A stretch of DNA of 64,000 nucleotides from Gammaproteobacteria bacterium RIFCSPHIGHO2_12_FULL_41_20 (GTDB lineage: Bacteria; Pseudomonadota; Gammaproteobacteria; DSM-16500). Where the stretch lies: contig MGYC01000030.1 of NCBI GenBank assembly GCA_001801575.1, positions 27,352-91,351 of the forward strand, read 5' to 3'. Below the pieces are notes generated by a model. The model was not told where the DNA came from and made no database searches. It was given only the letters and a program-made list of their open reading frames with translations. A program made the translations under genes and the position numbers. Positions 1-64,000 of this stretch are shown here, piece by piece (positions within the stretch are counted from its first letter, which is position 1; the number at the start of each line of letters is the position of its first letter).

Positions 1-443
1 CCCATATGATAATACTGCTCATAAGCCTTACCATTAATATAAATGACTAAACGCAATTCTTCGGATAATGCATTTACAACAGAAACCCCAACTCCATGTA
101 AGCCTCCAGAAATCTTATAAGAATCATTATCAAATTTACCCCCTGAATGCAGAACAGTCATAATCACTTCCGCTGCAGAACGACCTTCTTCTGGGTGAAT
201 ATCCACTGGGATACCACGACCATTGTCGCGAACTGTCACAGTTTCATCAGCATGAATAGTAACTTGAATTTTATTACAAAACCCAGCTAACGCCTCATCT
301 ACAGAGTTATCAACCAACTCAAAAACCATATGATGAAGTCCGGTTCCATCCTCTGTATCACCAATATACATTCCTGGACGCTTACGAACCGCATCTAACC
401 CTTTTAATACCTTGATTTTTGATGAATCATAGCTTTCCGTCAT
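1..443 (-). CDS. gyrB: DNA gyrase subunit B, 5' part
   Basis: This is the N-terminal part (about 147 residues) of GyrB, the ATPase subunit of DNA gyrase; the gene runs off the left edge. The reverse-strand translation has the GyrB/TopoVI ATPase hallmarks: [19 protein letters not shown], then [14 protein letters not shown] (Mg/ATP-binding N-box region), DNGRGIP, and [19 protein letters not shown] (the glycine-rich ATP lid). I chose the ATG at 443 (MTESYDSSK) because GAAGG lies five bases upstream and the N-terminus then matches typical GyrB; an in-frame ATG at 455 is possible. It is the last gene of the leftward dnaA-dnaN-recF-gyrB cluster, the usual order near bacterial origins. About 70 bp separate it from recF, with no obvious terminator. 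Confidence 0.97.
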
Positions 444-513
444 GGGCACCTTCATTACTCCGTACTATTAAAGAAGTCTATTTAATAAAGTGAGAGCTTC
501 TAACAGGGCAACT

Positions 514-1602
514 CTAATGGCTGATTATCCGGCCATGTTTCACGTGAAACATCTTGGTTGCTAACTCTGCTTGCTCTTCAAAATCCTTTGCGCTTTCAGA
601 CTCAATCGCTGTTACAAATATTTGTGCGCTTTGCGCCGCAAGAAGAGCTATCAATTTAGACCTACTTATAGCATCTAGTTCGGAGGGTAGATCATCAATT
701 AAATAAACCGGCCTTCTTTTTTTTTGTGCAGCTAGCAGCGCACCTTGAGCTATTATCATACCACAAACAAATAACTTTTGTTGGCCTCTTGAAAGCACAT
801 CTTTGGCACAAATCCCTTGTATAGTAAGCCGCAAATCTGCGCGATGCGGACCATGCTGGGTGTAACCCAAACGCATATCTTGGCTTAATGAAGAGCGAAG
901 AGCCGCCGCATAAGACTCATCCCCGCTCCATCCTGGGTAATAATCAACAATTACAGAATGCGCCGATACTAATAACATGAGTGCCTTTTCAAGATATGGC
1001 AACAATGCCTGTAAATATTCCTGCCGTAATATCTCGATTTTTGTAGCATATTCTAATAACTCATTGGTCCATGCATCAATTTCTGCTTTAAGACCCGCGC
1101 CTTGCAAAAGACAGTTACGCTGCTTTAACGCACGATTAAATTGTCTCCACTCTTGGAAAAAAGCTTCGGAGTGATAAAACAAGCCCCAATCAAGATAAAA
1201 ACGCCGAAAAGTAGGGCCTCCTTCTAACAACAAGTGGCATGAGGAATTAATTAATCGAATTGGTAAATAATAAGCTAATTCAGCTGTTGATTTAGCTTCC
1301 TTGCCATGCACACGTATTTTTGCACCTCCGGTTCTATAGCGTTCCATACCAATTGAGTAGGAATTTTCTGAGCAATTCACCTGGGCGGCGAGCAAAAAAT
1401 TATCTACTTGGTGATTGATAATGCGCGAAACAGAAGAAGTACGAAATGAACGGCCTAACCCTAGATAATAAATAGCCTCTAAAAAGCTGGTTTTCCCACT
1501 GCCGTTATTTCCACAAACAAAATTAATACCGTTAGGAACTGGATAAAAATCCACATCCAGAAGGTTACGAAAATTAGAGATTTTTAAATACTCTAGCGAC
1601 AT
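514..1602 (-). CDS. recF: DNA replication and repair protein RecF
   Basis: RecF is an SMC/ABC-type ATPase that works with RecO and RecR to load RecA at single-strand gaps. The 362-residue product has the family's usual length. It shows Walker A near residue 31 (GNNGSGKTSF), the signature motif LSRGQQKLF near residue 270 and Walker B PVYLIDDLPSELD near 300. The N-terminus MSLEYLKISNFRNL is typical. It lies 11 bp downstream of dnaN and is surely cotranscribed with it. One oddity: the C-terminal codons for MFHVKHG coincide exactly with a perfect 16-bp ParB-binding site (536-551), so this end of the gene serves both as protein code and as a partition site. Confidence 0.97.
   Translation of the reverse strand: MSLEYLKISNFRNLLDVDFYPVPNGINFVCGNNGSGKTSFLEAIYYLGLGRSFRTSSVSRIINHQVDNFLLAAQVNCSENSYSIGMERYRTGGAKIRVHGKEAKSTAELAYYLPIRLINSSCHLLLEGGPTFRRFYLDWGLFYHSEAFFQEWRQFNRALKQRNCLLQGAGLKAEIDAWTNELLEYATKIEILRQEYLQALLPYLEKALMLLVSAHSVIVDYYPGWSGDESYAAALRSSLSQDMRLGYTQHGPHRADLRLTIQGICAKDVLSRGQQKLFVCGMIIAQGALLAAQKKRRPVYLIDDLPSELDAISRSKLIALLAAQSAQIFVTAIESESAKDFEEQAELATKMFHVKHGRIISH
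536..551. promoter_or_regulatory. parS: parS, ParB-binding centromere site
   Basis: The palindrome TGTTTCACGTGAAACA matches the conserved chromosomal parS consensus at every position. It sits inside the 3' end of recF, about 26 kb from the candidate oriC and near dnaN/dnaA. Chromosomal parS sites are normally clustered around the origin, where ParB loads and spreads. I saw no second copy in the window. The parA gene at 18011-18805 supplies the partner ATPase; no parB gene is in the window. Confidence 0.9.
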
Positions 1603-1613
1603 AATTTTTAGGA

Positions 1614-2723
1614 TTATAATCGCATCGGCATAACAACATACATGCTGGCTATATCATCCAAAGACTCTATAAGTACACCGCCATCAGGATCACTGAATGT
1701 ACAGCGAACATTTTCCGATGATATGGACGAAAACGCATCGATCAGGTAAGTCACATTAAAGCCAACCTCCATCTCATTCCCCGCATAATCCAGAGAAACG
1801 GTTTCTTCTGCTTGCTCTTGTTCCATATTGTTCGCCATTACTTGTAGCTTATTGGGGCCTAAACGCATTCTCACTCCGCGCAGTTTATCATTAGAAAGAA
1901 TAGCAGCCCGCATTAAAGCCTGTCTAATAACTTCTCTCCCTCCCGTTGCCACCTCTGTCCCTCTAGGTATGAGCTTATTATAGTCTGGATACTGCGTATT
2001 GATTAATTTTGTTGTAAAAACAAAATCAGGCGCGACCATGCGCAAACGGCCATCACCAATACTTAAAAAAAGTTCTCTGTCATTATCCGTGCTCATATTA
2101 ACAAGACGCATCAATTCCAATACGCTTTTGCGTGGCAAAATAACCTTAATTTGCGGCGTATCTGCTTTATCATTAGGTAATGAGCTTAGTGCCAATCTAT
2201 GTCCATCCGTGGCAACGCAAGTTATAGATTTTTGATTAATATGGAGTAATGCGCCATTTAAGTAATGGCGAATATCTTGTAATCCCATCGCAAAATAAAC
2301 TCGCCCTAACAAATCTTTTAAGGCTTGAGCGCGAATGGAAAATTCGGAAATAAAAGAAGCCTCTTCAATGCGTGGAAAATCCTTTACTGGTAATGTCGCT
2401 AAAGAAAAACAACTTTCTCCCGCGCGAATAATTAAATAATTTCCATCTATGGTTAAATGTAATAGTGCTTCTTCTGGCAAAACGCGGCAAATATCAAAAA
2501 GCTTCTTTCCTGAAACAGTAGTGCGGCCTTGAGCCATAACAGTTTCAGGAGACACGGAGCCAATTAACTCAACCTCAAGGTCGGTAGCTGTTAAAGATAG
2601 GGATTTTTCTTGAGCGTTAAGGAATACATTGGCCAAAATAGGTATGGTTTGTTTTTTCTCTACAATACCGCTAATCGCTTGTAACGGCTTTAATAATGTG
2701 GAACGCTTTACCATAATATCCAT
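1614..2723 (-). CDS. dnaN: DNA polymerase III beta subunit (sliding clamp)
   Basis: This is the ring-shaped processivity clamp that tethers replicative and repair polymerases to DNA. The product is about 369 residues, close to the 366 of E. coli, and has the three-domain clamp pattern. Recognisable segments are the N-terminal RSTLLKPLQAISGIVEKKQTI, TDLEVEL, ATDGHRLAL in domain 2 and the C-terminal MYVVMPMRL, the conserved peptide-binding end. I chose the ATG at 2723 because GAGG lies seven bases upstream. A TTG six bases earlier and an ATG nine bases later are possible. It lies between dnaA and recF. The dnaA-dnaN spacer carries palindromic repeats. Confidence 0.97.
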   Translation of the reverse strand: MDIMVKRSTLLKPLQAISGIVEKKQTIPILANVFLNAQEKSLSLTATDLEVELIGSVSPETVMAQGRTTVSGKKLFDICRVLPEEALLHLTIDGNYLIIRAGESCFSLATLPVKDFPRIEEASFISEFSIRAQALKDLLGRVYFAMGLQDIRHYLNGALLHINQKSITCVATDGHRLALSSLPNDKADTPQIKVILPRKSVLELMRLVNMSTDNDRELFLSIGDGRLRMVAPDFVFTTKLINTQYPDYNKLIPRGTEVATGGREVIRQALMRAAILSNDKLRGVRMRLGPNKLQVMANNMEQEQAEETVSLDYAGNEMEVGFNVTYLIDAFSSISSENVRCTFSDPDGGVLIESLDDIASMYVVMPMRL

Positions 2724-2749
2724 AATCAATCCTCGGTGTTTATTAAGAA

Positions 2750-2797
2750 GATCCTTCGCTAACGCTCAGGATGACAGTGTTAGCAGGAATTCCTGCT
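2750..2797. repeat. Paired small palindromic repeats between dnaA and dnaN
   Basis: Two short repeat units lie back to back. Positions 2750-2776 (starting GATCCTTCGCTAACGC) are identical over 27 bases to 63954-63980. They also match, in reverse complement and with changes, the centre of the element at 62467-62555. Positions 2782-2797 are the perfect palindrome AGCAGGAATTCCTGCT, with relatives at 25597-25614 and 63918-63935. They occupy most of the gap between dnaA and dnaN. Confidence 0.75.
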
Positions 2798-2804
2798 GTA
2801 ACCC

Positions 2805-4169
2805 CTACGTCGTTAATGTTCTCAACAAATTCGTGTAATCTTCTTCGATATCCGGCGAAGTTTGCCTAAGTTCGCCGATCATGCGACAAGCGTGCAATAC
2901 CGTAGTATGATCCCGCCCCCCAAATGCATCGCCAATTTCTGGCAAACTATGGTTGGTTAATTCTTTTGCTAATGCCATAGCCATTTGCCGAGGTCTCGCT
3001 ACTGAACGACTACGTCGCTTAGACAGTAAGTCAGCCATCTTGATTTTATAGTATTCCGCTACGGTTTTTTGAATGTTTTCTGTGGTAACCAACTTATCTT
3101 GTAACGCCAATAAGTCTCGCAACGCTTCTTTTACAAAATCGAGAGTAATTGCCTTTCCTGTGAAGTGTGCATTAGCAATAATACGCTTTAATGCGCCTTC
3201 TAATTCTCGCACATTAGAGCGAATACGCTTAGCAACAAAAAATGCCACCTCATAAGGCAAGTCAATATGCGATTGTTCGGCCTTAGTCATAAGAATGGCC
3301 ACGCGTGTTTCTAATTCTGGAGGCTCCACCGCAACCGTTAAGCCCCAACCAAATCGTGACTTTAGCCGCTCTTCTACACCATTAATTTCTTTGGGATAAC
3401 GATCACAAGTCAAAATTACCTGCTGCTGGCTTTCTAATAATGCGTTAAAAGTATGAAAGAACTCTTCCTGTGATCGATCCTTGCCAGCAAAGAATTGTAT
3501 ATCATCGATTAATAATGCATCTACCTGTCGATAATAACGCTTAAACTCATTCATAGAATTAGTCTGTAAGGCCTTCACCATATCTGCCACAAAGCGCTCG
3601 GAATGCAGATATAGTACGTTCGCCCCAGAGCGACGGCGCAGCATATGATTGCCAATTGCATGCAAGAGGTGAGTTTTGCCTAGCCCAACGCCTCCGTAAA
3701 GATACAGAGGATTATATGCCACTGCTGGGTTTTCACCGACTTGCAAAGAAGCTGCTTTAGCTAACTGGTTAGATTTACCTTCCACAAAATTATCAAAGGT
3801 AAAGTTTGGATTCAGATTGCTAACATAAGTAGGGGTATCTGATGAAGCAGCAATGGCTTTATTATTGGTTGTTGTCGCTGATGTTTGCCGCAAAGGTTCT
3901 CGTACAACAATAGGCTCACGTTTACTGCTACCAATTTCTAAAGCAATGGCTGGAGGGCTGCCATCACTCAACTTGTGTATTATCTCTGATATTCTGGACA
4001 AGAATCGCTCTGAAATCCAATCTAATACAAAACGATTAGGCGCAAATAAAGTTAACCTCCCATCGCCATGCTCGGCTTGCAGTGGACGTATCCAGGTATT
4101 AAATTGCTGTATAGGAAATTCATCCTGAAGACAACTTAAACATTTTTCCCACAGGGTGGTAGCCACCAA
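2805..4169 (-). CDS. dnaA: Chromosomal replication initiator DnaA
   Basis: DnaA is the AAA+ protein that binds DnaA boxes and melts oriC. All four domains are visible in the 454 residues. The N-terminal DnaB/DiaA-interaction domain starts [15 protein letters not shown] variable linker spans about 85-120. The AAA+ core has Walker [17 protein letters not shown] near 160 and Walker [13 protein letters not shown] near 220. The C-terminal helix-turn-helix carries the signature [13 protein letters not shown]. The start is TTG at 4169 or GTG at 4166, both just downstream of AGGAG. Unlike the usual arrangement, the upstream neighbour is a DUF4383 membrane gene only 29 bp away rather than oriC and rpmH. 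Confidence 0.98.
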
Positions 4170-4198
4170 TGCATCTCCTATTTGTCGCGCAACAGACC

Positions 4199-4564
4199 CT
4201 AGTTTCTAATACGCACCGCCCATCCTAAATAAAGAGCAACGAGAGCAATGAGTAAATGCAGAAAATTATCTGCTAAATTCATATGCAATCCTATCGTATG
4301 TAAAATCTCAGAGCGGATAAATCCTAAAATCATTACCAGTATATAAACAATACCAAGTATACGAAAATACCATTTCGCATAGATAAATTTAAATGCAGCT
4401 AAAATACCGATCACACCACTCATAATATGCACCAAGTTATGCAGCATATTTACCATGAATAAACCAAATAAATAACCATCCATGGTAAATGTCGGCATAA
4501 ACCCGGCAATACCTACAAAAACAAAAGCAATACCGAAAAGCAACGATAAAACTTGAATATACAT
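4199..4564 (-). CDS. DUF4383-like small membrane protein
   Basis: This is a polytopic membrane protein of about 121 residues with four predicted transmembrane segments (roughly 5-25, 38-60, 68-88 and 98-117). It resembles the DUF4383 family: the [17 protein letters not shown] segment, with its paired histidines and glycine, is the family-like core. No biochemical role is known. I chose the ATG at 4564 because a strong AAGGAGG stands just before it; the reading frame stays open upstream but runs into the polA control region. It reads toward dnaA with a 29-bp gap, so it may be cotranscribed with dnaA, and it is divergent from polA. Confidence 0.75.
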
Positions 4565-4702
4565 GCTACACCTCCTTGTGGGAATTTCCGCCAAAATAAA
4601 GGTTGGGTTACTAAAATAGAGGGTGATTGCGGAACTCATTATGGTGTTATAGCATACACTCCTGTTAACATGAGACAATTCCTATTTTACGCTATATTGC
4701 TC

Positions 4703-7399
4703 ATGACAAAAAATAATATGCTAATTTTAGTAGATGGCTCCTCTTACTTATATCGGGCTTTTCATGCGCTACCGCCATTAACTAATGCGCAAGGGTTTCC
4801 AACCGGTGCTATTTATGGCGTGACTAGCATGATACAGCGTTTGCTCGCAGAATACGACCCTGAGTATATTGCTATCGTTTTTGATGCCAAAGGAAAAACC
4901 TTCCGAGATGAACTTTTTGACGATTACAAAGCACACCGCGCAGCCATGCCGGACGATCTAATCAGACAAATCGAACCCACTCACAATATTATTCGCGCTA
5001 TGGGCTTGCCATTATTAATTGTTGATGGCGTAGAAGCAGACGACGTCATTGGCACTTTAGCTAAGCAAGCAGATAATCAACAGTTAACAACATTAATCTC
5101 CACGGGAGATAAAGACTTAGCGCAGTTAGTAAATGAGCGCATTACATTAGTCAATACCATGACTAATAATACGCTTACACCGTTGTCCGTAGAGGAAAAA
5201 TTTGGGGTCCCACCATATCGAATCATTGATTATCTTACGCTTATTGGTGATACCAGCGACAATATTCCCGGAATTCCACAAGTTGGGCCAAAAACCGCGG
5301 TAAAATGGCTTAAGGAATATGGCTCGCTCGATGCTATCGTTGCAAATGCAGATAAAATTTCAGGAAAAGTAGGAGAAAACTTAAGAGCCAACTTAACACA
5401 ACTACCTTTGGCTAAATCCCTTGTCGCAATTAAAACAGATGTCAAATTGCCGATGGATATTGCTGATCTCAAACGTACGCCCGAAAATAAAGACACATTG
5501 ATTAAGCTATACAAAGAGTTAGGATTTAAAACCTGGCTAGCTGGATTACTCTCAGATACACCCGCAACAACGCCTCAAGATAAATATGCCAACTATGAAA
5601 TTATCACTACGGAATCCCAGTTACATACCTGGGTAAAAAAATTATCGTCGGTTAATTTAATTGCCGTGGATACTGAAACGACTAGCCTGGATGCTATTTC
5701 AGCAAAACTCGTAGGTATATCTTTTGCAGTTTCATCTAGTATAGCCGCATATATTCCATTCGGACATGATTATACAGATGCGCCGCAGCAATTACCCATG
5801 GCACAAGTCTTGCAACAACTACAGCCTATTTTTAAAAGTTCACAAATTAAGAAAGTAGGGCATAACATTAAATACGATCTGGAAGTATTCACCCAGCACG
5901 GTGTTGAGTTACATGGCATTATTGCTGATACCATGCTGGAGGCCTATGTGTTGGAAAGCACCGCACTCAACTACAGCATGGATAATCTGGCACGAAAACT
6001 TTTAGATTGGCCAACTATTCAATTCGAGGATATTGCCGGAAAAGGCAAAAACCAACGCACGTTTAATCAAATAGCATTGCCATCAGCGGGCACTTATGCG
6101 GCAGAAGATGCAGATGTCACGCTGCAATTACATCATGTGTTTTGGCCGCGTTTGGAAAAAACTCCGAGCTTAATGCATGTGTTCGAAAATATTGAAATGC
6201 CATTAATACCTGTGCTTGCACGCATGGAAATGCACGGGGTACTCGTTGACGCTAAAAAACTAAAACAACAAAGTAATGAGCTTACTCAGCGTTTACATGA
6301 GCTTGAATTAGAAGCCTATACACTGGCTGGAGCTACGTTTAATATAAACTCACCAAAACAGTTGCAAGAAGTATTATTTCAGAAATTGCAACTTCCTGTT
6401 TTACAGAAAACTCCGACGGGGCAAGCCTCTACTGCTGATCCCGTATTACAAGAATTAGCATTAGATTATCCATTGCCCAAAGTGATTATTGCCTATCGCA
6501 GTATTAGCAAGCTTATTTCTACATATACTGAGCGGCTACCTGAGCAAATTCATGAAAAAACCGGGCGAATTCACACTTCCTACAATCAAACTGGCACTGC
6601 TACTGGTCGTCTATCTTCCTCAGATCCTAATTTACAAAATATCCCGGTACGCACCATAGAAGGTAGGCGCATTCGCCAAGCTTTTATTGCTCCCCGAGGA
6701 TATAAAATTTTAAGTGCCGATTATTCGCAAATAGAACTCCGCCTCATGGCACATATTTCTGAAGACCCGCATTTAATTGCTGCCTTTGAGCAAAACCTTG
6801 ATATTCATAAAGCCACAGCAGCCGAGGTATGGGGCGTTCCACTTGATCAAGTAAGCACGGAATTACGGAGAAATGCCAAAGCTATAAACTTTGGTTTGAT
6901 TTATGGTATGTCTGCATTTGGTCTGTCCCGCCAATTAGGCATTGATCGTGATGCAGCTCAGCAATATATCCAATTATATTTTTCGCGCTATCCACAAGTC
7001 CAAGCTTATATGGATAGAACAAAAGAATTAGCCCGAGAACACGGCTATGTAGAAACGTTGTGGGGACGCCGCCTCTATCTTCCTGATATCCGCGCAGCGA
7101 AAGTATCCCGACAACGCGCGGCCGAACGTGCTGCTATCAACGCTCCCTTACAAGGCAGCGCCGCTGATATTATCAAGCTGGCAATGATTCGTATTGATCA
7201 ATGGCTAACACAGTCGCATTGTAATACTAAAATGATTATGCAAGTACACGATGAATTAGTGTTTGAAATAGCTGAAAAAGAGGTTGATAGTGCTATGTCT
7301 GCCATTCAAGCCCACATGACAGATGTAGTAAAACTCAAGATTCCTTTGCAAGTAAGTATAGGGGTAGGGAAGAATTGGGATGAAGCATCAGCGCATTAG
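4703..7399 (+). CDS. polA: DNA polymerase I
   Basis: This enzyme removes RNA primers and fills repair gaps. At 898 residues it has three domains. The 5'-3' exonuclease (1 to about 300) starts LILVDGSSYLYRAFHALPPL and has GDKDLAQLV. The 3'-5' exonuclease is near 320-510 and retains its catalytic acids (AVDTETTSLD), so proofreading should be active; some intracellular bacteria have lost it. The polymerase domain has motif A (SADYSQIELRLMAH), motif B (RRNAKAINFGLIYGMS) and motif C (MQVHDELVFEI). I set the start at ATG 4703, which aligns with other PolA N-termini; no strong ribosome-binding site is visible. It is divergent from the DUF4383 gene and 8 bp ahead of ruvX. Confidence 0.98.
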   Translation: MTKNNMLILVDGSSYLYRAFHALPPLTNAQGFPTGAIYGVTSMIQRLLAEYDPEYIAIVFDAKGKTFRDELFDDYKAHRAAMPDDLIRQIEPTHNIIRAMGLPLLIVDGVEADDVIGTLAKQADNQQLTTLISTGDKDLAQLVNERITLVNTMTNNTLTPLSVEEKFGVPPYRIIDYLTLIGDTSDNIPGIPQVGPKTAVKWLKEYGSLDAIVANADKISGKVGENLRANLTQLPLAKSLVAIKTDVKLPMDIADLKRTPENKDTLIKLYKELGFKTWLAGLLSDTPATTPQDKYANYEIITTESQLHTWVKKLSSVNLIAVDTETTSLDAISAKLVGISFAVSSSIAAYIPFGHDYTDAPQQLPMAQVLQQLQPIFKSSQIKKVGHNIKYDLEVFTQHGVELHGIIADTMLEAYVLESTALNYSMDNLARKLLDWPTIQFEDIAGKGKNQRTFNQIALPSAGTYAAEDADVTLQLHHVFWPRLEKTPSLMHVFENIEMPLIPVLARMEMHGVLVDAKKLKQQSNELTQRLHELELEAYTLAGATFNINSPKQLQEVLFQKLQLPVLQKTPTGQASTADPVLQELALDYPLPKVIIAYRSISKLISTYTERLPEQIHEKTGRIHTSYNQTGTATGRLSSSDPNLQNIPVRTIEGRRIRQAFIAPRGYKILSADYSQIELRLMAHISEDPHLIAAFEQNLDIHKATAAEVWGVPLDQVSTELRRNAKAINFGLIYGMSAFGLSRQLGIDRDAAQQYIQLYFSRYPQVQAYMDRTKELAREHGYVETLWGRRLYLPDIRAAKVSRQRAAERAAINAPLQGSAADIIKLAMIRIDQWLTQSHCNTKMIMQVHDELVFEIAEKEVDSAMSAIQAHMTDVVKLKIPLQVSIGVGKNWDEASAH

Positions 7400-7407
7400 G
7401 GTTCAAA

Positions 7408-7863
7408 TTGAATAACAATCAGATAGCTCCACCAAAATTATTGCTCGGCTTTGATTTTGGTACTCGCCACATCGGGGTCGCAATAGGTCAAACCGTTACG
7501 CAATGTGCTCGCCCTCTAAAAACTATCAAAGCCATTAATGGTCTACCCGCGCGTGAAACTATTGCATTATTAATCAAACAATGGCAGCCTGATGCTCTTG
7601 TTGTCGGCATTCCATTAAACATGCGGGGGGAAGAGCTCTCTGTTACGTCCCAAGCACGGCACTTTAGCTTATGGTTACATGAGCAATTCCACCTTCCTGT
7701 TTATGAAGTGGATGAACGTCTAACCACTAAAGATGCACGGGAAAAATTATTTCTATCGGGAGGCTATAAAGCGCTACAGGATGGACAGGTAGACAGTGTT
7801 GCCGCACAATTGATTTTACAAAATTGGTTAGAAAATATAAAAGGTGGCAAGAATACATGTTAG
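7408..7863 (+). CDS. ruvX: RNase H-fold Holliday junction resolvase-like RuvX (YqgF)
   Basis: RuvX/YqgF is an RNase H-fold nuclease linked to pre-16S rRNA 5'-end processing and, by fold, to Holliday junction resolution. The 151 residues match the family length. They begin with the acidic strand LLGFDFGTRHIGVAIG, followed by ALVVGIPLNMRG, EVDERLTT and the C-terminal DSVAAQLILQNWL. The start appears to be a TTG at 7408, since no ATG or GTG lies between the polA stop and the conserved FDFGT strand. It is coupled to the next gene: the dsbB start codon at 7857 lies inside the last codons of ruvX. Confidence 0.93.
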   Translation: MNNNQIAPPKLLLGFDFGTRHIGVAIGQTVTQCARPLKTIKAINGLPARETIALLIKQWQPDALVVGIPLNMRGEELSVTSQARHFSLWLHEQFHLPVYEVDERLTTKDAREKLFLSGGYKALQDGQVDSVAAQLILQNWLENIKGGKNTC

Positions 7864-8351
7864 GAGCTATGCGGCGTTATTATTTTTTTGCTTTGCTTAT
7901 AACTTGCATATTATTAGGATTTTCATTTTATCTACAGCTACAAGGCGTTATCCCTTGTACATTATGCTTATTACAACGTTTTGCATTGGCTTTATTAGGT
8001 ATTATTTTTCTCATCGGCACACTATGCAAATTTCAGCGCGTCAGTCATCATGTTGTATTAGCCTCCAGTACCTTGCTGGTGACCACTATTGGCCTACTAT
8101 TATCAGGTAGACAAACTTGGTTACAACATTTCCCACCACAACAATCCAGCGAGTGTGCTGCCAGCTTACAGTATATGTTACAGGTATTACCTCTACATGA
8201 AGTGGCATTGAAGGTATTACAAGGCAGTGTCGAGTGTACAGAAACTATCTGGTCCTTTCTTGGATTAAGTTTGGCTGAATGGTCTCTACTTTGTTTTTTG
8301 GGGTTTTTGCTATTTGGTTTATATCAATTGTATCGCGCTGTCACTGCATAA
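7857..8351 (+). CDS. dsbB: Disulfide bond formation protein DsbB
   Basis: DsbB is the inner-membrane quinone reductase that reoxidises periplasmic DsbA. The product of about 164 residues has four transmembrane helices. The first periplasmic CxxC is in PCTLCLLQRF, where the arginine after the pair is the conserved quinone-site residue. The second cysteine pair lies in the second periplasmic loop (SSEC and VEC). I prefer the ATG at 7857, which has AGGTGG upstream; ATG 7869 has AGGAG but very short spacing. It overlaps the end of ruvX by 7 bp, and its own 3' end overlaps the convergent SET-domain gene by 11 bp. Electrons would pass to ubiquinone, whose synthesis genes lie nearby. Confidence 0.95.
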   Translation: MLGAMRRYYFFALLITCILLGFSFYLQLQGVIPCTLCLLQRFALALLGIIFLIGTLCKFQRVSHHVVLASSTLLVTTIGLLLSGRQTWLQHFPPQQSSECAASLQYMLQVLPLHEVALKVLQGSVECTETIWSFLGLSLAEWSLLCFLGFLLFGLYQLYRAVTA

Positions 8352-8871
8352 GCGATCCCAGGAATTTCGTGGAATACAGAGGCAACCATTTTTTAACCGC
8401 ATAGAGAATAGCAAGATATCCCACTATCACTAATGACGCACGCATAAGCAATGATCGAGATGGTGCAAGCCAATGCTTTAATCGTGTTCTAAATAATAGC
8501 TTTTTTTCTTGCATTTTTCGCGCTCTAAACCAATCTACACTGTAAAAAATTAATATTTCCTCTCCCTTACGAATAAATTGCTGCGCGCGAAAAATAAGGA
8601 TATTTGTATTAGGGTCAAAAATATAATGCGCGTTATATTTATCCGAAGAATGATTATATAGTGAGCCAAATCCTAAAGCTAAAACCCACCGCTCACTCTG
8701 CTTATCAGCAAAATAATAATTTACAAACTCATTATATCCCTTGGGAACTAATAACGTATAGCATTCTTCAATCAACTCTCCCTTTTCTATATCCTTGCCC
8801 GCAAACACACCATAACCATGCAAAGGCGATTGCTTAATAATAAGTTGATTTTGAAGTAATACTGGTTTCAT
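8341..8871 (-). CDS. SET-domain protein with C-terminal membrane anchor
   Basis: The first 115 residues or so form a SET domain, the lysine-methyltransferase fold. The N-terminal strand is HGYGVFAGKDIEKGELIEEC. The pseudoknot motif is SLYNHSSDKYNAHY (family NHxxxxN). The closing strand IRKGEEILIFYS carries the conserved glutamate and tyrosine. Residues about 140-160 (ASLVIVGYLAILYAVKKWL) look like a single transmembrane helix, which would tether the domain to a membrane. SET domains are mainly eukaryotic, but some intracellular bacteria use them as effectors that methylate host proteins; others have bacterial substrates. Substrate and location cannot be read here. It is convergent with dsbB. 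Confidence 0.85.
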   Translation of the reverse strand: MKPVLLQNQLIIKQSPLHGYGVFAGKDIEKGELIEECYTLLVPKGYNEFVNYYFADKQSERWVLALGFGSLYNHSSDKYNAHYIFDPNTNILIFRAQQFIRKGEEILIFYSVDWFRARKMQEKKLLFRTRLKHWLAPSRSLLMRASLVIVGYLAILYAVKKWLPLYSTKFLGSLMQ

Positions 8872-8908
8872 AATGGCTATACTGTGTTTTTATGTTTCCC
8901 TGCGTTAA

Positions 8909-8961
8909 TATACCCGAAGCGTTTCGCTTTTAGGTGTTTAAAATGAAACGCTTCGGGTATA
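8909..8961. repeat. Palindromic repeat family A, short form
   Basis: This is a 53-bp element whose ends are perfect inverted repeats (TATACCCGAAGCGTTTC at the left, its complement at the right) around a core containing TTTTAGGTGTTTAAAATG. A longer 71-bp relative is at 43204-43274. An interrupted copy flanks the insertion at 12250-12428. It fills most of the gap between the divergent SET gene and the secreted-protein gene. Confidence 0.8.
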
Positions 8962-9007
8962 TATCCTCATAATGCGAATTCGCGTTCATACTCAATGGGA
9001 TATAATT

Positions 9008-9493
9008 ATGGCATGGAAAAAGTTTTTCATCATCTACCGGTCATGCCTATTAAAACCTGCGATGCGAATCTTGAGTATCATTGGCCTTACCCTATACCTC
9101 AACCCGATTAGCTATGCTCAAGCCATAGATAATTTTGGGCAAACTGTACAAATATATACACATTTTAGCGAAATAATTGGTAAACCCTCTTGGCTACTAG
9201 TTATTTATGATGTTGATACCAACCAAGTACTGCCCTATATGTTTGACATCACAGAATTAGATAATTTTTGGGTGGCGTTCTCTTTTAGTCGTAACTATCG
9301 TATCGCTGCATCCACTTTGCGATTTTTCCCCTTTCCTACCTCTATCCATAATTTTTGTCACTTAGAAGACGGTGTCGTAAGTGGCCAATCTTTTTACGTT
9401 ACCTTGTCAGGGCCTCTAACACCTAATCGCCGGTTAATACATTGCCAAGTGATGCGTTACCCCAATTCGCAATTCACGATTGTACCTTCTTAA
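9008..9493 (+). CDS. Hypothetical secreted protein
   Basis: I do not recognise this protein of about 161 residues. From the ATG at 9008 it begins MAWKKFFIIYRSCLLKPAMR, then a hydrophobic stretch and a likely signal-peptidase site after NPISYAQA, so it is probably exported to the periplasm or beyond. The mature part is rich in aromatic residues (VAFSFSRNYRI, LRFFPFPTSIHNF) and has two cysteines (HNFCHLE and LIHCQVM) that could form a disulfide, consistent with the nearby dsbB. No lipobox, repeat or catalytic motif is visible. An upstream in-frame ATG at 8972 exists but would overlap the region next to the palindromic repeat. Confidence 0.65.
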   Translation: MAWKKFFIIYRSCLLKPAMRILSIIGLTLYLNPISYAQAIDNFGQTVQIYTHFSEIIGKPSWLLVIYDVDTNQVLPYMFDITELDNFWVAFSFSRNYRIAASTLRFFPFPTSIHNFCHLEDGVVSGQSFYVTLSGPLTPNRRLIHCQVMRYPNSQFTIVPS

Positions 9494-9509
9494 AATAAAG
9501 CGGTAGAAT
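9480..9509 (+). promoter_or_regulatory. Possible sigma-70 promoter for cbs
   Basis: TTGTAC (9480-9485) and TAGAAT (9504-9509) are 18 bases apart, about 40 bp before the cbs start codon. The -10 box matches consensus at five of six positions and the -35 box is weak. The -35 overlaps the end of the upstream gene. This is a visual match only. Confidence 0.3.
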
Positions 9510-9551
9510 GCGGCCCTAAATAGCCCAGATAGAATTAACTAGAGGAATACC

Positions 9552-10529
9552 ATGCTGCTTAATAATATTCTTGAAGCCATAGGTAAGACACCCATCGTAC
9601 GTCTACATAGAATAGGAAAAGAACTAGAGTGCGAATTATATTGCAAATGCGAATTTCTGAATCCCGGTGGCTCAGTAAAAGATAGGATTGCTGCTTCCAT
9701 GATTGAGCAAGCGGAAACAGCCGGTAGGATTAAACCTGGAGATACGTTAATTGAAGCAACGTCGGGCAATACAGGGATTGGCTTTGCTCTCGCTGGTGCA
9801 GTAAAAGGATATAAAGTGATCATTACTATGCCAGAGAAAATGAGCCGGGAAAAAGAAGTGGTACTCGAAGCGTTAGGGGCAAAAATTTATCGTACCCCAA
9901 CCGAGGTCGCATCAGATCACCCGGATAGCCATCTTTCTCTCGCGAAAAAGCTCCAAAAAGAATTACCCAATGCGCATATTCTCGATCAATATGCCAATCA
10001 TACTAACCCCCAAACCCATTACGATACCACCGCACAAGAAATTCTTGATGACATGCGCAAAGACTTAGCCATGGTAGTTATGGGTGTTGGCACCGGAGGA
10101 ACGATTACTGGCGTAGGAAAACGTTTAAAAAAAGAAATACCACATATACAAATTATTGGTGCTGATCCTTATGGCTCAATATTGGGTGGCGGCACAGAAA
10201 TATGTCCCTACTTAGTAGAAGGCATAGGTTACGATTTTATTCCTGCGGTCTTAGACAATACGCTAGTTAATGCCTATATCAAAGTGAAAGACCAAGATAC
10301 CTTTATTACTGCACGTCGTTTGATTCGTGAAGAGGGGTTATTGGTTGGAGGGTCTTCAGGTACTGCAACCTGGGCGGCTCTATGCGCTGCAAAAAAACTA
10401 AAAAAAGGGCAAAAATGTCTCGTCATCCTCCCAGATGGAATTCGTAATTATCTTTCTAAGTTTGTTGATGATCGCTGGATGCAAGAAAAAGGCTTTCTAA
10501 AAGAAACAGCCGAGAGCCACCATGGCTAA
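9552..10529 (+). CDS. cbs: Cystathionine beta-synthase, catalytic core only
   Basis: This is a PLP enzyme of the cysteine synthase/cystathionine beta-synthase fold, 325 residues. The PLP lysine lies in LNPGGSVKDRIAASMI, the phosphate-binding loop is EATSGNTGIGFALA, and the second glycine loop is GVGTGGTITG. GGSSGTATWAA and the segment around VEGIGYDFIP look more like cystathionine beta-synthase than O-acetylserine sulfhydrylase. No regulatory CBS-domain pair follows. It would join homocysteine and serine (or accept sulfide) to make cystathionine. The next gene overlaps it by 8 bp and encodes a cystathionine lyase/synthase, so together they likely form a reverse transsulfuration route from methionine to cysteine. 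GAGGAA precedes the start. An O-acetylserine-dependent activity cannot be excluded. Confidence 0.85.
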   Translation: MLLNNILEAIGKTPIVRLHRIGKELECELYCKCEFLNPGGSVKDRIAASMIEQAETAGRIKPGDTLIEATSGNTGIGFALAGAVKGYKVIITMPEKMSREKEVVLEALGAKIYRTPTEVASDHPDSHLSLAKKLQKELPNAHILDQYANHTNPQTHYDTTAQEILDDMRKDLAMVVMGVGTGGTITGVGKRLKKEIPHIQIIGADPYGSILGGGTEICPYLVEGIGYDFIPAVLDNTLVNAYIKVKDQDTFITARRLIREEGLLVGGSSGTATWAALCAAKKLKKGQKCLVILPDGIRNYLSKFVDDRWMQEKGFLKETAESHHG

Positions 10530-11682
10530 TCAGTCTAAACAACATCTTGCCACTCGTGTTATCCATGCAGGACAAACTCCGGATCCAGCAACGGGTGCCA
10601 TTATGACCCCGATATATGCTACCTCCACGTATGTACAAGAAAGTCCGGGCAAACATAAGGGATATGAGTACTCACGTACCCGTAACCCTACACGTTTTGC
10701 TTACGAGGCCTGCGTTGCAGACTTAGAGTCAGGGCAACAAGGTTTTGCTTTTGCCTCAGGCATGGCAGCTATTGCCACAACCCTAGAATTGCTAAGCCCA
10801 GGAGATCACGTAATTGTTTGTGATGATGTGTACGGAGGCACGTTTCGGTTATTTGATAAAGTGCGCAAACGGTCAGCAGGGTTGGATGTGTCCTTTGTTG
10901 ATTTATCTTCACCTCAACAGTTACAAGCCGCATTACGCCCGACAACACGGATGATTTGGGTAGAAACACCAACGAATCCCATGCTGAAGCTAGTAGATTT
11001 AGCTGCTATTGCTAAATTTGCGCATCAACATAAATTAATCGCTGTAGCAGATAATACCTTTGCCACCCCTTGTATCCAACGCCCACTGGAATATGGCTTT
11101 AATATTGTCGTTCATTCCGCGACTAAATACCTCAACGGCCATTCAGACATGATAGGAGGTATTGCTATTGTTGGTAACCATCCTCATTTAATCGAGCAAA
11201 TGGCTTTTTTACAAAATTCAGTAGGAGCCATTGCGGGCCCGTTTGATAGCTTTTTAGCACTCCGTGGGTTAAAAACATTGGCCATACGCATGGAACGTCA
11301 TAGCCATAATGCCTTAGAAATTGCTGGCTGGTTATCTACACATCCCCAAGTGGCTAAGGTTATTTATCCTGGCTTGCCCAGTCACCCTCAGCACACATTA
11401 GCCAAACAACAAATGTCTGCTTTTGGCGGCATGATTACAGTTGAACTAAAAGGTACCATAACCCAAGCCGTAGCCATGTTAGAACGCTGCCAAGTTTTTG
11501 CTTTAGCAGAAAGCCTAGGCGGGGTAGAAAGCTTAATAGAACACCCTGCTATCATGACGCACGCCAGTATCCCCCCGGTACAACGACAAGCCTTAGGCAT
11601 CACCGATGGGTTAATTCGACTATCAGTCGGCATTGAAGCAGTAGATGATTTGAAGCATGATTTGGCTCAAGCATTAGGATAG
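10522..11682 (+). CDS. Cystathionine gamma-lyase / gamma-synthase family PLP enzyme
   Basis: This is a Cys/Met-metabolism PLP enzyme of fold type I, 386 residues as usual for the family. Recognisable segments are ATRVIHAGQTPDP at the start, YEYSRTRNPTR (tyrosine and arginine contacting PLP of the neighbouring subunit), FASGMAAI, WVETPTNPML, VADNTFATP and the PLP lysine in VVHSATKYLNGHSD. The family includes cystathionine gamma-synthase, gamma-lyase and beta-lyase, which are hard to tell apart by eye. Overlap with the cbs-like gene favours gamma-lyase, cleaving cystathionine to cysteine, 2-oxobutyrate and ammonia. SLGGVESLIEHPA near the C-terminus also fits lyases and synthases. Its stop codon overlaps a recurring AGGGTCTGTTTAC motif (11681-11698). 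Confidence 0.88.
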   Translation: MANQSKQHLATRVIHAGQTPDPATGAIMTPIYATSTYVQESPGKHKGYEYSRTRNPTRFAYEACVADLESGQQGFAFASGMAAIATTLELLSPGDHVIVCDDVYGGTFRLFDKVRKRSAGLDVSFVDLSSPQQLQAALRPTTRMIWVETPTNPMLKLVDLAAIAKFAHQHKLIAVADNTFATPCIQRPLEYGFNIVVHSATKYLNGHSDMIGGIAIVGNHPHLIEQMAFLQNSVGAIAGPFDSFLALRGLKTLAIRMERHSHNALEIAGWLSTHPQVAKVIYPGLPSHPQHTLAKQQMSAFGGMITVELKGTITQAVAMLERCQVFALAESLGGVESLIEHPAIMTHASIPPVQRQALGITDGLIRLSVGIEAVDDLKHDLAQALG

Positions 11683-11689
11683 GGTCTGT

Positions 11690-11941
11690 TTACAATTCTT
11701 TCCAGTCATCCGTATCAATTACGCGACCTTTCTTCTGCGCATGCAAATGGGGATGTCTATGCGTAGGTATTGTATGTTTAGCTGTCAGCTTTGCGCGTAT
11801 CCATTCCAATAAAAACAAAATTACGCCCACTGCCGCACCAAAAACAAACAGATAGGCCAGTACAATAAAACCCACAGTAAAAGCAACCATAGCTATGCCA
11901 ATAAATAAAAAAGGCATTAACTTCTTAATAAGTGTATTCAT
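11690..11941 (-). CDS. Small membrane protein, function unknown
   Basis: This is an 83-residue protein with two closely spaced hydrophobic segments (about residues 8-30 and 32-52), followed by a basic, histidine-rich tail (HTIPTHRHPHLHAQKKGR). I do not recognise a family. I chose the ATG at 11941 because it overlaps the stop codon of the upstream small gene in the four-base arrangement ATGA, a sign of translational coupling. The frame stays open upstream but that part repeats the other gene's DNA. The histidine-rich tail may bind metal, but nothing else supports that. Confidence 0.65.
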   Translation of the reverse strand: MNTLIKKLMPFLFIGIAMVAFTVGFIVLAYLFVFGAAVGVILFLLEWIRAKLTAKHTIPTHRHPHLHAQKKGRVIDTDDWKEL

Positions 11942-12153
11942 GTGTCCGACATTGTGCTCCTTCGTCTTCGCAAAAAATGCCGCGGAGCGCGATGTTGAGT
12001 CGGCTCTTTTTTGTCTCTTAATGCCTCTATGCACAGGTGTTTTTCTTGCTCTTTACGTTGTGATAATGAAAGTTGCGGATGATTTTTTCTGAATCCTTGC
12101 AAAAACTTATCTATTTCACTAATAAAATAAGAGGGTTTAAAATAATGCCACAT
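11938..12153 (-). CDS. Small basic protein, possibly CBU_0585-like
   Basis: This is a 71-residue hydrophilic protein. Its N-terminal half (FISEIDKFLQGFRKNHPQLS, then a QRKEQEKH run and EALRD) reminds me of a small uncharacterised family annotated from Coxiella and Legionella (CBU_0585-type). I hold that from memory and it needs a search. The C-terminal third is very basic (RHFLRRRRS). Its stop overlaps the start of the following membrane-protein gene by four bases, which argues that both are real and cotranslated. The ATG at 12153 has only a weak GAGG upstream. Confidence 0.6.
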   Translation of the reverse strand: MWHYFKPSYFISEIDKFLQGFRKNHPQLSLSQRKEQEKHLCIEALRDKKEPTQHRAPRHFLRRRRSTMSDT

Positions 12154-12216
12154 GGCTTGGCCTCAATATTACTCTTAGGTATATTCATCATGTAAACTAA
12201 ACATTGTATCATAGTC

Positions 12217-12460
12217 TATACCTGAAACGTTTCACTTTTAAGTGTGTAACTATGTACACGGCAAAAATAACTTTATGTCATCCTGAACCCTTCGCTTCGC
12301 TCTAGGGTAAACTCTGCGAAAGATCTATCTAGTTGATTAAATAGATCCTTCACGGAGTTTACCCTAGAGCGAAGCGAAGGGTTCAGGATGACAGAGTTAT
12401 AGATTTTTTATTTTTGTCGTGTACATAGGTATTTAAAATGATCGATTGCAAGAGATTGAA
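12217..12460. repeat. Palindromic repeat family A split by another repeat
   Basis: The left part (12217-12247, TATACCTGAAACGTTTCAC onward) and the right part (12431-12460, ATTTAAAATGATCGATTGCA then AGAGATTGAA) align to the two ends of the intact 71-bp family A copy at 43204-43274. Between them lies the 179-bp element at 12250-12428, so one mobile or expanding repeat has entered another. The right arm is degraded after AGAGATTGAA. Confidence 0.7.
12250..12428. repeat. MITE-like inverted-repeat element, family B (long copy)
   Basis: Its ends are inverted repeats: CTATGTACACGGCAAAAATA at the left and the complement of CTATGTACACGACAAAAATA at the right. The same ends bound an 89-bp copy at 62467-62555. 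Inside is a second, very long inverted repeat (about 12278-12394, arms of about 53 bases with three mismatches around a 12-base centre), related to the TCATCC...GGATGA repeats at 2750 and 63954. It encodes nothing and would fold into a long hairpin in RNA. With the flanking family A halves it fills nearly all of the 345-bp gap before dacB. Confidence 0.75.
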
Positions 12461-12498
12461 AATATGCTAAAACGCTATGGATTTGACAGAGAAACGAC

Positions 12499-14070
12499 AT
12501 GAGATTGCTATCCATTTTTATTTGTATATGTCTTATAATCTGCGGATTTTCGCCACAAACATTTGCCAAAAAAAAATCTCGTGTTAAAACAACAAAACAC
12601 AAAACGCATTCCGTTTATCATTTTACCAAGAAAACCTCTCCAGCCACGCTCGCTTTAACACCAATTGCAGCCCCCAGCTTTTCCTCTGCGCGCAGAGGAA
12701 AAGCTATTATTTATGGTACCCAGCAACTTACTAATGAAATAAACCGCATCCTTCAACCCTTACGCTACAATGTAAATATTGGTATCTACGTAAAATCCAT
12801 GCGGCAAAATGACTATTTATTTGCGAAAAATGTTTATCAACAGTTTGTTCCCGCCAGCATATTAAAAATTTTTACTGCGGAGGCTGCGCTCTTGTACCTA
12901 GGGCCAGAATACCGCTTCTCAACGCAATTATTAACCGACGCAAAGTCTATCAACAATGGCGTATTGCAGGGTAATTTATACATTATACAAACTGGTGATC
13001 CATCTTTAACCTACTATGATCTTACTGATCTCATGGTGAGTTTAAAAGCTCAACAAATCCATGCCATTAGCGGCAATGTCTATATTGATAACAGTGCTTA
13101 CGATCAAGCCACACGCGGCCCTGGTTGGTTATGGGATGACAAAAAATACTGTTACGCAGCGCCAATTAGTGCCAGCATCATTAACCATAATTGTATTTCC
13201 TTACAAGTTGCGCCAGCTAAAACTAAAGGTGCGCCAGCACAGATTCGCACTTCGCCACGCTATTACTACCCCCGGCTAATTAACCGCACAACCACCGCTA
13301 GCGCTCGGCCATGTGCGTTACACGTTGGCACAGAAACAAATAGTGCTATCTCGCTCAATGGCTGCATGCCTAAAGGGCAATATGCCTGGGGTATCAGTTA
13401 TGTACTAGAGGATATTGAAGGCTATAACCTTTCCTTATTTCGCGACCTATTACGGCAGATGAGTATCCAGGTATATGGACGCATTCAACCTGGTATCGCA
13501 CCATCGCATCTTTCTGTTGTCGCAACACATCAATCTAAGCCATTAAAGCTACTCATTACAGAAATGCTAAAAAAATCAGATAATATAATAGCCGGCTCTT
13601 TATTTAAAAAAATGGGGCAGATTTCTACTAGCCGACCAGGCAGCTGGGAAAATGGTAGCCGTGCAGTAATACAAATATTAACTCGTCGCTGTAGCATGGA
13701 CCCTTATGGTGCCCGTGTTATCGATGGCTCTGGACTCTCGCGGGACAATCGTTTATCCCCTAGCCAAATGATGCAAGTACTGGATTTTTCTTATCATCAT
13801 TATCCTAGCAACGATGATTTTCTCACTGCTCTACCTATTTCTGGCGTAGATGGCACCTTGAAACATCGCATGAGTAATATCGCTAGGAAAGTACGCGCTA
13901 AAACCGGCTCCATGAAAGGGGTGCTTGCCTTGGCTGGATATGCAATCAGTGCAGATAAAGAGCCGCTGGCTTTTGTCATTATGATAAATACAAAAGCTAT
14001 CTCCATGTGGCAGTATAAACAAATAGAAGACAAAATTGTCACGGCATTAACACGCTATTCACGGGTGTGA
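12499..14070 (+). CDS. dacB: D-alanyl-D-alanine carboxypeptidase/endopeptidase (PBP4 type)
   Basis: This is a low-molecular-mass penicillin-binding protein of the S13 peptidase family (DacB/PBP4), which trims or cleaves peptidoglycan cross-links in the periplasm. A signal peptide is evident (MRLLSIFICICLIICGFSPQ, cleavage after TFA). Active-site motifs are all present: SxxK in PASILKIFTAEAALLYLG near residue 120, SxN in KKSDNIIAGSLFKK near 365 and KTG in RAKTGSMKGVLALAGYA near 465. The TGDPSLTY and RVIDGSGLSRDNRLSP segments are typical of the family. A basic linker (about 24-60) precedes the catalytic domain. It converges on ubiB with only 2 bp between them. Confidence 0.93.
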   Translation: MRLLSIFICICLIICGFSPQTFAKKKSRVKTTKHKTHSVYHFTKKTSPATLALTPIAAPSFSSARRGKAIIYGTQQLTNEINRILQPLRYNVNIGIYVKSMRQNDYLFAKNVYQQFVPASILKIFTAEAALLYLGPEYRFSTQLLTDAKSINNGVLQGNLYIIQTGDPSLTYYDLTDLMVSLKAQQIHAISGNVYIDNSAYDQATRGPGWLWDDKKYCYAAPISASIINHNCISLQVAPAKTKGAPAQIRTSPRYYYPRLINRTTTASARPCALHVGTETNSAISLNGCMPKGQYAWGISYVLEDIEGYNLSLFRDLLRQMSIQVYGRIQPGIAPSHLSVVATHQSKPLKLLITEMLKKSDNIIAGSLFKKMGQISTSRPGSWENGSRAVIQILTRRCSMDPYGARVIDGSGLSRDNRLSPSQMMQVLDFSYHHYPSNDDFLTALPISGVDGTLKHRMSNIARKVRAKTGSMKGVLALAGYAISADKEPLAFVIMINTKAISMWQYKQIEDKIVTALTRYSRV

Positions 14071-14072
14071 CT

Positions 14073-15716
14073 CTACATCACATTCGCTACTAATAACAAC
14101 CCAAGGCCCGTTCCTATGGTTGCGATAACGCTACGTATATCCACATGCATTAACAATGAAAAAACCGCACCGCTAAAGATTAATGTACAGCCAACGCCAC
14201 ATAGAAAATAACGCATACCATTATTATGCGGCTTGCCTTCTTCCTTCGTAACGCCTTTTGTTCTAGCAAATCGATTCGTCTCTTGCTCTTGTCGTGTCTC
14301 ATGAAAAACCTCATACACAAGACTAGGAAAGTCGGGTATTTGTTCAGACCATAAAGGTAAATTATCGCGAACACGGCGTAAAAATCCGCGCAATCCGACT
14401 TGTCGTTTTAACCAACGCTCTAAGTGTGGTGCCGCAGAGCCCCATAAATCTAAATCCGGAGACAAATTACGGCTTAACCCCTCTATGCTTAATAATGTTT
14501 TCTGTAACAGAATAAGCTGTGGTTGAATATTAATATGAAAACGGCGCGCCACTTGAAATAGATGTAATAATAGTTGCCCAAAAGAAATATCTTTCAATGG
14601 CCTATCGAAAATCGGCTCTGATACGCCACGAATCGCTCCTTCAAACTGATCAATCCGCGTATCTGGCGGTAACCAACCTGAGGCAACATGCAACTCTGCA
14701 ACACGCTGATAATCTCTCTTAAAAAACGCTAGCATATTCTCAGCAATATAACGTTGATCCATGGCTGTCAATGAACCAACAATACCAAAATCAACAACAA
14801 TATATTGCGGGTTTTCTAGGTCTTTTAGTGAAACAAAAATATTACCAGGATGGAGATCCGCATGAAAATAACTATCGCGAAAAATTTGCGTGAAAAACAC
14901 TTCTATTCCCGTCTCTGCTAATTTTTTTAAGTTCACACCCGTGCGCTTTAACTCTTCAACATTATGAATAGGTATCCCTTCTATGCGTTCCATCACCAAT
15001 ATATTGGATCGACAATAAGGCCAATATATTTCTGGGACATATAATTTTTCTGACCCAGCAAAATTCCGGCGCAATTGTGTTGCATTGGCACCTTCACGCA
15101 TTAAATCTAATTCATCATGTAAAGTTTGCGCTATTTCTGTGACTAATTCCCTAGGCTTTAACCCTCGTGCTTGACGCCAATAACGCTCAGCTAAGCCTGC
15201 AAACACCGCCAGCAAATCCAAATCACGATCAATAATAGTCTTAATTCCCGGCCGTAATACTTTAACTACTGCCGACTTTCCATTCTTTAATACCGCAGCG
15301 TGCACTTGTGCAATGGATGCGGAAGCCAATGCCTCTATTTGCAGTTCACTAAATACATTTTCGATTGGGCAGCCTAATGCCGTTTCAATAATTTGCCTGG
15401 CTTGTTTTCCCGGAAAAGGCGGAACACGATCTTGAAGTTTAGATAATTCATCCGCGATATCTTCTGGCAAAAAATCACGTCGCGTCGACAGCAGCTGTCC
15501 GGCCTTAACAAAAATAGGCCCTAGATCTTCCAGCGCTCGCCGTAAGCGTTCGCCTCGGGTTAATTTATTGCGTAATAACCAATACCAGGGGTTGAAATAA
15601 CTTAAGAAACGCAATGGATAAAACCACGGCGTAGTAAAAAGAATTTCGTCTAAATTATAACGCACTATCACATAATTAATACGGATTAAGCGTAATAACC
15701 GCGTCACGAATTTCAC
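14073..15716 (-). CDS. ubiB: Ubiquinone biosynthesis ATPase/kinase-like UbiB
   Basis: UbiB is an atypical ABC1/ADCK kinase-like ATPase needed for ubiquinone biosynthesis, probably by extracting lipid intermediates from the membrane. The 547 residues show the family's KxGQ motif (FVKAGQLLSTRRDFLP near 70), AxAS-type loop ALASASIAQVHAA, the HADLHPGNIFV and VVDFGIVGSL catalytic segments near 285-310, and two C-terminal transmembrane helices (about 500-545). It is the last gene of a leftward run with ubiE and ubiJ, only 5 bp after ubiJ, the usual ubiE-ubiJ-ubiB order. Confidence 0.96.
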   Translation of the reverse strand: MKFVTRLLRLIRINYVIVRYNLDEILFTTPWFYPLRFLSYFNPWYWLLRNKLTRGERLRRALEDLGPIFVKAGQLLSTRRDFLPEDIADELSKLQDRVPPFPGKQARQIIETALGCPIENVFSELQIEALASASIAQVHAAVLKNGKSAVVKVLRPGIKTIIDRDLDLLAVFAGLAERYWRQARGLKPRELVTEIAQTLHDELDLMREGANATQLRRNFAGSEKLYVPEIYWPYCRSNILVMERIEGIPIHNVEELKRTGVNLKKLAETGIEVFFTQIFRDSYFHADLHPGNIFVSLKDLENPQYIVVDFGIVGSLTAMDQRYIAENMLAFFKRDYQRVAELHVASGWLPPDTRIDQFEGAIRGVSEPIFDRPLKDISFGQLLLHLFQVARRFHINIQPQLILLQKTLLSIEGLSRNLSPDLDLWGSAAPHLERWLKRQVGLRGFLRRVRDNLPLWSEQIPDFPSLVYEVFHETRQEQETNRFARTKGVTKEEGKPHNNGMRYFLCGVGCTLIFSGAVFSLLMHVDIRSVIATIGTGLGLLLVANVM

Positions 15717-15721
15717 TGTTT

Positions 15722-16315
15722 CTACTCCTTTAATGCCTGCACTTTTGCAGCCAATCTATCCACGTCCATGCGTAACGTATCTACCTCATGAAAAAACTCT
15801 GCTATGGCTTCTCGAGGAGGAGAGAATGCGATCTCTTCTTGTACATATTCAGTTGTGTCTTGCATAAGTATTTGCTGTGTTTGCTGCACCCAATTAACCA
15901 TTCGTCGTCCCCAACAACCAATCTGGTGCGCAGGAATATCTCCCACGATTTTTGCCAAGTACTCTTCCCAATCAATATCTAAGTGATCAAAAACATCAAC
16001 TATGTGTTGCCCTAACTCTGCGTCACCTTCAATGCGGATATCTTCAGCAAAAAAACGCCGTTTATCCTCTGCTATCATCATGCCTAACAATTGCAAAGGT
16101 GTTCCGCAGATTATAACATCGCTGACTAAGAGTTCGTCAGTTTGAATACGTATTTTTGCATCAGCAAACACACACTGAAACCGCAAATGAAATGGCAAAA
16201 ACTCTATCGTCGCAACTTTCCCATCTAACCCCTGTAAGCGTAGAGGCGATTCTGGATCCAAGTGAAGATAGGTATTTAATGCTGTTTGAATAAGTTGTAA
16301 TAATGCGTTTTTCAC
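15722..16315 (-). CDS. ubiJ: Ubiquinone biosynthesis accessory factor UbiJ
   Basis: UbiJ has an SCP2 lipid-binding domain and, with UbiK, scaffolds the soluble ubiquinone biosynthesis complex. The 197-residue product begins MKNALLQLIQTALNTYLHLD and has SCP2-like strands (LRLQGLDGKVATIEF, DVIICGTPLQLLGM, IRIEGDAELGQH). It ends in a likely coiled coil (AEFFHEVDTLRMDVDRLAAK), as in E. coli UbiJ (YigP). Position between ubiE and ubiB supports the call. Confidence 0.9.
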   Translation of the reverse strand: MKNALLQLIQTALNTYLHLDPESPLRLQGLDGKVATIEFLPFHLRFQCVFADAKIRIQTDELLVSDVIICGTPLQLLGMMIAEDKRRFFAEDIRIEGDAELGQHIVDVFDHLDIDWEEYLAKIVGDIPAHQIGCWGRRMVNWVQQTQQILMQDTTEYVQEEIAFSPPREAIAEFFHEVDTLRMDVDRLAAKVQALKE

Positions 16316-16358
16316 CCTGTACCCTCATCATTCTTTTGCCAGCATAACTAGGGTTTGT

Positions 16359-17117
16359 TTAATATTTATATCCCTGATGCAAGGCTACTATCCCACCGGC
16401 TAAATTAAAATAGGTTACCTCATCAAACCCGCATTCACACATGTTTGTTTGCAAGGTCTTTTGATCAGGGTGCATGCGTATGGATTCCACTAGATATTGA
16501 TAACTGTCCCGATCTTGGCAAATTAGTTCACCTAGCTTCGGGATAACATTAAATGAATAAAAATCGTATATGGTTCGTAAAGCAGGAAAATCAGGGTGAG
16601 AAAACTCTAAAACCAGCAATTTACCCCCTGGCTTTAATACGCGATACATAGACCGTAACGCCGCAGCTTGATCTGTCACATTACGCAATCCAAAGGCAAT
16701 AGTAATACAGTCAAAATAATTACCCTGAAATGGTAGTCGCTCTGCATCTGCTTGCACATACACTGTATTTCCAACAATCCCGTGATCGATTAATCGATCA
16801 CGGCCACGACTCAGCATTTTTTCATTAATATCTGTAGCGACCACTCGCCCTTGCGGTCCAACACATTTAGCAAATAATTGGGCTAAATCGCCGCTACCCG
16901 AAGCCACATCCAGGATACGCTGCCCTTGGCGCACACCACTTTTTGCAATGGTAAACCGTTTCCAAAGTCGATGTAAGCCTAGCGACATGCAATCATTCAT
17001 AATGTCATACTTATCGGCGACGGAGCGAAAAACATCCGCGACCTTTTGTTCTTTTTCCGTAACAGGAACTTGTTGATAACCAAAATGCGTCGTGTTTTTT
17101 TCCACATGCTTAGGCAT
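16359..17117 (-). CDS. ubiE: Ubiquinone/menaquinone C-methyltransferase UbiE
   Basis: UbiE is the SAM-dependent C-methyltransferase of ubiquinone synthesis. The 252 residues include the family's [40 protein letters not shown] motif [17 protein letters not shown], the acidic motif [11 protein letters not shown] and [13 protein letters not shown], a UbiE signature. The C-terminal [16 protein letters not shown] is diagnostic. It lies 1 bp after queF and 43 bp before ubiJ, so the queF and ubi genes appear cotranscribed. Confidence 0.97.
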
Positions 17118-17118
17118 A

Positions 17119-17985
17119 TTATTGTCGCCACAACCGTTGGTTAACTAACTTTACCGGGTAATTAGCGCGATAAGGATTAATATCTAAGCCACCGCGGCGC
17201 ATATATCGTGCAAAAACACATAATTTCTCTGGCTGACAATAGCGCTGAATATCACAAAAGATAGTTTCTACGCATTGTTCATGAAATTCTTGGTGGTTAC
17301 GATAAGATACAATGTATTTTAATAATCCTGCATGCTGAATTTGCTTTCCTGTATATGCTATCTGCACACTCGCCCAATCAGGCTGTCCGGTAACCGGGCA
17401 ATTTGATTTCAATAAATCTGAATACAGGCTTTCTGTCACTAGCTGATTTTCTGTTTGCAAATACGCGGGCGTTACAGAATAAGTATCACAAGTCACCGCT
17501 AATTCATCTAAGCAAATACCTGAAAAACTGCGCTGTAACTCCATACAAACGTTAGCTAATGTTTGTATCTGTACAAACACTGCTGTGCCCGTCGCTTTGG
17601 TAAGGTCACGGACTAATATCGCTTGTACTGCTTCCATGGAGTCAAACTGGGTGTTATTAAATGAATTGAGATATAGCTTAAAAGACTTAGATTCAATTAG
17701 ATGAGAAGACGTACAGGGAAAAATAAACTCGGCCATGGCAATCATGGGTTTCCCTTGAGTATTTAACCATGACAGTTCATAGGCATTCCACACGTCGTTC
17801 CCTTGAAATGGCAAGGCGTTAGCCGTTATGCCTAGTTGCTGACGTTGTGCTTGACGTTCGATAGGAAACAATAAATCCGGTTGATAATGAGATATATACT
17901 CGTTTTTTTTGCCTAATGGGGAATGTAGGATCTGTTGACAATTTAGATTGTCAACAGACCCAAATAATGTTTCATCGCTTGGCAT
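17119..17985 (-). CDS. queF: 7-cyano-7-deazaguanine reductase QueF
   Basis: QueF reduces preQ0 to preQ1 with NADPH in queuosine synthesis; tgt, which inserts preQ1 into tRNA, is at 49209. It is the long two-lobed form (288 residues, as in E. coli). [15 protein letters not shown] is the QueF motif, [16 protein letters not shown] holds the catalytic cysteine, and [11 protein letters not shown] and [13 protein letters not shown] are conserved. The N-terminus contains an extra segment ([10 protein letters not shown]) encoded by a near-perfect palindrome at 17931-17958, which looks like an in-frame repeat insertion. It lies between parA and ubiE, where parB would be expected. Confidence 0.95.
17931..17958. 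repeat. Palindrome inside the queF coding region
   Basis: TCTGTTGACAAT (17931-17942) and its exact complement (17947-17958) flank a 4-base centre. The match extends three more bases on each side with one mismatch. On the queF strand it encodes SVDNLNCQQ near residue 10. The outer GGGTCTGTTGACAATC resembles the AGGGTCTGTTTACAATTC motif at 11681-11698. Confidence 0.7.
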
Positions 17986-18010
17986 AGATTTCTTTACCTT
18001 ATATACGCTC

Positions 18011-18805
18011 TCACGCTACCCCCGCCCTCTCTGGCGCCTGTAATTCTTCCTCCCTGCGCAGCATTTCTCCTGCTAAGGCCAAATAGGCAATCGCTCCTTG
18101 CGACTTCTCATCGTATTGTATCACGGGCAGCCCATGACTAGGCGCTTCCGCCAAGCGTACATTGCGTGGAATCACGGTGCGATAAACCCGCTTAGGAAAG
18201 TGCGCCAACAATTGCGCAGATACATCGAGGGCCAAACGATTGCGTCCGTCGTACATAGTGCGCAATAACCCTTCGATACACAACGCGGGATTAATCGTAG
18301 CTTGCACTTGTTCAATCGTATTGAGTAACGCACTCAGTCCTTCTAAAGCAAAATATTCACATTGAATAGGAATTAATACAGAATCAGCCGCTACCAACGC
18401 ATTCACCGTTAAAATATTCAAAGAAGGGGGGCAATCAATTAAAACATAGTCATATTGAGATACAATCGGTTCTATTAGGTTTTTTAAGCGTAATTCGCGT
18501 TGTGGCTCTTGTAGCAACTGTACTTCAGCAACAATAAGCTCATTATTTGTTGGCAACACAGCGTAATTAGCGGCTAATTTAATAATAGCTTCTTGTATAT
18601 TCGCTGCATGGAGTAAAGCATCGCTAACTGTATAAGTAATTTGTTCTTTGCTCACGCCACTGCCTACGGTTGCATTACCCTGTGGATCAAGGTCGATTAA
18701 TAACACCCGGCGTTTCATACTAGCAAAAGAAGCAGCAAGATTAATCGAGGTTGTCGTTTTCCCTACACCCCCTTTTTGATTAACAATCGCAACAATCTTT
18801 GCCAT
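18011..18805 (-). CDS. parA: Chromosome partitioning ATPase ParA (Soj)
   Basis: This is a Walker-type ATPase that, with ParB bound to parS, segregates origins. The 264 residues start MAKIVAIVNQKGGVGKTTTS (deviant Walker A), followed by RRVLLIDLDPQGNAT, YDYVLIDCPPSLNILT (Walker B region) and PIQCEYFALEGLSALL, all typical of chromosomal Soj/ParA. It follows rsmG at 15 bp as in most gammaproteobacteria. Unusually, parB does not follow: queF does. A perfect parS in recF suggests ParB exists elsewhere in the genome. Confidence 0.95.
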   Translation of the reverse strand: MAKIVAIVNQKGGVGKTTTSINLAASFASMKRRVLLIDLDPQGNATVGSGVSKEQITYTVSDALLHAANIQEAIIKLAANYAVLPTNNELIVAEVQLLQEPQRELRLKNLIEPIVSQYDYVLIDCPPSLNILTVNALVAADSVLIPIQCEYFALEGLSALLNTIEQVQATINPALCIEGLLRTMYDGRNRLALDVSAQLLAHFPKRVYRTVIPRNVRLAEAPSHGLPVIQYDEKSQGAIAYLALAGEMLRREEELQAPERAGVA

Positions 18806-18820
18806 GGTTTTATCCTTTTA

Positions 18821-19444
18821 TTACTTCACCTTTAAAATAACCACATACCGTTCTACGGCCATTCCCTTGATCTGTAACGGCTGTACTGCCTGCACTGAAA
18901 ACCGCGGAGAAAGTAAGGCTATTTCTGTAGCCACCTGCGCGCTTTTCATCGCAATAAAAACACCTGTTGGGGCAATAACATGCTCTATCGTTGCTAACAT
19001 TGTCGATAAATCACTCCATGCCCGAGAGACGATGCTATCAAAACCCGCCTCAGAATGAAATTCTTCACAACGGGCATTATGTACGGTGACATTGGGTAAA
19101 TCCAATTCAATCACCGCTTGCGTCAGAAACCGCGTCTTTTTGTTACTCTTATCCAGTAAGGTCCATTGCTGCTCTGGATGCAAAATAGCCAATGGCAACC
19201 CTGGCAAGCCAGCTCCGCTGCCTACGTCTAACATCCGCGAGCCATGCAGATAAGGACTAATAACTAAGCTGTCGATAATATGCAGATATACCATCTCGCG
19301 CGGGTCACAAATAGCCGTTAGATTGAACACTTTGTTCCACTTTTGCAGCAACGCAAGATAGTGCTCCAATTGTTGCTGCATTTGCGCAGTGAGAATAAGG
19401 TTGTTTTCTTGCAATGCTGTCGATAAACAAGCATGGTTGTTCAA
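18821..19444 (-). CDS. rsmG: 16S rRNA (guanine527-N7)-methyltransferase RsmG
   Basis: RsmG (GidB) methylates G527 of 16S rRNA. The product is about 207 residues, with QKWNKVFNLTAI, HIIDSLVI and the SAM motif MLDVGSGAGLPGLPLAI that mark the family. I place the start at TTG 19444, which follows GAGGGGG and gives an N-terminus of normal length. A GTG at 19474 would add ten residues encoded by the repeat at 19462-19494. The apparent ribosome-binding site is therefore supplied by the edge of a dispersed repeat. It lies between mnmG and parA, its standard place. Confidence 0.93.
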   Translation of the reverse strand: MNNHACLSTALQENNLILTAQMQQQLEHYLALLQKWNKVFNLTAICDPREMVYLHIIDSLVISPYLHGSRMLDVGSGAGLPGLPLAILHPEQQWTLLDKSNKKTRFLTQAVIELDLPNVTVHNARCEEFHSEAGFDSIVSRAWSDLSTMLATIEHVIAPTGVFIAMKSAQVATEIALLSPRFSVQAVQPLQIKGMAVERYVVILKVK

Positions 19445-19461
19445 GGTAACCCCCTCTCTGA

Positions 19462-19494
19462 CCCTCTCCCCCACAACAAACGTGGGGGAGAGGG
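19462..19494. repeat. REP-like hairpin repeat between mnmG and rsmG
   Basis: CCCTCTCCCCCAC (19462-19474) pairs perfectly with GTGGGGGAGAGGG (19482-19494) across a 7-base loop. A relative is at 47306-47338. Flanking GAGAGGGGG-type sequence continues toward rsmG. Such hairpins recur in many bacterial genomes as intergenic repeats. Confidence 0.85.
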
Positions 19495-19533
19495 GGAAAA
19501 AATACAGCCTTGTGAAAAAACATCATTGCCTTT

Positions 19534-21405
19534 TCACCGCCGCCGCATATGCACCAACAGCAACGAGATAGCTGCCGGTGTCACCCCAGGAATACGTGAA
19601 GCCATGCCCAAGGTTTGCGGCTTAGCCATAGCAAGTTTCTGTTTTACCTCTGTAGATAACCCAACCACCAAGTCATAATCCAAACTCTCTGGCATCGATA
19701 ACGTTTCATAACGTAATTGTTTAGCTATCTCTTGTTCTTGTCGCTGAATATATCCCGCATATTTGGTCCGAATGGTAACTTGCTCAGTTACATCTTCTGC
19801 GAATACTTCTAAGTCACCGTCTGTGATCGCTACTAAATCTTGATAACTCACTTCAGGTCGTCGTAAGAGGTCTATTAAGTGATATTCTCGCGATAAAGTT
19901 TGTCCTAGCATGGCCTCTAATTTATCTCCGGCAGGCGTCTTAGGATGAATCAATGTGCTATGCAATGCCTCCTCAGCTCGCATAAGCGCTGCTTGCTTCT
20001 CCGAAAAAGCTTGCCAACGCGCATTATCAATTAACCCTAGCTCTTGCGCCTTGGGAGTTAAACGTAAATCAGCATTGTCTTCGCGTAGTAATAACCGATA
20101 CTCAGCCCGGCTAGTAAACATACGATATGGCTCTTGCGTTCCCTTTGTCACCAAATCATCGACCAATACCCCAATATAGGCTTCATCACGACGCGGCACC
20201 CACGGCTCTTGTTCTTGTACCTGTCGTGCCGCATTAATCCCAGCCAAAATGCCTTGTGCAGCAGCCTCTTCGTATCCCGTTGTCCCATTGATTTGCCCGG
20301 CAAAAAATAAGCCGGCGATGCATTTGGTTTCTAATGAAGGCTTTAAATCTCGCGGATCAAAAAAATCATATTCAATGGCATAGCCTGGTCGCGTTATATG
20401 TGCTTGCTCAAAACCACGCATCGAACGTACAAATGCTACTTGTGTAGCAAACGGTAAACTTGTTGAAATTCCATTTGGATATAATTCGTGTGTGGTTAAC
20501 CCTTCTGGCTCCACAAAAATTTGATGGGATGTTTTATCTGCGAAACGCACAATCTTATCTTCAATGGACGGGCAATAACGTGGGCCCACCCCTGCAATCA
20601 TCCCAGCATACATAGGCGACTGCATTAAGCTACCGCGAATAATATCGTGGGTAGTTGTATTGGTATGCGTAATGAAACACGGGATCTGCGTTGGATGCTC
20701 TTCACGCCGGCCCATAAAAGAAAATATCGGCGTCGGACTATCGCCCTCTTGCCGCTCCATTACCGTAAAATCTACACTACGGCTATCAATGCGTGGAGGG
20801 GTGCCAGTTTTTAAGCGTCCTACCCGTAATGGTAATTCCCGCAAACAGTGCGCTAATGCCACAGCAGGAGGGTCACCCGCCCGCCCGCCTGCGTAATTGT
20901 TGAGTCCAATATGCATTTTTCCGGCCAGAAACGTACCAGCAGTGAGAATCACCGTTTTGGCTTTAAATGTTAGCCCCATTTGTGTGACCACACCCACTAC
21001 TCGCATTTGTTCAAGCAAAATATCCTGCACAGCTTGTTGGAATAAGCGTAAATTAGGTTGGGTTTCTAAAGCATGACGAATGGCTTGCTTATATAGCAGG
21101 CGATCTGCTTGAGCTCGGGTCGCACGCACAGCGGGGCCTTTGCTAGCATTGAGAATGCGAAACTGGATCCCCGCGCGATCAATGGCTTTGGCCATGATCC
21201 CGCCAAGTGCGTCTATCTCTTTGACTAAATGTCCTTTGCCTATGCCACCAATTGCCGGATTACATGACATTTGCCCCAAGGTTTCTATATTGTGGGTCAG
21301 AAGTAAAGTCTGCGCACCCATACGGGCAGCTACCAATGCCGCTTCTGTCCCGGCATGGCCGCCCCCTACGACAATCACATCAAATTGAGCCTTTAAATCA
21401 ACCAT
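19534..21405 (-). CDS. mnmG: tRNA uridine-5-carboxymethylaminomethyl modification enzyme MnmG
   Basis: MnmG (GidA) is the FAD protein that, with MnmE, makes the cmnm5U34 modification of tRNA. The 623 residues have the N-terminal dinucleotide-binding motif [40 protein letters not shown], the [12 protein letters not shown] segment and [16 protein letters not shown], all family signatures. The C-terminal helical domain that contacts MnmE is complete and ends at HMRRR. It lies upstream of rsmG and parA, and is separated from mnmE by an inserted Sel1-repeat gene in the opposite direction. Confidence 0.98.
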
Positions 21406-21570
21406 TAGCCTATCCTATTGCCTCAAAAACAAATGTTATTTACATTAACAAACCACAATATGTCCATTATTTTTACTATTTTGCAGAAAAATGCTAGTTT
21501 ACACAACAGGCGTGTCAAATATTAGCAAAGCGGCTCGCGATATCTCCACAACAACAGCTCGGATATTATC

Positions 21571-22476
21571 ATGAGATCACACTTTCCTTTCGATGAACAA
21601 TTAGCCAAATTAGAAAAACAAGAAAAAATGGAGCCAAATAAAAAACCGGCCCCCTCCTCAACAGCGCGTGTCCAACAGCACACCAACAAGGACCCGCTGC
21701 GTTTAGGTCTACTCTATTTCGACCAACAAAACCCTTACCATAGCTATAGAAAAGCACGCTATTGGCTTGGCTTAGCTGCAATGCAAAACCGTGTAGAAGC
21801 CTATTATCATTTAGGATTAATCTATCTCAATGGTTATGATATAGAGAAAAATGCAAAAAGTGCTATTTACTGGTTTCATCGTGCCGCACAACAAAACCAC
21901 TTGGAATCGCAGCAACAGCTTGAAAAATTCCTTGATCCATCAGAGGCACCTGCCACTCGTTTTCTAGCTGCGCTAGTTTTAAAGAAACCAGAGTTAATCA
22001 TTCTATTACTAAGACATGACGATTTTATAAAATTTTGTTTCGCTTTCTTTGAAATACTTACCAAAAGCACGTGGGCAGCAACAGAAACAGAGCGCCAGAA
22101 TTATTTACGCTGCTTGGATGAATGTTTTCGTTATCCTTTTATTATAGATCAACTGCTTAACTATGCTAATACAGCCTATCAGACTACCCTTTCGTCTACA
22201 CACTCAAGAAAATCTGCCTTTCAAGCCGCATTACGTTGGTATCGGCCTATTTTAAATAATTTAGCCGCGCATAATAAAGACGCTTGGGAATTATATTTAA
22301 ATAGACATGCATTGGCTCTAAAAGAAACCAAATTAAGTGCCTTGCTTACAGACAAACATCTAAAGACGAATTTCTGGTCATCAAACAGGTCATTACAAAA
22401 AAAATATTCGCATGCCCAAAAAAAGATGCAAGAAGCGATTAGAACAGAAACACATCGAACCTCTATGCCCTCTTAA
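21571..22476 (+). CDS. Sel1-repeat protein, possible host-interaction factor
   Basis: This is a 301-residue protein without a visible signal peptide. Residues about 45-125 hold two Sel1-like (TPR-type) repeats: KARYWLGLAAMQNRVEAYYH leading into LGLIYLNGYDIEKNAKSAIY and WFHRAAQQNHLESQQQL. The remaining 180 residues are helical-looking, basic and unrecognised. Sel1 proteins act as protein-interaction scaffolds. In Legionella and Coxiella several affect host entry or trafficking, so a secreted effector is possible but only inferred. It stands between mnmG and mnmE on the opposite strand, a location that in relatives usually has no such gene, suggesting insertion. Confidence 0.75.
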   Translation: MRSHFPFDEQLAKLEKQEKMEPNKKPAPSSTARVQQHTNKDPLRLGLLYFDQQNPYHSYRKARYWLGLAAMQNRVEAYYHLGLIYLNGYDIEKNAKSAIYWFHRAAQQNHLESQQQLEKFLDPSEAPATRFLAALVLKKPELIILLLRHDDFIKFCFAFFEILTKSTWAATETERQNYLRCLDECFRYPFIIDQLLNYANTAYQTTLSSTHSRKSAFQAALRWYRPILNNLAAHNKDAWELYLNRHALALKETKLSALLTDKHLKTNFWSSNRSLQKKYSHAQKKMQEAIRTETHRTSMPS

Positions 22477-22485
22477 TTAATTATT

Positions 22486-23850
22486 TCATTTTCCTATGCA
22501 AAAACTGGAGAAAATCCGCGTTAATAAATCATTGCTAGTAAATTCACCGGTAATTTCATTAAGCGCTTGTTGCGCCTGACGTAATTCCTCTGCTAATAAC
22601 TCTCCCGCTTGATGTTGTAGTTGTTGATAGCCGGTTTCTAATGCCGTCTTAGCGCGCGCTAAAGCATTCAGATGGCGACGACGAGCAAGAAACATGCCTT
22701 CCACTCTCTCCGCGTCTAACCCTGCATATTGAGTAATACAAGAACGTAATAAATCGAGACCTTGTTGTTCCTTCACAGATAAAGACACGGTAATTATACC
22801 GTCTTTTTTTACGGATGGTGATTCGTTAAGCAAATCAATTTTGTTGCGAATTAATATGACTTTCTTTGCTAAATCTTCCGTTATTTTGTATTGCCCTGTC
22901 ACATAAATCGCGCCTCGTAATAACGAGGCTTCATGTCCAGCTCTCGCATCCATAACATATAAAATCAAATCTGCCTTCTGCATTGCTTGTTGTGCACGAC
23001 GAATGCCTTCTTGTTCAACAGTGTCTGCGCCATCACGTAATCCCGCAGTATCTACAATATGAATAGGTAATCCATCCATTAAAATAGTTTCCCGCAATAA
23101 ATCTCGCGTCGTGCCGGGAATATCTGTAACAATAGCCGTTTCTTGCCCGCTCAACCAATTTAGCAAGCTGGATTTACCCACATTTGGTTCGCCGATAATC
23201 GCTACGGTTAATCCTTCTTTTAATAAACACCCCTGTTGTGCTTTAGTTTGAATATCAGTTACGTGCGTAATAATCTGTAATAATTGGTTATGGATTTTTT
23301 CATCGGCTAAAAAATCAATTTCTTCTTCGGCAAAATCAATACTGGCTTCTACATACATACGCAAATAAATGATGGCTTCTACCAAGGTTTGAATTTTCTT
23401 AGAAAACTCGCCTTGTAAAGAACGCATTGCCAATTTGGCCGCTTGCTGTGAAGAGGCGTGAATGAGGTCCGCGACTGCTTCTGCTTGAGTTAAATCCATT
23501 TTGCCATTTAGAAATGCACGCTCTGAAAATTCCCCTGGCCTAGCTAAACGCGCACCTAAGGATAAACAGCGTTGTAACAACAAATCTACCACCACCGGTC
23601 CGCCATGCCCTTGTAGCTCTAACACATCTTCGCCGGTAAAAGAGTGTGGATGTGGGAAGTAAATCGCTATGCCTTCGTCAATAATGGCATTTTCCTCATC
23701 ATAAAAAACCGTAGCGCTCGCTACACGTGGAGATAACTCACGTTTAACAATGGCTTTCATGATAGGCAAGACGAAAGGACCAGAAATACGCACAATGGAC
23801 ACCCCACCATAACCAGGCGGAGTTGCTTGTGCAACAATGGTATCAATCAT
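22486..23850 (-). CDS. mnmE: tRNA modification GTPase MnmE
   Basis: MnmE (TrmE) is the GTPase partner of MnmG. From the ATG at 23850 it is 454 residues, the usual length. The N-terminal folate-binding domain starts IDTIVAQATPPGYGGVSIVR. The G domain has G1 GEPNVGKSSLLN, G3 DTAGLRDGAD and G4 NKID. It ends with the invariant CIGK. A GTG at 23874 would add eight residues. It is 5 bp-plus downstream of yidC in the conserved rpmH-rnpA-yidD-yidC-mnmE order. Confidence 0.97.
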   Translation of the reverse strand: MIDTIVAQATPPGYGGVSIVRISGPFVLPIMKAIVKRELSPRVASATVFYDEENAIIDEGIAIYFPHPHSFTGEDVLELQGHGGPVVVDLLLQRCLSLGARLARPGEFSERAFLNGKMDLTQAEAVADLIHASSQQAAKLAMRSLQGEFSKKIQTLVEAIIYLRMYVEASIDFAEEEIDFLADEKIHNQLLQIITHVTDIQTKAQQGCLLKEGLTVAIIGEPNVGKSSLLNWLSGQETAIVTDIPGTTRDLLRETILMDGLPIHIVDTAGLRDGADTVEQEGIRRAQQAMQKADLILYVMDARAGHEASLLRGAIYVTGQYKITEDLAKKVILIRNKIDLLNESPSVKKDGIITVSLSVKEQQGLDLLRSCITQYAGLDAERVEGMFLARRRHLNALARAKTALETGYQQLQHQAGELLAEELRQAQQALNEITGEFTSNDLLTRIFSSFCIGK

Positions 23851-23879
23851 CACTTTATTTTCGTGCGGTAACACGAAAC

Positions 23880-25550
23880 TTACCCTTTGGCTTTCTTTAC
23901 TCTTTCCTCTTTATCCATTTTATGCATGATATACCATTGTTGTAAGAAGGAAAGCGTATTATTTACAAACCAATATAACATTAATCCCGATGGGAAATTT
24001 AAAAATAACACAGTAAAGATCACCGGCATAAACATCATCACTTTGGCTTGCAATGGATCTGGTGGCGGTGGGTTTAAGCGTTGTTGTAAATACATAGAAA
24101 CGCCCATTAACAACGGCAAAATATAATAAGGATCTTTTAGTGATAGATCTTGTATCCACAACATAAAGGGTGCTTGACGTAATTGTACGCTTTCCACTAA
24201 GACCCAATACAGGGCAATAAATACGGGGATTTGAATAAGAATAGGCAAACACCCGCTCATTGGGTTTACTTTTTCTTGGCGATATAAATCTAATGTGGCT
24301 TGGGTAAATTTTTGTTTATCGTCTTTATACCGCTCTTTTAACGCTTCAATGCGCGGTTGCAATTTTTTCATTGCACTCATAGACCGATAGCTTTTGGAAG
24401 AAAGATGATAAAACAGTAACTTGATAATAATGGTGACAAAAATAATAGACCAACCCCAATTACCTACTAAATCATAAATTTTCTGCATCATCCAAAATAA
24501 AATGCCAGAAATAAACCAAAATATGCCGTAATCAATGGTTAATTGTAAGCCTGGCGCCGCTTGTTTTAATTTATCAGTGAGTGCCGGCCCACTGTATAAA
24601 GTCGCTTGCGTAGTAATGGAGCTACCCGGAGTTGCTATTAATTCCGGCCCTATCATACCTATTGTATATAATCCATTTGTTGTTACTTTAGAGTAATAAT
24701 CCAACGTAGTATCTTTATGCGGAATCCATGCGCTAATAAAATAATGTTGAACCATAGCAGCCCAACCACCTTTTATAACTTGATTCACGCTACTTTCTTG
24801 CATATCTTTAAAGGTTATTTTCTGGAATGGCTTTTGGGGACTAGAAATTGCCGCACCAAAATAAGTAGAAAGATTAGCTAACCCTTGTGCATGTTCACTA
24901 GGAGCATTGGTACGCATTAATTGCGTGTATAAATGTCCTTGCCAGCTTTGCTTAGTTTGATTATCTACATTATACGCTACATTTATTTCATAACTATTAC
25001 GTGTGAAAGTGAAGGTTTTGGTTATCTTCAATCCTTGATTATCTTGCCAATACAAAGTAACTAATAAAGTATTTTCATTATTAGACAAGGCATATTCTGT
25101 TTGTTTGGTTGTGTAAATAGCTTGTCCTTTAGAGGTATCAGGGCCTATTTTGCTTAATAAACCACTTTCGGCTATATATTGAGTTTTTGCTTCATCATTT
25201 AATAAGATAAAAGGCGTATTGGAATCGAGTCGTTCTGGATATTTTAATAATTTTAACCCAACAATATCCCCACCATGGGTATCCAAGGTAACATTTAGCG
25301 TATCCGTTGTAACATGAATTAATTTTCCCGTGGAAGCGGTAGGTAATGAAGGAGAAGAAATGGTTGGTTCAGCTATGGATTTTACCTCAGGAACATAAGT
25401 AGAAGGCATTGTAAAAGTGGTTTCTATTTTTGCTTGCGGAATATCTTGCTTAGGATGATCCAGACTCCAGGCTTGGTACAAAATAACACCAAGAAAAGCA
25501 AGAACAACATAGAGCGCTATACGTAAATAATCTAGTATGGTATCAATCAT
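23880..25550 (-). CDS. yidC: Membrane protein insertase YidC
   Basis: YidC inserts proteins into the inner membrane alone or with SecYEG. The 556 residues have the gammaproteobacterial layout: an N-terminal transmembrane anchor (about 7-25), a large periplasmic domain (about 60-340), then the conserved core of five helices. FWFISGILFWMMQKIYDLVG opens the core, SSKSYRSMSAMKKLQPRIEA is the cytoplasmic hairpin, and NPMSGCLPILIQIPVFIALY holds the core arginine-facing helix region. The C-terminal tail is basic. It lies between yidD and mnmE; a 165-bp spacer before it carries small repeats. Confidence 0.97.
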   Translation of the reverse strand: MIDTILDYLRIALYVVLAFLGVILYQAWSLDHPKQDIPQAKIETTFTMPSTYVPEVKSIAEPTISSPSLPTASTGKLIHVTTDTLNVTLDTHGGDIVGLKLLKYPERLDSNTPFILLNDEAKTQYIAESGLLSKIGPDTSKGQAIYTTKQTEYALSNNENTLLVTLYWQDNQGLKITKTFTFTRNSYEINVAYNVDNQTKQSWQGHLYTQLMRTNAPSEHAQGLANLSTYFGAAISSPQKPFQKITFKDMQESSVNQVIKGGWAAMVQHYFISAWIPHKDTTLDYYSKVTTNGLYTIGMIGPELIATPGSSITTQATLYSGPALTDKLKQAAPGLQLTIDYGIFWFISGILFWMMQKIYDLVGNWGWSIIFVTIIIKLLFYHLSSKSYRSMSAMKKLQPRIEALKERYKDDKQKFTQATLDLYRQEKVNPMSGCLPILIQIPVFIALYWVLVESVQLRQAPFMLWIQDLSLKDPYYILPLLMGVSMYLQQRLNPPPPDPLQAKVMMFMPVIFTVLFLNFPSGLMLYWFVNNTLSFLQQWYIMHKMDKEERVKKAKG

Positions 25551-25596
25551 AATTATCTCTTTTATTAAAATTCCGATCTATATGAGTATCTTTTAT

Positions 25597-25648
25597 CAGG
25601 AATTCCCGTTGAAGTAGCGTCCTTGCGCGCCCTGCGCTTTTTGCAAGG
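25597..25648. repeat. Small repeat and hairpin between yidD and yidC
   Basis: CAGGAATTCCCGTTGAAG (25597-25614) resembles the palindromes at 2782-2797 and 63918-63935. It is followed by CCTTGC (25621-25626), which pairs with GCAAGG (25643-25648). A further ACAGACCCTAAG motif is at 25683-25694. Such repeats are often found where operon members are pushed apart. Confidence 0.5.
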
Positions 25649-25715
25649 CACGGCAATTCAGTTTTTGTCCTGTACAGAGAAACAGACCCTAAGATTGAGG
25701 ATAATAAAAACACCT

Positions 25716-25952
25716 TTATTTTTTCGGAACTGGGTCAGAACCACCTTTGCACCAGGGATGGCAACGAGATAATCGATATATAATAAGAAAAATCCCTTTT
25801 ATCCATCCCTGACGTTCAATCGCTTCAATCGCATAAGAAGAACAAGAAGGATAAAACCGGCAATGTTGCCCTATTAAAGGTCGTAACATCCATTGATAAG
25901 ATTGAATAAAAAAAATTAGAATTACTGTGATAGAGCGATTAATTTTTTCCAT
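25716..25952 (-). CDS. yidD: Membrane protein insertion efficiency factor YidD
   Basis: This is a 78-residue YidD protein that assists YidC-dependent insertion. It carries the family's conserved cysteines and motif: HCRFYPSCSSYAIEAIERQG and SRCHPWCKGGSDPVP. An N-terminal amphipathic or hydrophobic helix ([16 protein letters not shown]) fits membrane association. It overlaps the 3' end of rnpA by 31 bp, the common compact arrangement in the rpmH-rnpA-yidD-yidC cluster. Confidence 0.95.
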   Translation of the reverse strand: MEKINRSITVILIFFIQSYQWMLRPLIGQHCRFYPSCSSYAIEAIERQGWIKGIFLIIYRLSRCHPWCKGGSDPVPKK

Positions 25953-26272
25953 AATTTATCGATAATTTCTCGTAGTTTTTTTTTATCCTTAATTCCCTCT
26001 CCAGACCTAACAATAACTACCACATCCATAGCAGGCAGCAGAGATTGGTTCAAACGAAAACTTTCGCGGATAATACGTTTTATCCTATTTCTAAGAATCG
26101 CTTGTCTGGCTACACGTTTACTTATAGCAACACCAAGCCTGGTTGTAAGTTTATCATTTTCTTGGTAAATCGCTACTAAATTCTCACAACTAACTTTCTT
26201 AGAGTTGCTCAGTACCGATTGAAAATCTTTATTTTTTTTAAGTCGTTGATAATGTTGCAACTTATACTGCAA
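25922..26272 (-). CDS. rnpA: Ribonuclease P protein component RnpA
   Basis: This is the protein subunit of RNase P, which matures tRNA 5' ends. The 116 residues show the RNR signature [20 protein letters not shown] and the downstream [11 protein letters not shown]. The protein is strongly basic. No ATG fits; TTG 26272 is the likely start and overlaps the end of rpmH by 11 bp (another TTG follows four codons later). The N-terminal [14 protein letters not shown] aligns with the usual RLxxxxxF segment. Confidence 0.93.
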
Positions 26273-26396
26273 GCCGTGCTCGACCTTTAGCGCGACGTCG
26301 ACTTAATACTATACGGCCATTTTTGGTAGCCATTCTTGCACGAAACCCGTGAGTTCTTTTTCTTTTAATGTTACTTGGTTGAAATGTTCTTTTCAT
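26262..26396 (-). CDS. rpmH: 50S ribosomal protein L34
   Basis: L34 is a 44-residue, extremely basic ribosomal protein. The reverse strand reads [20 protein letters not shown], then a segment rich in arginine and lysine, ending KGRARLAV and a stop, a full-length family match. It heads the leftward rpmH-rnpA-yidD-yidC-mnmE operon. The region upstream (26397-27216) holds IS remnants and the candidate oriC. Confidence 0.98.
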
Positions 26397-26577
26397 GATT
26401 AAAAACTCTAAAAATGTTTTATATAAAATAGATGGTTATCTTAAAAAAGACGCGAACGGATGTCAACTAGTTGTTATTTATGTGTAGCTGACACATGATT
26501 TGTCCGGATTTGTAGCACATGATTTGTCCGGTTTTATAAGCTATTGAGTGAACTCAAGAAACGGAGGTCACCAGTAG

Positions 26578-26676
26578 ATGAAACGGACGGAATTGCTACA
26601 GGAGATTCGGAAAATGAGATTTGAAGAAACCTATCGAGCGTGGACGGAAAAGCGTTTAACCCAAGAAGTGATCTAG
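26578..26676 (+). pseudogene. Truncated transposase start (ISNCY/IS1202-like)
   Basis: A 32-codon frame begins with a good ribosome-binding site (ACGGAGG) and reads MKRTELLQEIRKMRFEE, ending LTQEVI and a stop. This resembles from memory the N-terminus of ISNCY-type transposases, which continue LTQEEAA into a helix-turn-helix. The rest of the gene is missing. Confidence 0.5.
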
Positions 26677-26727
26677 CCCTGCTTCAGTAGACACGTAAAC
26701 TTGATAAACCACTAGTCAACTAAAGAG

Positions 26728-26826
26728 ATGTTAGAAATAACAAGATCGGTAAGAAAATATACAAAATGGTTTAAACAAGAAGCGATTAATTTAGCCTTAA
26801 AATCGCCTTTTATCGTTAACATGTAA
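26728..26826 (+). pseudogene. Truncated IS3-type OrfA start
   Basis: A 32-codon frame reads MLEITRSVRKYTKWFKQEAI, then NLALKSPFIVNM and a stop. The KxxKQEAxNLALKSP pattern is typical of the first helix of IS3-family OrfA proteins. Only this piece of the helix-turn-helix domain survives. Confidence 0.45.
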
Positions 26827-26879
26827 ACTAAAAACCGGGAATTTCTATGTGTGACTAACACTAGTTGTCATTTATTTTC

Positions 26880-27130
26880 AATATAACATTAAATTATCTT
26901 TTTATTTTTGATTGCTGTTATTACACAAGGGCTTTTTTGTGGAATACTTTGAAAAATAATTAATATTCAATAACTTGCGTTATTTATATCCTGTGGAAAA
27001 CTTTTGGATATGGTGCTTTCTTATAAGTAAGGGTGTTGATAAAAATGAGGAATATTTTCTTTCAATAGGTTATCCACAGGGTTAACTAAAGTAGTTCACA
27101 GTGTTTGATCTAGGTTCCATCATTAAATTT
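26880..27130. other. oriC: Candidate replication origin (oriC)
   Basis: This gene-free, very AT-rich segment beside rpmH has one perfect DnaA box TTATCCACA at 27070-27078 and two boxes one base off: TTTTCCACA (reverse strand, 26992-27000) and TTATCAACA (reverse strand, 27034-27042). AT-rich runs at 26885-26985 could be the unwinding element, and GATC sites occur at 27107 and 27131. The region upstream of dnaA has no comparable cluster. The rpmH side of the cluster is the usual origin place in gammaproteobacteria. Confidence 0.65.
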
Positions 27131-27216
27131 GATCACGATTAAGCCAGGAATTCGCACCCAACTGCCGTTTCTAGGTTTAAAATACTTGCAATCTGAGCGC
27201 TAGGAGGACAAATTCA

Positions 27217-28488
27217 GTGAATCGTTGTACTAGGTTTATTATACCCATGCAATTTTCTACACTTAATGAATGGCTGACTTTTATTTCCTCAATTCATACC
27301 ACTGAGATTGATTTAACTTTGGCTCGCGTGAGTAAAGTAGCGAAACAATTGCGCATTCTTCAACCAGCTTGCCCAGTTATTATTGTGGGAGGGACAAATG
27401 GTAAAGGCTCAACAGTTAAAGGCTTAGAGTCCATTTATTTAACAGCTGGTTATAAGGTGGGGACGTTTACTTCCCCATTTTTATTTCAATTTAATGAACA
27501 AATTCGCATTCAAGGAAAGGACGCACAAGACAAAGTCATTTGTGATGCATTTTTTCAAATTGAAGCTGCGCGTGGAAGTATTTCTCTTACTCCTTTTGAG
27601 TTTCATACCCTGGCTGCTTTGTTTATTTTTACCCAACAAAATTTAGATATATGGATATTGGAAGTAGGGTTAGGCGGTCGTTTGGATGCTGTTAACATTA
27701 TCAATGCGGATATTGCTATTGTAACAACCGTGGCTATGGATCATATAGATTATTTAGGATCTACCCGAGAAGAGATAGGTTGGGAAAAAGCGGGTATTTT
27801 TCGCGAAAATAAAGCCGCTCTATGTGGCGATTTTAATCCACCTAAATCCTTAATGAATTATGCTGAAAAAATCGGTGCGCCATTATTTTTTCAAGGTACG
27901 GATTTTCGTTATCGAGAAGAAACGACGCATTGGTCTTGGCAGTGGCAAGATACATATTATGACATTTTGCCATTTTCTATTCTTGCGACGCAAAATATGT
28001 CTACGGTGTTAATGGCAATTACTTTGTTGCAACAACAATTAATAGTACCGCAACAAGCTATCCAATCAGGATTGATGACTACTAAATTGACTGGACGTCA
28101 AGAAATTGTTTCTGGGCCAATAACACATATTTATGATGTATCACATAACCCAGCGGCAATAGCTTTTTTAGCGCAGCGGTTAATGCAACTACCTTGTATT
28201 GGAAAAACGCATGCAGTTTTCTCTATGTTAAGTGATAAAGATCTTGTGGCTAGCTTATATGAAATCGCTTTGCATATTGATCAATGGTATGTCGGACAAA
28301 TTTCCCATCAACGCGGAGCTGTATTAGCTATGCTACAAGTTGGATTCCAGCAGGCCAGCTTAATAGAAAAGACCGATTTTTTTACTACCCTCTCTATGGC
28401 GTATCAAGCCGCCTTACAAAAAGCGCAGCCTGGCGATCGAATAGTTATTTTTGGCTCATTCCATACTGTGGCAGAGGTGTATACATAA
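27217..28488 (+). CDS. folC: Bifunctional dihydrofolate/folylpolyglutamate synthase FolC
   Basis: FolC adds glutamate to dihydropteroate and folates. The 423 residues contain the P-loop VGGTNGKGSTVKGLESI near 60, TSPFLFQFNEQIRIQGK (folate loop), EVGLGGRLDAVN and the Mur-ligase-type DHIDYLGSTREEIGWEKAG. I chose GTG 27217 because AGGAGG lies nine bases upstream; ATG 27247 is the alternative. It reads away from the candidate oriC and converges on the folK-folP fusion, so three folate genes are adjacent. Confidence 0.95.
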   Translation: MNRCTRFIIPMQFSTLNEWLTFISSIHTTEIDLTLARVSKVAKQLRILQPACPVIIVGGTNGKGSTVKGLESIYLTAGYKVGTFTSPFLFQFNEQIRIQGKDAQDKVICDAFFQIEAARGSISLTPFEFHTLAALFIFTQQNLDIWILEVGLGGRLDAVNIINADIAIVTTVAMDHIDYLGSTREEIGWEKAGIFRENKAALCGDFNPPKSLMNYAEKIGAPLFFQGTDFRYREETTHWSWQWQDTYYDILPFSILATQNMSTVLMAITLLQQQLIVPQQAIQSGLMTTKLTGRQEIVSGPITHIYDVSHNPAAIAFLAQRLMQLPCIGKTHAVFSMLSDKDLVASLYEIALHIDQWYVGQISHQRGAVLAMLQVGFQQASLIEKTDFFTTLSMAYQAALQKAQPGDRIVIFGSFHTVAEVYT

Positions 28489-28496
28489 GCATCCTC

Positions 28497-29825
28497 TCAA
28501 GCTAATGCTTTCACCACCTTTAGCCCCCGTGCGCACATATCAACGTTATGCACGCGCAAATAATCTACCCCTTGATCTGCCAGGTAGAGCGTAATAGCCA
28601 TGGTTTCAATATCACGCTCACCAATAGGGCGCGCCGTAAATAATTGCATGAAAGATTTACGCGAATGCCCAATCAATAGACGAGTTCCTAATGATTTAAA
28701 GTGGCGAATGTGTTTTAACAACACGAGGGATTGATAGGCTGTTTTACCAAAACCAATGCCCACGTCTAAAACTACTCTATTTGATGCTATTCCTGCTTGC
28801 TCTAATTCGGCGATTTTATTTTTTCCCCATTGATATAAAAAGTCGACAGGATCTTGATGGAGAGGAATGGTTTGCTTAGGATCAACAGGCACGGTGATAT
28901 GGTGCATAACCACGCAATCTACACTTGACTCAGCAATACATTGACACATGTTGGGATGAGTTAACCCAGTTACATCATTAATCCAATTGACCCCAGCAGC
29001 GATAGCTTTCTTCGCTGTTTCTGCATGGCGAGTATCCACACTAATTTTAGGTTGTAGTAAAGCGAATAATGATGGATCTTTTAATGCCGAGAGTATGGGT
29101 TCTAATCGTTGCCATTCCTCTTGATGATTTAAGGGGTGATGCGCATTTGGCCGAGTTGATTCTGCACCTACATCAATAATTTCTGCTCCTGAAGCAACAA
29201 GACATTGAGCATGTTCTAACGCTTTTTCAATATCGAGATAATTTCCACCATCGGAGAAAGAATCGGGTGTGACATTTAGCACGCCAACCAATTGAGAAGT
29301 GTCTATACGATGCGGAATTTGTCGAGTATGTAGTGGGGCTTCACCGGTAAATCGCGATCCCCATAGAGCAACTATTTCTGCCGCAGACTGTTGATAGGTA
29401 GGGTGTATCCATTCTGGGGCAACATCAGCCAATGGCCACAAAGCAAATGGTCGCATTGATAAGTCGCGATGCGGCAAAGTAAGACGATCATCGTGATATA
29501 TCATGCTATCCCAAGCGAGAATATCGATATCTATTACACGCGGACCCCAGTGGCGCTTCTCTGGTTTACGACCTATGCTGTGTTCTATGGATTTTATATG
29601 CGTAAGCAGTTCCAGAGGAGAAAGTGGTGTATGACAGCGTAAGGCTAAATTAATGTAAGGCTGATCCCAGGATGAAGGCGCGTTTTCAGGCAGTAAAGCA
29701 TCGGAAATGTAAAGTGGCGAAACTTGTTCTACTGTTATGTTAGAAATGCGTTTAATTGCTAGTAGTGCTTGACGTAAGTGCGCAAGCCTATCCCCCAAGT
29801 TAGATCCTAATCCTAATATTACCAT
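28497..29825 (-). CDS. folKP: Fused HPPK (FolK) - dihydropteroate synthase (FolP)
   Basis: One 442-residue protein joins two consecutive folate enzymes. Residues 1 to about 160 are FolK (GLGSNLGDRLAHLRQAL, then RHWGPRVIDIDILAW and LPHRDLSMRPFAL), which pyrophosphorylates 6-hydroxymethyl-dihydropterin. Residues about 175-442 are DHPS (VGVLNVTPDSFSDGGNY, AEIIDVGAESTRPNA, WINDVTG, LDVGIGFGKT, LIGHSRKSF), which condenses the product with p-aminobenzoate. Both sets of motifs are intact, so both activities are likely. Such fusions occur in some gammaproteobacteria, including Francisella. It follows folB by 5 bp. Confidence 0.95.
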   Translation of the reverse strand: MVILGLGSNLGDRLAHLRQALLAIKRISNITVEQVSPLYISDALLPENAPSSWDQPYINLALRCHTPLSPLELLTHIKSIEHSIGRKPEKRHWGPRVIDIDILAWDSMIYHDDRLTLPHRDLSMRPFALWPLADVAPEWIHPTYQQSAAEIVALWGSRFTGEAPLHTRQIPHRIDTSQLVGVLNVTPDSFSDGGNYLDIEKALEHAQCLVASGAEIIDVGAESTRPNAHHPLNHQEEWQRLEPILSALKDPSLFALLQPKISVDTRHAETAKKAIAAGVNWINDVTGLTHPNMCQCIAESSVDCVVMHHITVPVDPKQTIPLHQDPVDFLYQWGKNKIAELEQAGIASNRVVLDVGIGFGKTAYQSLVLLKHIRHFKSLGTRLLIGHSRKSFMQLFTARPIGERDIETMAITLYLADQGVDYLRVHNVDMCARGLKVVKALA

Positions 29826-29830
29826 GCGTT

Positions 29831-30220
29831 TTATCCATCCTCGTAGTAAAACGTCACCCCATTCTGCAAATCAGGTACTGTCGAAGGATACTTGGTAATT
29901 GCAACGCCTATTTTTACAGGCTGTGAGATGACATTTTTTATTATGTTATAAATTTCGTAAGCCAAATGTTCAACTAAACGGCAGTGTCGGAGGTTAATTT
30001 CCTCGCGAATAGTTGCTGCTAGTTTCGCATAACAAAATGTATCTGCTAATTGATCTGTTTTGCAAGCGTTCGGTGGTTGTGGAAACTCAAGCGTTATATC
30101 CAGGTGAATTAATTGCTTGCGTAAACGTTCATCTTTAGGCCAGCCGAAATAAATATTTAATTTTAATCCATTAATGGATAAACGTGTTTTTACCGTAGAT
30201 TTTTTATGTGTTGCGCTCAT
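29831..30220 (-). CDS. folB: Dihydroneopterin aldolase FolB
   Basis: FolB converts dihydroneopterin to 6-hydroxymethyl-dihydropterin, the substrate of the FolK half of the next protein. The 129 residues have the T-fold pattern: LSINGLKLNIYFGWPKDERL, then FCYAKLAATI, RLVEHLAYEIYNII (the conserved Glu in VEHLA) and IGVAITKYPS. The start overlaps the stop of the aldo/keto reductase gene by 4 bp, so all three leftward genes appear to form one operon. Confidence 0.92.
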   Translation of the reverse strand: MSATHKKSTVKTRLSINGLKLNIYFGWPKDERLRKQLIHLDITLEFPQPPNACKTDQLADTFCYAKLAATIREEINLRHCRLVEHLAYEIYNIIKNVISQPVKIGVAITKYPSTVPDLQNGVTFYYEDG

Positions 30221-31158
30221 TGCAAAATAGTATCAATTTTTTTCATTATGTCTTCAGTTAATTGCGCTTTTACTTCTAGCGCACCTATGTTTTCATGTAA
30301 TTGTTCTAATTTTGTTGCGCCGGTAATTACAGAACTAATATGGGGATTCTTTAAACACCAAGCGATGGCTAGCTGTGCTGTCGTGCAGTTTAATTCTTCT
30401 TGGGCTAGCTGTGTTAGTTTACGTGTTTTTTCTATTAAACGGGTAAAATCATTGGGAATTAACCATGCTTCTTTGGCAAGACGGCTATCATGAGGAATGC
30501 CGTTGTTATATTTGCCGGATAAAACGCCAGAAGCTAACGGGCTCCACGTTGTTGTGCCTAATCCATACTTTTCAAATAAAGCAAGATAATCTTGTTCTAT
30601 GTGTTCTCGAAAGAATAAATGGTATTTTGGCTGTTCCATGGTTGGTTTGATACAATTTAATTGTTCTGCAATTTGATAAGCGGCTTCAATTTGTGTTGCA
30701 CTCCATTCTGAGGTTCCCCAATAAAGCACATAGCCTTGGCGAACTAAGTAGTCCATAGCAAGAACCGTTTCTTCAATGGGTGTTTCTAAGTCGGGGCGGT
30801 GACAAAAAAGCAAATCCACATAATCTAAATCTAAGCGATTTAGCGAGTTTTTTGTACCTTCTAAAATATGTTTGCGCGATAAGCCGGTATCATTCGGCCC
30901 ATTGCCTCCCCAAAAAACTTTGGTAGATAGCACTAAATCTTCACGACGAAATTCTTTTACTACTTTTCCTAATAAAGTTTCCGCCTCCCCATGCGCATAA
31001 CTTTCAGCCGTATCAAAAAAATTTATGCCTTCATCAAAAGCTGCATGAAGAAGCGCTTTTACTTCGGATAACCCTATTTGTTTGCTGAATGTTATCCATG
31101 AGCCAAATGCTATTTCGCTGAGTCTAATGCCTGCTTTACCAAGTTTTTTATATTGCAT
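30217..31158 (-). CDS. Aldo/keto reductase, Kv-beta-like (AKR6 type)
   Basis: This is an NADPH-dependent aldo/keto reductase of the family related to potassium channel beta subunits. The 313 residues carry the catalytic tetrad: Asp/Tyr in FFDTAESYAHGEAE, Lys in VLSTKVFWGGN and His in LLFCHRPD. The C-terminal SVITGATKLEQLHENIGAL binds cofactor. The substrate is unknown; bacterial members reduce aldehydes such as glyceraldehyde or methylglyoxal. It is first in an operon with folB and folKP. Whether its role relates to pterins is unclear. Confidence 0.9.
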   Translation of the reverse strand: MQYKKLGKAGIRLSEIAFGSWITFSKQIGLSEVKALLHAAFDEGINFFDTAESYAHGEAETLLGKVVKEFRREDLVLSTKVFWGGNGPNDTGLSRKHILEGTKNSLNRLDLDYVDLLFCHRPDLETPIEETVLAMDYLVRQGYVLYWGTSEWSATQIEAAYQIAEQLNCIKPTMEQPKYHLFFREHIEQDYLALFEKYGLGTTTWSPLASGVLSGKYNNGIPHDSRLAKEAWLIPNDFTRLIEKTRKLTQLAQEELNCTTAQLAIAWCLKNPHISSVITGATKLEQLHENIGALEVKAQLTEDIMKKIDTILQ

Positions 31159-31207
31159 ATGCGTTCCATCCTAAGAATCCGTGTTTGCGGTATTCTATCA
31201 CTTGGCA

Positions 31208-31324
31208 CGAGGAAGGATAGGGGTATTTCCCGGGGAAGGGTAGGTAAAAATCGGCCGACGCTTGCGCCACCCCATGGCTCACAAGCTCGCCATTGGGGGC
31301 CCCGGCTTCAGCGTCACCTCCTCG
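31208..31324. other. GC-rich long hairpin, possible structured RNA or element
   Basis: This block is far richer in G+C than its surroundings and folds well on itself. CGAGGAAGG (31208-31216) pairs with CCTCCTCG (31317-31324), GACGCT (31257-31262) with AGCGTC (31310-31315), and GCC-CCCC-ATGGC (31266-31278) with GCCAT-GGGG-GGC (31289-31306), leaving the loop TCACAAGCTC. It lies between divergent genes, upstream of the suf operator, so it is not in the suf transcript. A short open frame crosses it on the reverse strand but looks non-coding. I recognise no RNA family. Confidence 0.55.
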
Positions 31325-31388
31325 GGAGTAAAAGGTCTTCAAATAGACAAAGGCAACTATTAATAAAGCGCGAAACTCCTTAAGAAAA

Positions 31389-31420
31389 TTGCCCCATTTA
31401 GTACAAATATGGTACTGTAT
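31389..31420 (+). promoter_or_regulatory. suf promoter with SufR-type operator (copy 1)
   Basis: The palindrome AGTAC-AAATATG-GTACT (31400-31416) lies 25 bp before sufR. TTGCCC (31389-31394) and TACTGT (31413-31418) could be the -35 and -10 boxes, 18 bases apart, so a protein on the palindrome would block RNA polymerase. The same sequence stands before sufS (45496-45530). Rrf2-type regulators bind such inverted repeats, and sufR encodes one. Confidence 0.6.
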
Positions 31421-31440
31421 GCAGCCTTGACGAGGTGACC

Positions 31441-31872
31441 ATGCTCCGGATTAGTAAATTAACTGACTATGCGACATTAATTATGAGCCATTTGGCCATG
31501 CACACAGGAGGCGTGGAAAGTGCAGCAACCATCGCAGAGGCTTTGCATTTGGGGCTGCCAACAGTTAGTAAACTATTGAAATTATTGGCAGAGGCTAATT
31601 TGCTAATTTCTATGCGTGGTTCTGATGGTGGTTACCGTTTGGCACGTTCACCTGCTCACATTACCTTAGCGGAAGTGATTATCGCGATAGAGGGCGAAGT
31701 AGCTTTAACCCTATGTTGTGAAAGCGATAAACTGTGCGCGCTAACCATGACGTGTACTATCCAAGAGAATTGGAAGCGCATCAATCAGCTAATGCTAGGA
31801 TTTTTAGCACGATTTACCGTCAAGGATATGACTTCACCTTTGCAGTTAAAGAGTGAGGATTATGGCAAATAA
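31441..31872 (+). CDS. sufR: Rrf2-family SUF regulator
   Basis: This is an IscR-like, Rrf2-family repressor that senses Fe-S cluster status. The 143 residues open [19 protein letters not shown], then an HTH ([20 protein letters not shown]) and a wing ([17 protein letters not shown]). Cluster-ligand cysteines are in [17 protein letters not shown]. The start ATG 31441 follows GAGGTG; an in-frame GTG is two codons earlier. The gene end overlaps sufB by 11 bp. It likely represses its own operon through the palindrome at 31400-31416, and the second copy before sufS. Confidence 0.93.
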
Positions 31873-33304
31873 TTATTTAAAAGAAATTGTGAATAAAAGT
31901 TACCCTTACGGTTTTGTAACTGCCATTGAGTCTGATGCGTTAGCGCCCGGCTTAACCGAAGAGACAATACATGCGATTTGGGAAAAGAAAAAAGAGCCTG
32001 AATTTATGTTGGCATGGCGGTTACAAGCGTATCGTCATTGGTTGACAATGACGTCACCGCAATGGGCACATATTCAATATCCTGCGATTGATTATCAAAG
32101 TATTATTTATTATTCCGCGCCGCGAGCGAACAAAGAGGGACCTAAAAGTTTAGAAGATGTTGATCCAAAGCTATTAGAAACTTACAAGAAGTTAGGCATT
32201 CCATTGCATGAACAAGGTCGCTTAGCGGGGGTAGCCGTCGATGCTGTATTTGACAGCGTATCAGTCGCCACGACGTTCAAAGCCAAGTTAGCAGAAGCGG
32301 GAGTGATTTTTTGCCCTTTATCTGAAGCAGTGCAAACACACCCTGAGTTAGTGGAGAAATATTTGGGTTCCGTTGTCCCTTATCGCGATAATTTTTTTGC
32401 AGCGCTAAATTCAGCGGTGTTTAGCGATGGGTCTTTTGTTTATATCCCCAAAGGCGTGCGCTGTCCAATGGAGTTGTCTACGTATTTTCGGATTAATTCT
32501 GCGAAAACAGGGCAATTTGAACGCACCTTAATTATTGCCGATGAGGGAAGCTACGTTAGTTATTTAGAAGGGTGCACTGCACCAATGCGCGATGAAAATC
32601 AGCTGCATGCAGCTGTCGTTGAGTTAGTCGCTCTCGATAATGCGCAAATTAAATATTCTACCGTACAAAACTGGTATCCGGGGGACGAAAACGGTCGCGG
32701 AGGGATTTTTAATTTTGTAACTAAACGTGGGGCATGTCGGGGGGTGAAGTCAAAAATCTCTTGGACGCAGATTGAAACTGGATCAGCGATTACTTGGAAA
32801 TATCCGAGTGTGATTTTGCAAGGTGATGACTCTGTCGGCGAGTTTTACTCTGTAGCGTTGACGCATCATCACCAACAAGCAGATACTGGCACGAAAATGC
32901 TGCATATTGGCAAAAATACCCGTAGTACGATTATTTCTAAAGGTATTTCTGCCGGACATGGGCAAAACACCTATCGTGGCATGGTGCGCATGTTACCTAC
33001 CGCAGCGAATGCACGTAATTTTACCCAGTGTGATTCTTTATTATTGAGCGCGACTTGTGGTGCGCATACGTTTCCTTTTGTTGAAGCAAAAAATCCCACT
33101 GCGCATGTTGAGCATGAGGCAAGCACCTCGAAGATTGGTGAAGACCAATTGTTTTATTGTCGTCAACGTGGATTAAGTCAAGAAGATGCTGTGTCGATGA
33201 TTGTGAATGGATTTTGTAAACAAGTATTTAAAGAGTTACCGATGGAGTTTGCGGTGGAAGCACAAAAATTATTAGAAGTGAGTTTAGAGGGGAGTGTGGG
33301 CTAA
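31862..33304 (+). CDS. sufB: Fe-S cluster assembly scaffold SufB
   Basis: SufB is the main scaffold subunit of the SufBC2D complex on which Fe-S clusters form. The 480 residues match the family. Recognisable parts are [98 protein letters not shown] and the C-terminal [20 protein letters not shown]. Start ATG 31862 with GAGG upstream overlaps sufR. It abuts sufC, with 1 bp shared. Confidence 0.97.
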
Positions 33305-34071
33305 TGTTGTCGATTAACGGTTTACATGTTTCCATTCAAGATGAAAAGCAACAGGCAAAAACTATTTTGCGCGGGTTAAGTTTGCATATTAAGCCGGGCG
33401 AAGTGCATACGATTATGGGTCCTAATGGTTCAGGCAAGAGTACACTGGCAAATGTTTTAGCTGGTCGTACCGAGTATCAAGTACATGGCGGTCATGTAGA
33501 ATTTAATGGTGAAGATTTGCTTGCCTTAACACCCGAGGAGCGTGCTGCCAGAGGGCTATTCCTTGCTTTTCAATACCCAGTTGAAATCCCGGGTGTTAAT
33601 AATATGTATTTTTTGCGTACGGCATTAAATGGTGTGCGTAAACAGCGCGGCCTATCTCCTTTAGATGCAGCGGATTTTTTAACTTTAGTAAAAGCCAAAG
33701 CGCAAGAAGTTGGATTAAACGAAGCTTTTTTACAACGCGCTGTTAACGAAGGATTTTCTGGCGGAGAAAAAAAGCGTAACGAAATATTGCAAATGTTATT
33801 ACTAGAGCCGCGATTCGTCATATTAGATGAAACAGACTCAGGGCTAGATATTGACGCTTTGCAAATGGTAGCGCAATGCGTGAATCGTCATCGTAATGCT
33901 CAGCGTAGTGTATTAGTGGTGACCCATTATCAACGGTTGTTGGATTATATTGTGCCAGATGTGGTGCACGTGATGGTGAATGGTCGTATTTTAAAATCGG
34001 GCGATAAGAGCTTAGCATTAGAATTAGAAGCAAAGGGATATGGTTGGTTAGAAGCAGGAGAGATACGTTGA
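33304..34071 (+). CDS. sufC: Fe-S cluster assembly ATPase SufC
   Basis: SufC is the ABC ATPase that drives conformational change in SufBC2D. Its 255 residues have Walker A TIMGPNGSGKSTLANVLAG, the Q-loop region FLAFQYPVEIPGVNN, the ABC signature NEGFSGGEKKRNEILQMLLL, Walker B FVILDETDSGLDIDAL and the H-loop VVTHYQRLLDYI. ATG at 33304 overlaps the sufB stop by one base and its own stop overlaps the sufD ATG, so translation is coupled. Confidence 0.97.
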   Translation: MLSINGLHVSIQDEKQQAKTILRGLSLHIKPGEVHTIMGPNGSGKSTLANVLAGRTEYQVHGGHVEFNGEDLLALTPEERAARGLFLAFQYPVEIPGVNNMYFLRTALNGVRKQRGLSPLDAADFLTLVKAKAQEVGLNEAFLQRAVNEGFSGGEKKRNEILQMLLLEPRFVILDETDSGLDIDALQMVAQCVNRHRNAQRSVLVVTHYQRLLDYIVPDVVHVMVNGRILKSGDKSLALELEAKGYGWLEAGEIR

Positions 34072-35393
34072 TGAGCTTAGCCACGCCCTCTATTCCTGCT
34101 TGGCTTGCGGCCAGTTTGCAAGTTTTACCCGATACATCTGTGCCGTGGCTGCGTGATTTCCGCATGCAACAATGCGCAGCGGTTTTACAACAGGGCTTGC
34201 CTAAACGACGTGATGAACGTTGGCGGCAGACGGATTTGTCTATTTTTACCCAGACGGGGTTTCACGTACCTGAGAATACTAGCAAAGTTACGTGTGACGT
34301 AATTCGACAAATACGGCGCATAGACAGCGACGCCATTTTTTTATTGTTTATAAATGGGTGCTTTGTTCCACATTTATCGGATATCCATTTATTACCCAGC
34401 AATGCTATTGCTTGTAGTATACATGATGCCATATTACAGCATTCTGCCTTGCTACAAGCTTATTGGCAGCACGAGGTTGCTGTTCAGTCGCATCCGTTTG
34501 CGGGTATTAATGCGGCGTTATTTGCAGACGGGTTGTTTTTGTATTTGCCGCCGCAATGTCAATTGTCGGTGCCGGTGCATATTGTGCACTTGGTCAGTAA
34601 TCAGCAAGGGGTGATGGTACACCCACGCAATTTGATTGTTTTAGATGAGTATGCGCAACTAACCATTATCGAAGAGCATGTACATCATCATGCTTCACAC
34701 TATTGGAGCAATAGTGTAAATACCGTTGTTGCTGGTAAACGCGCGATACTGGAATATCACAAAGTATACAAAGCACATCCTACTGCATGTTATATTGCAT
34801 TAACGCAAGTAGAGCAAAAACAAGATAGTCGCTGTCGTTTTTATCATTTCTCTTCGCAAGCACAGGTTGTCCGTGATGATTTAATCGTCAAATTACAAGA
34901 AAAACATGCGGAGTGTGAGGCTAGAGGCTTTTATGGCTTAACCCAGCAGGATCAATCTATCACACATTTTGTGGAGATGGATCATCAAGCCCCACAATGT
35001 AAAAGCAATATGTTGTACAAAGGAGTATTACGCGAGCAATCAAAAGCGGCATTTCACGGTAAAGTGCTGGTACGAGAGCAGGCACAAAAAACTCAGGCCT
35101 ACCAAGCCAATCACCATTTGCTATTAACAATGGATGCGGAAGCAAGCTCGCGACCCGAATTAGAGATTTACGCCGATGATGTGCAATGTAAACATGGGGC
35201 AACCGTGGGGCAACTGGATGCAGATGCGTTGTTTTACCTTTGTTCGCGCGGGGTGAGCAGACAAGAAGCGGTGGGATTATTATTGTCTGGATTCGTGGAA
35301 GAGGTATTTGCGGATATAAACCCTATTGTTGCTGAGCAAATTCAGCTATTGTTAGATGAGTGGTTACAAAAAAGCCATGGCAGTGAGGCTTAA
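34071..35393 (+). CDS. sufD: Fe-S cluster assembly protein SufD
   Basis: SufD is the paralog of SufB completing SufBC2D and helping iron acquisition. The 440 residues have a weakly conserved N-terminal part (LPKRRDERWRQTDLSIF) and the conserved beta-helix: QGVMVHPRNLIVLDEYAQLT, AFHGKVLVREQAQKTQAYQA, LLLTMDAEASSRPELEIYAD, then DVQCKHGATVGQLDADALFY with the conserved Cys/His, and LLLSGFVEEVF. In close relatives sufS follows directly; here a polysaccharide island begins 130 bp later. Confidence 0.96.
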   Translation: MSLATPSIPAWLAASLQVLPDTSVPWLRDFRMQQCAAVLQQGLPKRRDERWRQTDLSIFTQTGFHVPENTSKVTCDVIRQIRRIDSDAIFLLFINGCFVPHLSDIHLLPSNAIACSIHDAILQHSALLQAYWQHEVAVQSHPFAGINAALFADGLFLYLPPQCQLSVPVHIVHLVSNQQGVMVHPRNLIVLDEYAQLTIIEEHVHHHASHYWSNSVNTVVAGKRAILEYHKVYKAHPTACYIALTQVEQKQDSRCRFYHFSSQAQVVRDDLIVKLQEKHAECEARGFYGLTQQDQSITHFVEMDHQAPQCKSNMLYKGVLREQSKAAFHGKVLVREQAQKTQAYQANHHLLLTMDAEASSRPELEIYADDVQCKHGATVGQLDADALFYLCSRGVSRQEAVGLLLSGFVEEVFADINPIVAEQIQLLLDEWLQKSHGSEA

Positions 35394-35424
35394 TGGGTAT
35401 AGCTATTGCGAAAATATAAATTAG

Positions 35425-35475
35425 CGTGAGTATTGTCTAAGAGTACAATATCATTTACGCGTGGCAATACTCACG
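35425..35475. repeat. Inverted repeat after sufD
   Basis: CGTGAGTATTG (35425-35435) and its perfect complement (35465-35475) are separated by 29 bases. The long loop and short T-run make it a poor classical terminator. It marks the junction between the first SUF half and the polysaccharide island. Confidence 0.5.
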
Positions 35476-35525
35476 TTTCAATTGCTAACATCATCTGCAT
35501 AAATTTATTGCTTAGGGGTTGATGT

Positions 35526-36572
35526 ATGATGGATCTTTTAAAATCATCCCAATATGAATGGAAAGATAACCTTTCCGCGGAAGAATGGGATACTATACTC
35601 TCGAAATTAAATGGTCATCCACTTCAGTCAGCTCAATGGGGTGACTCCAGAAAGTCTTCATGTGGTATCAATTATTATCGGTGGGTCGCATTCAAGGGCG
35701 GTATTCCTGTGTTTTTAGCACGACTAGAAGAAAGATATTATTTGAAATTTTTTAAAATCGCATGGATTCCTAAGGGCCCAGTAACTTTAGATTATAGTGA
35801 TAAGGTGATAGAAAAGGAGTTTTTACATCAACTGAAAAAAAAACAATTTATTTTATGTGTTACTAACCCATGGAGAAGAATAGAGCCTATTAATAACATA
35901 AATTCTTACTATTATACCGTATGGATCGATTTAACTGTGGGTAAAGAAAAACTCTGGATGAACCTTCAAAAACAATGTCGTAATGATATTAAACGCGCTA
36001 AAAAACTGGGTGTTGTGATCAGTCAATCGGATTCTTTGGATGATCTTAATGCATTCTATAGCATTTGCGAAAGGGTTAGCAAAAGCAAGGGGTTTAGCTT
36101 GGGCAATGCCCATAACACAATGCATCATTTATTATTAAATCAATATGATTGTGACAGTGTTAAATCACATCTCTTTCTTGCTCGGTATGAGGGCAATATT
36201 TGTGGCGGTGCTTTTTTGATGAGATGCGGTGAGGGTGTTCATTATCTTTGGGGCGCGGTTGATCGCAATAAATATTCACATTTTTGTATAGGCGAAGCTT
36301 TGCAATGGGGGATCATTGAATGGGCTTCAGATAACAATTATAAAAAATATGATCTTGAAGGAATCTCATCAAAACAAAATAGTGGGGTGGATCATTTCAA
36401 GAAAAAGCTAGGAGGTACCATAATTGCTTACCCAAATATTCAAGTTTATCCATTATGCTTTGGTCGCCGATTTATTGCTATTTTAATAAAAATCTATTTA
36501 TTTATTACACCCACAATAAAAATGACTCTATCCTCCCTTAAAAAAGAGCATAAAGGGGTCTGGGGGGTATAA
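35526..36572 (+). CDS. FemAB-like GNAT-fold acyl/aminoacyltransferase
   Basis: This 348-residue protein belongs to the FemAB/BioF2-like group with two GNAT-type halves. QSAQWGDSRKSSCGIN opens the first half, WMNLQKQCRNDIKRAKKLGV is the core FemAB helix, and FLARYEGNICGGAFLMRCGE plus KYDLEGISSKQNSGVDHFKK lies in the second half. Family members add amino acids to peptidoglycan, or modify exopolysaccharide in exosortase loci. Next to asnB and glycosyltransferases, an aminoacyl or acyl modification of a surface glycan seems likely. It is the first gene of the island, in a rightward run ending with the second GT2. Confidence 0.8.
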   Translation: MMDLLKSSQYEWKDNLSAEEWDTILSKLNGHPLQSAQWGDSRKSSCGINYYRWVAFKGGIPVFLARLEERYYLKFFKIAWIPKGPVTLDYSDKVIEKEFLHQLKKKQFILCVTNPWRRIEPINNINSYYYTVWIDLTVGKEKLWMNLQKQCRNDIKRAKKLGVVISQSDSLDDLNAFYSICERVSKSKGFSLGNAHNTMHHLLLNQYDCDSVKSHLFLARYEGNICGGAFLMRCGEGVHYLWGAVDRNKYSHFCIGEALQWGIIEWASDNNYKKYDLEGISSKQNSGVDHFKKKLGGTIIAYPNIQVYPLCFGRRFIAILIKIYLFITPTIKMTLSSLKKEHKGVWGV

Positions 36573-36596
36573 AGGTTATTACAAGGATCACTGATT

Positions 36597-38492
36597 GTGT
36601 GCGCCATCTCCGGTATAATAAGTACCATTCCTGACTATTATCATAGTTCTTTTTTGGAACCTATCTTAAAAGCCATGATACATCGAGGGCCAGATGGAAC
36701 CAAGATAGAAATGTTAGAAAATGCGGGTTGTATTGGCCATAATCGACTTTCCATCATCGATTTGAATAGCCGAGCTGAACAACCTATGTGGGACACATCA
36801 CGTCGATTTTGTTTAAGTTTTAATGGGGAAATTTATAATTTTAAATCTCTTAGAAAAACACTCCGACAACAAGGTGTACAATTTTATACAGAGTCAGACA
36901 GTGAGGTCTTGGTTCAGGCCTGGGCAAAATGGGAAATAAATTCCCTACCCCATTTAGTGGGTATGTTTGCATTTGCACTATGGGATAATAAACTTCAGCA
37001 ATTATATTTAGTCCGAGATCGCATGGGTGAAAAGCCCTTATATTATGCTCCGATTAAGAATAATTTTAAAAATGGTATTGTATTTGCTTCCGAATTAAAG
37101 GGATTAATTAAATATCCTTTTATTGAAAAAAATATTTCTATGACTGCATTGAGTCATTATCTTAGTTTTAATTACACTCGCACAGAAGATGCTATTTTTC
37201 AGAACATTTATAAATTACCGCCGGCGTCTATTCTTCAATATAATTTGAAAACCGATGAATTAAACACAAAAGAATACTGGTCATTATCAAGTCACTTTAA
37301 TAATAAAATGCATCTAAGCTTTGAAGATGCAAAAAATCAATTAATGGGTTTGTTATCTGAGACAATTAAAGAAAAAATGATAGCAGATGTGCCACTGGGT
37401 GCATTTTTATCGGGAGGAATTGACTCTGCCACAATCGTTAATCACATGGCTAGAAATCATACTAGAACAGTCAACACTTACAGTATAGGATTTAAAGAAA
37501 AATCTTACAATGAACTTCCCTTAAGCCAGCTCACAGCAAACTATTTAAGGACAAATCATCAAACCAGAATTGTTACACCCACTATTCGTGATCTTATTCC
37601 ACAGATTGTTTCTTCATTTGATGAGCCTTTTGCTGATACTTCATTAATCCCAACTTATTTCTTATGTGCTTTTGGAAGGCAATTTATTACTGTGAGCCTG
37701 TCTGGAGATGGCGGAGACGAATTATTTGGTGGTTATGCCACCTATCAGGCGGATCGATATCATCGCTATTTTCGGCACCTGCCTTTGTTTTTTAAGAATA
37801 AATTAATGAGGTGGGGTCGCCGTATCCCCACCTCTTTTAATAAAGTAAGTTTTGATTACAAAATCAAACAATTTTTATACGGAAATCTTTTAGATTTTGA
37901 AAATGCTCATTTAAGTTGGCGAGAAGTTTTTAGTGAAGAACATAAGAAACTTATATTTCGACCCTATTTACACGAAGTATTTAACTATGATGTTAGAGAA
38001 CTATCCCGCAGATGGTTTAAAGATGTCGAAAATTGCCATTATCTTGATCAAGCCATGTATGTTGATATGAAAACATGGTTGGTTGACGATATATTAATTA
38101 AAGTAGATCAAACTTCTATGTCTCATTCTCTGGAAGTGCGAGCGCCCTTTCTAGATCATAGGTTAGTGGAATTTGCAGCTAAACTACCCATTGATTACAA
38201 AATTTATCGCAGCAATGGAAAGCGAATTTTGAAAGAAAGCCATAAAGATCAATTACCCCAGTTTTTATTTCATAAAGCAAAAAAGGGATTTAATTGTCCT
38301 GTTTCATACTGGTTAACTCATGAACTTTATGAGATGGCGTATGAAATAACAACAAGGTCTCAGATGTCTCATTGGTTTAACATGGGGGAAATTGAAAAAT
38401 TGTGGTTTGAACATCTAAAAGGAGTATGTGACAATGGGTATCGTTTATTTAATTTATTTTGCTTAGGGCTTTGGTGCCAAGCATATGTTTAA
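36597..38492 (+). CDS. asnB: Asparagine synthase-like amidotransferase
   Basis: This is a glutamine-hydrolysing amidotransferase of 631 residues. The GTG start gives an N-terminal Met followed at once by the catalytic cysteine (MCAISGIIS). Class II glutaminase motifs RGPDGTKIEM and LSFNGEIYN follow. The synthetase domain has the PP-loop SGGIDSATIVNHMA and VSLSGDGGDELFGGYATY. In polysaccharide loci, members often amidate a sugar uronic acid (WbpS-like) or another acid rather than aspartate. Its place between a FemAB-like gene and a GT2 gene suggests that role, but true asparagine synthesis is not excluded. Confidence 0.88.
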   Translation: MCAISGIISTIPDYYHSSFLEPILKAMIHRGPDGTKIEMLENAGCIGHNRLSIIDLNSRAEQPMWDTSRRFCLSFNGEIYNFKSLRKTLRQQGVQFYTESDSEVLVQAWAKWEINSLPHLVGMFAFALWDNKLQQLYLVRDRMGEKPLYYAPIKNNFKNGIVFASELKGLIKYPFIEKNISMTALSHYLSFNYTRTEDAIFQNIYKLPPASILQYNLKTDELNTKEYWSLSSHFNNKMHLSFEDAKNQLMGLLSETIKEKMIADVPLGAFLSGGIDSATIVNHMARNHTRTVNTYSIGFKEKSYNELPLSQLTANYLRTNHQTRIVTPTIRDLIPQIVSSFDEPFADTSLIPTYFLCAFGRQFITVSLSGDGGDELFGGYATYQADRYHRYFRHLPLFFKNKLMRWGRRIPTSFNKVSFDYKIKQFLYGNLLDFENAHLSWREVFSEEHKKLIFRPYLHEVFNYDVRELSRRWFKDVENCHYLDQAMYVDMKTWLVDDILIKVDQTSMSHSLEVRAPFLDHRLVEFAAKLPIDYKIYRSNGKRILKESHKDQLPQFLFHKAKKGFNCPVSYWLTHELYEMAYEITTRSQMSHWFNMGEIEKLWFEHLKGVCDNGYRLFNLFCLGLWCQAYV

Positions 38493-38503
38493 GGAGTAAC
38501 AAG

Positions 38504-39373
38504 TTGAGATTACCCATTTCCATTGTGATCCCAGCTTATAATGAAGAGGAAGGGATTGGCAAGACAATTAATGAAATTAAGGCTGTTTGTTATAGTGCTA
38601 AAATAGAAATTTTTGAAATTATAGTTGTTAATGATGGCTCAACAGATAAAACGGAAGAGAAATTGAGAGACTTGGGCGTCTCTATTATCTCTCATCCTCA
38701 TAATATTGGCTACGGACGTTCACTCAAAGATGGAATCATTGCGGCTCAATATGACACCATTGTTATAACTGATGCGGATTGTACTTATCCTTTTAATAGG
38801 GTTCCTACCTTGCTTAAGGAATATAGTAAAGGCTTTGATATGGTGGTAGGAGCAAGAATGGGCAAGTATTATCAAGAATCTTTACTAAAAAACCCGCTAC
38901 GTCGAATTTTACGGTTCGTCGTCGAATTTAGTGCGGAGAGAAAAATTCCAGATATTAACTCCGGATTAAGAGTATTTAGTAAGGAGAAACTATTGCCGAT
39001 TTTACCCAAACTCTGTAATACGTTTAGTTTTACAACCTCCATGACGTTAGCATTTATGATGACAGGAAAATTTGTAAAATATATTGAAATTCCATATAAC
39101 AAACGTAATGGGCAAACAAAGGTAAGATTATTTAAAGATTCATTAAGAACTTTACAATATATTTTACAAGCCATTAATTATTATAATCCTTTAAAATTAT
39201 TTGTATTATTTGCAGCCTTTTGTCTCATATTATCTTTTTTATTCTTTTTCTTAGGTATTTTTACCCATTGGAAAACGCTTTTTTCTTTTGGAATTGGATC
39301 TGCTTTATTGAGTTTAGTTATACTATGTGTTGGTTTGTTGGCCGACTCCCTAAAACAAATTATTGATAAATAA
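38504..39373 (+). CDS. GT2 glycosyltransferase, DPM/GtrB-like
   Basis: This is a family 2 glycosyltransferase (about 289 residues) that probably moves a sugar from a nucleotide donor to undecaprenyl phosphate. ISIVIPAYNEEEGIGKTINE, VVNDGSTDKTEE and TDADCTYPF carry the nucleotide- and metal-binding acids. Two transmembrane helices end the protein (FVLFAAFCLILSFLFFF and a following one). I set the start at TTG 38504, which has AAGGAG seven bases upstream and gives the normal N-terminus; the frame is open further back into asnB. Confidence 0.85.
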   Translation: MRLPISIVIPAYNEEEGIGKTINEIKAVCYSAKIEIFEIIVVNDGSTDKTEEKLRDLGVSIISHPHNIGYGRSLKDGIIAAQYDTIVITDADCTYPFNRVPTLLKEYSKGFDMVVGARMGKYYQESLLKNPLRRILRFVVEFSAERKIPDINSGLRVFSKEKLLPILPKLCNTFSFTTSMTLAFMMTGKFVKYIEIPYNKRNGQTKVRLFKDSLRTLQYILQAINYYNPLKLFVLFAAFCLILSFLFFFLGIFTHWKTLFSFGIGSALLSLVILCVGLLADSLKQIIDK

Positions 39374-39375
39374 CT

Positions 39376-39447
39376 ATGAATGATATCATTATCGTGGGAT
39401 CAGGACCCGCAGGAATCCTTAAGAGCTCAAAAAGTTTTGAACAATAA
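39376..39447 (+). pseudogene. Remnant of an FAD/NAD-binding oxidoreductase
   Basis: A 23-codon frame starts MNDIIIVGSGPAGI, a textbook dinucleotide-binding N-terminus (GxGxxG), then diverges to LKSSKSFEQ and stops. The real protein would be hundreds of residues long (for example a GMC-type or UDP-galactopyranose mutase-like enzyme). The following 240 bp up to the flippase start hold only an unrecognised short open frame (39447-39644), probably debris. Confidence 0.55.
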
Positions 39448-39687
39448 TGCTGTACATAATGGATTCAAAAAATGCAATGGCTCAAATTTTTAGTGAGTGT
39501 AGTAATGATATTAAGTGTGTTGCAGATTTTTCTAAAAATTTAAATCCTGGATTTCGTTTATCAGATGACTCAAGTTTTCCAATAATAAATATTGATGATT
39601 TTGTTCAAAACTATGGGAAGAAACAATATTATATGCCATTGTAGATTAATTTTCAGTAAAATTAATAGGACGTTTTTTAGAACTTCC

Positions 39688-41208
39688 ATGAGCCTTAAAA
39701 AAAATACTTTTTCCAATTTCATTGGATTTTTTTACACAGCTTTAATTGGCTTAATTATTCTTCCTCTTTATTTAAAATATCTGGGTATTTCAGCATTTGG
39801 CTTGATTGGATTATTTACTGTATTAAAAGCTTGGTTTCGGGCATTTGATTTAAGTTTAATACCAACTTTTTCTCGTGAAGTAGCTTTTAACCGTAACAAT
39901 GCTACGGGTATCTATGAAATTAGACTGCTTATGCGCAGCTTGGAAGTGTTATTTTTTATTGTAAATATTCTTATTATTTTTACAGCCATACTGAGTTGTA
40001 AGTGGATCGTCCATTCTTGGTTGCAAATTGAAAATATTGATTATGCACAAGCGGCTTTTTCTATAATTCTAATGATTATTATTATTTCTGTGGGTTGGTT
40101 TTCTGATCTTTATCGTGCTGTGATCCAAGGAATGGAAGATCAGGTTTGGTTAAATGTTGCAAATATATTTATTTTAAGTTTGCAGTATATTGGCGGGTTA
40201 ATATTACTTCGTTGGTTTACTCATAACCCTGTGCATTATTTTGAATATCAATTAATGATTGCAGTAGTGGATGTATTTCTTGTTAGGACTAAAGCATATC
40301 GATTGATACCAAATGCTTCTGATCATAAATATATTTATTTTTCATGGAATGCTATAAAACGAATTTTATTGTTTGCAAGTTCATTGGCTTATACAGGTAC
40401 ACTTTGGTTATTGCTGACGCAACTTGATAAACTTTTATTATCGCATATTCTACCTTTATCAAAATATGGGTATTTTATTTTGGTAGCTTTGATCTCAGGA
40501 GGGATTTTGCAATTTTCAGCGCCCATCAGCCAAGCAATATTACCAAGAATGACGTTTCTTTTATCTCAAGGGAAAAAAGAAGAAATGCTGCAACTTTATT
40601 GTAATGCAACCCAAATTACCGCTGTATTGGTTTTTTCATTATCTGGCATTATTGCGGTTTTTGGTAGAGAGCTTATCTATGCATGGACTGGAAATATAAT
40701 AGCTGCGCATTGGATTGCGCCTATTTTATTTTGGTATGCATTAGGTAATGCTGTTTGTACTATGCAGTCCTTTCAATATTATCTACAATGTGCTTCAGGT
40801 AATTTAAGACTGCATGTTGTTTTTTATACTATTTTTAGCATAATTGCTGTTCCCAGCATTTTTTTTGCAGCGTATTTTTATGGGCCCATAGGGACAGGTA
40901 TAGCCTGGTTGTTAATACAATGTACTATATTTGTAGGTTGGTCTCCGATCGTGCATCGTAAGTATGCGCCAGGCATACATCGAGTATGGATATTAAGAGA
41001 TATTATGTCGATATTTTTAGCAGTTACTATTACTTTATTTTGTTTAAGAATGGTTTTTATTCATTTTGAGTGGATGTCTAGAATTGAAGTGTTTATCATT
41101 CTTTGTGGCTTTGGTATTGTAGTATTAATGGGGGGAGCTTTAGCTTCTAGTGCCTGTCGCAATTTTTTTGCGCCAACATTTGGGAAGAAAGAGGTTTTGA
41201 AGGTATGA
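39688..41208 (+). CDS. Polysaccharide flippase (Wzx/MATE-like)
   Basis: This is an integral membrane protein of about 506 residues with some 12-14 predicted helices, matching the Wzx/oligosaccharide flippase group that moves lipid-linked repeat units to the periplasm. The N-terminal FSNFIGFFYTALIGLIILPL and SFGLIGLF-like helix 2 region, plus SQAILPRMTFLLSQGKKEEM, are typical. I set the start at ATG 39688 (MSLKKNTFSNF), since the frame open upstream to 39592 overlaps gene debris. Its stop overlaps the next gene's start. Confidence 0.82.
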   Translation: MSLKKNTFSNFIGFFYTALIGLIILPLYLKYLGISAFGLIGLFTVLKAWFRAFDLSLIPTFSREVAFNRNNATGIYEIRLLMRSLEVLFFIVNILIIFTAILSCKWIVHSWLQIENIDYAQAAFSIILMIIIISVGWFSDLYRAVIQGMEDQVWLNVANIFILSLQYIGGLILLRWFTHNPVHYFEYQLMIAVVDVFLVRTKAYRLIPNASDHKYIYFSWNAIKRILLFASSLAYTGTLWLLLTQLDKLLLSHILPLSKYGYFILVALISGGILQFSAPISQAILPRMTFLLSQGKKEEMLQLYCNATQITAVLVFSLSGIIAVFGRELIYAWTGNIIAAHWIAPILFWYALGNAVCTMQSFQYYLQCASGNLRLHVVFYTIFSIIAVPSIFFAAYFYGPIGTGIAWLLIQCTIFVGWSPIVHRKYAPGIHRVWILRDIMSIFLAVTITLFCLRMVFIHFEWMSRIEVFIILCGFGIVVLMGGALASSACRNFFAPTFGKKEVLKV

Positions 41209-42236
41209 TCCGAATGGAAAAAGAAATAATGCAATGTTGGCAGTATCAGGATCCTCTTTTAGTAAGTATTGTGTGTTTTAGTTACAATCTGGAAAGATAC
41301 ATTGAAGATGCTATTAAAAGTTTTTTAGTTCAAGAAACGACTTTTCCGTTTGAAATTATCATTCATGATGATGCTTCGATAGACAGTACTCAAGAAATTA
41401 TAAAAGATTATGTAAAAAAATATCCTAATCTTATTAAGCCTATTTTTCAAAAAGAAAATCAATGTTCACAGCCTGGAAAAAATTTTCGGTTTATTCAGAC
41501 GATGGTTCTTCCTCAGGCGAGAGGAAAATATGTCGCCTTATGTGATGGGGATGATTGTTGGATCGATGCGAATAAATTACAAATTCAAGTAGAAGAAATG
41601 CAAAAAAACCCTAAGTGTCATATCAGTTTTCATCCTATCTTACTTAGATCTGATCACAAGCCGGATAAAATTGTGGCTAATCATACTTCACATCAAAAAA
41701 TATATCCGGTCAGAAAAGTAATCCTTGGCGGAGCTTTGTTTTGTCATACTTCTGCTACTATGATCAAAAAGGATGTTATTGATAATCTTCCAAAATGGTA
41801 TTTTGACGTTCAAATAGGTGATTATTTTCTACAGATTCTTGCGGCTTTGCCTAGTGGGGCACTTTACATTAACAAAGTAATGTCTGTGTACAGAACAGAT
41901 ACCATCAATGGTTGGTCAGAGAAAATGGCTAAAGAAAAAAACCGAGTTTATAATTATTTTATAGGCATGTTGGCATCTCTTGCAGATGTTGATGCATATA
42001 CCAATTTCGAGTATATGTCAGAATTTAATATTATCAGAAGAAAATTATGTTTTTCTATGTGTAGAAACCCAGTATTTTCTCTTGAAGAAAGGAGGGAAAT
42101 TTATCTTCAATATCGAGATAAATTGGATTTAAAAGATAAAATTATCTGGTATTTAGTTTATAACAATCAACTGATTTTTAAATGGGTTCATAAACTAGAA
42201 AAACAAATAAGAAGATCTCCGCTTATTAGTCGTTGA
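41205..42236 (+). CDS. GT2 family glycosyltransferase
   Basis: This is a family 2 glycosyltransferase, 343 residues. LVSIVCFSYNLERYIEDAIK, IIHDDASIDSTQEII and YVALCDGDDCWI (the DxD-like metal site) define the GT-A fold. The C-terminal part is basic and probably peripheral to the membrane. Start ATG 41205 overlaps the flippase stop (ATGA), so the two are coupled; ATG 41214 is possible. Its 3' end overlaps the convergent galU by 11 bp. Confidence 0.87.
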   Translation: MIRMEKEIMQCWQYQDPLLVSIVCFSYNLERYIEDAIKSFLVQETTFPFEIIIHDDASIDSTQEIIKDYVKKYPNLIKPIFQKENQCSQPGKNFRFIQTMVLPQARGKYVALCDGDDCWIDANKLQIQVEEMQKNPKCHISFHPILLRSDHKPDKIVANHTSHQKIYPVRKVILGGALFCHTSATMIKKDVIDNLPKWYFDVQIGDYFLQILAALPSGALYINKVMSVYRTDTINGWSEKMAKEKNRVYNYFIGMLASLADVDAYTNFEYMSEFNIIRRKLCFSMCRNPVFSLEERREIYLQYRDKLDLKDKIIWYLVYNNQLIFKWVHKLEKQIRRSPLISR

Positions 42237-43119
42237 TGCTAATTTGCCAACGCTTAAGCATGCGTTTAAAATCATTTTTTAATGTGGGATGTTGTAATGC
42301 ATAAGCAATGGTTGCTTCTAAATAGCATACTTTATCACCACAATCGTAGTGATTTCCAGGAATTTTCATTGCAAATACGCGTTCTTTTTTAATTAGTGCA
42401 TCAATAGCATCCGTTAATTGATATTCTCCATTTTTTCCAGGAGAGATCGTATTTAGGCAATGGAAAATTTCAGGAGTTAAAATATATCGACCGACAATGC
42501 CATGATTTGATGGAGCGTCTTTGGGTTTTGGTTTTTCTACAATAGCGTTGATTTCAAAAAAACTTTGATCTACTATTTTTTCTGTTGGCTTAACAACGCC
42601 ATATTGTTCGGCGTGTTGTTTTTCAAACAAATTAACTGCAACGATGCTTTGTTGTGTTTCCTTGAATATTTCTACCATGACTTGTAAACAGTTTTTTGGT
42701 TTAGCATCTATTAAATCATCAGCCAAAATAACAGCAAATGCCTCATTACCTATAAAAGGTTCTGCACACAGTATGGCATGTCCAAGCCCCAATGCTTGTG
42801 ATTGACGAATATAGGCACAACGAAGATAAGAAGGTAAAATATTTCTGACAATTTCTAATAACTCACTTTTTTCTTGCTGTCCCAGTTTAGTTTCTAACTC
42901 CACATTAGAGTCAAAGTGATCTTCAATGGGACGTTTGGTTTCGCTTGTAATAAAAATTATTTCAGTGAATCCCGCAGCAATGGCTTCTTCTACTGCATAC
43001 TGAATAAGAGGTTTATCAACAATGGGAAGCATTTCTTTAGGCGTTGCTTTGGTGGCAGGTAGAAAACGAGTGCCAAGACCAGCGACAGGAAATATTGCTT
43101 TTTTTAATCTTAACGTCAT
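42226..43119 (-). CDS. galU: UTP-glucose-1-phosphate uridylyltransferase GalU
   Basis: GalU makes UDP-glucose for polysaccharides. The 297 residues have AIFPVAGLGTRFLPATKATP near the start, MLPIVDKPLIQYAVEEAIAA, ILADDLIDAKP and a C-terminal CGDKVCYLEATIAYALQHP, all diagnostic. It is read opposite to the island's main direction and overlaps the preceding GT2 gene tail to tail. A palindromic repeat lies upstream (43204-43274). Confidence 0.96.
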   Translation of the reverse strand: MTLRLKKAIFPVAGLGTRFLPATKATPKEMLPIVDKPLIQYAVEEAIAAGFTEIIFITSETKRPIEDHFDSNVELETKLGQQEKSELLEIVRNILPSYLRCAYIRQSQALGLGHAILCAEPFIGNEAFAVILADDLIDAKPKNCLQVMVEIFKETQQSIVAVNLFEKQHAEQYGVVKPTEKIVDQSFFEINAIVEKPKPKDAPSNHGIVGRYILTPEIFHCLNTISPGKNGEYQLTDAIDALIKKERVFAMKIPGNHYDCGDKVCYLEATIAYALQHPTLKNDFKRMLKRWQISIND

Positions 43120-43203
43120 GAAATAAGATCCCTCAATATTTTCTTATCGGGTATAGATTAATTAAGTTTAAGAATAAATTCAATGATAAAACGTTAAATC
43201 TTA

Positions 43204-43274
43204 TATACTCGAAATTTTTCAATTTTAGGTGGTTAAAATGACAGATTGCCAGAGATTGAAACGCTTCAGGTATA
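43204..43274. repeat. Palindromic repeat family A, long form
   Basis: This 71-bp copy runs from TATACTCGAAATTTTTC to GAAACGCTTCAGGTATA and contains TTTTAGGTGGTTAAAATGAC followed by AGATTGCCAGAGATTG, which the 53-bp copy at 8909-8961 lacks. Its right end supplies the last codons and stop of the membrane protein gene at 43266. Confidence 0.75.
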
Positions 43275-44552
43275 TTTGGCAGTTAGAAGTGTTTTGCCTA
43301 ATAAGCCTCCTAAACAGAAAATCAAAAAATAAGAATAAAAAGAATAAGAAGGTAAGAGTGGTTCAAAAATTGCTACAAAAGCAGTATTAACTAATATTGT
43401 TAAAAGAGAAAGCCATATATAAATAGAGTAAAAACTAGTATTTCCATTGCGTGGTATAAAAATACGAATACTGGATGTAAAAAAAGCAATAAAGAAAAAT
43501 AAAAAAATGGAAATGTCTCCAAAAAAAGAAATTAATTTCCAAAAATAAAATAGCGAATTCTCTTTTATTGCATGCCAATAAAGTACTTTACTGATATTTA
43601 GCGCAATAGCTTCTTTTTGGTAGGTAGCTATTTCTCCAAGGATTGAGTCATTTGCTTGTAAAATAGATGGATAAACAGCTGTATAATATGCATAAGTTGC
43701 ATGAAACCCTTGTGCTGGTTTCATTGCAAGCATAGAAGAATTTTTAGTAAGTTTTAGTTCTTCCAGTTGTTTGATTAGGGACAGGAAAAGATTTTTTTCT
43801 GTACTATTTTCAAAAAATTGCGCTGCATCGGTATTGGATAAAAAAAGTGCTTGAACAATTAGTTGAGTTCCAATAAATGGAACATCTGCAAAATGACCAT
43901 GTTTTAAAAGATGGTAACTACGATTGATAATGGCAGTTGCAGTAATAGAAAGTATCATGATGAGTAAGGTAAGGAAGATTTTTTTTATAGGGATTTTTTT
44001 CCATCCATACCATGCTACTAATAGCATAAATAAGAAGTAAAAATAATAAAACTGAGCGCGTGTTAATATAAGGATGTTAGTAAAAATGACTAATAAAATT
44101 AGTTTTTTTATATTAAAAGTATAAAAACACTCTACGAGCAATGAAAAAGTAACAATAAAAACAGGAAATGCAATTGCTTCCGAGCATATTGTTTGCAGTG
44201 TCTGATAATAAATAAAAATTAAGGACACAGTAAGCAATAAGATGAATAAAATAGATAGTCCTGATATAAGCAGATGCTTATGTAACCATCTGCTTATATA
44301 TAATAAGGACAACAATGAAAAAACACACTGAACCCACATGACTATTTCAAGTTGATGTTTTCCAAATCCACGAAATAGCCAAACAAAAGTAGGGTATATG
44401 GGAGGTCTTGTTGCGTAGGAAAAGATATAGGAGGTGGAATCGAAATCTAGTTTAGGAGCTGATTCAAAAACGTATGCTATTAATAAGAGACATACTGCTA
44501 CAATTGGGCTCCAAAACATTAGCTTATTATGCATGCGATCGCTATTAATCAT
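43266..44552 (-). CDS. Polytopic membrane protein, GT-C glycosyltransferase-like
   Basis: This 428-residue protein has about ten predicted transmembrane helices. LDFDSTSYIFSYATRPPIYP near residue 35 resembles the first periplasmic loop of GT-C enzymes (mannosyltransferase or ArnT-like), where acidic residues bind the lipid-linked donor. It is probably a membrane glycosyltransferase using polyprenyl-phosphate sugar, which fits the GT2/DPM-like enzyme nearby, but the family match is loose. AGGAAAG precedes the ATG. It is divergent from the methyltransferase gene, and its last codons fall in a palindromic repeat. Confidence 0.6.
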   Translation of the reverse strand: MINSDRMHNKLMFWSPIVAVCLLLIAYVFESAPKLDFDSTSYIFSYATRPPIYPTFVWLFRGFGKHQLEIVMWVQCVFSLLSLLYISRWLHKHLLISGLSILFILLLTVSLIFIYYQTLQTICSEAIAFPVFIVTFSLLVECFYTFNIKKLILLVIFTNILILTRAQFYYFYFLFMLLVAWYGWKKIPIKKIFLTLLIMILSITATAIINRSYHLLKHGHFADVPFIGTQLIVQALFLSNTDAAQFFENSTEKNLFLSLIKQLEELKLTKNSSMLAMKPAQGFHATYAYYTAVYPSILQANDSILGEIATYQKEAIALNISKVLYWHAIKENSLFYFWKLISFFGDISIFLFFFIAFFTSSIRIFIPRNGNTSFYSIYIWLSLLTILVNTAFVAIFEPLLPSYSFYSYFLIFCLGGLLGKTLLTAKYT

Positions 44553-44691
44553 ATATTTTCTTTCCTGAAAGTTTTAATAGAATTTGCGTTCCATTTACCT
44601 GTAAGTTATAAGATCTATTGTGAGAAGGAGAGTTTTTGTTTTCAATAGCCATATTCTGAATAAAACCATTGATTAAGTAAAGGAATTGTTC

Positions 44692-45363
44692 ATGTCAATA
44701 GATAACTATGCTATGCAAAAACCAGGAGGATTGATTGATCGATTAGCATTGAAAAAAAGATTGCAAATGTTACAGGTTTTTTTAAAGGAATTTCCGGAGA
44801 ATACTTTTAATCAGGTGTTAGATGTGGGAGTTACAGCGGAGAAAAATTCAATTTCATCTAATTTTTTTGAAAAATATTTTCCTAATAAAAATAAAATTAT
44901 TGCATTTTCTACGCAAGACGCTTCTTTTCTCGAAAAAATATATACGGGTTTAATATTTAAAATGGGTGATGTAAAAAAATCGCCTTTTCGTGATGGGGAA
45001 ATCGATATTGTATTTTCATCCGCAGTAATTGAGCATGTAGGCTCCTTAAACAATCAAAAGCAAATGCTTGCAGAATGTTATCGTATTGCAAAAAAGGGTG
45101 TTTTTATCACTACACCTAATCGATGGTATCCCGTTGACCTTCATACCATATTGCCTTTGATTCATTGGCTACCTAAAAAACTTCATCGAATAATTCTTAA
45201 AATGATTGGATTACCTTTTTATTCTACTGAAAAAAACTTAAATTTACTGGACGAAAATAATCTCCGTCATTTTTGTAAGGAATTAAATATTCAAAATTTT
45301 ACCGTGAAAAAAATTACTACATTTGGTTTTGTCAGTAATTTGATGTTGATTATTAAAAAGTAA
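44692..45363 (+). CDS. Class I SAM-dependent methyltransferase
   Basis: This is a Rossmann-fold methyltransferase, about 223 residues. NQVLDVGVTAEKNSIS is a variant motif I, FKMGDVKKSPFRDGEIDIVF carries the acidic motif and motif II, and AECYRIAKKGVFITTPNRW is the usual Methyltransf_11 strand 5 region. The substrate is probably a sugar or glycan of the adjacent island but cannot be seen. I chose ATG 44692 with AAAGGAA upstream; a TTG six bases earlier is less likely. It is the last island gene before the second SUF half. Confidence 0.78.
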   Translation: MSIDNYAMQKPGGLIDRLALKKRLQMLQVFLKEFPENTFNQVLDVGVTAEKNSISSNFFEKYFPNKNKIIAFSTQDASFLEKIYTGLIFKMGDVKKSPFRDGEIDIVFSSAVIEHVGSLNNQKQMLAECYRIAKKGVFITTPNRWYPVDLHTILPLIHWLPKKLHRIILKMIGLPFYSTEKNLNLLDENNLRHFCKELNIQNFTVKKITTFGFVSNLMLIIKK

Positions 45364-45433
45364 TATATAAATATGTGTTACGCAGTCTGCATAATGTCAA
45401 CCTTTGTTATAATTGCTACCCTGATTTGAACCA

Positions 45434-45460
45434 TGCCAAAAAATGGCACCTGTTTTTTTT
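45434..45460 (+). terminator. Possible intrinsic terminator after the methyltransferase
   Basis: TGCCA (45434-45438) and TGGCA (45444-45448) form a short stem around five adenines, followed four bases later by eight thymines (45453-45460). The stem is weak, so this is tentative. It would separate the island from the sufS promoter. Confidence 0.35.
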
Positions 45461-45495
45461 AAAGGAGATCACACTGCAAGATACGATTTACAAAA

Positions 45496-45530
45496 AATTC
45501 CCAAATTAGTACAAATATGGTACTGTATAC
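45496..45530 (+). promoter_or_regulatory. suf promoter with SufR-type operator (copy 2)
   Basis: AGTAC-AAATATG-GTACT at 45508-45524 is identical to the palindrome before sufR. Similarity continues on both sides over about 45 bases (AAAATT-CCC upstream, CCTT downstream). It lies about 38 bp before sufS, so sufS-sufU and the rest could be a second SufR-controlled unit after the operon was split. Confidence 0.6.
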
Positions 45531-45561
45531 ATCCTTAATGAATAAAGACAGATAAAAGCCA

Positions 45562-46797
45562 ATGATAAGCGAAATGGCCAAATTAGATCCTTACATTGTA
45601 CGAGCCGATTTTCCTATTTTGCAGATCCAGAACCGCGGTAAGCCATTGATTTATTTAGATACATCGGCTTCAGCGCAGAAACCACACCAGGTAATCGATG
45701 CGATACAGCATTACTATACGCATCAACATGCCAATATTCATCGTGGTGTATATGAATTATCTGAGCAGGCAACGCAAGTTTTTGAAGGTGTGCGCCATCA
45801 AGTAAAGTCATTTATTAATGCGCAACATGCTGAAGAAATTATTTTTGTGCGTGGTACTACGGAGGCGATTAATTTAGTCGCACATAGTTATGGGCGCTCG
45901 CGTTTTCAGCCAGGGGATGAAATTGTGGTAAGCGTCATGGAGCATCATTCGAATATTGTGCCGTGGCAAATGGTTGGTGAAGTAACAGGCGCGGTGTTGC
46001 GTGTGATTCCAATGGCGGATACGGGTGAGTTAGATTTAGACGCGTATCGCCAGTTATTAACCGCGCGTACTAAATTAATCGCTGTGACCCATATTTCAAA
46101 CGTATTAGGGACAATTAACCCCATTAAGGAGATAACGGCTTTAGCACATGCACAACAGATTCCTGTATTGGTGGATGGTGCGCAGGCGGCACCATTTTTC
46201 CCGGTGGATGTGCAAGCGCTAGATTGTGATTTTTATGCTTTCTCTAGTCACAAAATGTATGGTCCGACGGGGGTGGGTGTTTTATACGGGAAAAAAGCCT
46301 TGTTAGAGACTATGCCGCCGTATCAAGGCGGTGGCGATATGATAGAGACAGTATCGTTTGCTAAAACAACCTATGCCAAATTACCCAATAAATTTGAAGC
46401 GGGCACACCGAATATAGCTGCGGTTGTGGGGTTAGGTGCGGCTATCCGTTACTTGCAAATACTAGGGATGGAAAATATTGCGAGCCATGAACAAGAATTA
46501 TTGCATTATGCGACAGAACAATTACAAGCTATAGCAGGGCTGCGTATCTTCGGGACAGCTAAACATAAGGCCGGTGTGATTGCGTTTGTAGTTGATGATA
46601 TTCACCCACATGATATCGCGACGGTATTAGATCATGCAGGCATTGCAGTGCGGGCGGGACATCACTGTGCTATGCCATTAATGGAACGGCTACATGTGCC
46701 AGCGACAGTGCGTGTGTCATTAGGTTTATACAATACTCGAGAAGAGATAGATCAATTAATGGTTGGACTTCAACAAGTCAAGAGGTTATTTGGCTAA
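45562..46797 (+). CDS. sufS: Cysteine desulfurase SufS
   Basis: SufS takes sulfur from cysteine for cluster assembly. The 411-residue PLP enzyme has YLDTSASAQKP, the NIHRGVYELSEQAT segment, HHSNIVPW, the PLP-lysine SSHKMYGPTGVGVLYG, and the active-site cysteine in VRAGHHCAMPLM, all typical of group II (SufS) enzymes. ATG 45562 or ATG 45574 could be the start. The stop overlaps the sufU ATG by one base. It belongs with sufBCD but is about 10 kb away. Confidence 0.96.
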   Translation: MISEMAKLDPYIVRADFPILQIQNRGKPLIYLDTSASAQKPHQVIDAIQHYYTHQHANIHRGVYELSEQATQVFEGVRHQVKSFINAQHAEEIIFVRGTTEAINLVAHSYGRSRFQPGDEIVVSVMEHHSNIVPWQMVGEVTGAVLRVIPMADTGELDLDAYRQLLTARTKLIAVTHISNVLGTINPIKEITALAHAQQIPVLVDGAQAAPFFPVDVQALDCDFYAFSSHKMYGPTGVGVLYGKKALLETMPPYQGGGDMIETVSFAKTTYAKLPNKFEAGTPNIAAVVGLGAAIRYLQILGMENIASHEQELLHYATEQLQAIAGLRIFGTAKHKAGVIAFVVDDIHPHDIATVLDHAGIAVRAGHHCAMPLMERLHVPATVRVSLGLYNTREEIDQLMVGLQQVKRLFG

Positions 46798-47243
46798 TGT
46801 CAGAATTGCGAGAGTTGTATCAAGAAATGATTTTGGATCATGGCCGACATCCGCGTAATTTTGGTGTATTGCCTCACGCTAATTATCATAAAGAAGGATT
46901 TAATCCACTGTGTGGCGATAAGATTAGCCTATATCTCTGTGAAAAGGCCGGCGTGGTTGAAGATGTAGGTTTTGATGGCTGCGGTTGTGCAATTTCTATG
47001 GCTTCAGCATCGTTAATGACAGAGGCAATTAAAGGTAAAACCACACAAGAAGCTGCGCGATTGTTTACAGATTTTCATGTATTAGTAACGGGGTTGCCAG
47101 TGGAAGATATGACACGTTTAGGCAAGTTAGTGGTATTTAGCGGTGTTGCTGCCTATCCAGTTAGGGTGAAGTGCGCCATTTTAGCCTGGCATGTGTTGCA
47201 GGCGCTATTAAAGAATGATGCCGCGACAGTAAGTACCGAGTAG
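46797..47243 (+). CDS. sufU: SufU/IscU-type sulfur-relay or scaffold protein
   Basis: This 148-residue IscU-fold protein accepts sulfur from SufS (zinc-dependent SufU role) or serves as a scaffold. The start LRELYQEMILDHGRHPRNFG, the three conserved cysteines in NPLCGDKI, DGCGCAISMASASLMTEAI and VKCAILAWHVL, and the GKT-linker are typical of SUF-linked members. It is translationally coupled to sufS. Confidence 0.93.
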   Translation: MSELRELYQEMILDHGRHPRNFGVLPHANYHKEGFNPLCGDKISLYLCEKAGVVEDVGFDGCGCAISMASASLMTEAIKGKTTQEAARLFTDFHVLVTGLPVEDMTRLGKLVVFSGVAAYPVRVKCAILAWHVLQALLKNDAATVSTE

Positions 47244-47305
47244 CGGGCTTCCTCTCCCCCAAGTATGTGGGCGTGAGGGAATAACAAGGGATACGCAGGT
47301 AAATC

Positions 47306-47353
47306 CCCTCTCCCCCACGTTGTTAGCGGGGGAGAGGGTCAGGGTGAGAGGGG
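47306..47353. repeat. REP-like hairpin repeat between sufU and A-type carrier
   Basis: CCCTCTCCCCC (47306-47316) pairs with GGGGGAGAGGG (47328-47338), followed by TCAGGGTGAGAGGGG. It is related to the hairpin at 19462-19494. It fills most of the sufU to A-type carrier gap and could stabilise or attenuate the transcript. Confidence 0.8.
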
Positions 47354-47376
47354 GGTAGAGAGGTGACGAGAAACGT

Positions 47377-47718
47377 ATGATTACATTAACTGAAGCAGCA
47401 GCAGCTTACATTAAAACGTTGCTAAAGAAAAAAGGCGATAACGCTGAATTTCGTTTATCACTAAAAAAAACCGGTTGCTCTGGGTTTAGTTATGCCCCTG
47501 ATATCGTAACATCCATTAAGGCTCAGGATAAATGTGTAAAGACAGATAAAGGTTTCAACGTCTATCTCGATACGCAATATGTAGATTATTTACAAGGCTT
47601 AACCATAGATTACCGTGAAGAAGCTAACATGGGGTTAAAACAAAAACGACTTATATTTATTAACCCCAATGAAGATGGCCGTTGTGGTTGTGGTGAAAGT
47701 TTTCATATAGAGAAATAA
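47377..47718 (+). CDS. A-type Fe-S carrier (SufA/IscA/ErpA-like)
   Basis: This HesB/IscA-fold protein of 113 residues carries newly made clusters to targets. The three conserved cysteines are in KKTGCSGFSY and GRCGCGESF, and the starting ITLTEAAAAYIKTLLKK is typical. In SUF operons it is usually called SufA; IscA and ErpA cannot be excluded. sufT follows after 1 bp. Confidence 0.93.
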   Translation: MITLTEAAAAYIKTLLKKKGDNAEFRLSLKKTGCSGFSYAPDIVTSIKAQDKCVKTDKGFNVYLDTQYVDYLQGLTIDYREEANMGLKQKRLIFINPNEDGRCGCGESFHIEK

Positions 47719-47719
47719 T

Positions 47720-48262
47720 ATGTTTCATACCGAAATGTCCGTAGAAATACAACGTGATTGCGATGCGACATTAATTCCATCAGGAGATAAAGTGAGTGTC
47801 AAGCAGGGCACGCCTGTACTCATTACACAAATGTTAGGCAGTTCCTATACCGTTTATGTGAATGGCAACTTGGTACGTATAGCTGGTAAAGATGGAGATG
47901 CATTAGGGTTAGTGGTGATGGAAGAAGAAGATATTAATGCGGGGCCAGGAACCGTTGAAGATAAAGTATGGAGACAGTTAAAAACCTGCTTTGATCCAGA
48001 AATACCCGTGAATATTGTAGATCTGGGATTAGTTTATACATGCCAAGTTATCCCTTTTGCCAAAGATAGCTATCGCGTAGAAATTGAAATGACATTAACA
48101 GCACCTGGTTGTGGTATGGGCCCGGTATTAGCCAATGATGTAGAAGAAAAAATTCGCCAAATTCATGATGTGGTGGAAGTAAAAGTCGCGGTTGTGTTTG
48201 ATCCGCCTTGGGATCGTAGTATGGTTAGCGATGCAGCGAAGTTACAATTAGGGTTATTATAA
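47720..48262 (+). CDS. sufT: SUF-associated Fe-S maturation protein SufT
   Basis: SufT has a small N-terminal domain (IPSGDKVSVKQGTPVLITQM) and a C-terminal MIP18/DUF59 domain (DPEIPVNIVDLGLVYTCQV, then LTAPGCGMGPVLANDVEEKI, FDPPWDRSMVSDAAKLQLGL). DUF59 proteins help insert clusters into target enzymes. The 180-residue length and the position after an A-type carrier match other SUF operons. Confidence 0.92.
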   Translation: MFHTEMSVEIQRDCDATLIPSGDKVSVKQGTPVLITQMLGSSYTVYVNGNLVRIAGKDGDALGLVVMEEEDINAGPGTVEDKVWRQLKTCFDPEIPVNIVDLGLVYTCQVIPFAKDSYRVEIEMTLTAPGCGMGPVLANDVEEKIRQIHDVVEVKVAVVFDPPWDRSMVSDAAKLQLGLL

Positions 48263-48304
48263 CGAGCATAAAATGAGACTATAATTTTCTGAGGAGGTTA
48301 ATGA

Positions 48305-48616
48305 ATGACTATTCAAGATACGATTAAGCAACAGATTACTGAAAATCCCGTTATTCTTTATATGAAGGGCTCAGCAGAAATGCCATTATGTGGATTTTCA
48401 GCCAAAGCAGTTAACCTGTTGAAGAGTTGCGGTGTAAAATTTGCTACGGTCAATATTTTAGATAATTCAGAAATACGCCAAGGCATTAAAGAGTATTCTA
48501 ATTGGCCAACCTTGCCACAGCTGTATGTAAACGGTGAATTTGTGGGTGGCTGCGATATTATGACGGAAATGTATGAAAGTGGGGAGTTGCAGGAGTTGGT
48601 GAAGGATGTGCAATAA
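48305..48616 (+). CDS. grxD: Monothiol glutaredoxin (Grx4 type)
   Basis: This 103-residue CGFS-type glutaredoxin binds and passes [2Fe-2S] clusters with glutathione. PLCGFSAKAVNLLK holds the active site and WPTLPQLYVNGEFVGGCDIM is the conserved glutathione-binding part. A strong GAGGAGG precedes the ATG. It follows sufT by 42 bp and likely ends the second SUF transcription unit, converging on an mgtC-like gene. Confidence 0.95.
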   Translation: MTIQDTIKQQITENPVILYMKGSAEMPLCGFSAKAVNLLKSCGVKFATVNILDNSEIRQGIKEYSNWPTLPQLYVNGEFVGGCDIMTEMYESGELQELVKDVQ

Positions 48617-48627
48617 CTGCAAGAAGT

Positions 48628-49050
48628 CTAATCCACTTTTTTCCGCGAAATTTTCTTCCACCATTTCATACGTGGTAAATACATCAACAAAAATATTAAT
48701 AGAGTAATGGCCAAAGAGTCCAAGTACATGCCGAAGGCAACGGCTAAACCAATGGCTGCAGTTGCCCATAAGGTAGCAGCGGTGGTAATGCCACTCATGT
48801 AATCACCTTGACGAAACATAATGCCCGCGCCTAAAAAGCCAATACCCGAAATGATTTGCGCGGTAAAATGAGCAGGATCAGCGGGTGTCATGTATTGGCC
48901 AATGACACCAAAGGCACAGGAGCCCAAAGCAATAGCGCTATAAGTTCGAATACCCGCAGTCGAAATACCATGCCGTTCTCTTTCCCAGCCCATGATCCCA
49001 CCTAAGAGACAAGCAAAGAACACGCGAAATATCATTTCATGGTGGGACAT
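48628..49050 (-). CDS. MgtC/SapB-family membrane protein
   Basis: This 140-residue protein has four to five predicted transmembrane helices and family motifs LLGGIMGWERERHGISTAG, RTYSAIALGSCAFGVIG, GIGFLGAGIMFRQG and GITTAATLWATAAIGLA, the N-terminal MgtC domain. MgtC in Salmonella promotes growth in macrophages and low magnesium; many family members lack its C-terminal domain, as here. I chose ATG 49050 because AAGG lies nine bases upstream. Its role here may be membrane homeostasis or intracellular survival. Confidence 0.88.
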   Translation of the reverse strand: MSHHEMIFRVFFACLLGGIMGWERERHGISTAGIRTYSAIALGSCAFGVIGQYMTPADPAHFTAQIISGIGFLGAGIMFRQGDYMSGITTAATLWATAAIGLAVAFGMYLDSLAITLLIFLLMYLPRMKWWKKISRKKVD

Positions 49051-49208
49051 GTGTAACATCCTTGTAGGTTTTTATTGGATTATTGTATTACATTTGCATG
49101 TGCGCATGAAATAGCTAAGAGTCTAACTTGCCATTTAAAGTTGAGCTAATTGATTGGAATCAGTGTGATGCTGATTTTCAAAAAACCATAGATACGGATC
49201 TTACTCCA

Positions 49209-50366
49209 TTACATTTTTACTAGTAAAATCTCACGCATTTTCACGCATACTGCCTGCATGACATGCACATTGTGGATGCAGGCCAAATGACAATAGGCTA
49301 ATAATTGCGCTTTAAATAAATAATGTAGATAAGCACGCGAATAATGTTGGCATGTGTAGCACGCACAATGTGGCATAATGGGATTGTCATCTTTGGCGTA
49401 AATGGATTTTTTAATTAAGATTCGGCCATTCTCTGCATTTTTTGCAAAACTAAGCCAGCCATTATGTTCAACTATTTCACCACAATATAACGTACCATGC
49501 CGCGCATTTCGTGTTGGCGCAACACAATCGAAGATATCAATACCTTTTGCAACGACATCAATGAGATCTTGTGGATGCAATCCTACACCCATGGTGTAGC
49601 GTATTTTATGTTCGGGCAACAAGGGTCGTACCCAATCAATAATTTCTGCTGTTTTTTGCATATCGAAACCGATTATTTCACCACCAATGGCAATACCGTC
49701 TGTGTTGAGATTGACAACGAACTCAGCGCTTTCTTCGCGTAAATCACGATGGCTGCCGCCTTGGATAATGCCAAATAAAGCTTGGTGATAGCCATATTTA
49801 GATAACGGCTGTTTTTCGTGTTCTTCTTTTGATTCCAGCAACCAACGGTGAGTACGTTGTAATGCGGCAGTGGCTGCATCGCGGCCTCCTTCCTCGGGTG
49901 TACACTCATCAAATGCCATAATGATATCCGCGCCTATGCTTTTTTGTGTTTGTATCGATGTCGCGGGGGTGAGATGGATGATTTTTCCGGTGATTGGATG
50001 TTTAAAGTGGGCACCTTTATCATCAATTTTACACAGCTTGCCATTTTTAGACAGACTTAATACTTGAAAACCACCGCTATCTGTTAGCATAGACTGGTGC
50101 CAACTCATAAAACGATGCATACCGCCGACAGCTTCCATAATTTCCATGCCAGGTGAACACAGCATATGATATGTATTTCCACCCAAAATAATTTGCGATC
50201 CGGATCGCATTAAATCCTGTGGAGTCATGTAATTTACAACAGCATAAGTGCCTACTGGCATGAATGCCGGGGTCATGACTTCGCCATGAGGCGTGATAAA
50301 TTTCATTACCCGCGCAGGCAGAGTAGGATGTTGCTTGATAAGCGTGGAGTGATATATATGCGTCAT
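49209..50366 (-). CDS. tgt: tRNA-guanine transglycosylase Tgt
   Basis: Tgt exchanges guanine-34 of certain tRNAs for preQ1, the product of QueF (17119). The 385 residues show MLTDSGGFQVLSLS (catalytic Asp region), FGIIQGGSHRDLREES, YTMGVGLHPQDLIDVV, GIDIFDCVAPTRNARHG (second catalytic Asp) and the zinc site CACYTCQHYSRAYLHYL. I place the start at ATG 50366 (MTHIYHSTLIKQ), as the longer open frame would overlap coq7. Confidence 0.95.
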   Translation of the reverse strand: MTHIYHSTLIKQHPTLPARVMKFITPHGEVMTPAFMPVGTYAVVNYMTPQDLMRSGSQIILGGNTYHMLCSPGMEIMEAVGGMHRFMSWHQSMLTDSGGFQVLSLSKNGKLCKIDDKGAHFKHPITGKIIHLTPATSIQTQKSIGADIIMAFDECTPEEGGRDAATAALQRTHRWLLESKEEHEKQPLSKYGYHQALFGIIQGGSHRDLREESAEFVVNLNTDGIAIGGEIIGFDMQKTAEIIDWVRPLLPEHKIRYTMGVGLHPQDLIDVVAKGIDIFDCVAPTRNARHGTLYCGEIVEHNGWLSFAKNAENGRILIKKSIYAKDDNPIMPHCACYTCQHYSRAYLHYLFKAQLLAYCHLACIHNVHVMQAVCVKMREILLVKM

Positions 50367-50450
50367 ATTGAGGTTAATTAATTGACAAAAAGCAAATATT
50401 AATCGAAAATTCGCATATATACTACCGATACTCTGTTTAAGTTGATTTTT

Positions 50451-51098
50451 ATGCCTAGCTCCCGCCATTACTCACCTACTGATCGTATCTGCCTAAGCTT
50501 AGATCAAATGCTGCGTTCATTATTTGGCGAAGTGCATACAACAAGGCGTCCTTATCCAGCTAAAGATTTAGCGGAACCAGTATTAACAGACGAACAAAAA
50601 ACACATACTGCGGCTTTGATGCGGATTAATCATGCGGGGGAAATTTGTGCGCAGGCTTTATATCACGGCCAAGGTATGGTGTCACGTAGCCTATGCGTAC
50701 AAGAAAAAATGCGACAAGCGGCATTAGAAGAGGGCGATCACTTAACTTGGTGTCAACAGCGCTTAACGGAACTAGGTAGTCACCCAAGTTATCTAAATCC
50801 ACTATGGTACTCAGGATCATTTTTTATTGGCATGATTGCTGGGATGGTTGGCGATACCTGGAGTTTGGGGTTTCTTGCGGAAACTGAGCAGCAGGTGGTG
50901 AAACACTTAGAGTCACATTTACAGCTATTACCTGAGCAAGATTATAAAAGCGCGAAGGTATTACAACAGATGCAAGTAGATGAAGCAGTGCATCGTGATG
51001 ATGCTATGCATTTAGGGGGCAGACCATTGCCGATTTTGGTTAAGCGAGCAATGGCGCAAATATCGAGACTGATGGTGAAGGCGGCATATTGGGTTTAA
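50451..51098 (+). CDS. coq7: 3-demethoxyubiquinol 3-hydroxylase Coq7
   Basis: Coq7 is a di-iron enzyme that performs the last hydroxylation of ubiquinone synthesis in place of the flavoenzyme UbiF. The 215 residues contain the iron ligands in RINHAGEICAQALYHGQ, EEGDHLTWCQQRL, FLAETEQQVVKHLESHL and VDEAVHRDDAMHLG, the expected E, ExxH, E, ExxH pattern. It complements the ubiE-ubiJ-ubiB run. Start ATG 50451 is preferred to TTG 50442. It converges with the next gene, 4 bp overlap. Confidence 0.95.
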   Translation: MPSSRHYSPTDRICLSLDQMLRSLFGEVHTTRRPYPAKDLAEPVLTDEQKTHTAALMRINHAGEICAQALYHGQGMVSRSLCVQEKMRQAALEEGDHLTWCQQRLTELGSHPSYLNPLWYSGSFFIGMIAGMVGDTWSLGFLAETEQQVVKHLESHLQLLPEQDYKSAKVLQQMQVDEAVHRDDAMHLGGRPLPILVKRAMAQISRLMVKAAYWV

Positions 51099-51421
51099 GT
51101 TGGTTTAACATACATACTTGCCAATGCGCCGATTTGGACTAGCCATATTATCCAAGCAATTTCAAAGAAATAAGGGAACCATTTACGTTTAATTAACCAG
51201 TAAATGAGAGAGGGTATAAGCGCTATTACTAACGGCATGCAGAGCAAGGCGATTAAATTTTTAGCAACGATACCGGCATCATCTACAGAGAATACCCGCA
51301 TTAAGGTATCTGAAATCCAGGTGTGAGCAGAAATCAACAAATCCAAGACTTGTTGCACATAATCCATGCCAACAACGGCTAGTAAGCTTAATACAATAAG
51401 AGCAATAATATGTTTTAACAT
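51095..51421 (-). CDS. Small membrane protein, function unknown
   Basis: This is a 108-residue protein with three or four hydrophobic segments (HIIALIVLSLLAVVGM, KNLIALLCMPLVIALIPSL and FEIAWIIWLVQIGALASM). I do not recognise a family. ATG 51421 has AAGGA about six bases upstream; the frame is open a further 35 codons but that part has no supporting signal. It lies downstream of rdgB on the same strand. Confidence 0.7.
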   Translation of the reverse strand: MLKHIIALIVLSLLAVVGMDYVQQVLDLLISAHTWISDTLMRVFSVDDAGIVAKNLIALLCMPLVIALIPSLIYWLIKRKWFPYFFEIAWIIWLVQIGALASMYVKPT

Positions 51422-51522
51422 GGGGCAATCCTTACGCAGAAATCCTGATAGATAAGATAAAGCGATAATAAGTCTTTGTAAACACGAAATTTTGCAAAGT
51501 GTCGTTAGGGTCCGTTTAAAAT

Positions 51523-52116
51523 TCATTTCTTATCCGGAATCTGTGTTAGTAGTGCGCGTATCGCTTGTCCGCGATGACTCAAGTGATTTTTCTTTTCTAT
51601 GCTCAACTCAGCAGCACTGCATTGTTCTGTTGGCACATAAAAAATAGGGTCATAACCAAAACCGGCTTTGCCGGTAGGCTCATTTAAAATAGTACCTTGC
51701 CAAGTGCCTTGGCTAATCAGCGGGGCAGGATCCTCCGCATGAGACATAAATACTAAGGCGCAAAAGAAATAAGCTTGGCGATGCATTTCGGGGATATTTT
51801 TGAGCTCGGCCAATAGTTTTTGAATATTAGCTGCTGCATCGGCTTGCGGTCCAGCGTAGCGCGCAGAATAAATGCCCGGTTTGCCGTGCAGTGCCGAGAC
51901 AACCAGGCCCGAGTCATCAGCAATAACGGGAAGCCCCGTATGACGGCAAGCGTGGCGCGCTTTAATTAAGGCATTTTCTACAAAGGTTAAGCCATTTTCT
52001 AAAATGTCAGTGACATGAAGTTCAGACTGAGGAATCACCGTAAAATTAAACTTTTTTGTTGCTGCTTGTAGTTCGCAGATTTTTCCAGAATTATTACTAG
52101 CTAAAACAATTTTCAT
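51523..52116 (-). CDS. rdgB: XTP/dITP pyrophosphatase RdgB
   Basis: RdgB (HAM1) removes non-canonical purine nucleotides. The 197 residues have VLASNNSGKICELQ, ENALIKARHACRHTGLPVIA, DDSGLVVSALHGKPGIYSAR, FGYDPIFYVP and LSHRGQAIRALL, the complete family set. It follows yggT by 3 bp as in many gammaproteobacteria. A TTAGGGTCCGTTTAAAATTC motif overlaps its 3' end. Confidence 0.96.
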   Translation of the reverse strand: MKIVLASNNSGKICELQAATKKFNFTVIPQSELHVTDILENGLTFVENALIKARHACRHTGLPVIADDSGLVVSALHGKPGIYSARYAGPQADAAANIQKLLAELKNIPEMHRQAYFFCALVFMSHAEDPAPLISQGTWQGTILNEPTGKAGFGYDPIFYVPTEQCSAAELSIEKKNHLSHRGQAIRALLTQIPDKK

Positions 52117-52119
52117 ATT

Positions 52120-52692
52120 TCACGCAATGGCTAAGTTTAATCCTAATCCCATTAGCGGGTTTACTGCTAACATTAATAGTAACTGCAACCCTATCATGGC
52201 GGGAATAGGAGAAATATCAAAATTAGCAACAGGAGGTATTAGTCGTTGAATAGGGCGCATCAGCGGGGAGGTAAAACGATAGAGTACTTCAGCCATGGGA
52301 GAGTAGGGTTGTATCCAGCTTAGTACAGCCTGGATTAAGATGGCATAGAAAAAAGTGTTGACGAATGTTTTTATCACATCTGCGACAGCGAGTATCGCGA
52401 GACCCAGGATATTCGGCATCCCTATACTAAGGCTGATTATTAAAAAGTATTTCAGTATCTCTAATAATAAGATAAGCACAAGCGTAGCTGTTTCCAATTT
52501 TTTTATGTTGGGCAGCACTCGTCGTAGCGGAGTAATCAACACTTGCGTTAATTTTATGATGAATTGCGTGGCGGGATGATAATAGTCAGCACGAATCCAC
52601 ACTAACACTAAACGGATAACAAGAACAAATAAATACAAGTCGAAAACGGTGTTAATGAGGAATAAAAGCGAATTATTGAGTGCGCTAGACAT
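52120..52692 (-). CDS. yggT: YggT-family membrane protein
   Basis: YggT is a membrane protein with two repeated units. LVIRLVLVWIRADYYHPATQ with the following LTQVLITPLRRVLPNI, and ILIQAVLSWIQPYSPMAEVL with FTSPLMRPIQRLIPPV, are the duplicated core of 190 residues. Four or more transmembrane helices are visible. It has been linked to osmotic stress and cell shape, but the role is not settled. Adjacent to rdgB. Confidence 0.92.
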   Translation of the reverse strand: MSSALNNSLLFLINTVFDLYLFVLVIRLVLVWIRADYYHPATQFIIKLTQVLITPLRRVLPNIKKLETATLVLILLLEILKYFLIISLSIGMPNILGLAILAVADVIKTFVNTFFYAILIQAVLSWIQPYSPMAEVLYRFTSPLMRPIQRLIPPVANFDISPIPAMIGLQLLLMLAVNPLMGLGLNLAIA

Positions 52693-52702
52693 AGATGCTC
52701 CT

Positions 52703-53446
52703 CTAGTAATAGATCCAGTACCATACCATACCGATGTATTCGTGTAATGCCAAAGCAGTTGTATTTAAGGCTCTTAGTGAAGGTAACCATGAATAGGAGT
52801 CTTGGATGATATATCCCATTGGTGCAGGGATGACGTGGATGCCTCTATTTTTAAATGCATAGACGCTACGCGGCATATGCCATGCATGGGTTACTAAATA
52901 TATAGTGTTAATTTTATGCTTTTTTAGCAAGGGAGCAAGAAATTTTGCCTCATCAGCGGTGTTAATACTTTTATCTTCCTTTAATTGAACGGGAGTTTTA
53001 AATTGTTCTTTTAATATTTCAATCATTAAAGCTGCTTCAGTATAATCGGCTCCACCTCCAGAGACGATAATAGGTAAGGGCATGCGCTGATATAAGTAAG
53101 CAGCATACTGTAATCGACTTAATGTTGCTTCGGAAACAACGTAGTTATTTGGGTATACAGGAGATTTGTCATGCCCTCCTCCTAAGATAACAATAGCTTC
53201 GTGGGTATTATTACACAGATTTAATTTATTTAAGCGCAAGACAGGATATTGGTTTTGTAAACGATCAATTAGTATTGCAGAAAAAATAGGCGTGCTTAAT
53301 AGCCATAAACTAGCTAGTGCTATGATGATTAAGCTTTTACCTAGTATTCGTTGCCAAAATATGACGCCTATAAATCCTAATAAGATATTTATTCCGGGGG
53401 GGAATAAGCAAGTTTGTAAAAACTGAGAAATCCAATAGAGTGTCAT
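52703..53446 (-). CDS. YdcF/SanA-family (DUF218) membrane protein
   Basis: DUF218 proteins (SanA, YdcF, ElyC) have a hydrophobic N-terminus and a globular domain. Here PPGINILLGFIGVIFWQRIL and SLIIIALASLWLLSTPIFS are the membrane segments. The DUF218 motifs follow: AIVILGGGHDKSP, PIIVSGGG, INTADEAKFLAPLLKKHKIN and YLVTHAWHMPRSVYAF. ElyC affects envelope and peptidoglycan integrity in E. coli. ATG 53446 is preferred; a TTG 21 bases upstream would overlap gmhB. Confidence 0.88.
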   Translation of the reverse strand: MTLYWISQFLQTCLFPPGINILLGFIGVIFWQRILGKSLIIIALASLWLLSTPIFSAILIDRLQNQYPVLRLNKLNLCNNTHEAIVILGGGHDKSPVYPNNYVVSEATLSRLQYAAYLYQRMPLPIIVSGGGADYTEAALMIEILKEQFKTPVQLKEDKSINTADEAKFLAPLLKKHKINTIYLVTHAWHMPRSVYAFKNRGIHVIPAPMGYIIQDSYSWLPSLRALNTTALALHEYIGMVWYWIYY

Positions 53447-53450
53447 GGTT

Positions 53451-54008
53451 TTAAAATTGCTGCTCAACTACTGTTTCTAGGGTAAAAATCCAAGAGATAG
53501 CTTCTGTGAGGCTAGTAGCGATGAAGTTAGCTGGTTGCTCTGGTTCCCTCCTCTCTAGATAATCTTGTTTAAGCCATATAGTTTTGCACCCAGCCCGTTG
53601 ACCTGCTTCAATATCTTTCCAACGATCTCCAATCGTAAAGCTAGATGACAGATCAATATGAAGCCGTTTTGCGGCTTCAGTTAAAAGACCAGGAAGTGGC
53701 TTGCGACATGCGCAACTATCTTTGTCATCATGATAGCAAATGTTTATCTCGTCTAAAGGTAACCATTCTAGCAACTTAGCATTAATTGCTTCCACAGTTT
53801 GACGTCTAGTGGTACCTCTAGCCACATCAGGTTGATTCGTTGCGCCGATAAGTAAAAAGCCATATTTTTTGAGCTGTTGGAGTGCAGTTATTGCATCATC
53901 CGGGATGGACAACTCATCCAATGAAGCAGGAGGATATGGCTTGCCATTTCTTACAATAGCATGATTTAGCACGCCGTCTCTGTCTAAAAATATCGCTTTA
54001 TGCCTCAC
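53451..54008 (-). CDS. gmhB: Heptose-1,7-bisphosphate 7-phosphatase GmhB-like
   Basis: This HAD-type phosphatase removes the 7-phosphate from heptose bisphosphate. The 185 residues have AIFLDRDGVLNHAIV (nucleophile and acid Asp), ATNQPDVARG, the zinc-binding loop CYHDDKDSCACRKPLPG and FTIGDRWKDIEAGQRAGC. The best start is GTG 54008: it overlaps the gmhA stop as GTGA and has GGGAG eight bases upstream. Together with gmhA, hddA and hddC it forms the GDP-heptose pathway. Confidence 0.92.
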   Translation of the reverse strand: MRHKAIFLDRDGVLNHAIVRNGKPYPPASLDELSIPDDAITALQQLKKYGFLLIGATNQPDVARGTTRRQTVEAINAKLLEWLPLDEINICYHDDKDSCACRKPLPGLLTEAAKRLHIDLSSSFTIGDRWKDIEAGQRAGCKTIWLKQDYLERREPEQPANFIATSLTEAISWIFTLETVVEQQF

Positions 54009-54601
54009 TTGACAGACTCCCATTTGGTTTGAGCTATTTTTAATTTGGGATGCGACACCAATAAATGCCAAATAACCCCCTGAAACGCTTCTGCATGAGG
54101 AGTCGTATTTTCTACATTAACAGTAGGTATTAATACACAAGCATCGGCAACATGCCTGGTATATCCGCCATCGCGACCTACTATGCCAATAATTTTAGCA
54201 CCTACTTCTCGAGCATAGTGTAACGCAGAAACCAAATTAGGACTGACGTTTTTTTCTAAATTTCCACCGCCTACAGAGAGTACGAGCAATAGATCTTTAG
54301 CTTTTAATTTGCTCACTTTTAACCATGTTGAGAAAATCGTAGCCCAACCTTCGTCATTCGTGCGCGCGGTTAACTCGGATACATTATCTGTCGGAGCATA
54401 AGCTTCTATCCCAACGATTTTTCGAAAATCGTTAACTGCATGCGATGCGTTAGCTGCACTGCCACCAACTCCTAATATAAATAAACGTCCTTCATTAGCA
54501 CGTGTATCAGCAAGTAAATTAACCGCATGTTCGATTTGTTTTGTATCAAGCTGATTAATAACTTGGGTTGCTTCAGATAAAAATTGTTTTACGAAATCCA
54601 T
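54005..54601 (-). CDS. gmhA: Sedoheptulose-7-phosphate isomerase GmhA-like
   Basis: This SIS-domain isomerase makes D-glycero-D-manno-heptose-7-phosphate from sedoheptulose-7-phosphate. The 198 residues have LFILGVGGSAANASHAVNDF (SIS loop), LLVLSVGGGN, IIGIVGRDGG and NVENTTPHAEAFQGVIWHLL, with the catalytic Glu/His region. GmhA substitution by another SIS enzyme is possible, but the neighbours fix the role. A 54-bp gap separates it from hddC. Confidence 0.9.
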   Translation of the reverse strand: MDFVKQFLSEATQVINQLDTKQIEHAVNLLADTRANEGRLFILGVGGSAANASHAVNDFRKIVGIEAYAPTDNVSELTARTNDEGWATIFSTWLKVSKLKAKDLLLVLSVGGGNLEKNVSPNLVSALHYAREVGAKIIGIVGRDGGYTRHVADACVLIPTVNVENTTPHAEAFQGVIWHLLVSHPKLKIAQTKWESVK

Positions 54602-54655
54602 GCTGACTCCTTAAAAAACTTGTTGAGAAGTGATTTTTTCATCCGCAGTTAAAAT

Positions 54656-55390
54656 TCATAATAAACTATCAACAGAACCTTTTGATATTATCTGTTTTTG
54701 AGCTAGATATTGCTCCAACTCTTGAATGCCGGTGAATGATCCTGCCTCATAAAAACGCTCAGTTACCTCAAATGCAGCTAATTGCTGTTGAGCTAATAAC
54801 TCTTGATATAATTGTGCAAGATTATAATTGGCGCCGGTTAAATATGTAAAAGCCTGGTGAGTAAAAATGCCTAATCCATAATCGATATAATGCATGCGGT
54901 TTGTTTGCACTTGCTTATCATAAGCGAGAATGGTGTTGTCAGTGAATTCGACATTACTTTTATCCCATTGACCTTGATTATGAAATACGGTCATCATCGC
55001 AAGTTTCTGGGTAGCTAAAAAGTGTCTTTGAATGGCTGCGTAATGACAAGGCAAGTAAGAATCACCATATAAAACAAAAAAACATTCATCTAATAAAGGT
55101 AATGCTTGTTTAATTGCTCCACCTGTTCCTAATAGGGTAGGACCGTCTGGGCAATAAGATACTTCTATTCCAAATTGGTGACCAGTGCTAACGAAGTCTA
55201 TAATTTGTTCACCAAGATAGCCTATGCATAATACAACCTTCCGAATGCCATTGCGTTGCAATAGGCGTAGTTGATGGGCAATAAAAGGTTCACCGCCGAT
55301 GATTACCATGGACTTAGGTATAGAATTTGTCAGTGGTCGTAGCCGCGTAGCTAGACCACCAGCTAAAATAACAACGGGAAATAAATTCAT
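54656..55390 (-). CDS. hddC: Heptose-1-phosphate nucleotidyltransferase HddC-like
   Basis: This 244-residue nucleotidyltransferase probably makes GDP-D-glycero-D-manno-heptose from the sugar 1-phosphate. VVILAGGLATRLRPLTNSIP, KSMVIIGGEPFIAHQL, LLGTGGAIKQALPLL and FVLYGDSYLPC are the signature, active-site and metal-site motifs. Sugar and nucleotide specificity rest on the neighbours (hddA, gmhA, gmhB). The gene overlaps hddA by 4 bp. Confidence 0.85.
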   Translation of the reverse strand: MNLFPVVILAGGLATRLRPLTNSIPKSMVIIGGEPFIAHQLRLLQRNGIRKVVLCIGYLGEQIIDFVSTGHQFGIEVSYCPDGPTLLGTGGAIKQALPLLDECFFVLYGDSYLPCHYAAIQRHFLATQKLAMMTVFHNQGQWDKSNVEFTDNTILAYDKQVQTNRMHYIDYGLGIFTHQAFTYLTGANYNLAQLYQELLAQQQLAAFEVTERFYEAGSFTGIQELEQYLAQKQIISKGSVDSLL

Positions 55391-56370
55391 GATTGCGTGA
55401 TCACTTGAGTACCAGAGAAATCAAAACGAAAACGTACTTCTTGCAACCCTGCATTGCGCATAGCATGACGTAACATCACTTTGTCATCAGCATAAAACAT
55501 TAAAAACCCCCCTCCTCCGGCACCAATCATTTTTCCTCCCAGCGCACCATTGTTGCGGGCTAATTCATACCATTCATCAATTTTATCGTTGCTCATTTGA
55601 CGGGAACGTTGTTTTTTGTGTTCCCAGTGAACATTCATTAGTTTAGCAAATTGATGTAAATCGCCAGCTTCCAAAGCTTCTTTACTTTTGAAACCTAATT
55701 CTTTTATAAAATGTAAATTAGCAGTCATCTCTTGGTTTTTTTCTTTGCTCTTATTATCTTGATCTTGCAAAATGGTAGATGCAGAACGGGAATAACCTGT
55801 AAAGAAAAGCAATAAATTATCTTCCAAATTATATAATGTTTCTTGATCTATCTTAAGAGGCCATGCTTCTACTTGGTCATTGGGCAGAAAGCGAAAACAA
55901 GTGATGCCACCGTAAGCCGCGATATATTGATCTTGTTTGCCAATGGGTTCTTTTAAAAGATTTAATTCAATGTGGCAGGCTTCTTCGGCCAATTCACGCG
56001 GATGAACTAAGTTTTTCTTAAAAGTATGTAATGCTTTTAACAAGGCAGTGGTAAAACTCCCAGAAGATCCCAATCCTGTACCTGCAGGAATGTCTGCCAT
56101 GCTGGTTATTTCTAAATGTGGCGCCTCGATGCATGTATGTTTTAAGGCTTCACGAATAATGGGATGTTCTATTTGCTCGACTGAGGCAACGCGTTCTAAT
56201 TTGGAGTACTTCACAATGAGTTCTTGCACAAAGGTTTGATGTAATGTGATGTAAACATATTTATCTATGGCAGCGGCAATTAAAAAACCACTATGATCTC
56301 GATAATAAGAGGGGAGATCTGTACCGCCGCCGCCAAGTGAGATTCGCAAAGGACTTCGTACAATAATCAT
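55387..56370 (-). CDS. hddA: Heptose-7-phosphate 1-kinase HddA-like (GHMP kinase)
   Basis: This GHMP-family sugar kinase, 327 residues, likely phosphorylates D-glycero-D-manno-heptose-7-phosphate at C1. IIVRSPLRISLGGGGTDLPS, PAGTGLGSSGSFTTALLKAL (the ATP-binding motif) and GGKMIGAGGGGFLMFYAD are diagnostic of the GHMP heptokinase and fucokinase-like subgroup. The 4-bp overlaps with both neighbours show it is part of the same operon. Confidence 0.9.
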   Translation of the reverse strand: MIIVRSPLRISLGGGGTDLPSYYRDHSGFLIAAAIDKYVYITLHQTFVQELIVKYSKLERVASVEQIEHPIIREALKHTCIEAPHLEITSMADIPAGTGLGSSGSFTTALLKALHTFKKNLVHPRELAEEACHIELNLLKEPIGKQDQYIAAYGGITCFRFLPNDQVEAWPLKIDQETLYNLEDNLLLFFTGYSRSASTILQDQDNKSKEKNQEMTANLHFIKELGFKSKEALEAGDLHQFAKLMNVHWEHKKQRSRQMSNDKIDEWYELARNNGALGGKMIGAGGGGFLMFYADDKVMLRHAMRNAGLQEVRFRFDFSGTQVITQS

Positions 56371-57344
56371 AATCCTGACATCCTATAAATTTTTTCGACG
56401 ATTTCTAATGCTGCATGTGCATCCTGTAGTCCTGCAGTGATAGGCTTATTTTTTTTAATGCACTTAACAAAATCAGCGAATTCCTTCTCCCAAGAGTCAT
56501 CAGCCATCGGATATTCCCATGCTATTGTTTCTGGAGGCCCCATTTCGGGAAGCATTTTATAGTAGGTAATACGCTCTACTCCATAGCTACCCCCCAAACC
56601 TTGGATATCAATTTTGCCTTGGCGACCATAAATTTCAAAAGAAAATAAATTTTTCCATTCCGTACTACTAGCATGCAGAAAGGCCACTTGTTTTTTTGGA
56701 GTTTTTAATAGCAAAAATCCATTATCATCAACAGGCATATTCCAATAATACGTTCCAGCGTGACCTTGCACATCAGTAAAGTCACCTAAAAACCAACGTG
56801 CTAAATCAATCAAATGCACTCCTTGATCAATTAGCTCACCTCCACCGGATAATAGGGGATTAGCGCGCCATTCTTTGTCATAACCGAGACGTCCGCCATG
56901 GCCATAACGCGCGCGAATAAACATCAGCTCGCCAAGTTGATTGGTATCAACGAGTTCGCGTGCTTTACGGAAAGCACGATGATAGCGATGATTAAATCCG
57001 ACTTTAACTCGCATGGATCTATTTTTGGTTGCGTCCAATAGAGGAACAATTTCGCTAGCTTGACGAGCGCCGGGTTTCTCGATGAACACATGTTTTCCTG
57101 CATGAATAGCCTCTAATCCTATTTCAGCTAGAGTAGCGTGTAATGTAGCAATAATAATAATATCAATATCAGGTTGTTTTATTGCATCATGCCAATCTGT
57201 CGTGGCAATACAATTTTTATATTGTTGTGCCAGAGAGGCTGCGCGTTCTTTAACAAGATCAGCGCAAAGTACTAACTGACAATCACCTAGTGCTTTCGCC
57301 CGTTTTTGTCCGATTAATCCACACCCAATAATAGCTACTTTCAC
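56367..57344 (-). CDS. Gfo/Idh/MocA-family sugar oxidoreductase
   Basis: This NAD(P)-dependent dehydrogenase has a Rossmann motif VAIIGCGLIGQKRAKAL at the start, then ADLVKERA, the EKP motif in HVFIEKPGARQ and a catalytic His region GGGELIDQGVHLIDLARW. It has 325 residues, as usual. It probably oxidises or reduces a nucleotide-sugar in the same pathway. I set the start at GTG 57344, which overlaps the SDR stop as GTGA; the frame remains open 38 codons upstream inside the SDR gene. Confidence 0.87.
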   Translation of the reverse strand: MKVAIIGCGLIGQKRAKALGDCQLVLCADLVKERAASLAQQYKNCIATTDWHDAIKQPDIDIIIIATLHATLAEIGLEAIHAGKHVFIEKPGARQASEIVPLLDATKNRSMRVKVGFNHRYHRAFRKARELVDTNQLGELMFIRARYGHGGRLGYDKEWRANPLLSGGGELIDQGVHLIDLARWFLGDFTDVQGHAGTYYWNMPVDDNGFLLLKTPKKQVAFLHASSTEWKNLFSFEIYGRQGKIDIQGLGGSYGVERITYYKMLPEMGPPETIAWEYPMADDSWEKEFADFVKCIKKNKPITAGLQDAHAALEIVEKIYRMSGL

Positions 57345-58219
57345 AATAATGGATCCCAATTTTTGCCACGATCTTGCGGTACAATTCGTCGCAGTGTATA
57401 AATATCTGACGCTTTTAATTCTTCGACGTACTCTGCTAAATTCTTCCAAGGATCCCATACGGCATGAATTAGCTTACCGGTGATGCCATCACTTTGTGGA
57501 GAAGCTAAAAATGCACATAACTCTGTGGCTTGCTGCATACCCGAATTTTCATCAGCTATTTTTTTAGTTACTTGAGTATACTCACGTTCACCTACTTTAT
57601 CTTTTCCTGCTGCAACAATTTCACGTAGCATGTCGGTATTCATGGCCCCGGGCGCGATACAATTCACAGAGATATTAAAAGGGTTTACTTCTTCTGCTAA
57701 GGTTTCGCTGAATCTTACTAAGCCCGCTTTAGATACTGCATAAGCTGAAAATTTAGGGCGTGCATTGGTTGCGCCACCACCAGAGAGGTTAATAATTTTG
57801 CCATATTGACGTTGTATCATCCCGGGAATAACAGCGCGACATAAGGCGATAGGTGCGAATAGATCTACTTGTAATGTTTGTTCCCATTCTGACCAATTAT
57901 TTTCCCAACTATTACCGATAGGGCCTTGGATAGCTGCATTATTAACGAGGATATCTATTTTTTTATGAGAGATTTGTTGAGTTAATTGGCTAATGGCATG
58001 GTTTTCTCCGAGATTACTACTAATCAACTGTATAGACTGTTGGCTTTTTGTGGAGGCAGAGAGTTCTTCATAGCATAATTCTAGTTTATGCTTATTTCTC
58101 GCAACTAAAATGAGGCTGCTTCCTAATTCCCAAAATCGTTTAGCAATGTATAAACCTAAACCCCGTGAAGCACCGGTAATTAAAGCTGTTTTATCTTGTA
58201 ATAAAGAGGATGTCATCAT
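57341..58219 (-). CDS. Short-chain dehydrogenase/reductase
   Basis: This is a classical SDR with TALITGASRGLGLYIAKRFW (TGxxxGxG), DILVNNAAIQGP, NLSGGGATNARPKFSAYAVS (catalytic Ser, then YxxxK as YAVSK) and VNCIAPGAMNTDML. About 292 residues. Likely sugar reduction or epimerisation steps; the substrate is unknown. Start ATG 58219 overlaps the upstream epimerase stop by four bases. Confidence 0.87.
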   Translation of the reverse strand: MMTSSLLQDKTALITGASRGLGLYIAKRFWELGSSLILVARNKHKLELCYEELSASTKSQQSIQLISSNLGENHAISQLTQQISHKKIDILVNNAAIQGPIGNSWENNWSEWEQTLQVDLFAPIALCRAVIPGMIQRQYGKIINLSGGGATNARPKFSAYAVSKAGLVRFSETLAEEVNPFNISVNCIAPGAMNTDMLREIVAAGKDKVGEREYTQVTKKIADENSGMQQATELCAFLASPQSDGITGKLIHAVWDPWKNLAEYVEELKASDIYTLRRIVPQDRGKNWDPLL

Positions 58220-59166
58220 CTTTCTAGAATCCAATGGTTATTTCTTAAAAAATCCACAGTACGGATAATACCCTGCTGAATACGATATTTAGGGGTCCAA
58301 CCTAATTTTCTTATGTTTGAACAATCGAGGAAAATAAAAGGATTATCGCCTATCCAGCCACGCTCGCTGCCTTCGTATGTTTTCTCTGGTGCGACACCGA
58401 GGTGTTGACAGATCCAGTTAATAGAGTGATTGACTTCGCAATATTCATCTGTACCTAGGTTAAAAATATTTACTTTGTTATGCACTTTTTCCATAGCCCA
58501 GAGTATAGCGTCTAAACAGTCTTGAATATAAAGATAGGATTTACGTTGTTTACCATTACCTAACACATATAATTTATTTGGATCGTTTAAAATTTGTTTA
58601 TAGAAATCGAAGACATGGCCGTGCGTGTAGCGTTCACCCAATATCGAAACGAAACGAAAGATGTAGGCTTGAAAATTAAACCCTTCGCAATAAGCTTGTA
58701 TTAATCCTTCGGCAGCCAATTTAGAAGCACCATAGAGCGACGTTTGCACAGGAAAAGGTGCTTCTTCTGGCGTAGGAATAATGGTAGCCTCACCATAAAT
58801 AGAACCTGTAGAAGCAAAAGCAATACGTTGAATATGATTAGCGCGCATGGCTTCTAGTACATGGAAGGTGGCGATGGTATTTTGCTCTAAATCTTTATGC
58901 GGATGATGGGTGCCAAAGCGTACATCGGCATTGGCTGCCAAATGCATCACTGCATTGCAACTTCGCATACTTTTTTCTACTAGTTCTTTATCTAACAAAT
59001 CACCAGTGATCAGAGTAAAGTGGGGCGATTGCTTGGCTGTAGTTAGAAACTCAGCTAATCCAGTTGAAAAATTATCAAAACCAACGACTTCATGGCCTTG
59101 TTGTAGGAGTCGATCTGTTAAGTTACTGCCAATAAATCCAGCACAACCTGTAATAAAGTATTTCAA
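58216..59166 (-). CDS. NAD-dependent nucleotide-sugar epimerase/dehydratase
   Basis: This extended SDR of 316 residues belongs to the UDP-glucose 4-epimerase/dTDP-glucose dehydratase group. It has FITGCAGFIGSNLTDRLLQQ, FASTGSIYGEATIIPT, SLYGASKLAAEGLIQAY (YxxxK), SILGERYTHGHVF and RKSYLYIQDCLDAIL. The start is TTG 59166, just after GGAGG; the frame is open another 31 codons. It may act on a GDP-heptose derivative or make another sugar. It heads the tight operon ending with gmhB. Confidence 0.85.
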   Translation of the reverse strand: MKYFITGCAGFIGSNLTDRLLQQGHEVVGFDNFSTGLAEFLTTAKQSPHFTLITGDLLDKELVEKSMRSCNAVMHLAANADVRFGTHHPHKDLEQNTIATFHVLEAMRANHIQRIAFASTGSIYGEATIIPTPEEAPFPVQTSLYGASKLAAEGLIQAYCEGFNFQAYIFRFVSILGERYTHGHVFDFYKQILNDPNKLYVLGNGKQRKSYLYIQDCLDAILWAMEKVHNKVNIFNLGTDEYCEVNHSINWICQHLGVAPEKTYEGSERGWIGDNPFIFLDCSNIRKLGWTPKYRIQQGIIRTVDFLRNNHWILER

Positions 59167-59183
59167 GCCACCTCCAATATGAT

Positions 59184-59600
59184 TTAATGCATTCTTACTG
59201 GGAAGACCCAAAGTCTCGACATAAGATAACCGCTGCCGACCGTCGCGCCAATGGCACATACAATGCCAATATAGGGGGAAAGATGCAAGATCTCTACAGC
59301 TATATTAACAATAAGTAACGTGATACCGTAATTCATGATGACCATGGTTAAGTATTTTAATGTTTGTGGCAAAATGTTTGTTCCGTAACTTTTAAATGTA
59401 ATATTGCGATTAGCCGTAAAATGAAATAAGACGGATAATACATAAGCGATAGAAATAGCGTAAGGATAAGATAATCTTAGTAGCTTCCAACAAATACTGA
59501 AGGACAAAAAATAAACACCCGCAGATAAAGCGCCTACAGTAAGAAAGGTAAGGAGGGTAATTTTATTTTTTTTTATAAATGTAATAATAATTTTATTCAT
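59184..59600 (-). CDS. GtrA-family membrane protein
   Basis: This is a 138-residue GtrA-like protein with four predicted transmembrane helices. LLTFLTVGALSAGVYFLSFS, YVLSVLFHFTANRNITFKSY (the Asn/Arg segment is the family hallmark) and YGITLLIVNIAVEILHLSPY fit the family. GtrA proteins help flip undecaprenyl-linked sugars. It is first of the leftward operon, 17 bp before the epimerase. Confidence 0.85.
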   Translation of the reverse strand: MNKIIITFIKKNKITLLTFLTVGALSAGVYFLSFSICWKLLRLSYPYAISIAYVLSVLFHFTANRNITFKSYGTNILPQTLKYLTMVIMNYGITLLIVNIAVEILHLSPYIGIVCAIGATVGSGYLMSRLWVFPVRMH

Positions 59601-59782
59601 ATATATTTTTTCTAGACATACGCCTAGGCTGTGAATACCAAAGGTTTAACCTTGTTTTCGTGGGTTAAAATTGGCAATTAAAATTTGTTGGCCAAAAATA
59701 TCTGTTGAGCTGGATTTTTGCTAGACACTTTATTTGGTTCATGTATAATTCCTAACATTTTAAGGATAAGGTGCATTATATT

Positions 59783-61189
59783 ATGGGTTTCTCCCATAAT
59801 TACAGTAGTAACTTGACTAATGGCCAGAAATTAACGACGGCGGGCAATGCAACGATCATTGCCTATGATGGAAAGCCTGTCTTAGTTACAGATCCCTGGT
59901 TTGGTGATGAAGATCCAGCCTATTTTGGAAGTTGGGTATTAAGCCATATAATACCCAGTGAGTTAAAAAAAGACATTAGCAACGCAGAGTATGTCTGGTT
60001 TTCTCATGGACATCCTGATCACCTAAATTCTGCAAGTTTGGAAAAGGTTAAACATAGGAAAATTTTACTTCCTGATCACGTTAATTCTCGAATCTTTAAT
60101 GACATGTCTAGTTTTGGTTATAGTGTTACAATTCTTCCAGATAGAAAATGGGTTCAACTATCTAAGAACATTAAAGTTTATTGTATAACTACGTTTCTTC
60201 AAGATTCGATTTTGCTAATTGATATTTGTGATAAATTATTTATTAACTTGAATGATTCGGGTGCTAGGGATTGTGCAAGACATATAAGAAGTATTGCTAA
60301 AAACTACAAACACTCCTATCTCATGACTCTTTCTGGTTATGGCGATACGGATATGATTAATTTTTTTGATGAAAATGGTGTTTCTGTTAAACCAGAAGCA
60401 GCTAATAAACTACTTATAGGCCAACAATTTAATATAGTAACAAAAATGACGGGTGCTAAGTCCGTTATTCCTTTTTCATCTTTTCATAAGTATCAAAGAA
60501 CGGATTCCATTTGGGCTCAACAATATACTACTCCTATTGATGCCTATGGGTTGGGATTGAATAGTGAAATTGAATATATAGCCCCTTTTTGTACGATTGA
60601 TTGTAATGATTTATCAGTCAATCACTATAATCCACCAGAGTATCAAGTCGAAGTTAAAGAACCCGAAGTTTTTGGAGATAATTGGTCTGATGAATTGAAT
60701 TCTGAGGATAAGAAAGAGATTGAACTCTATTTTTCAAGGAAAGAAAGAATTCAAAGTTATTTCGGGTTTGTGAGTTTTAGTGTTGGAGGTAAAGCTTTTT
60801 ATTTAAAAATGCGAGGAAAACCTGACCGCGGGATTACTTTTTCTGTGCCAAGAAATTCACTGATGCTTGCAATTAAATACCGGGTATTTGATGATTTGTT
60901 AATTGGAAATTTTATGAAAACAACACTCCATAATTGTGAGTCATTATATGAAGGTCGTGGTAATTTCAATTTTAATACGGCAAAGTTTGGTGATAACGGA
61001 CTAGTTGAAACAGAAAGAGAAATTGTTAATTACCTTAAAATATATAGGAAAAGAGCTGGCATGGAGTTTCTAATTGGAGCTTTCGAAGATAAATCTAAAG
61101 ATTTTATTATTAGATTCGCGGGAAGAGATTCTAAGGTTTTTAATGCTTTGAAACAACTTAAACGTTCTGTATTTTCTGCCATTAAATAA
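59783..61189 (+). CDS. Metallo-beta-lactamase-fold protein of unknown function
   Basis: The 468 residues begin with an MBL-type core: TIIAYDGKPVLVTDPWFGDE and the metal motif FSHGHPDHLNSASLEKV (HxHxDH), then LLPDHVN and LLIDICDKLFINLNDSG with a possible distal metal ligand. The C-terminal half (about 220-468) is unrecognised and rich in charged residues. Similar folds include UlaG and the hydrolase part of sialic-acid-modifying enzymes, but I cannot assign one. GTG 59771 or ATG 59783 may be the start, both with AAGG-type sites. It is within polysaccharide genes and overlaps the convergent GT4 gene by 8 bp. Confidence 0.75.
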   Translation: MGFSHNYSSNLTNGQKLTTAGNATIIAYDGKPVLVTDPWFGDEDPAYFGSWVLSHIIPSELKKDISNAEYVWFSHGHPDHLNSASLEKVKHRKILLPDHVNSRIFNDMSSFGYSVTILPDRKWVQLSKNIKVYCITTFLQDSILLIDICDKLFINLNDSGARDCARHIRSIAKNYKHSYLMTLSGYGDTDMINFFDENGVSVKPEAANKLLIGQQFNIVTKMTGAKSVIPFSSFHKYQRTDSIWAQQYTTPIDAYGLGLNSEIEYIAPFCTIDCNDLSVNHYNPPEYQVEVKEPEVFGDNWSDELNSEDKKEIELYFSRKERIQSYFGFVSFSVGGKAFYLKMRGKPDRGITFSVPRNSLMLAIKYRVFDDLLIGNFMKTTLHNCESLYEGRGNFNFNTAKFGDNGLVETEREIVNYLKIYRKRAGMEFLIGAFEDKSKDFIIRFAGRDSKVFNALKQLKRSVFSAIK

Positions 61190-62375
61190 TGTCAGCATTG
61201 TGTGGCAGCAGTTCTTCGTAAATCTTTGTTAAGTTTTCTGCATGACGTTGCCAGGTGAAACGCTGTAGTACGTGGTTTTTCCCAGCGGTAGCGATTTCGC
61301 GCATTTTATCACGCGATTGCATGATTAGCTTTAACGTGCTTGCAAGGGTTTCGATATCGTGAGGCGGGACTAATAAACCCGTTTTTTCATGTTTAATAAA
61401 AGCCTCTGGTCCTTGTCCTTTTACCCCTATTGTTAATAGTCCCAACGACATGGCTTCAACATAAGCAATGCCAAATGCTTCACGATACGAGGGTAGTATA
61501 AAAACGTCAGATTCAGCCAGGTGTTTATACACATCATTATGCAAACATGCACCGAAAAAAGAAACGTGATCACGTAAATTAAGGCTATCCACCAATGCTT
61601 CAAGCTGCTTTCGCTGATAGCCATCGCCGATAATTCTGTAAGTCCAACGTGTTATGCCACTTGTTTTTAATTTTGATAAAGCATGTAAATTGAGATCGAT
61701 GCCTTTTCCTTCATGTAAATTAGAAACACTAATTAAGCGCAAAGATTCTTGACATAATTTATTATTGTCTATTTGTTGGCCAAAGCGAAATCCATTATAG
61801 ACTACACGGAAGTGATCATGTGTTTTAGTGAAATTTTTAAAAAAACTCATTAATGGATTGCCTACTAGAACAATACGATCTGCGTTGGTAAGCGTATATT
61901 CAAAGAGCTGTTTTTTGGTGATGCCTGAATACAATTTATGATCGGTATCGATGCCATGTAAGGTAACGACAGAGGGAATGCCTAAACGTTTAGCTATATT
62001 AACAGCTAACCAGCCTGCTAATTCTGTGTGAGCATGAATAAGTTGACAAGGATATTTGTGTATCAGCATTTCTAATGTTGGTGTAATCTGTTTTTTATAC
62101 GCGAAGTTAGAAATTGGACGAAAATAATTACGTGGAATCGAAAGGTGATGGCGTATATGTAGATTCAAATTGTTAGAAAATTGCTCTATATCAATAGGAG
62201 CCTTATCCCAATCTTTACTTAAAAACTTTGCTACCCTAGGGCGCCAAGGCTGTGTAACTAAAACGGTTAGTTTATGACCGAGATTCGATAATGCTTCAAG
62301 GGAATCTAAAATATAATTACCCGCTTGATCTTGTCTGTGGCTTGGAAACCAGGGGGTAAGAAAAAGTACTTTCAT
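61182..62375 (-). CDS. GT4-family glycosyltransferase
   Basis: This is a GT-B fold, family 4 glycosyltransferase, 397 residues. VLFLTPWFPSHRQDQAGNYI at the start, HAHTELAGWLAVNIAKRLG, ISVSNLHEGKGIDLNLHAL and the C-terminal nucleotide-binding EX7E region SYREAFGIAYVEAMSLGLL are typical. It probably transfers a sugar from a nucleotide donor to a growing surface glycan. It faces the metallo-beta-lactamase-fold gene tail to tail and is divergent from the deacetylase, with a repeat between. Confidence 0.92.
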   Translation of the reverse strand: MKVLFLTPWFPSHRQDQAGNYILDSLEALSNLGHKLTVLVTQPWRPRVAKFLSKDWDKAPIDIEQFSNNLNLHIRHHLSIPRNYFRPISNFAYKKQITPTLEMLIHKYPCQLIHAHTELAGWLAVNIAKRLGIPSVVTLHGIDTDHKLYSGITKKQLFEYTLTNADRIVLVGNPLMSFFKNFTKTHDHFRVVYNGFRFGQQIDNNKLCQESLRLISVSNLHEGKGIDLNLHALSKLKTSGITRWTYRIIGDGYQRKQLEALVDSLNLRDHVSFFGACLHNDVYKHLAESDVFILPSYREAFGIAYVEAMSLGLLTIGVKGQGPEAFIKHEKTGLLVPPHDIETLASTLKLIMQSRDKMREIATAGKNHVLQRFTWQRHAENLTKIYEELLPHNADII

Positions 62376-62466
62376 CTTAATATCCTATTTGCTTATCATC
62401 CACTTGCGGATGTTCTTATTTGGTATAAAATGACTGCTAAAATACCATATCTTCATGCACTGTATT

Positions 62467-62555
62467 TATGTACACGACAAAAATAAAAATTCTATAATTC
62501 TGTCATCCTTCACTAATGCTCGGGATGACATAAAGTTATTTTTGTCGTGTACATA
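62467..62555. repeat. MITE-like inverted-repeat element, family B (short copy)
   Basis: Ends TATGTACACGACAAAAATAA (left) and complement of the same (right) enclose a hairpin of the TCATCC...GGATGA family. In reverse complement it matches the outer arms of the 12250-12428 element almost base for base, differing in the centre, which is about 14 bases here and over 100 there. It fills much of the 227-bp gap upstream of the deacetylase. Confidence 0.8.
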
Positions 62556-62602
62556 GACCCATTATATATAACAATTGTTGAATTCAAAGGAAATGAATAA
62601 TC

Positions 62603-63382
62603 ATGTTACGTTTAAGTTTGAAACGTAAATTCGCAAAGATTTGGCCATCACAACAAAAAGATAGAAAAATTGTTTTGCTTTATCACTCCTTAGAAGAAAG
62701 CCCATGGGCTTTATCAAAAAACAAGTTTATTGAGCATATGAAATGGATTTTTGATCATTGCTTGGTTTTGCCTTTGGCGGACTTAATTCATGCAAAGCCA
62801 ATAGCAGATATTCAAGTTGCTCTTACTTTCGATGATGGTTATTCTTCTTTGCATCGGTATGTTTTACCCATTTTAGAAGATAAAAAAATGGTTGCAACGG
62901 TTTATATTAATACAGGATGGATGGGTGAAACTGTAAATGATAGAAAATTATCAAATGCACAACGAGGTCATTACCCGAATGATTCTTTTTTAGTTTGGCC
63001 AGAAGTACAAGATTTATATAATTCAGGATGGGAAGTTGGCTCGCATGGGGTAAACCACCATGATTTTACCTCTATATCCTATGATTTAATAAAAGAAGAA
63101 CTAAGAAGCTCTAAGTATCATATTGAAAAGTACTTGTCTACAAATTGTGAGCATTTTGCTTACCCTTTTGGAAGACATTCAAAAACAGCAAAAAAAATAC
63201 TTGAACAATGCGGCTATAAATATGCGGCTGGAGCGAAACATGGGGCTTTATCAGCAAGCTCTAATTTATTGGCATTTCCTAGAATTAATATTGCTAGCGA
63301 TTGCTCATTTGATGATTTTAAAAATATCATCAAAGGCAAATGGGATTACTTAGGATGGGTTCATAAAATGAGAGGATTGTAG
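62603..63382 (+). CDS. Polysaccharide deacetylase (NodB/CE4 type)
   Basis: This is a carbohydrate esterase 4 protein, 259 residues, that removes acetyl groups from a polysaccharide. IVLLYHSLEESPWALS, VALTFDDGYSSLHRYVLPIL (the metal-binding Asp pair), EVGSHGVNHHDF (HxxxH) and FAYPFGRHSKTAKKIL are typical. No signal peptide is evident, so it may act on cytoplasmic glycolipid intermediates. It lies between the GT4 gene and the tyrosine phosphatase gene. Confidence 0.9.
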   Translation: MLRLSLKRKFAKIWPSQQKDRKIVLLYHSLEESPWALSKNKFIEHMKWIFDHCLVLPLADLIHAKPIADIQVALTFDDGYSSLHRYVLPILEDKKMVATVYINTGWMGETVNDRKLSNAQRGHYPNDSFLVWPEVQDLYNSGWEVGSHGVNHHDFTSISYDLIKEELRSSKYHIEKYLSTNCEHFAYPFGRHSKTAKKILEQCGYKYAAGAKHGALSASSNLLAFPRINIASDCSFDDFKNIIKGKWDYLGWVHKMRGL

Positions 63383-63426
63383 CATCGATTATTACTCGCA
63401 GCTTTAGAAACATTCTTATGTTGCAC

Positions 63427-63873
63427 TCAGGTTAACTTAGTTTGCCATTCTTCCACGCCTTGCAAAATCAAATGATAAATATCAACAAAAAATTGTTTGG
63501 GCATTTTATAAGGATCAGGAATTTCAAAATTGCTCCAATTGCCCAAAAGATGAACTTTACCACATGCGGCTGGGAACTGGCGTTTGATTTTTTTACAATG
63601 CACATTCTCCATTACTAGTATTAATTCAGATTCAGCTAACATTTCTTTATTCAATTGACGAGCGCGATGGGCTGAACAATCAATCCCTTTCTGTTCTCGT
63701 AATATTTCATTAACGAAGGGATCAGCAGGGTGACCGATTAATGCACCTATTCCCGCAGAACTCACTTTAATGGGTGATTGGGCTTGTTGAAGATGTAGCT
63801 TAAATATTGCTTCCGTCATCGGACTACGGCAAATATTACCCACACAAACAATTAGAATGTTATTAAATCTCAT
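63427..63873 (-). CDS. Low-molecular-weight protein tyrosine phosphatase (Wzb/Etp-like)
   Basis: This small phosphatase (148 residues) has the P-loop ILIVCVGNICRSPMTEAIF (CX5R) and the general-acid segment IPDPYKMPKQF. In capsule loci it dephosphorylates the Wzc tyrosine kinase and controls export. No kinase is in the window; the neighbouring polysaccharide genes support the role. ATG 63873 has GAGGG five bases before it; ATG 63885 would be four codons earlier. Confidence 0.92.
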   Translation of the reverse strand: MRFNNILIVCVGNICRSPMTEAIFKLHLQQAQSPIKVSSAGIGALIGHPADPFVNEILREQKGIDCSAHRARQLNKEMLAESELILVMENVHCKKIKRQFPAACGKVHLLGNWSNFEIPDPYKMPKQFFVDIYHLILQGVEEWQTKLT

Positions 63874-63917
63874 TTGAACCCTCATTTCTTATACTGATAT
63901 TCATAAGCTTATAATTA

Positions 63918-63980
63918 CAGGAGTTCCTGCTGAAGACGGTGAGCTGGTGAGCTGATCCTTCGCTAACGCTCAGGATGACA
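63918..63980. repeat. Small repeat pair near the right edge
   Basis: CAGGAGTTCCTGCTGAAG (63918-63935) resembles the palindromes at 2782 and 25597. The following 63954-63980 segment is identical over 27 bases to 2750-2776. The intervening GACGGTGAGCTGGTGAGCT has a short direct repeat. No gene is visible after 63886. Confidence 0.7.
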
Positions 63981-64000
63981 ATTTGATAGTTTAATTGCCA

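Follow-up and report, generated by a model that had tools for sequence, protein, structure and literature searches.

Among the described systems closest to the locus considered here is that of RisR from Myxococcus xanthus, an Rrf2-type repressor of the suf genes. According to its published description, RisR has been footprinted on the palindrome T(t/g)GAC-N7-GTCC(t/a), which overlaps the promoter hexamers (PMC9973013). In the same account, IscR is described as having two types of binding site and, in its apo form, as activating suf (PMC9973013). The regulators that are called SufR in cyanobacteria and actinobacteria are reported to be DeoR-family proteins that bind CAAC-N6-GTTG (PMC8593673). 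With regard to gene order, lysine biosynthesis operons have been described that are split by inserted genes and that carry further copies of a riboswitch (PMC5584792).

The suf locus described here lies within a window of 64,000 nucleotides, the whole stretch of DNA that was analyzed, and it falls into two parts, all of whose genes are on the forward strand. The first is composed of sufR (31441-31872), sufB (31853-33304), sufC (33304-34071), and sufD (34071-35393), which closes it. The second begins with sufS (45562-46797) and continues with sufU (46797-47243), a gene for a SufA-type carrier (47377-47718), sufT (47720-48262), and, at its end, grxD (48305-48616), which encodes a Grx4-type glutaredoxin. 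The identities of the suf genes were assigned with NCBIfam models, the SufA-type carrier scoring 106.7 bits, below the SufA cut-off of 136.2. Between the two parts stand eight genes of low GC content, most of them predicted glycan genes. As judged from sequence comparisons, and with a probability of roughly 0.8, a block of ∼10 kb was inserted between sufD and sufS, and the detached half has a second promoter-operator (P2), copied from the first (P1), that would keep both halves under one predicted Fe-S-sensing repressor.

In the initial annotation the two parts were taken as the halves of a normally continuous SUF operon, and the related genomes bear this out. The distance from sufB to sufS is 12.3 kb here versus 1.4-3.6 kb in 27 of 27 genomes of the same family and 63 of 63 other genomes of the class, counted where both genes lie on one contig and strand. 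The family count omits three of the 30 genomes in which sufS was matched strongly, the genes of these three being on different contigs, and the five of the 35 relatives without such a match. The class count omits 12 of the 76 genomes in which sufS was matched at 1e-100, where the two genes lie on different contigs or opposite strands or where sufB is unmatched, and a further 14 genomes that have sufB but no sufS match at that threshold. The converse situation, in which relatives would be split likewise and a continuous ancestor would be missing, was looked for, and the operon proved to be continuous in all 27 family genomes. The outer neighbors of the locus in the window, which were likewise to be compared, also surround the operon of relatives. 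Indeed, markers for folB on the left and mgtC on the right flank the continuous operon on one stretch in 15 of the 31 fetched family genomes, and grxD also comes after sufT in relatives. This outer order is not universal: none of the flank markers is present in a 20-kb stretch of genome G027, and akr, mgtC, or tgt is missing in several relatives. On the basis of these comparisons it is likely that the insertion was a clean one, with sufD and sufS on either side. Note that the split is known from one assembly, there being no second genome of the genus in the sets searched.

The inserted island extends from 35394 to 45487. Its deviating GC content (0.33 versus 0.41) and its absence from between sufD and sufS of relatives are the properties by which a horizontally acquired island is recognized. 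Counting against an insertion is the lack of marks at its ends, with no tRNA found anywhere in the 64,000-nt window, no sign of a mobility function in any of the eight island proteins, and no bounding repeat when the 20 largest out of at least 60 repeat families were inspected. The first five genes, all on the forward strand, encode a FemAB/GNAT-like aminoacyl or acyl transferase assigned by family match (35526-36572), an asparagine-synthase-type amidotransferase of the exopolysaccharide kind (36597-38492), a GT2 glycosyltransferase with a C-terminal hydrophobic part of the polyprenyl-phosphate type (38459-39373), a Wzx-like polysaccharide flippase (39592-41208; PF01943 at 26 bits, slightly below the cut-off of 28.2), and another GT2 glycosyltransferase (41205-42236). 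The orientation is not uniform, given that the next two genes, a second galU (42226-43119) and one for a membrane protein (43266-44552; hydrophobic by eye, without a Pfam or NCBIfam family match), are on the minus strand. A SAM methyltransferase, assigned by family match, is encoded last on the forward strand (44686-45363). The original description of a glycan island of ∼10 kb thus holds for the size and for most of the genes; it does not hold for the methyltransferase and the membrane protein, which have no glycan family match. In contig C8 of genome G016, a 64-65% identical relative of the amidotransferase adjoins a 77% identical relative of the first GT2 glycosyltransferase, and a 37% identical relative of the membrane protein lies nearby. 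Since the asnB-GT2 pair has neighbors of 64% and 77% identity in G016, the gene pool is partly common within the family. A derivation of the island from a native galU region that had moved was rejected, as the other galU, 60% identical, sits on contig C9.

A long hairpin follows sufD (35426-35474, forward strand), possibly a terminator or a processing site with a short T run only. For its 108-base stretch the minimum free energy is -27 kcal/mol (z -2.8), and the consensus scan did not call it as a terminator. The hairpin is single copy in the genome, and it was therefore rejected as a repeated insertion scar. Just 5' of P2 is a terminator-like stem (45434-45448, forward strand; four bases, then T8), which is a consensus match only.

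The two promoter-operators are both on the forward strand, with P1 spanning 31380-31433 before sufR and P2 spanning 45488-45541 before sufS. As had been annotated, the exact palindrome AGTACAAATATGGTACT is found before both genes, at 31400-31416 and 45508-45524, and the accompanying claim of an extended similarity of about 45 bases corresponds to 44 identities in 54 positions (81%). The similarity ends outside of these 54 bases, where 16 of 60 positions match upstream and 11 of 60 downstream, and the next best match of the 54-mer within the window is 30 of 54. The pattern AGTACN7GTACT, with 0 or 1 mismatch, occurs nowhere else in the window; across the genome its exact form is present at four places, with the spacer AAATATG in these two only. 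An operator model, R1, which was trained on 22 relatives and on no site from the window, scored 150 of the 624 first-look candidate sites of the genome and yielded genome-wide E-values of 4.5e-10 for P1, 1.0e-8 for P2, and 0.41 for the third site. Exactly one site falls below 1e-5 in every other family genome that bears SufR (24 in all), 22 of these genomes (all except G023 and G030) having served to train the model. The R1 scores, the pattern count in the window, and the comparison of the 54-mers rule out a chance occurrence of the palindrome.

The promoter hexamers of P1, picked by eye from family-wide conservation, are a -35-like TTGCCC (31389-31394) and an extended -10, TGGTACTGT (31410-31418). 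In P2 the extended -10, TGGTACTGT, is at 45518-45526, and the nearest -35-like hexamer is TTCCCA (45498-45503). Judging by the -10 elements, transcription is predicted to start near 31425 and 45533. The TTG of P1 corresponds to ATT in P2. P2 is thus without a triplet that is near-invariant at the -35 of relatives, which weighs against the reading of a copied promoter under common control, as does the consensus promoter scan, which called neither P1 nor P2.

No operator was found before sufS in any of the 29 family genomes examined, where the palindrome is matched in no more than 7 of its 10 positions and where sufD and sufS overlap or lie, by estimate, no more than 84 bases apart. A site that these relatives already possessed before sufS is thereby ruled out, and P2 therefore arose in this lineage. 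Among 80 loci from the genome contigs, sufD directly precedes sufS in 68, two are too short, and ten are arranged otherwise; eight of those ten (L102 and L131 left out) show 6-7 of the 10 palindrome positions. The search for a second operator at four clear splits of the suf locus elsewhere in the class (G082, G084, G109, and G130) gave no support, the sites ahead of sufS matching no more than 7 of the 10 positions, a weak control in that three of the four have no readable sufB-side site and the motif of G084 has diverged.

Whether the promoter had been duplicated or had evolved anew was left undecided in the initial annotation. The identity between P1 and P2, 51 of 77 positions, is the highest of 300 pairs (the next being 47 of 77), and the best identities to a relative's site are 45 and 46 of 77, although this ranking has limited power for sites so short and AT-rich. 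The rank favors a copying of P2 from P1 and disfavors independent evolution. The extent of the original copy is not readable from the 54 bases, since beyond them the sufR promoters of relatives are also unconserved.

A variant of the copying explanation with a bigger copy is possible, though at less than even odds. A larger suf duplication, or an integration of the plasmid type, would have set a second promoter-sufRBCD segment beside the island, and the redundant sufRBCD would then have been deleted with fusion of P2 to sufS. The match between P1 and P2 runs on until 7 bases before the start codon of sufR, as would be left by a deletion that began in the leader, and no transposition of a tiny promoter would be required. 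P2 ends 20 bases before sufS, however, with no coding remnant of sufR, sufB, sufC, or sufD in between, and an exact deletion would have been required.

It is improbable that P2 arose independently, by a selection that rebuilt SufR control before sufS after the split. By the family consensus, selection for SufR binding and an extended -10 would in any event fix the letters that are conserved in P2, and the conserved TTG is missing. Nevertheless, P1 and P2 have the entire spacer AAATATG and weakly constrained flank letters in common, and they match in 25 of 47 variable columns, as compared to no more than 20 to relatives and no more than 21 between relatives. The spacer is by itself weak evidence, given that it is also present in several relatives, but a convergence over 54 bases at 81% is unlikely.

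SufR, the sole regulator of its kind encoded in the genome, matches TIGR02944 with 144.1 bits (curated cut-off 110.65) and the Rrf2 family PF02082 with 104.7 bits. Asp 9, Cys 92, Cys 99, and Cys 105 are the same in all 58 sequences of the alignment, a number that counts duplicate contigs and leaves out SufR-like hits below 95 bits. These residues align with those of Streptomyces NsrR (5n07), the cluster of which is reported to be ligated by three cysteines and Asp 8 (PMC5411485). SufR is therefore considered to be an Rrf2-type protein with the set of one aspartate and three cysteines that marks the NsrR-type [4Fe-4S] sensors, and Fe-S sensing is predicted. Among five SufR-less genomes with a readable locus (G001, G002, G020, G033, and G034), a strong site is found in G002 only. 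The retention of an operator in G002 without a SufR match weighs against the pairing of SufR with this operator.

Because the palindrome and the extended -10 overlap, SufR is predicted to repress by occlusion. Cluster-loaded SufR would bind to the palindrome over the extended -10 and block RNA polymerase at both promoters. When iron or clusters are scarce, apo-SufR would leave both sites and the two transcripts would rise together. One autoregulated operon would thus have become a two-promoter regulon, of which just the first half encodes the repressor. No convincing cysteine desulfurase other than SufS was found in the genome, and for this reason the loss of its promoter would probably have been lethal or nearly so; the insertion therefore probably persisted only because the promoter was copied in the same event or shortly before.

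Directly 3' of sufD are five co-directional surface-glycan genes, with no clear terminator between. A more tentative and rather doubtful proposal is that the insertion both cut and rewired the operon, such that glycan synthesis was captured into an iron/Fe-S-responsive transcript and the essential sufS half was saved by the 54-base copy of the promoter-operator. If so, the SufR promoter would be a minimal, portable module with which an essential autoregulated operon could withstand an insertion by turning into a two-promoter regulon.

We consider it hardly likely that the second palindrome is idle, with P2 still serving as a promoter and SufR control gone. The -35 region of P2 does differ from that of P1, and G002 provides an example of a site that persists without SufR. 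Ten of ten palindrome positions have been kept, however, although the 54-mer has diverged to 44 of 54, and a strong site is missing from four of the five SufR-less relatives whose locus is readable. A misassembly, in which a foreign 10-kb piece was spliced into the operon, might be suspected for the single available genome of the genus, which is in 41 contigs, but it is highly implausible in that both flanks run into genes that border the operon in relatives, two independent false joins would be required, the estimated contamination is 0.27, and P2 most resembles P1 of the same genome.

How an essential autoregulated operon can come apart and yet stay under control is a matter that one usually has to guess at from the end states. 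In the present locus one can read the gene order of the ancestor, the precise point of insertion, the regulator, the two operators, and the lack of the second operator in relatives, and it becomes testable whether a promoter copy comes with the operon break or must precede it. The locus also yields a comparative footprint of the operator for SUF regulators of the TIGR02944 family. A search of the open-access literature revealed no description of a suf operon that is split and has its operator duplicated. Split operons with an additional regulatory element are already known, and the present case, with a continuous order in relatives and an element before the detached half that relatives do not have, is a clean protein-operator variant of them.

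Of the regulators to which SufR may be compared, Escherichia coli IscR is similarly an Rrf2-type Fe-S sensor that feeds back on Fe-S assembly genes, but SufR scores 64.6 bits against the IscR model, for which the cut-off is 207.55. The cyanobacterial and actinobacterial SufR proteins have the name and the role of a suf autorepressor in common with it; a regulator of the cyanobacterial type was ruled out, the protein belonging to the Rrf2 family and the operator not being CAAC-N6-GTTG. RisR, as described, is likewise an Rrf2 repressor with three cysteines, is encoded right before sufB, and employs a palindrome whose halves are 7 bases apart and which overlaps the promoter, one regulator serving two promoters of Fe-S assembly genes (PMC9973013). 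The site here resembles that of RisR in its geometry, whereas the half-site is AGTAC here versus T(t/g)GAC for RisR (PMC9973013) and the core letters are TAC-N7-GTA versus GAC-N7-GTC. Two loci outside of the family (L080 and L081) have AGGAC-N7-GTCCT before sufR. The name TIGR02944 does not occur in the RisR paper (PMC9973013). RisR governs two machineries, ISC and SUF (PMC9973013), whereas the present case is that of a single SUF operon in two pieces. As in the lysine biosynthesis operons, an unrelated gene or genes were inserted, a cyclic glucan synthetase gene in the case of Clostridium tetani, and a regulatory element precedes the detached part, as is described there for some genomes (Leuconostoc) (PMC5584792). 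The element of those operons is an RNA switch (PMC5584792); the one here joins a protein operator to a core promoter, and the second copy resembles the first more than it does any relative's site.

The suf genes of the window form two groups, sufR-B-C-D (31441-35393) and sufS-U-A-T-grxD (45562-48616), each gene being named by NCBIfam, with the SufA-type protein scoring under the SufA cut-off. Separating sufD from sufS is an island of 10.1 kb with eight genes (35394-45487). By family match these encode a FemAB-like transferase, an asparagine-synthase-type amidotransferase, two GT2 glycosyltransferases, and a methyltransferase, together with a Wzx-like flippase (its match falls just short of the Pfam cut-off), a second galU (galU2, 42226-43119, minus strand), and a membrane protein of 428 residues without Pfam or NCBIfam match (43266-44552, minus strand). 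The GC content of the island is 0.33 versus 0.41 in the remaining window. No tRNA was found in the window, and family searches revealed no mobility gene among the eight island proteins. Among the 20 largest of at least 60 repeat families in the window, none flanks the island, and the largest is the pair formed by the predicted promoter-operators before sufR (P1, 31380-31433, palindrome 31400-31416) and before sufS (P2, 45488-45541, palindrome 45508-45524).

The genome carries two galU genes that are 60% identical, the island copy (42226-43119) and G000:C9:12700-13560. The amidotransferase-GT2 pair of the island also occurs in a relative of another genus (G016:C8:4074-6847, locus L235), with the same 34-base overlap and with identities of 64% and 77%, and stands there near relatives of the 428-residue membrane protein. 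The latter (43266-44552) is possibly a polymerase or a polyprenyl-dependent glycosyltransferase.

The initial annotation had viewed the two groups as halves of a normally continuous operon, and the gene order of other genomes bears this out. The sufB-sufS distance, measured in 35 family relatives, is 1.4-3.6 kb in all 27 with both genes on one contig and strand; three others have the genes on separate contigs and five have no strong sufS match. In the class sample, an even draw of 143 genomes including this one and searched at a stricter threshold than the family, the same range holds for 63 of 63 other genomes (one contig and strand), with 12 of the 76 sufS genomes left out for separate contigs, opposite strands, or lack of a sufB match. 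In this genome the distance is 12.3 kb. As in the window, the relatives (31 family genomes fetched) display folC, folKP, folB, and often akr upstream of sufR, and mgtC, often with tgt, coq7, and rdgB, downstream of grxD. The folB and mgtC markers lie together on one stretch in 15 of the 31; most of the remainder either run into a contig or stretch end or have one marker missing, and the 20-kb stretch of G027 carries none of the flank markers. This comparison indicates that the ancestral suf operon was continuous and, since the flanking order is common to relatives, that the island entered exactly between sufD and sufS, leaving the surroundings untouched. The insertion would be later than the split from the sampled genera; dating is limited to that because the searched sets held no other genome of this genus.

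Across the family, sufR is preceded by AGTAC-N7-GTACT or by a variant of it that differs at one or two positions. Alignment of the sites of 22 relatives gave the consensus nTTGCnnTAATCAGTACAAATATGGTACTGTATG, in which TTG was read by eye as a predicted -35 region and TGGTACTGT, in and just 3' of the right half-site, as a predicted extended -10. The latter would explain the conserved ATG of the spacer, and, as it overlaps the right half-site, a repressor bound there would also cover the -10. A sequence model built from these 22 sites, the window excluded, was run on 36 family genomes, scoring at most 150 first-look candidates per genome (150 of 624 here). Among the candidates scored in this genome, P1 has an E-value of 4.5e-10, P2 of 1.0e-8, and the next of 0.41. 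Each of the 24 other SufR-bearing family genomes has exactly one site below 1e-5 among the candidates scored; 22 of these sites trained the model, and those of G023 and G030 were outside the training set. The suf locus is readable in five SufR-less genomes (G001, G002, G020, G033, and G034), three of them 64-76% complete, and only G002 of these has a strong site. At the level of sequence, this shared presence and absence, in related and thus not independent genomes, ties the palindrome to SufR.

Neither G002 nor G020 has a SufR match; G002 retains a strong operator 23 bases before sufB (L156:8533-8575) and G020 a weakened one (L161:10106-10148), whereas in G001, G033, and G034 both SufR and a strong site are lacking. 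These are possible stages of regulator loss.

P2 is new in this lineage. In none of the 29 family genomes examined does a site stand before sufS (at best 5-7 of 10 positions are matched), and sufD and sufS are estimated to overlap or nearly touch there. The initial annotation had allowed for either a duplicated promoter or a second copy that evolved in place, and duplication is favored. With 51 of 77 bases identical, P1 and P2 rank first of the 300 pairs that can be formed from 25 sites; no two relatives share more than 47, and with any relative P1 shares at most 45 and P2 at most 46. Of 47 weakly constrained columns, 25 match between P1 and P2; neither matches a relative at more than 20, and relatives match one another at 21 at most. 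P2 thus likely descended from the lineage's own P1. A 54-base copy and a larger duplication later trimmed both fit this identity, because outside the core the promoters of relatives are also unconserved. P2 has lost the conserved TTG, with TTCCCA, 17 bases upstream of TACTGT, as its nearest -35-like hexamer. Neither P1 nor P2, both predicted promoters, was listed by a consensus promoter scan.

The genome has a single TIGR02944 match, this regulator, which is of the Rrf2 type. It differs from the cyanobacterial SufR, described as a DeoR-type protein with operator CAAC-N6-GTTG (PMC8593673). All 58 aligned SufR sequences (duplicate contigs included, matches below 95 bits left out) have Asp 9, Cys 92, Cys 99, and Cys 105, and these residues align with Streptomyces NsrR, whose reported cluster ligands are three cysteines and Asp 8 (PMC5411485); a [4Fe-4S] cluster is therefore predicted by analogy.

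When clusters are plentiful, holo-SufR would occupy P1 and P2 and block RNA polymerase; when iron or clusters are short, apo-SufR would leave and both transcripts would rise. With repressor made from P1 only, the second half would follow the first. The sufS sequence has no other match in the genome. Of seven Aminotran_5 matches, phosphoserine transaminase ranks second, and the remaining five are weak, with scores of 18-37 bits. Losing sufS expression would thus probably be very costly, a reason for keeping P2. A terminator-like stem (45434-45448, consensus match only) just upstream of P2 may limit read-through from the methyltransferase gene. A long hairpin lies 3' of sufD (minimum free energy of -27 kcal/mol over a 108-base stretch, z -2.8). 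The T run behind it is short, and five co-directional glycan genes come next, which would be partly under SufR if the hairpin fails to terminate.

In an independent break, the suf operon of G130 is divided between sufC and sufD (C10:43647-45071 and C56:113713-114906), with the pieces on separate contigs and well inside the contig ends. Apart from the window, the class has four clear splits (G082, G084, G109, and G130), in which no operator was found at the detached half; three of these also lack a readable first-half site and the G084 motif has diverged, making them weak controls.

The closest known counterpart is RisR of Myxococcus xanthus, described as an Rrf2 repressor encoded before sufB that represses as the holo-protein, with a footprint, T(t/g)GAC-N7-GTCC(t/a), overlapping the promoter hexamers (PMC9973013). 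Both regulators are of the Rrf2 type and encoded before sufB. The two palindromes have the same geometry, with a 7-base spacer, but differ in their core letters, TAC-N7-GTA in the window against GAC-N7-GTC. Outside the family, the fetched loci L080 and L081 carry AGGAC-N7-GTCCT before sufR, a motif that by its sequence bridges AGTAC-N7-GTACT and the RisR motif. AGKAC-N7-GTMCT is matched at 9 or 10 of 10 positions before an Rrf2-type sufR in 26 of the 38 named loci that have a sufR match (10 of 10 in L080, L081, L104, L108, L123, L135, and L138), and the weak sufR matches (72 bits or less) coincide with the six loci that score no higher than 7. A palindrome search made irrespective of the adjoining gene placed AGGAC-N7-GTCCT in five acidobacterial contigs (L100, L105, L112, L118, and L128). 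One operator code, close to the RisR site, may be common to TIGR02944-type regulators.

In the open-access literature searched, no report came up of a suf operon divided in two with its operator duplicated. Operons split by inserted genes and provided with an extra regulatory element have been described for lysine riboswitches (PMC5584792); there the extra element is a riboswitch, whereas in the window it is a predicted protein operator. Such splitting is already known, and the window presents a protein-operator variant of it.
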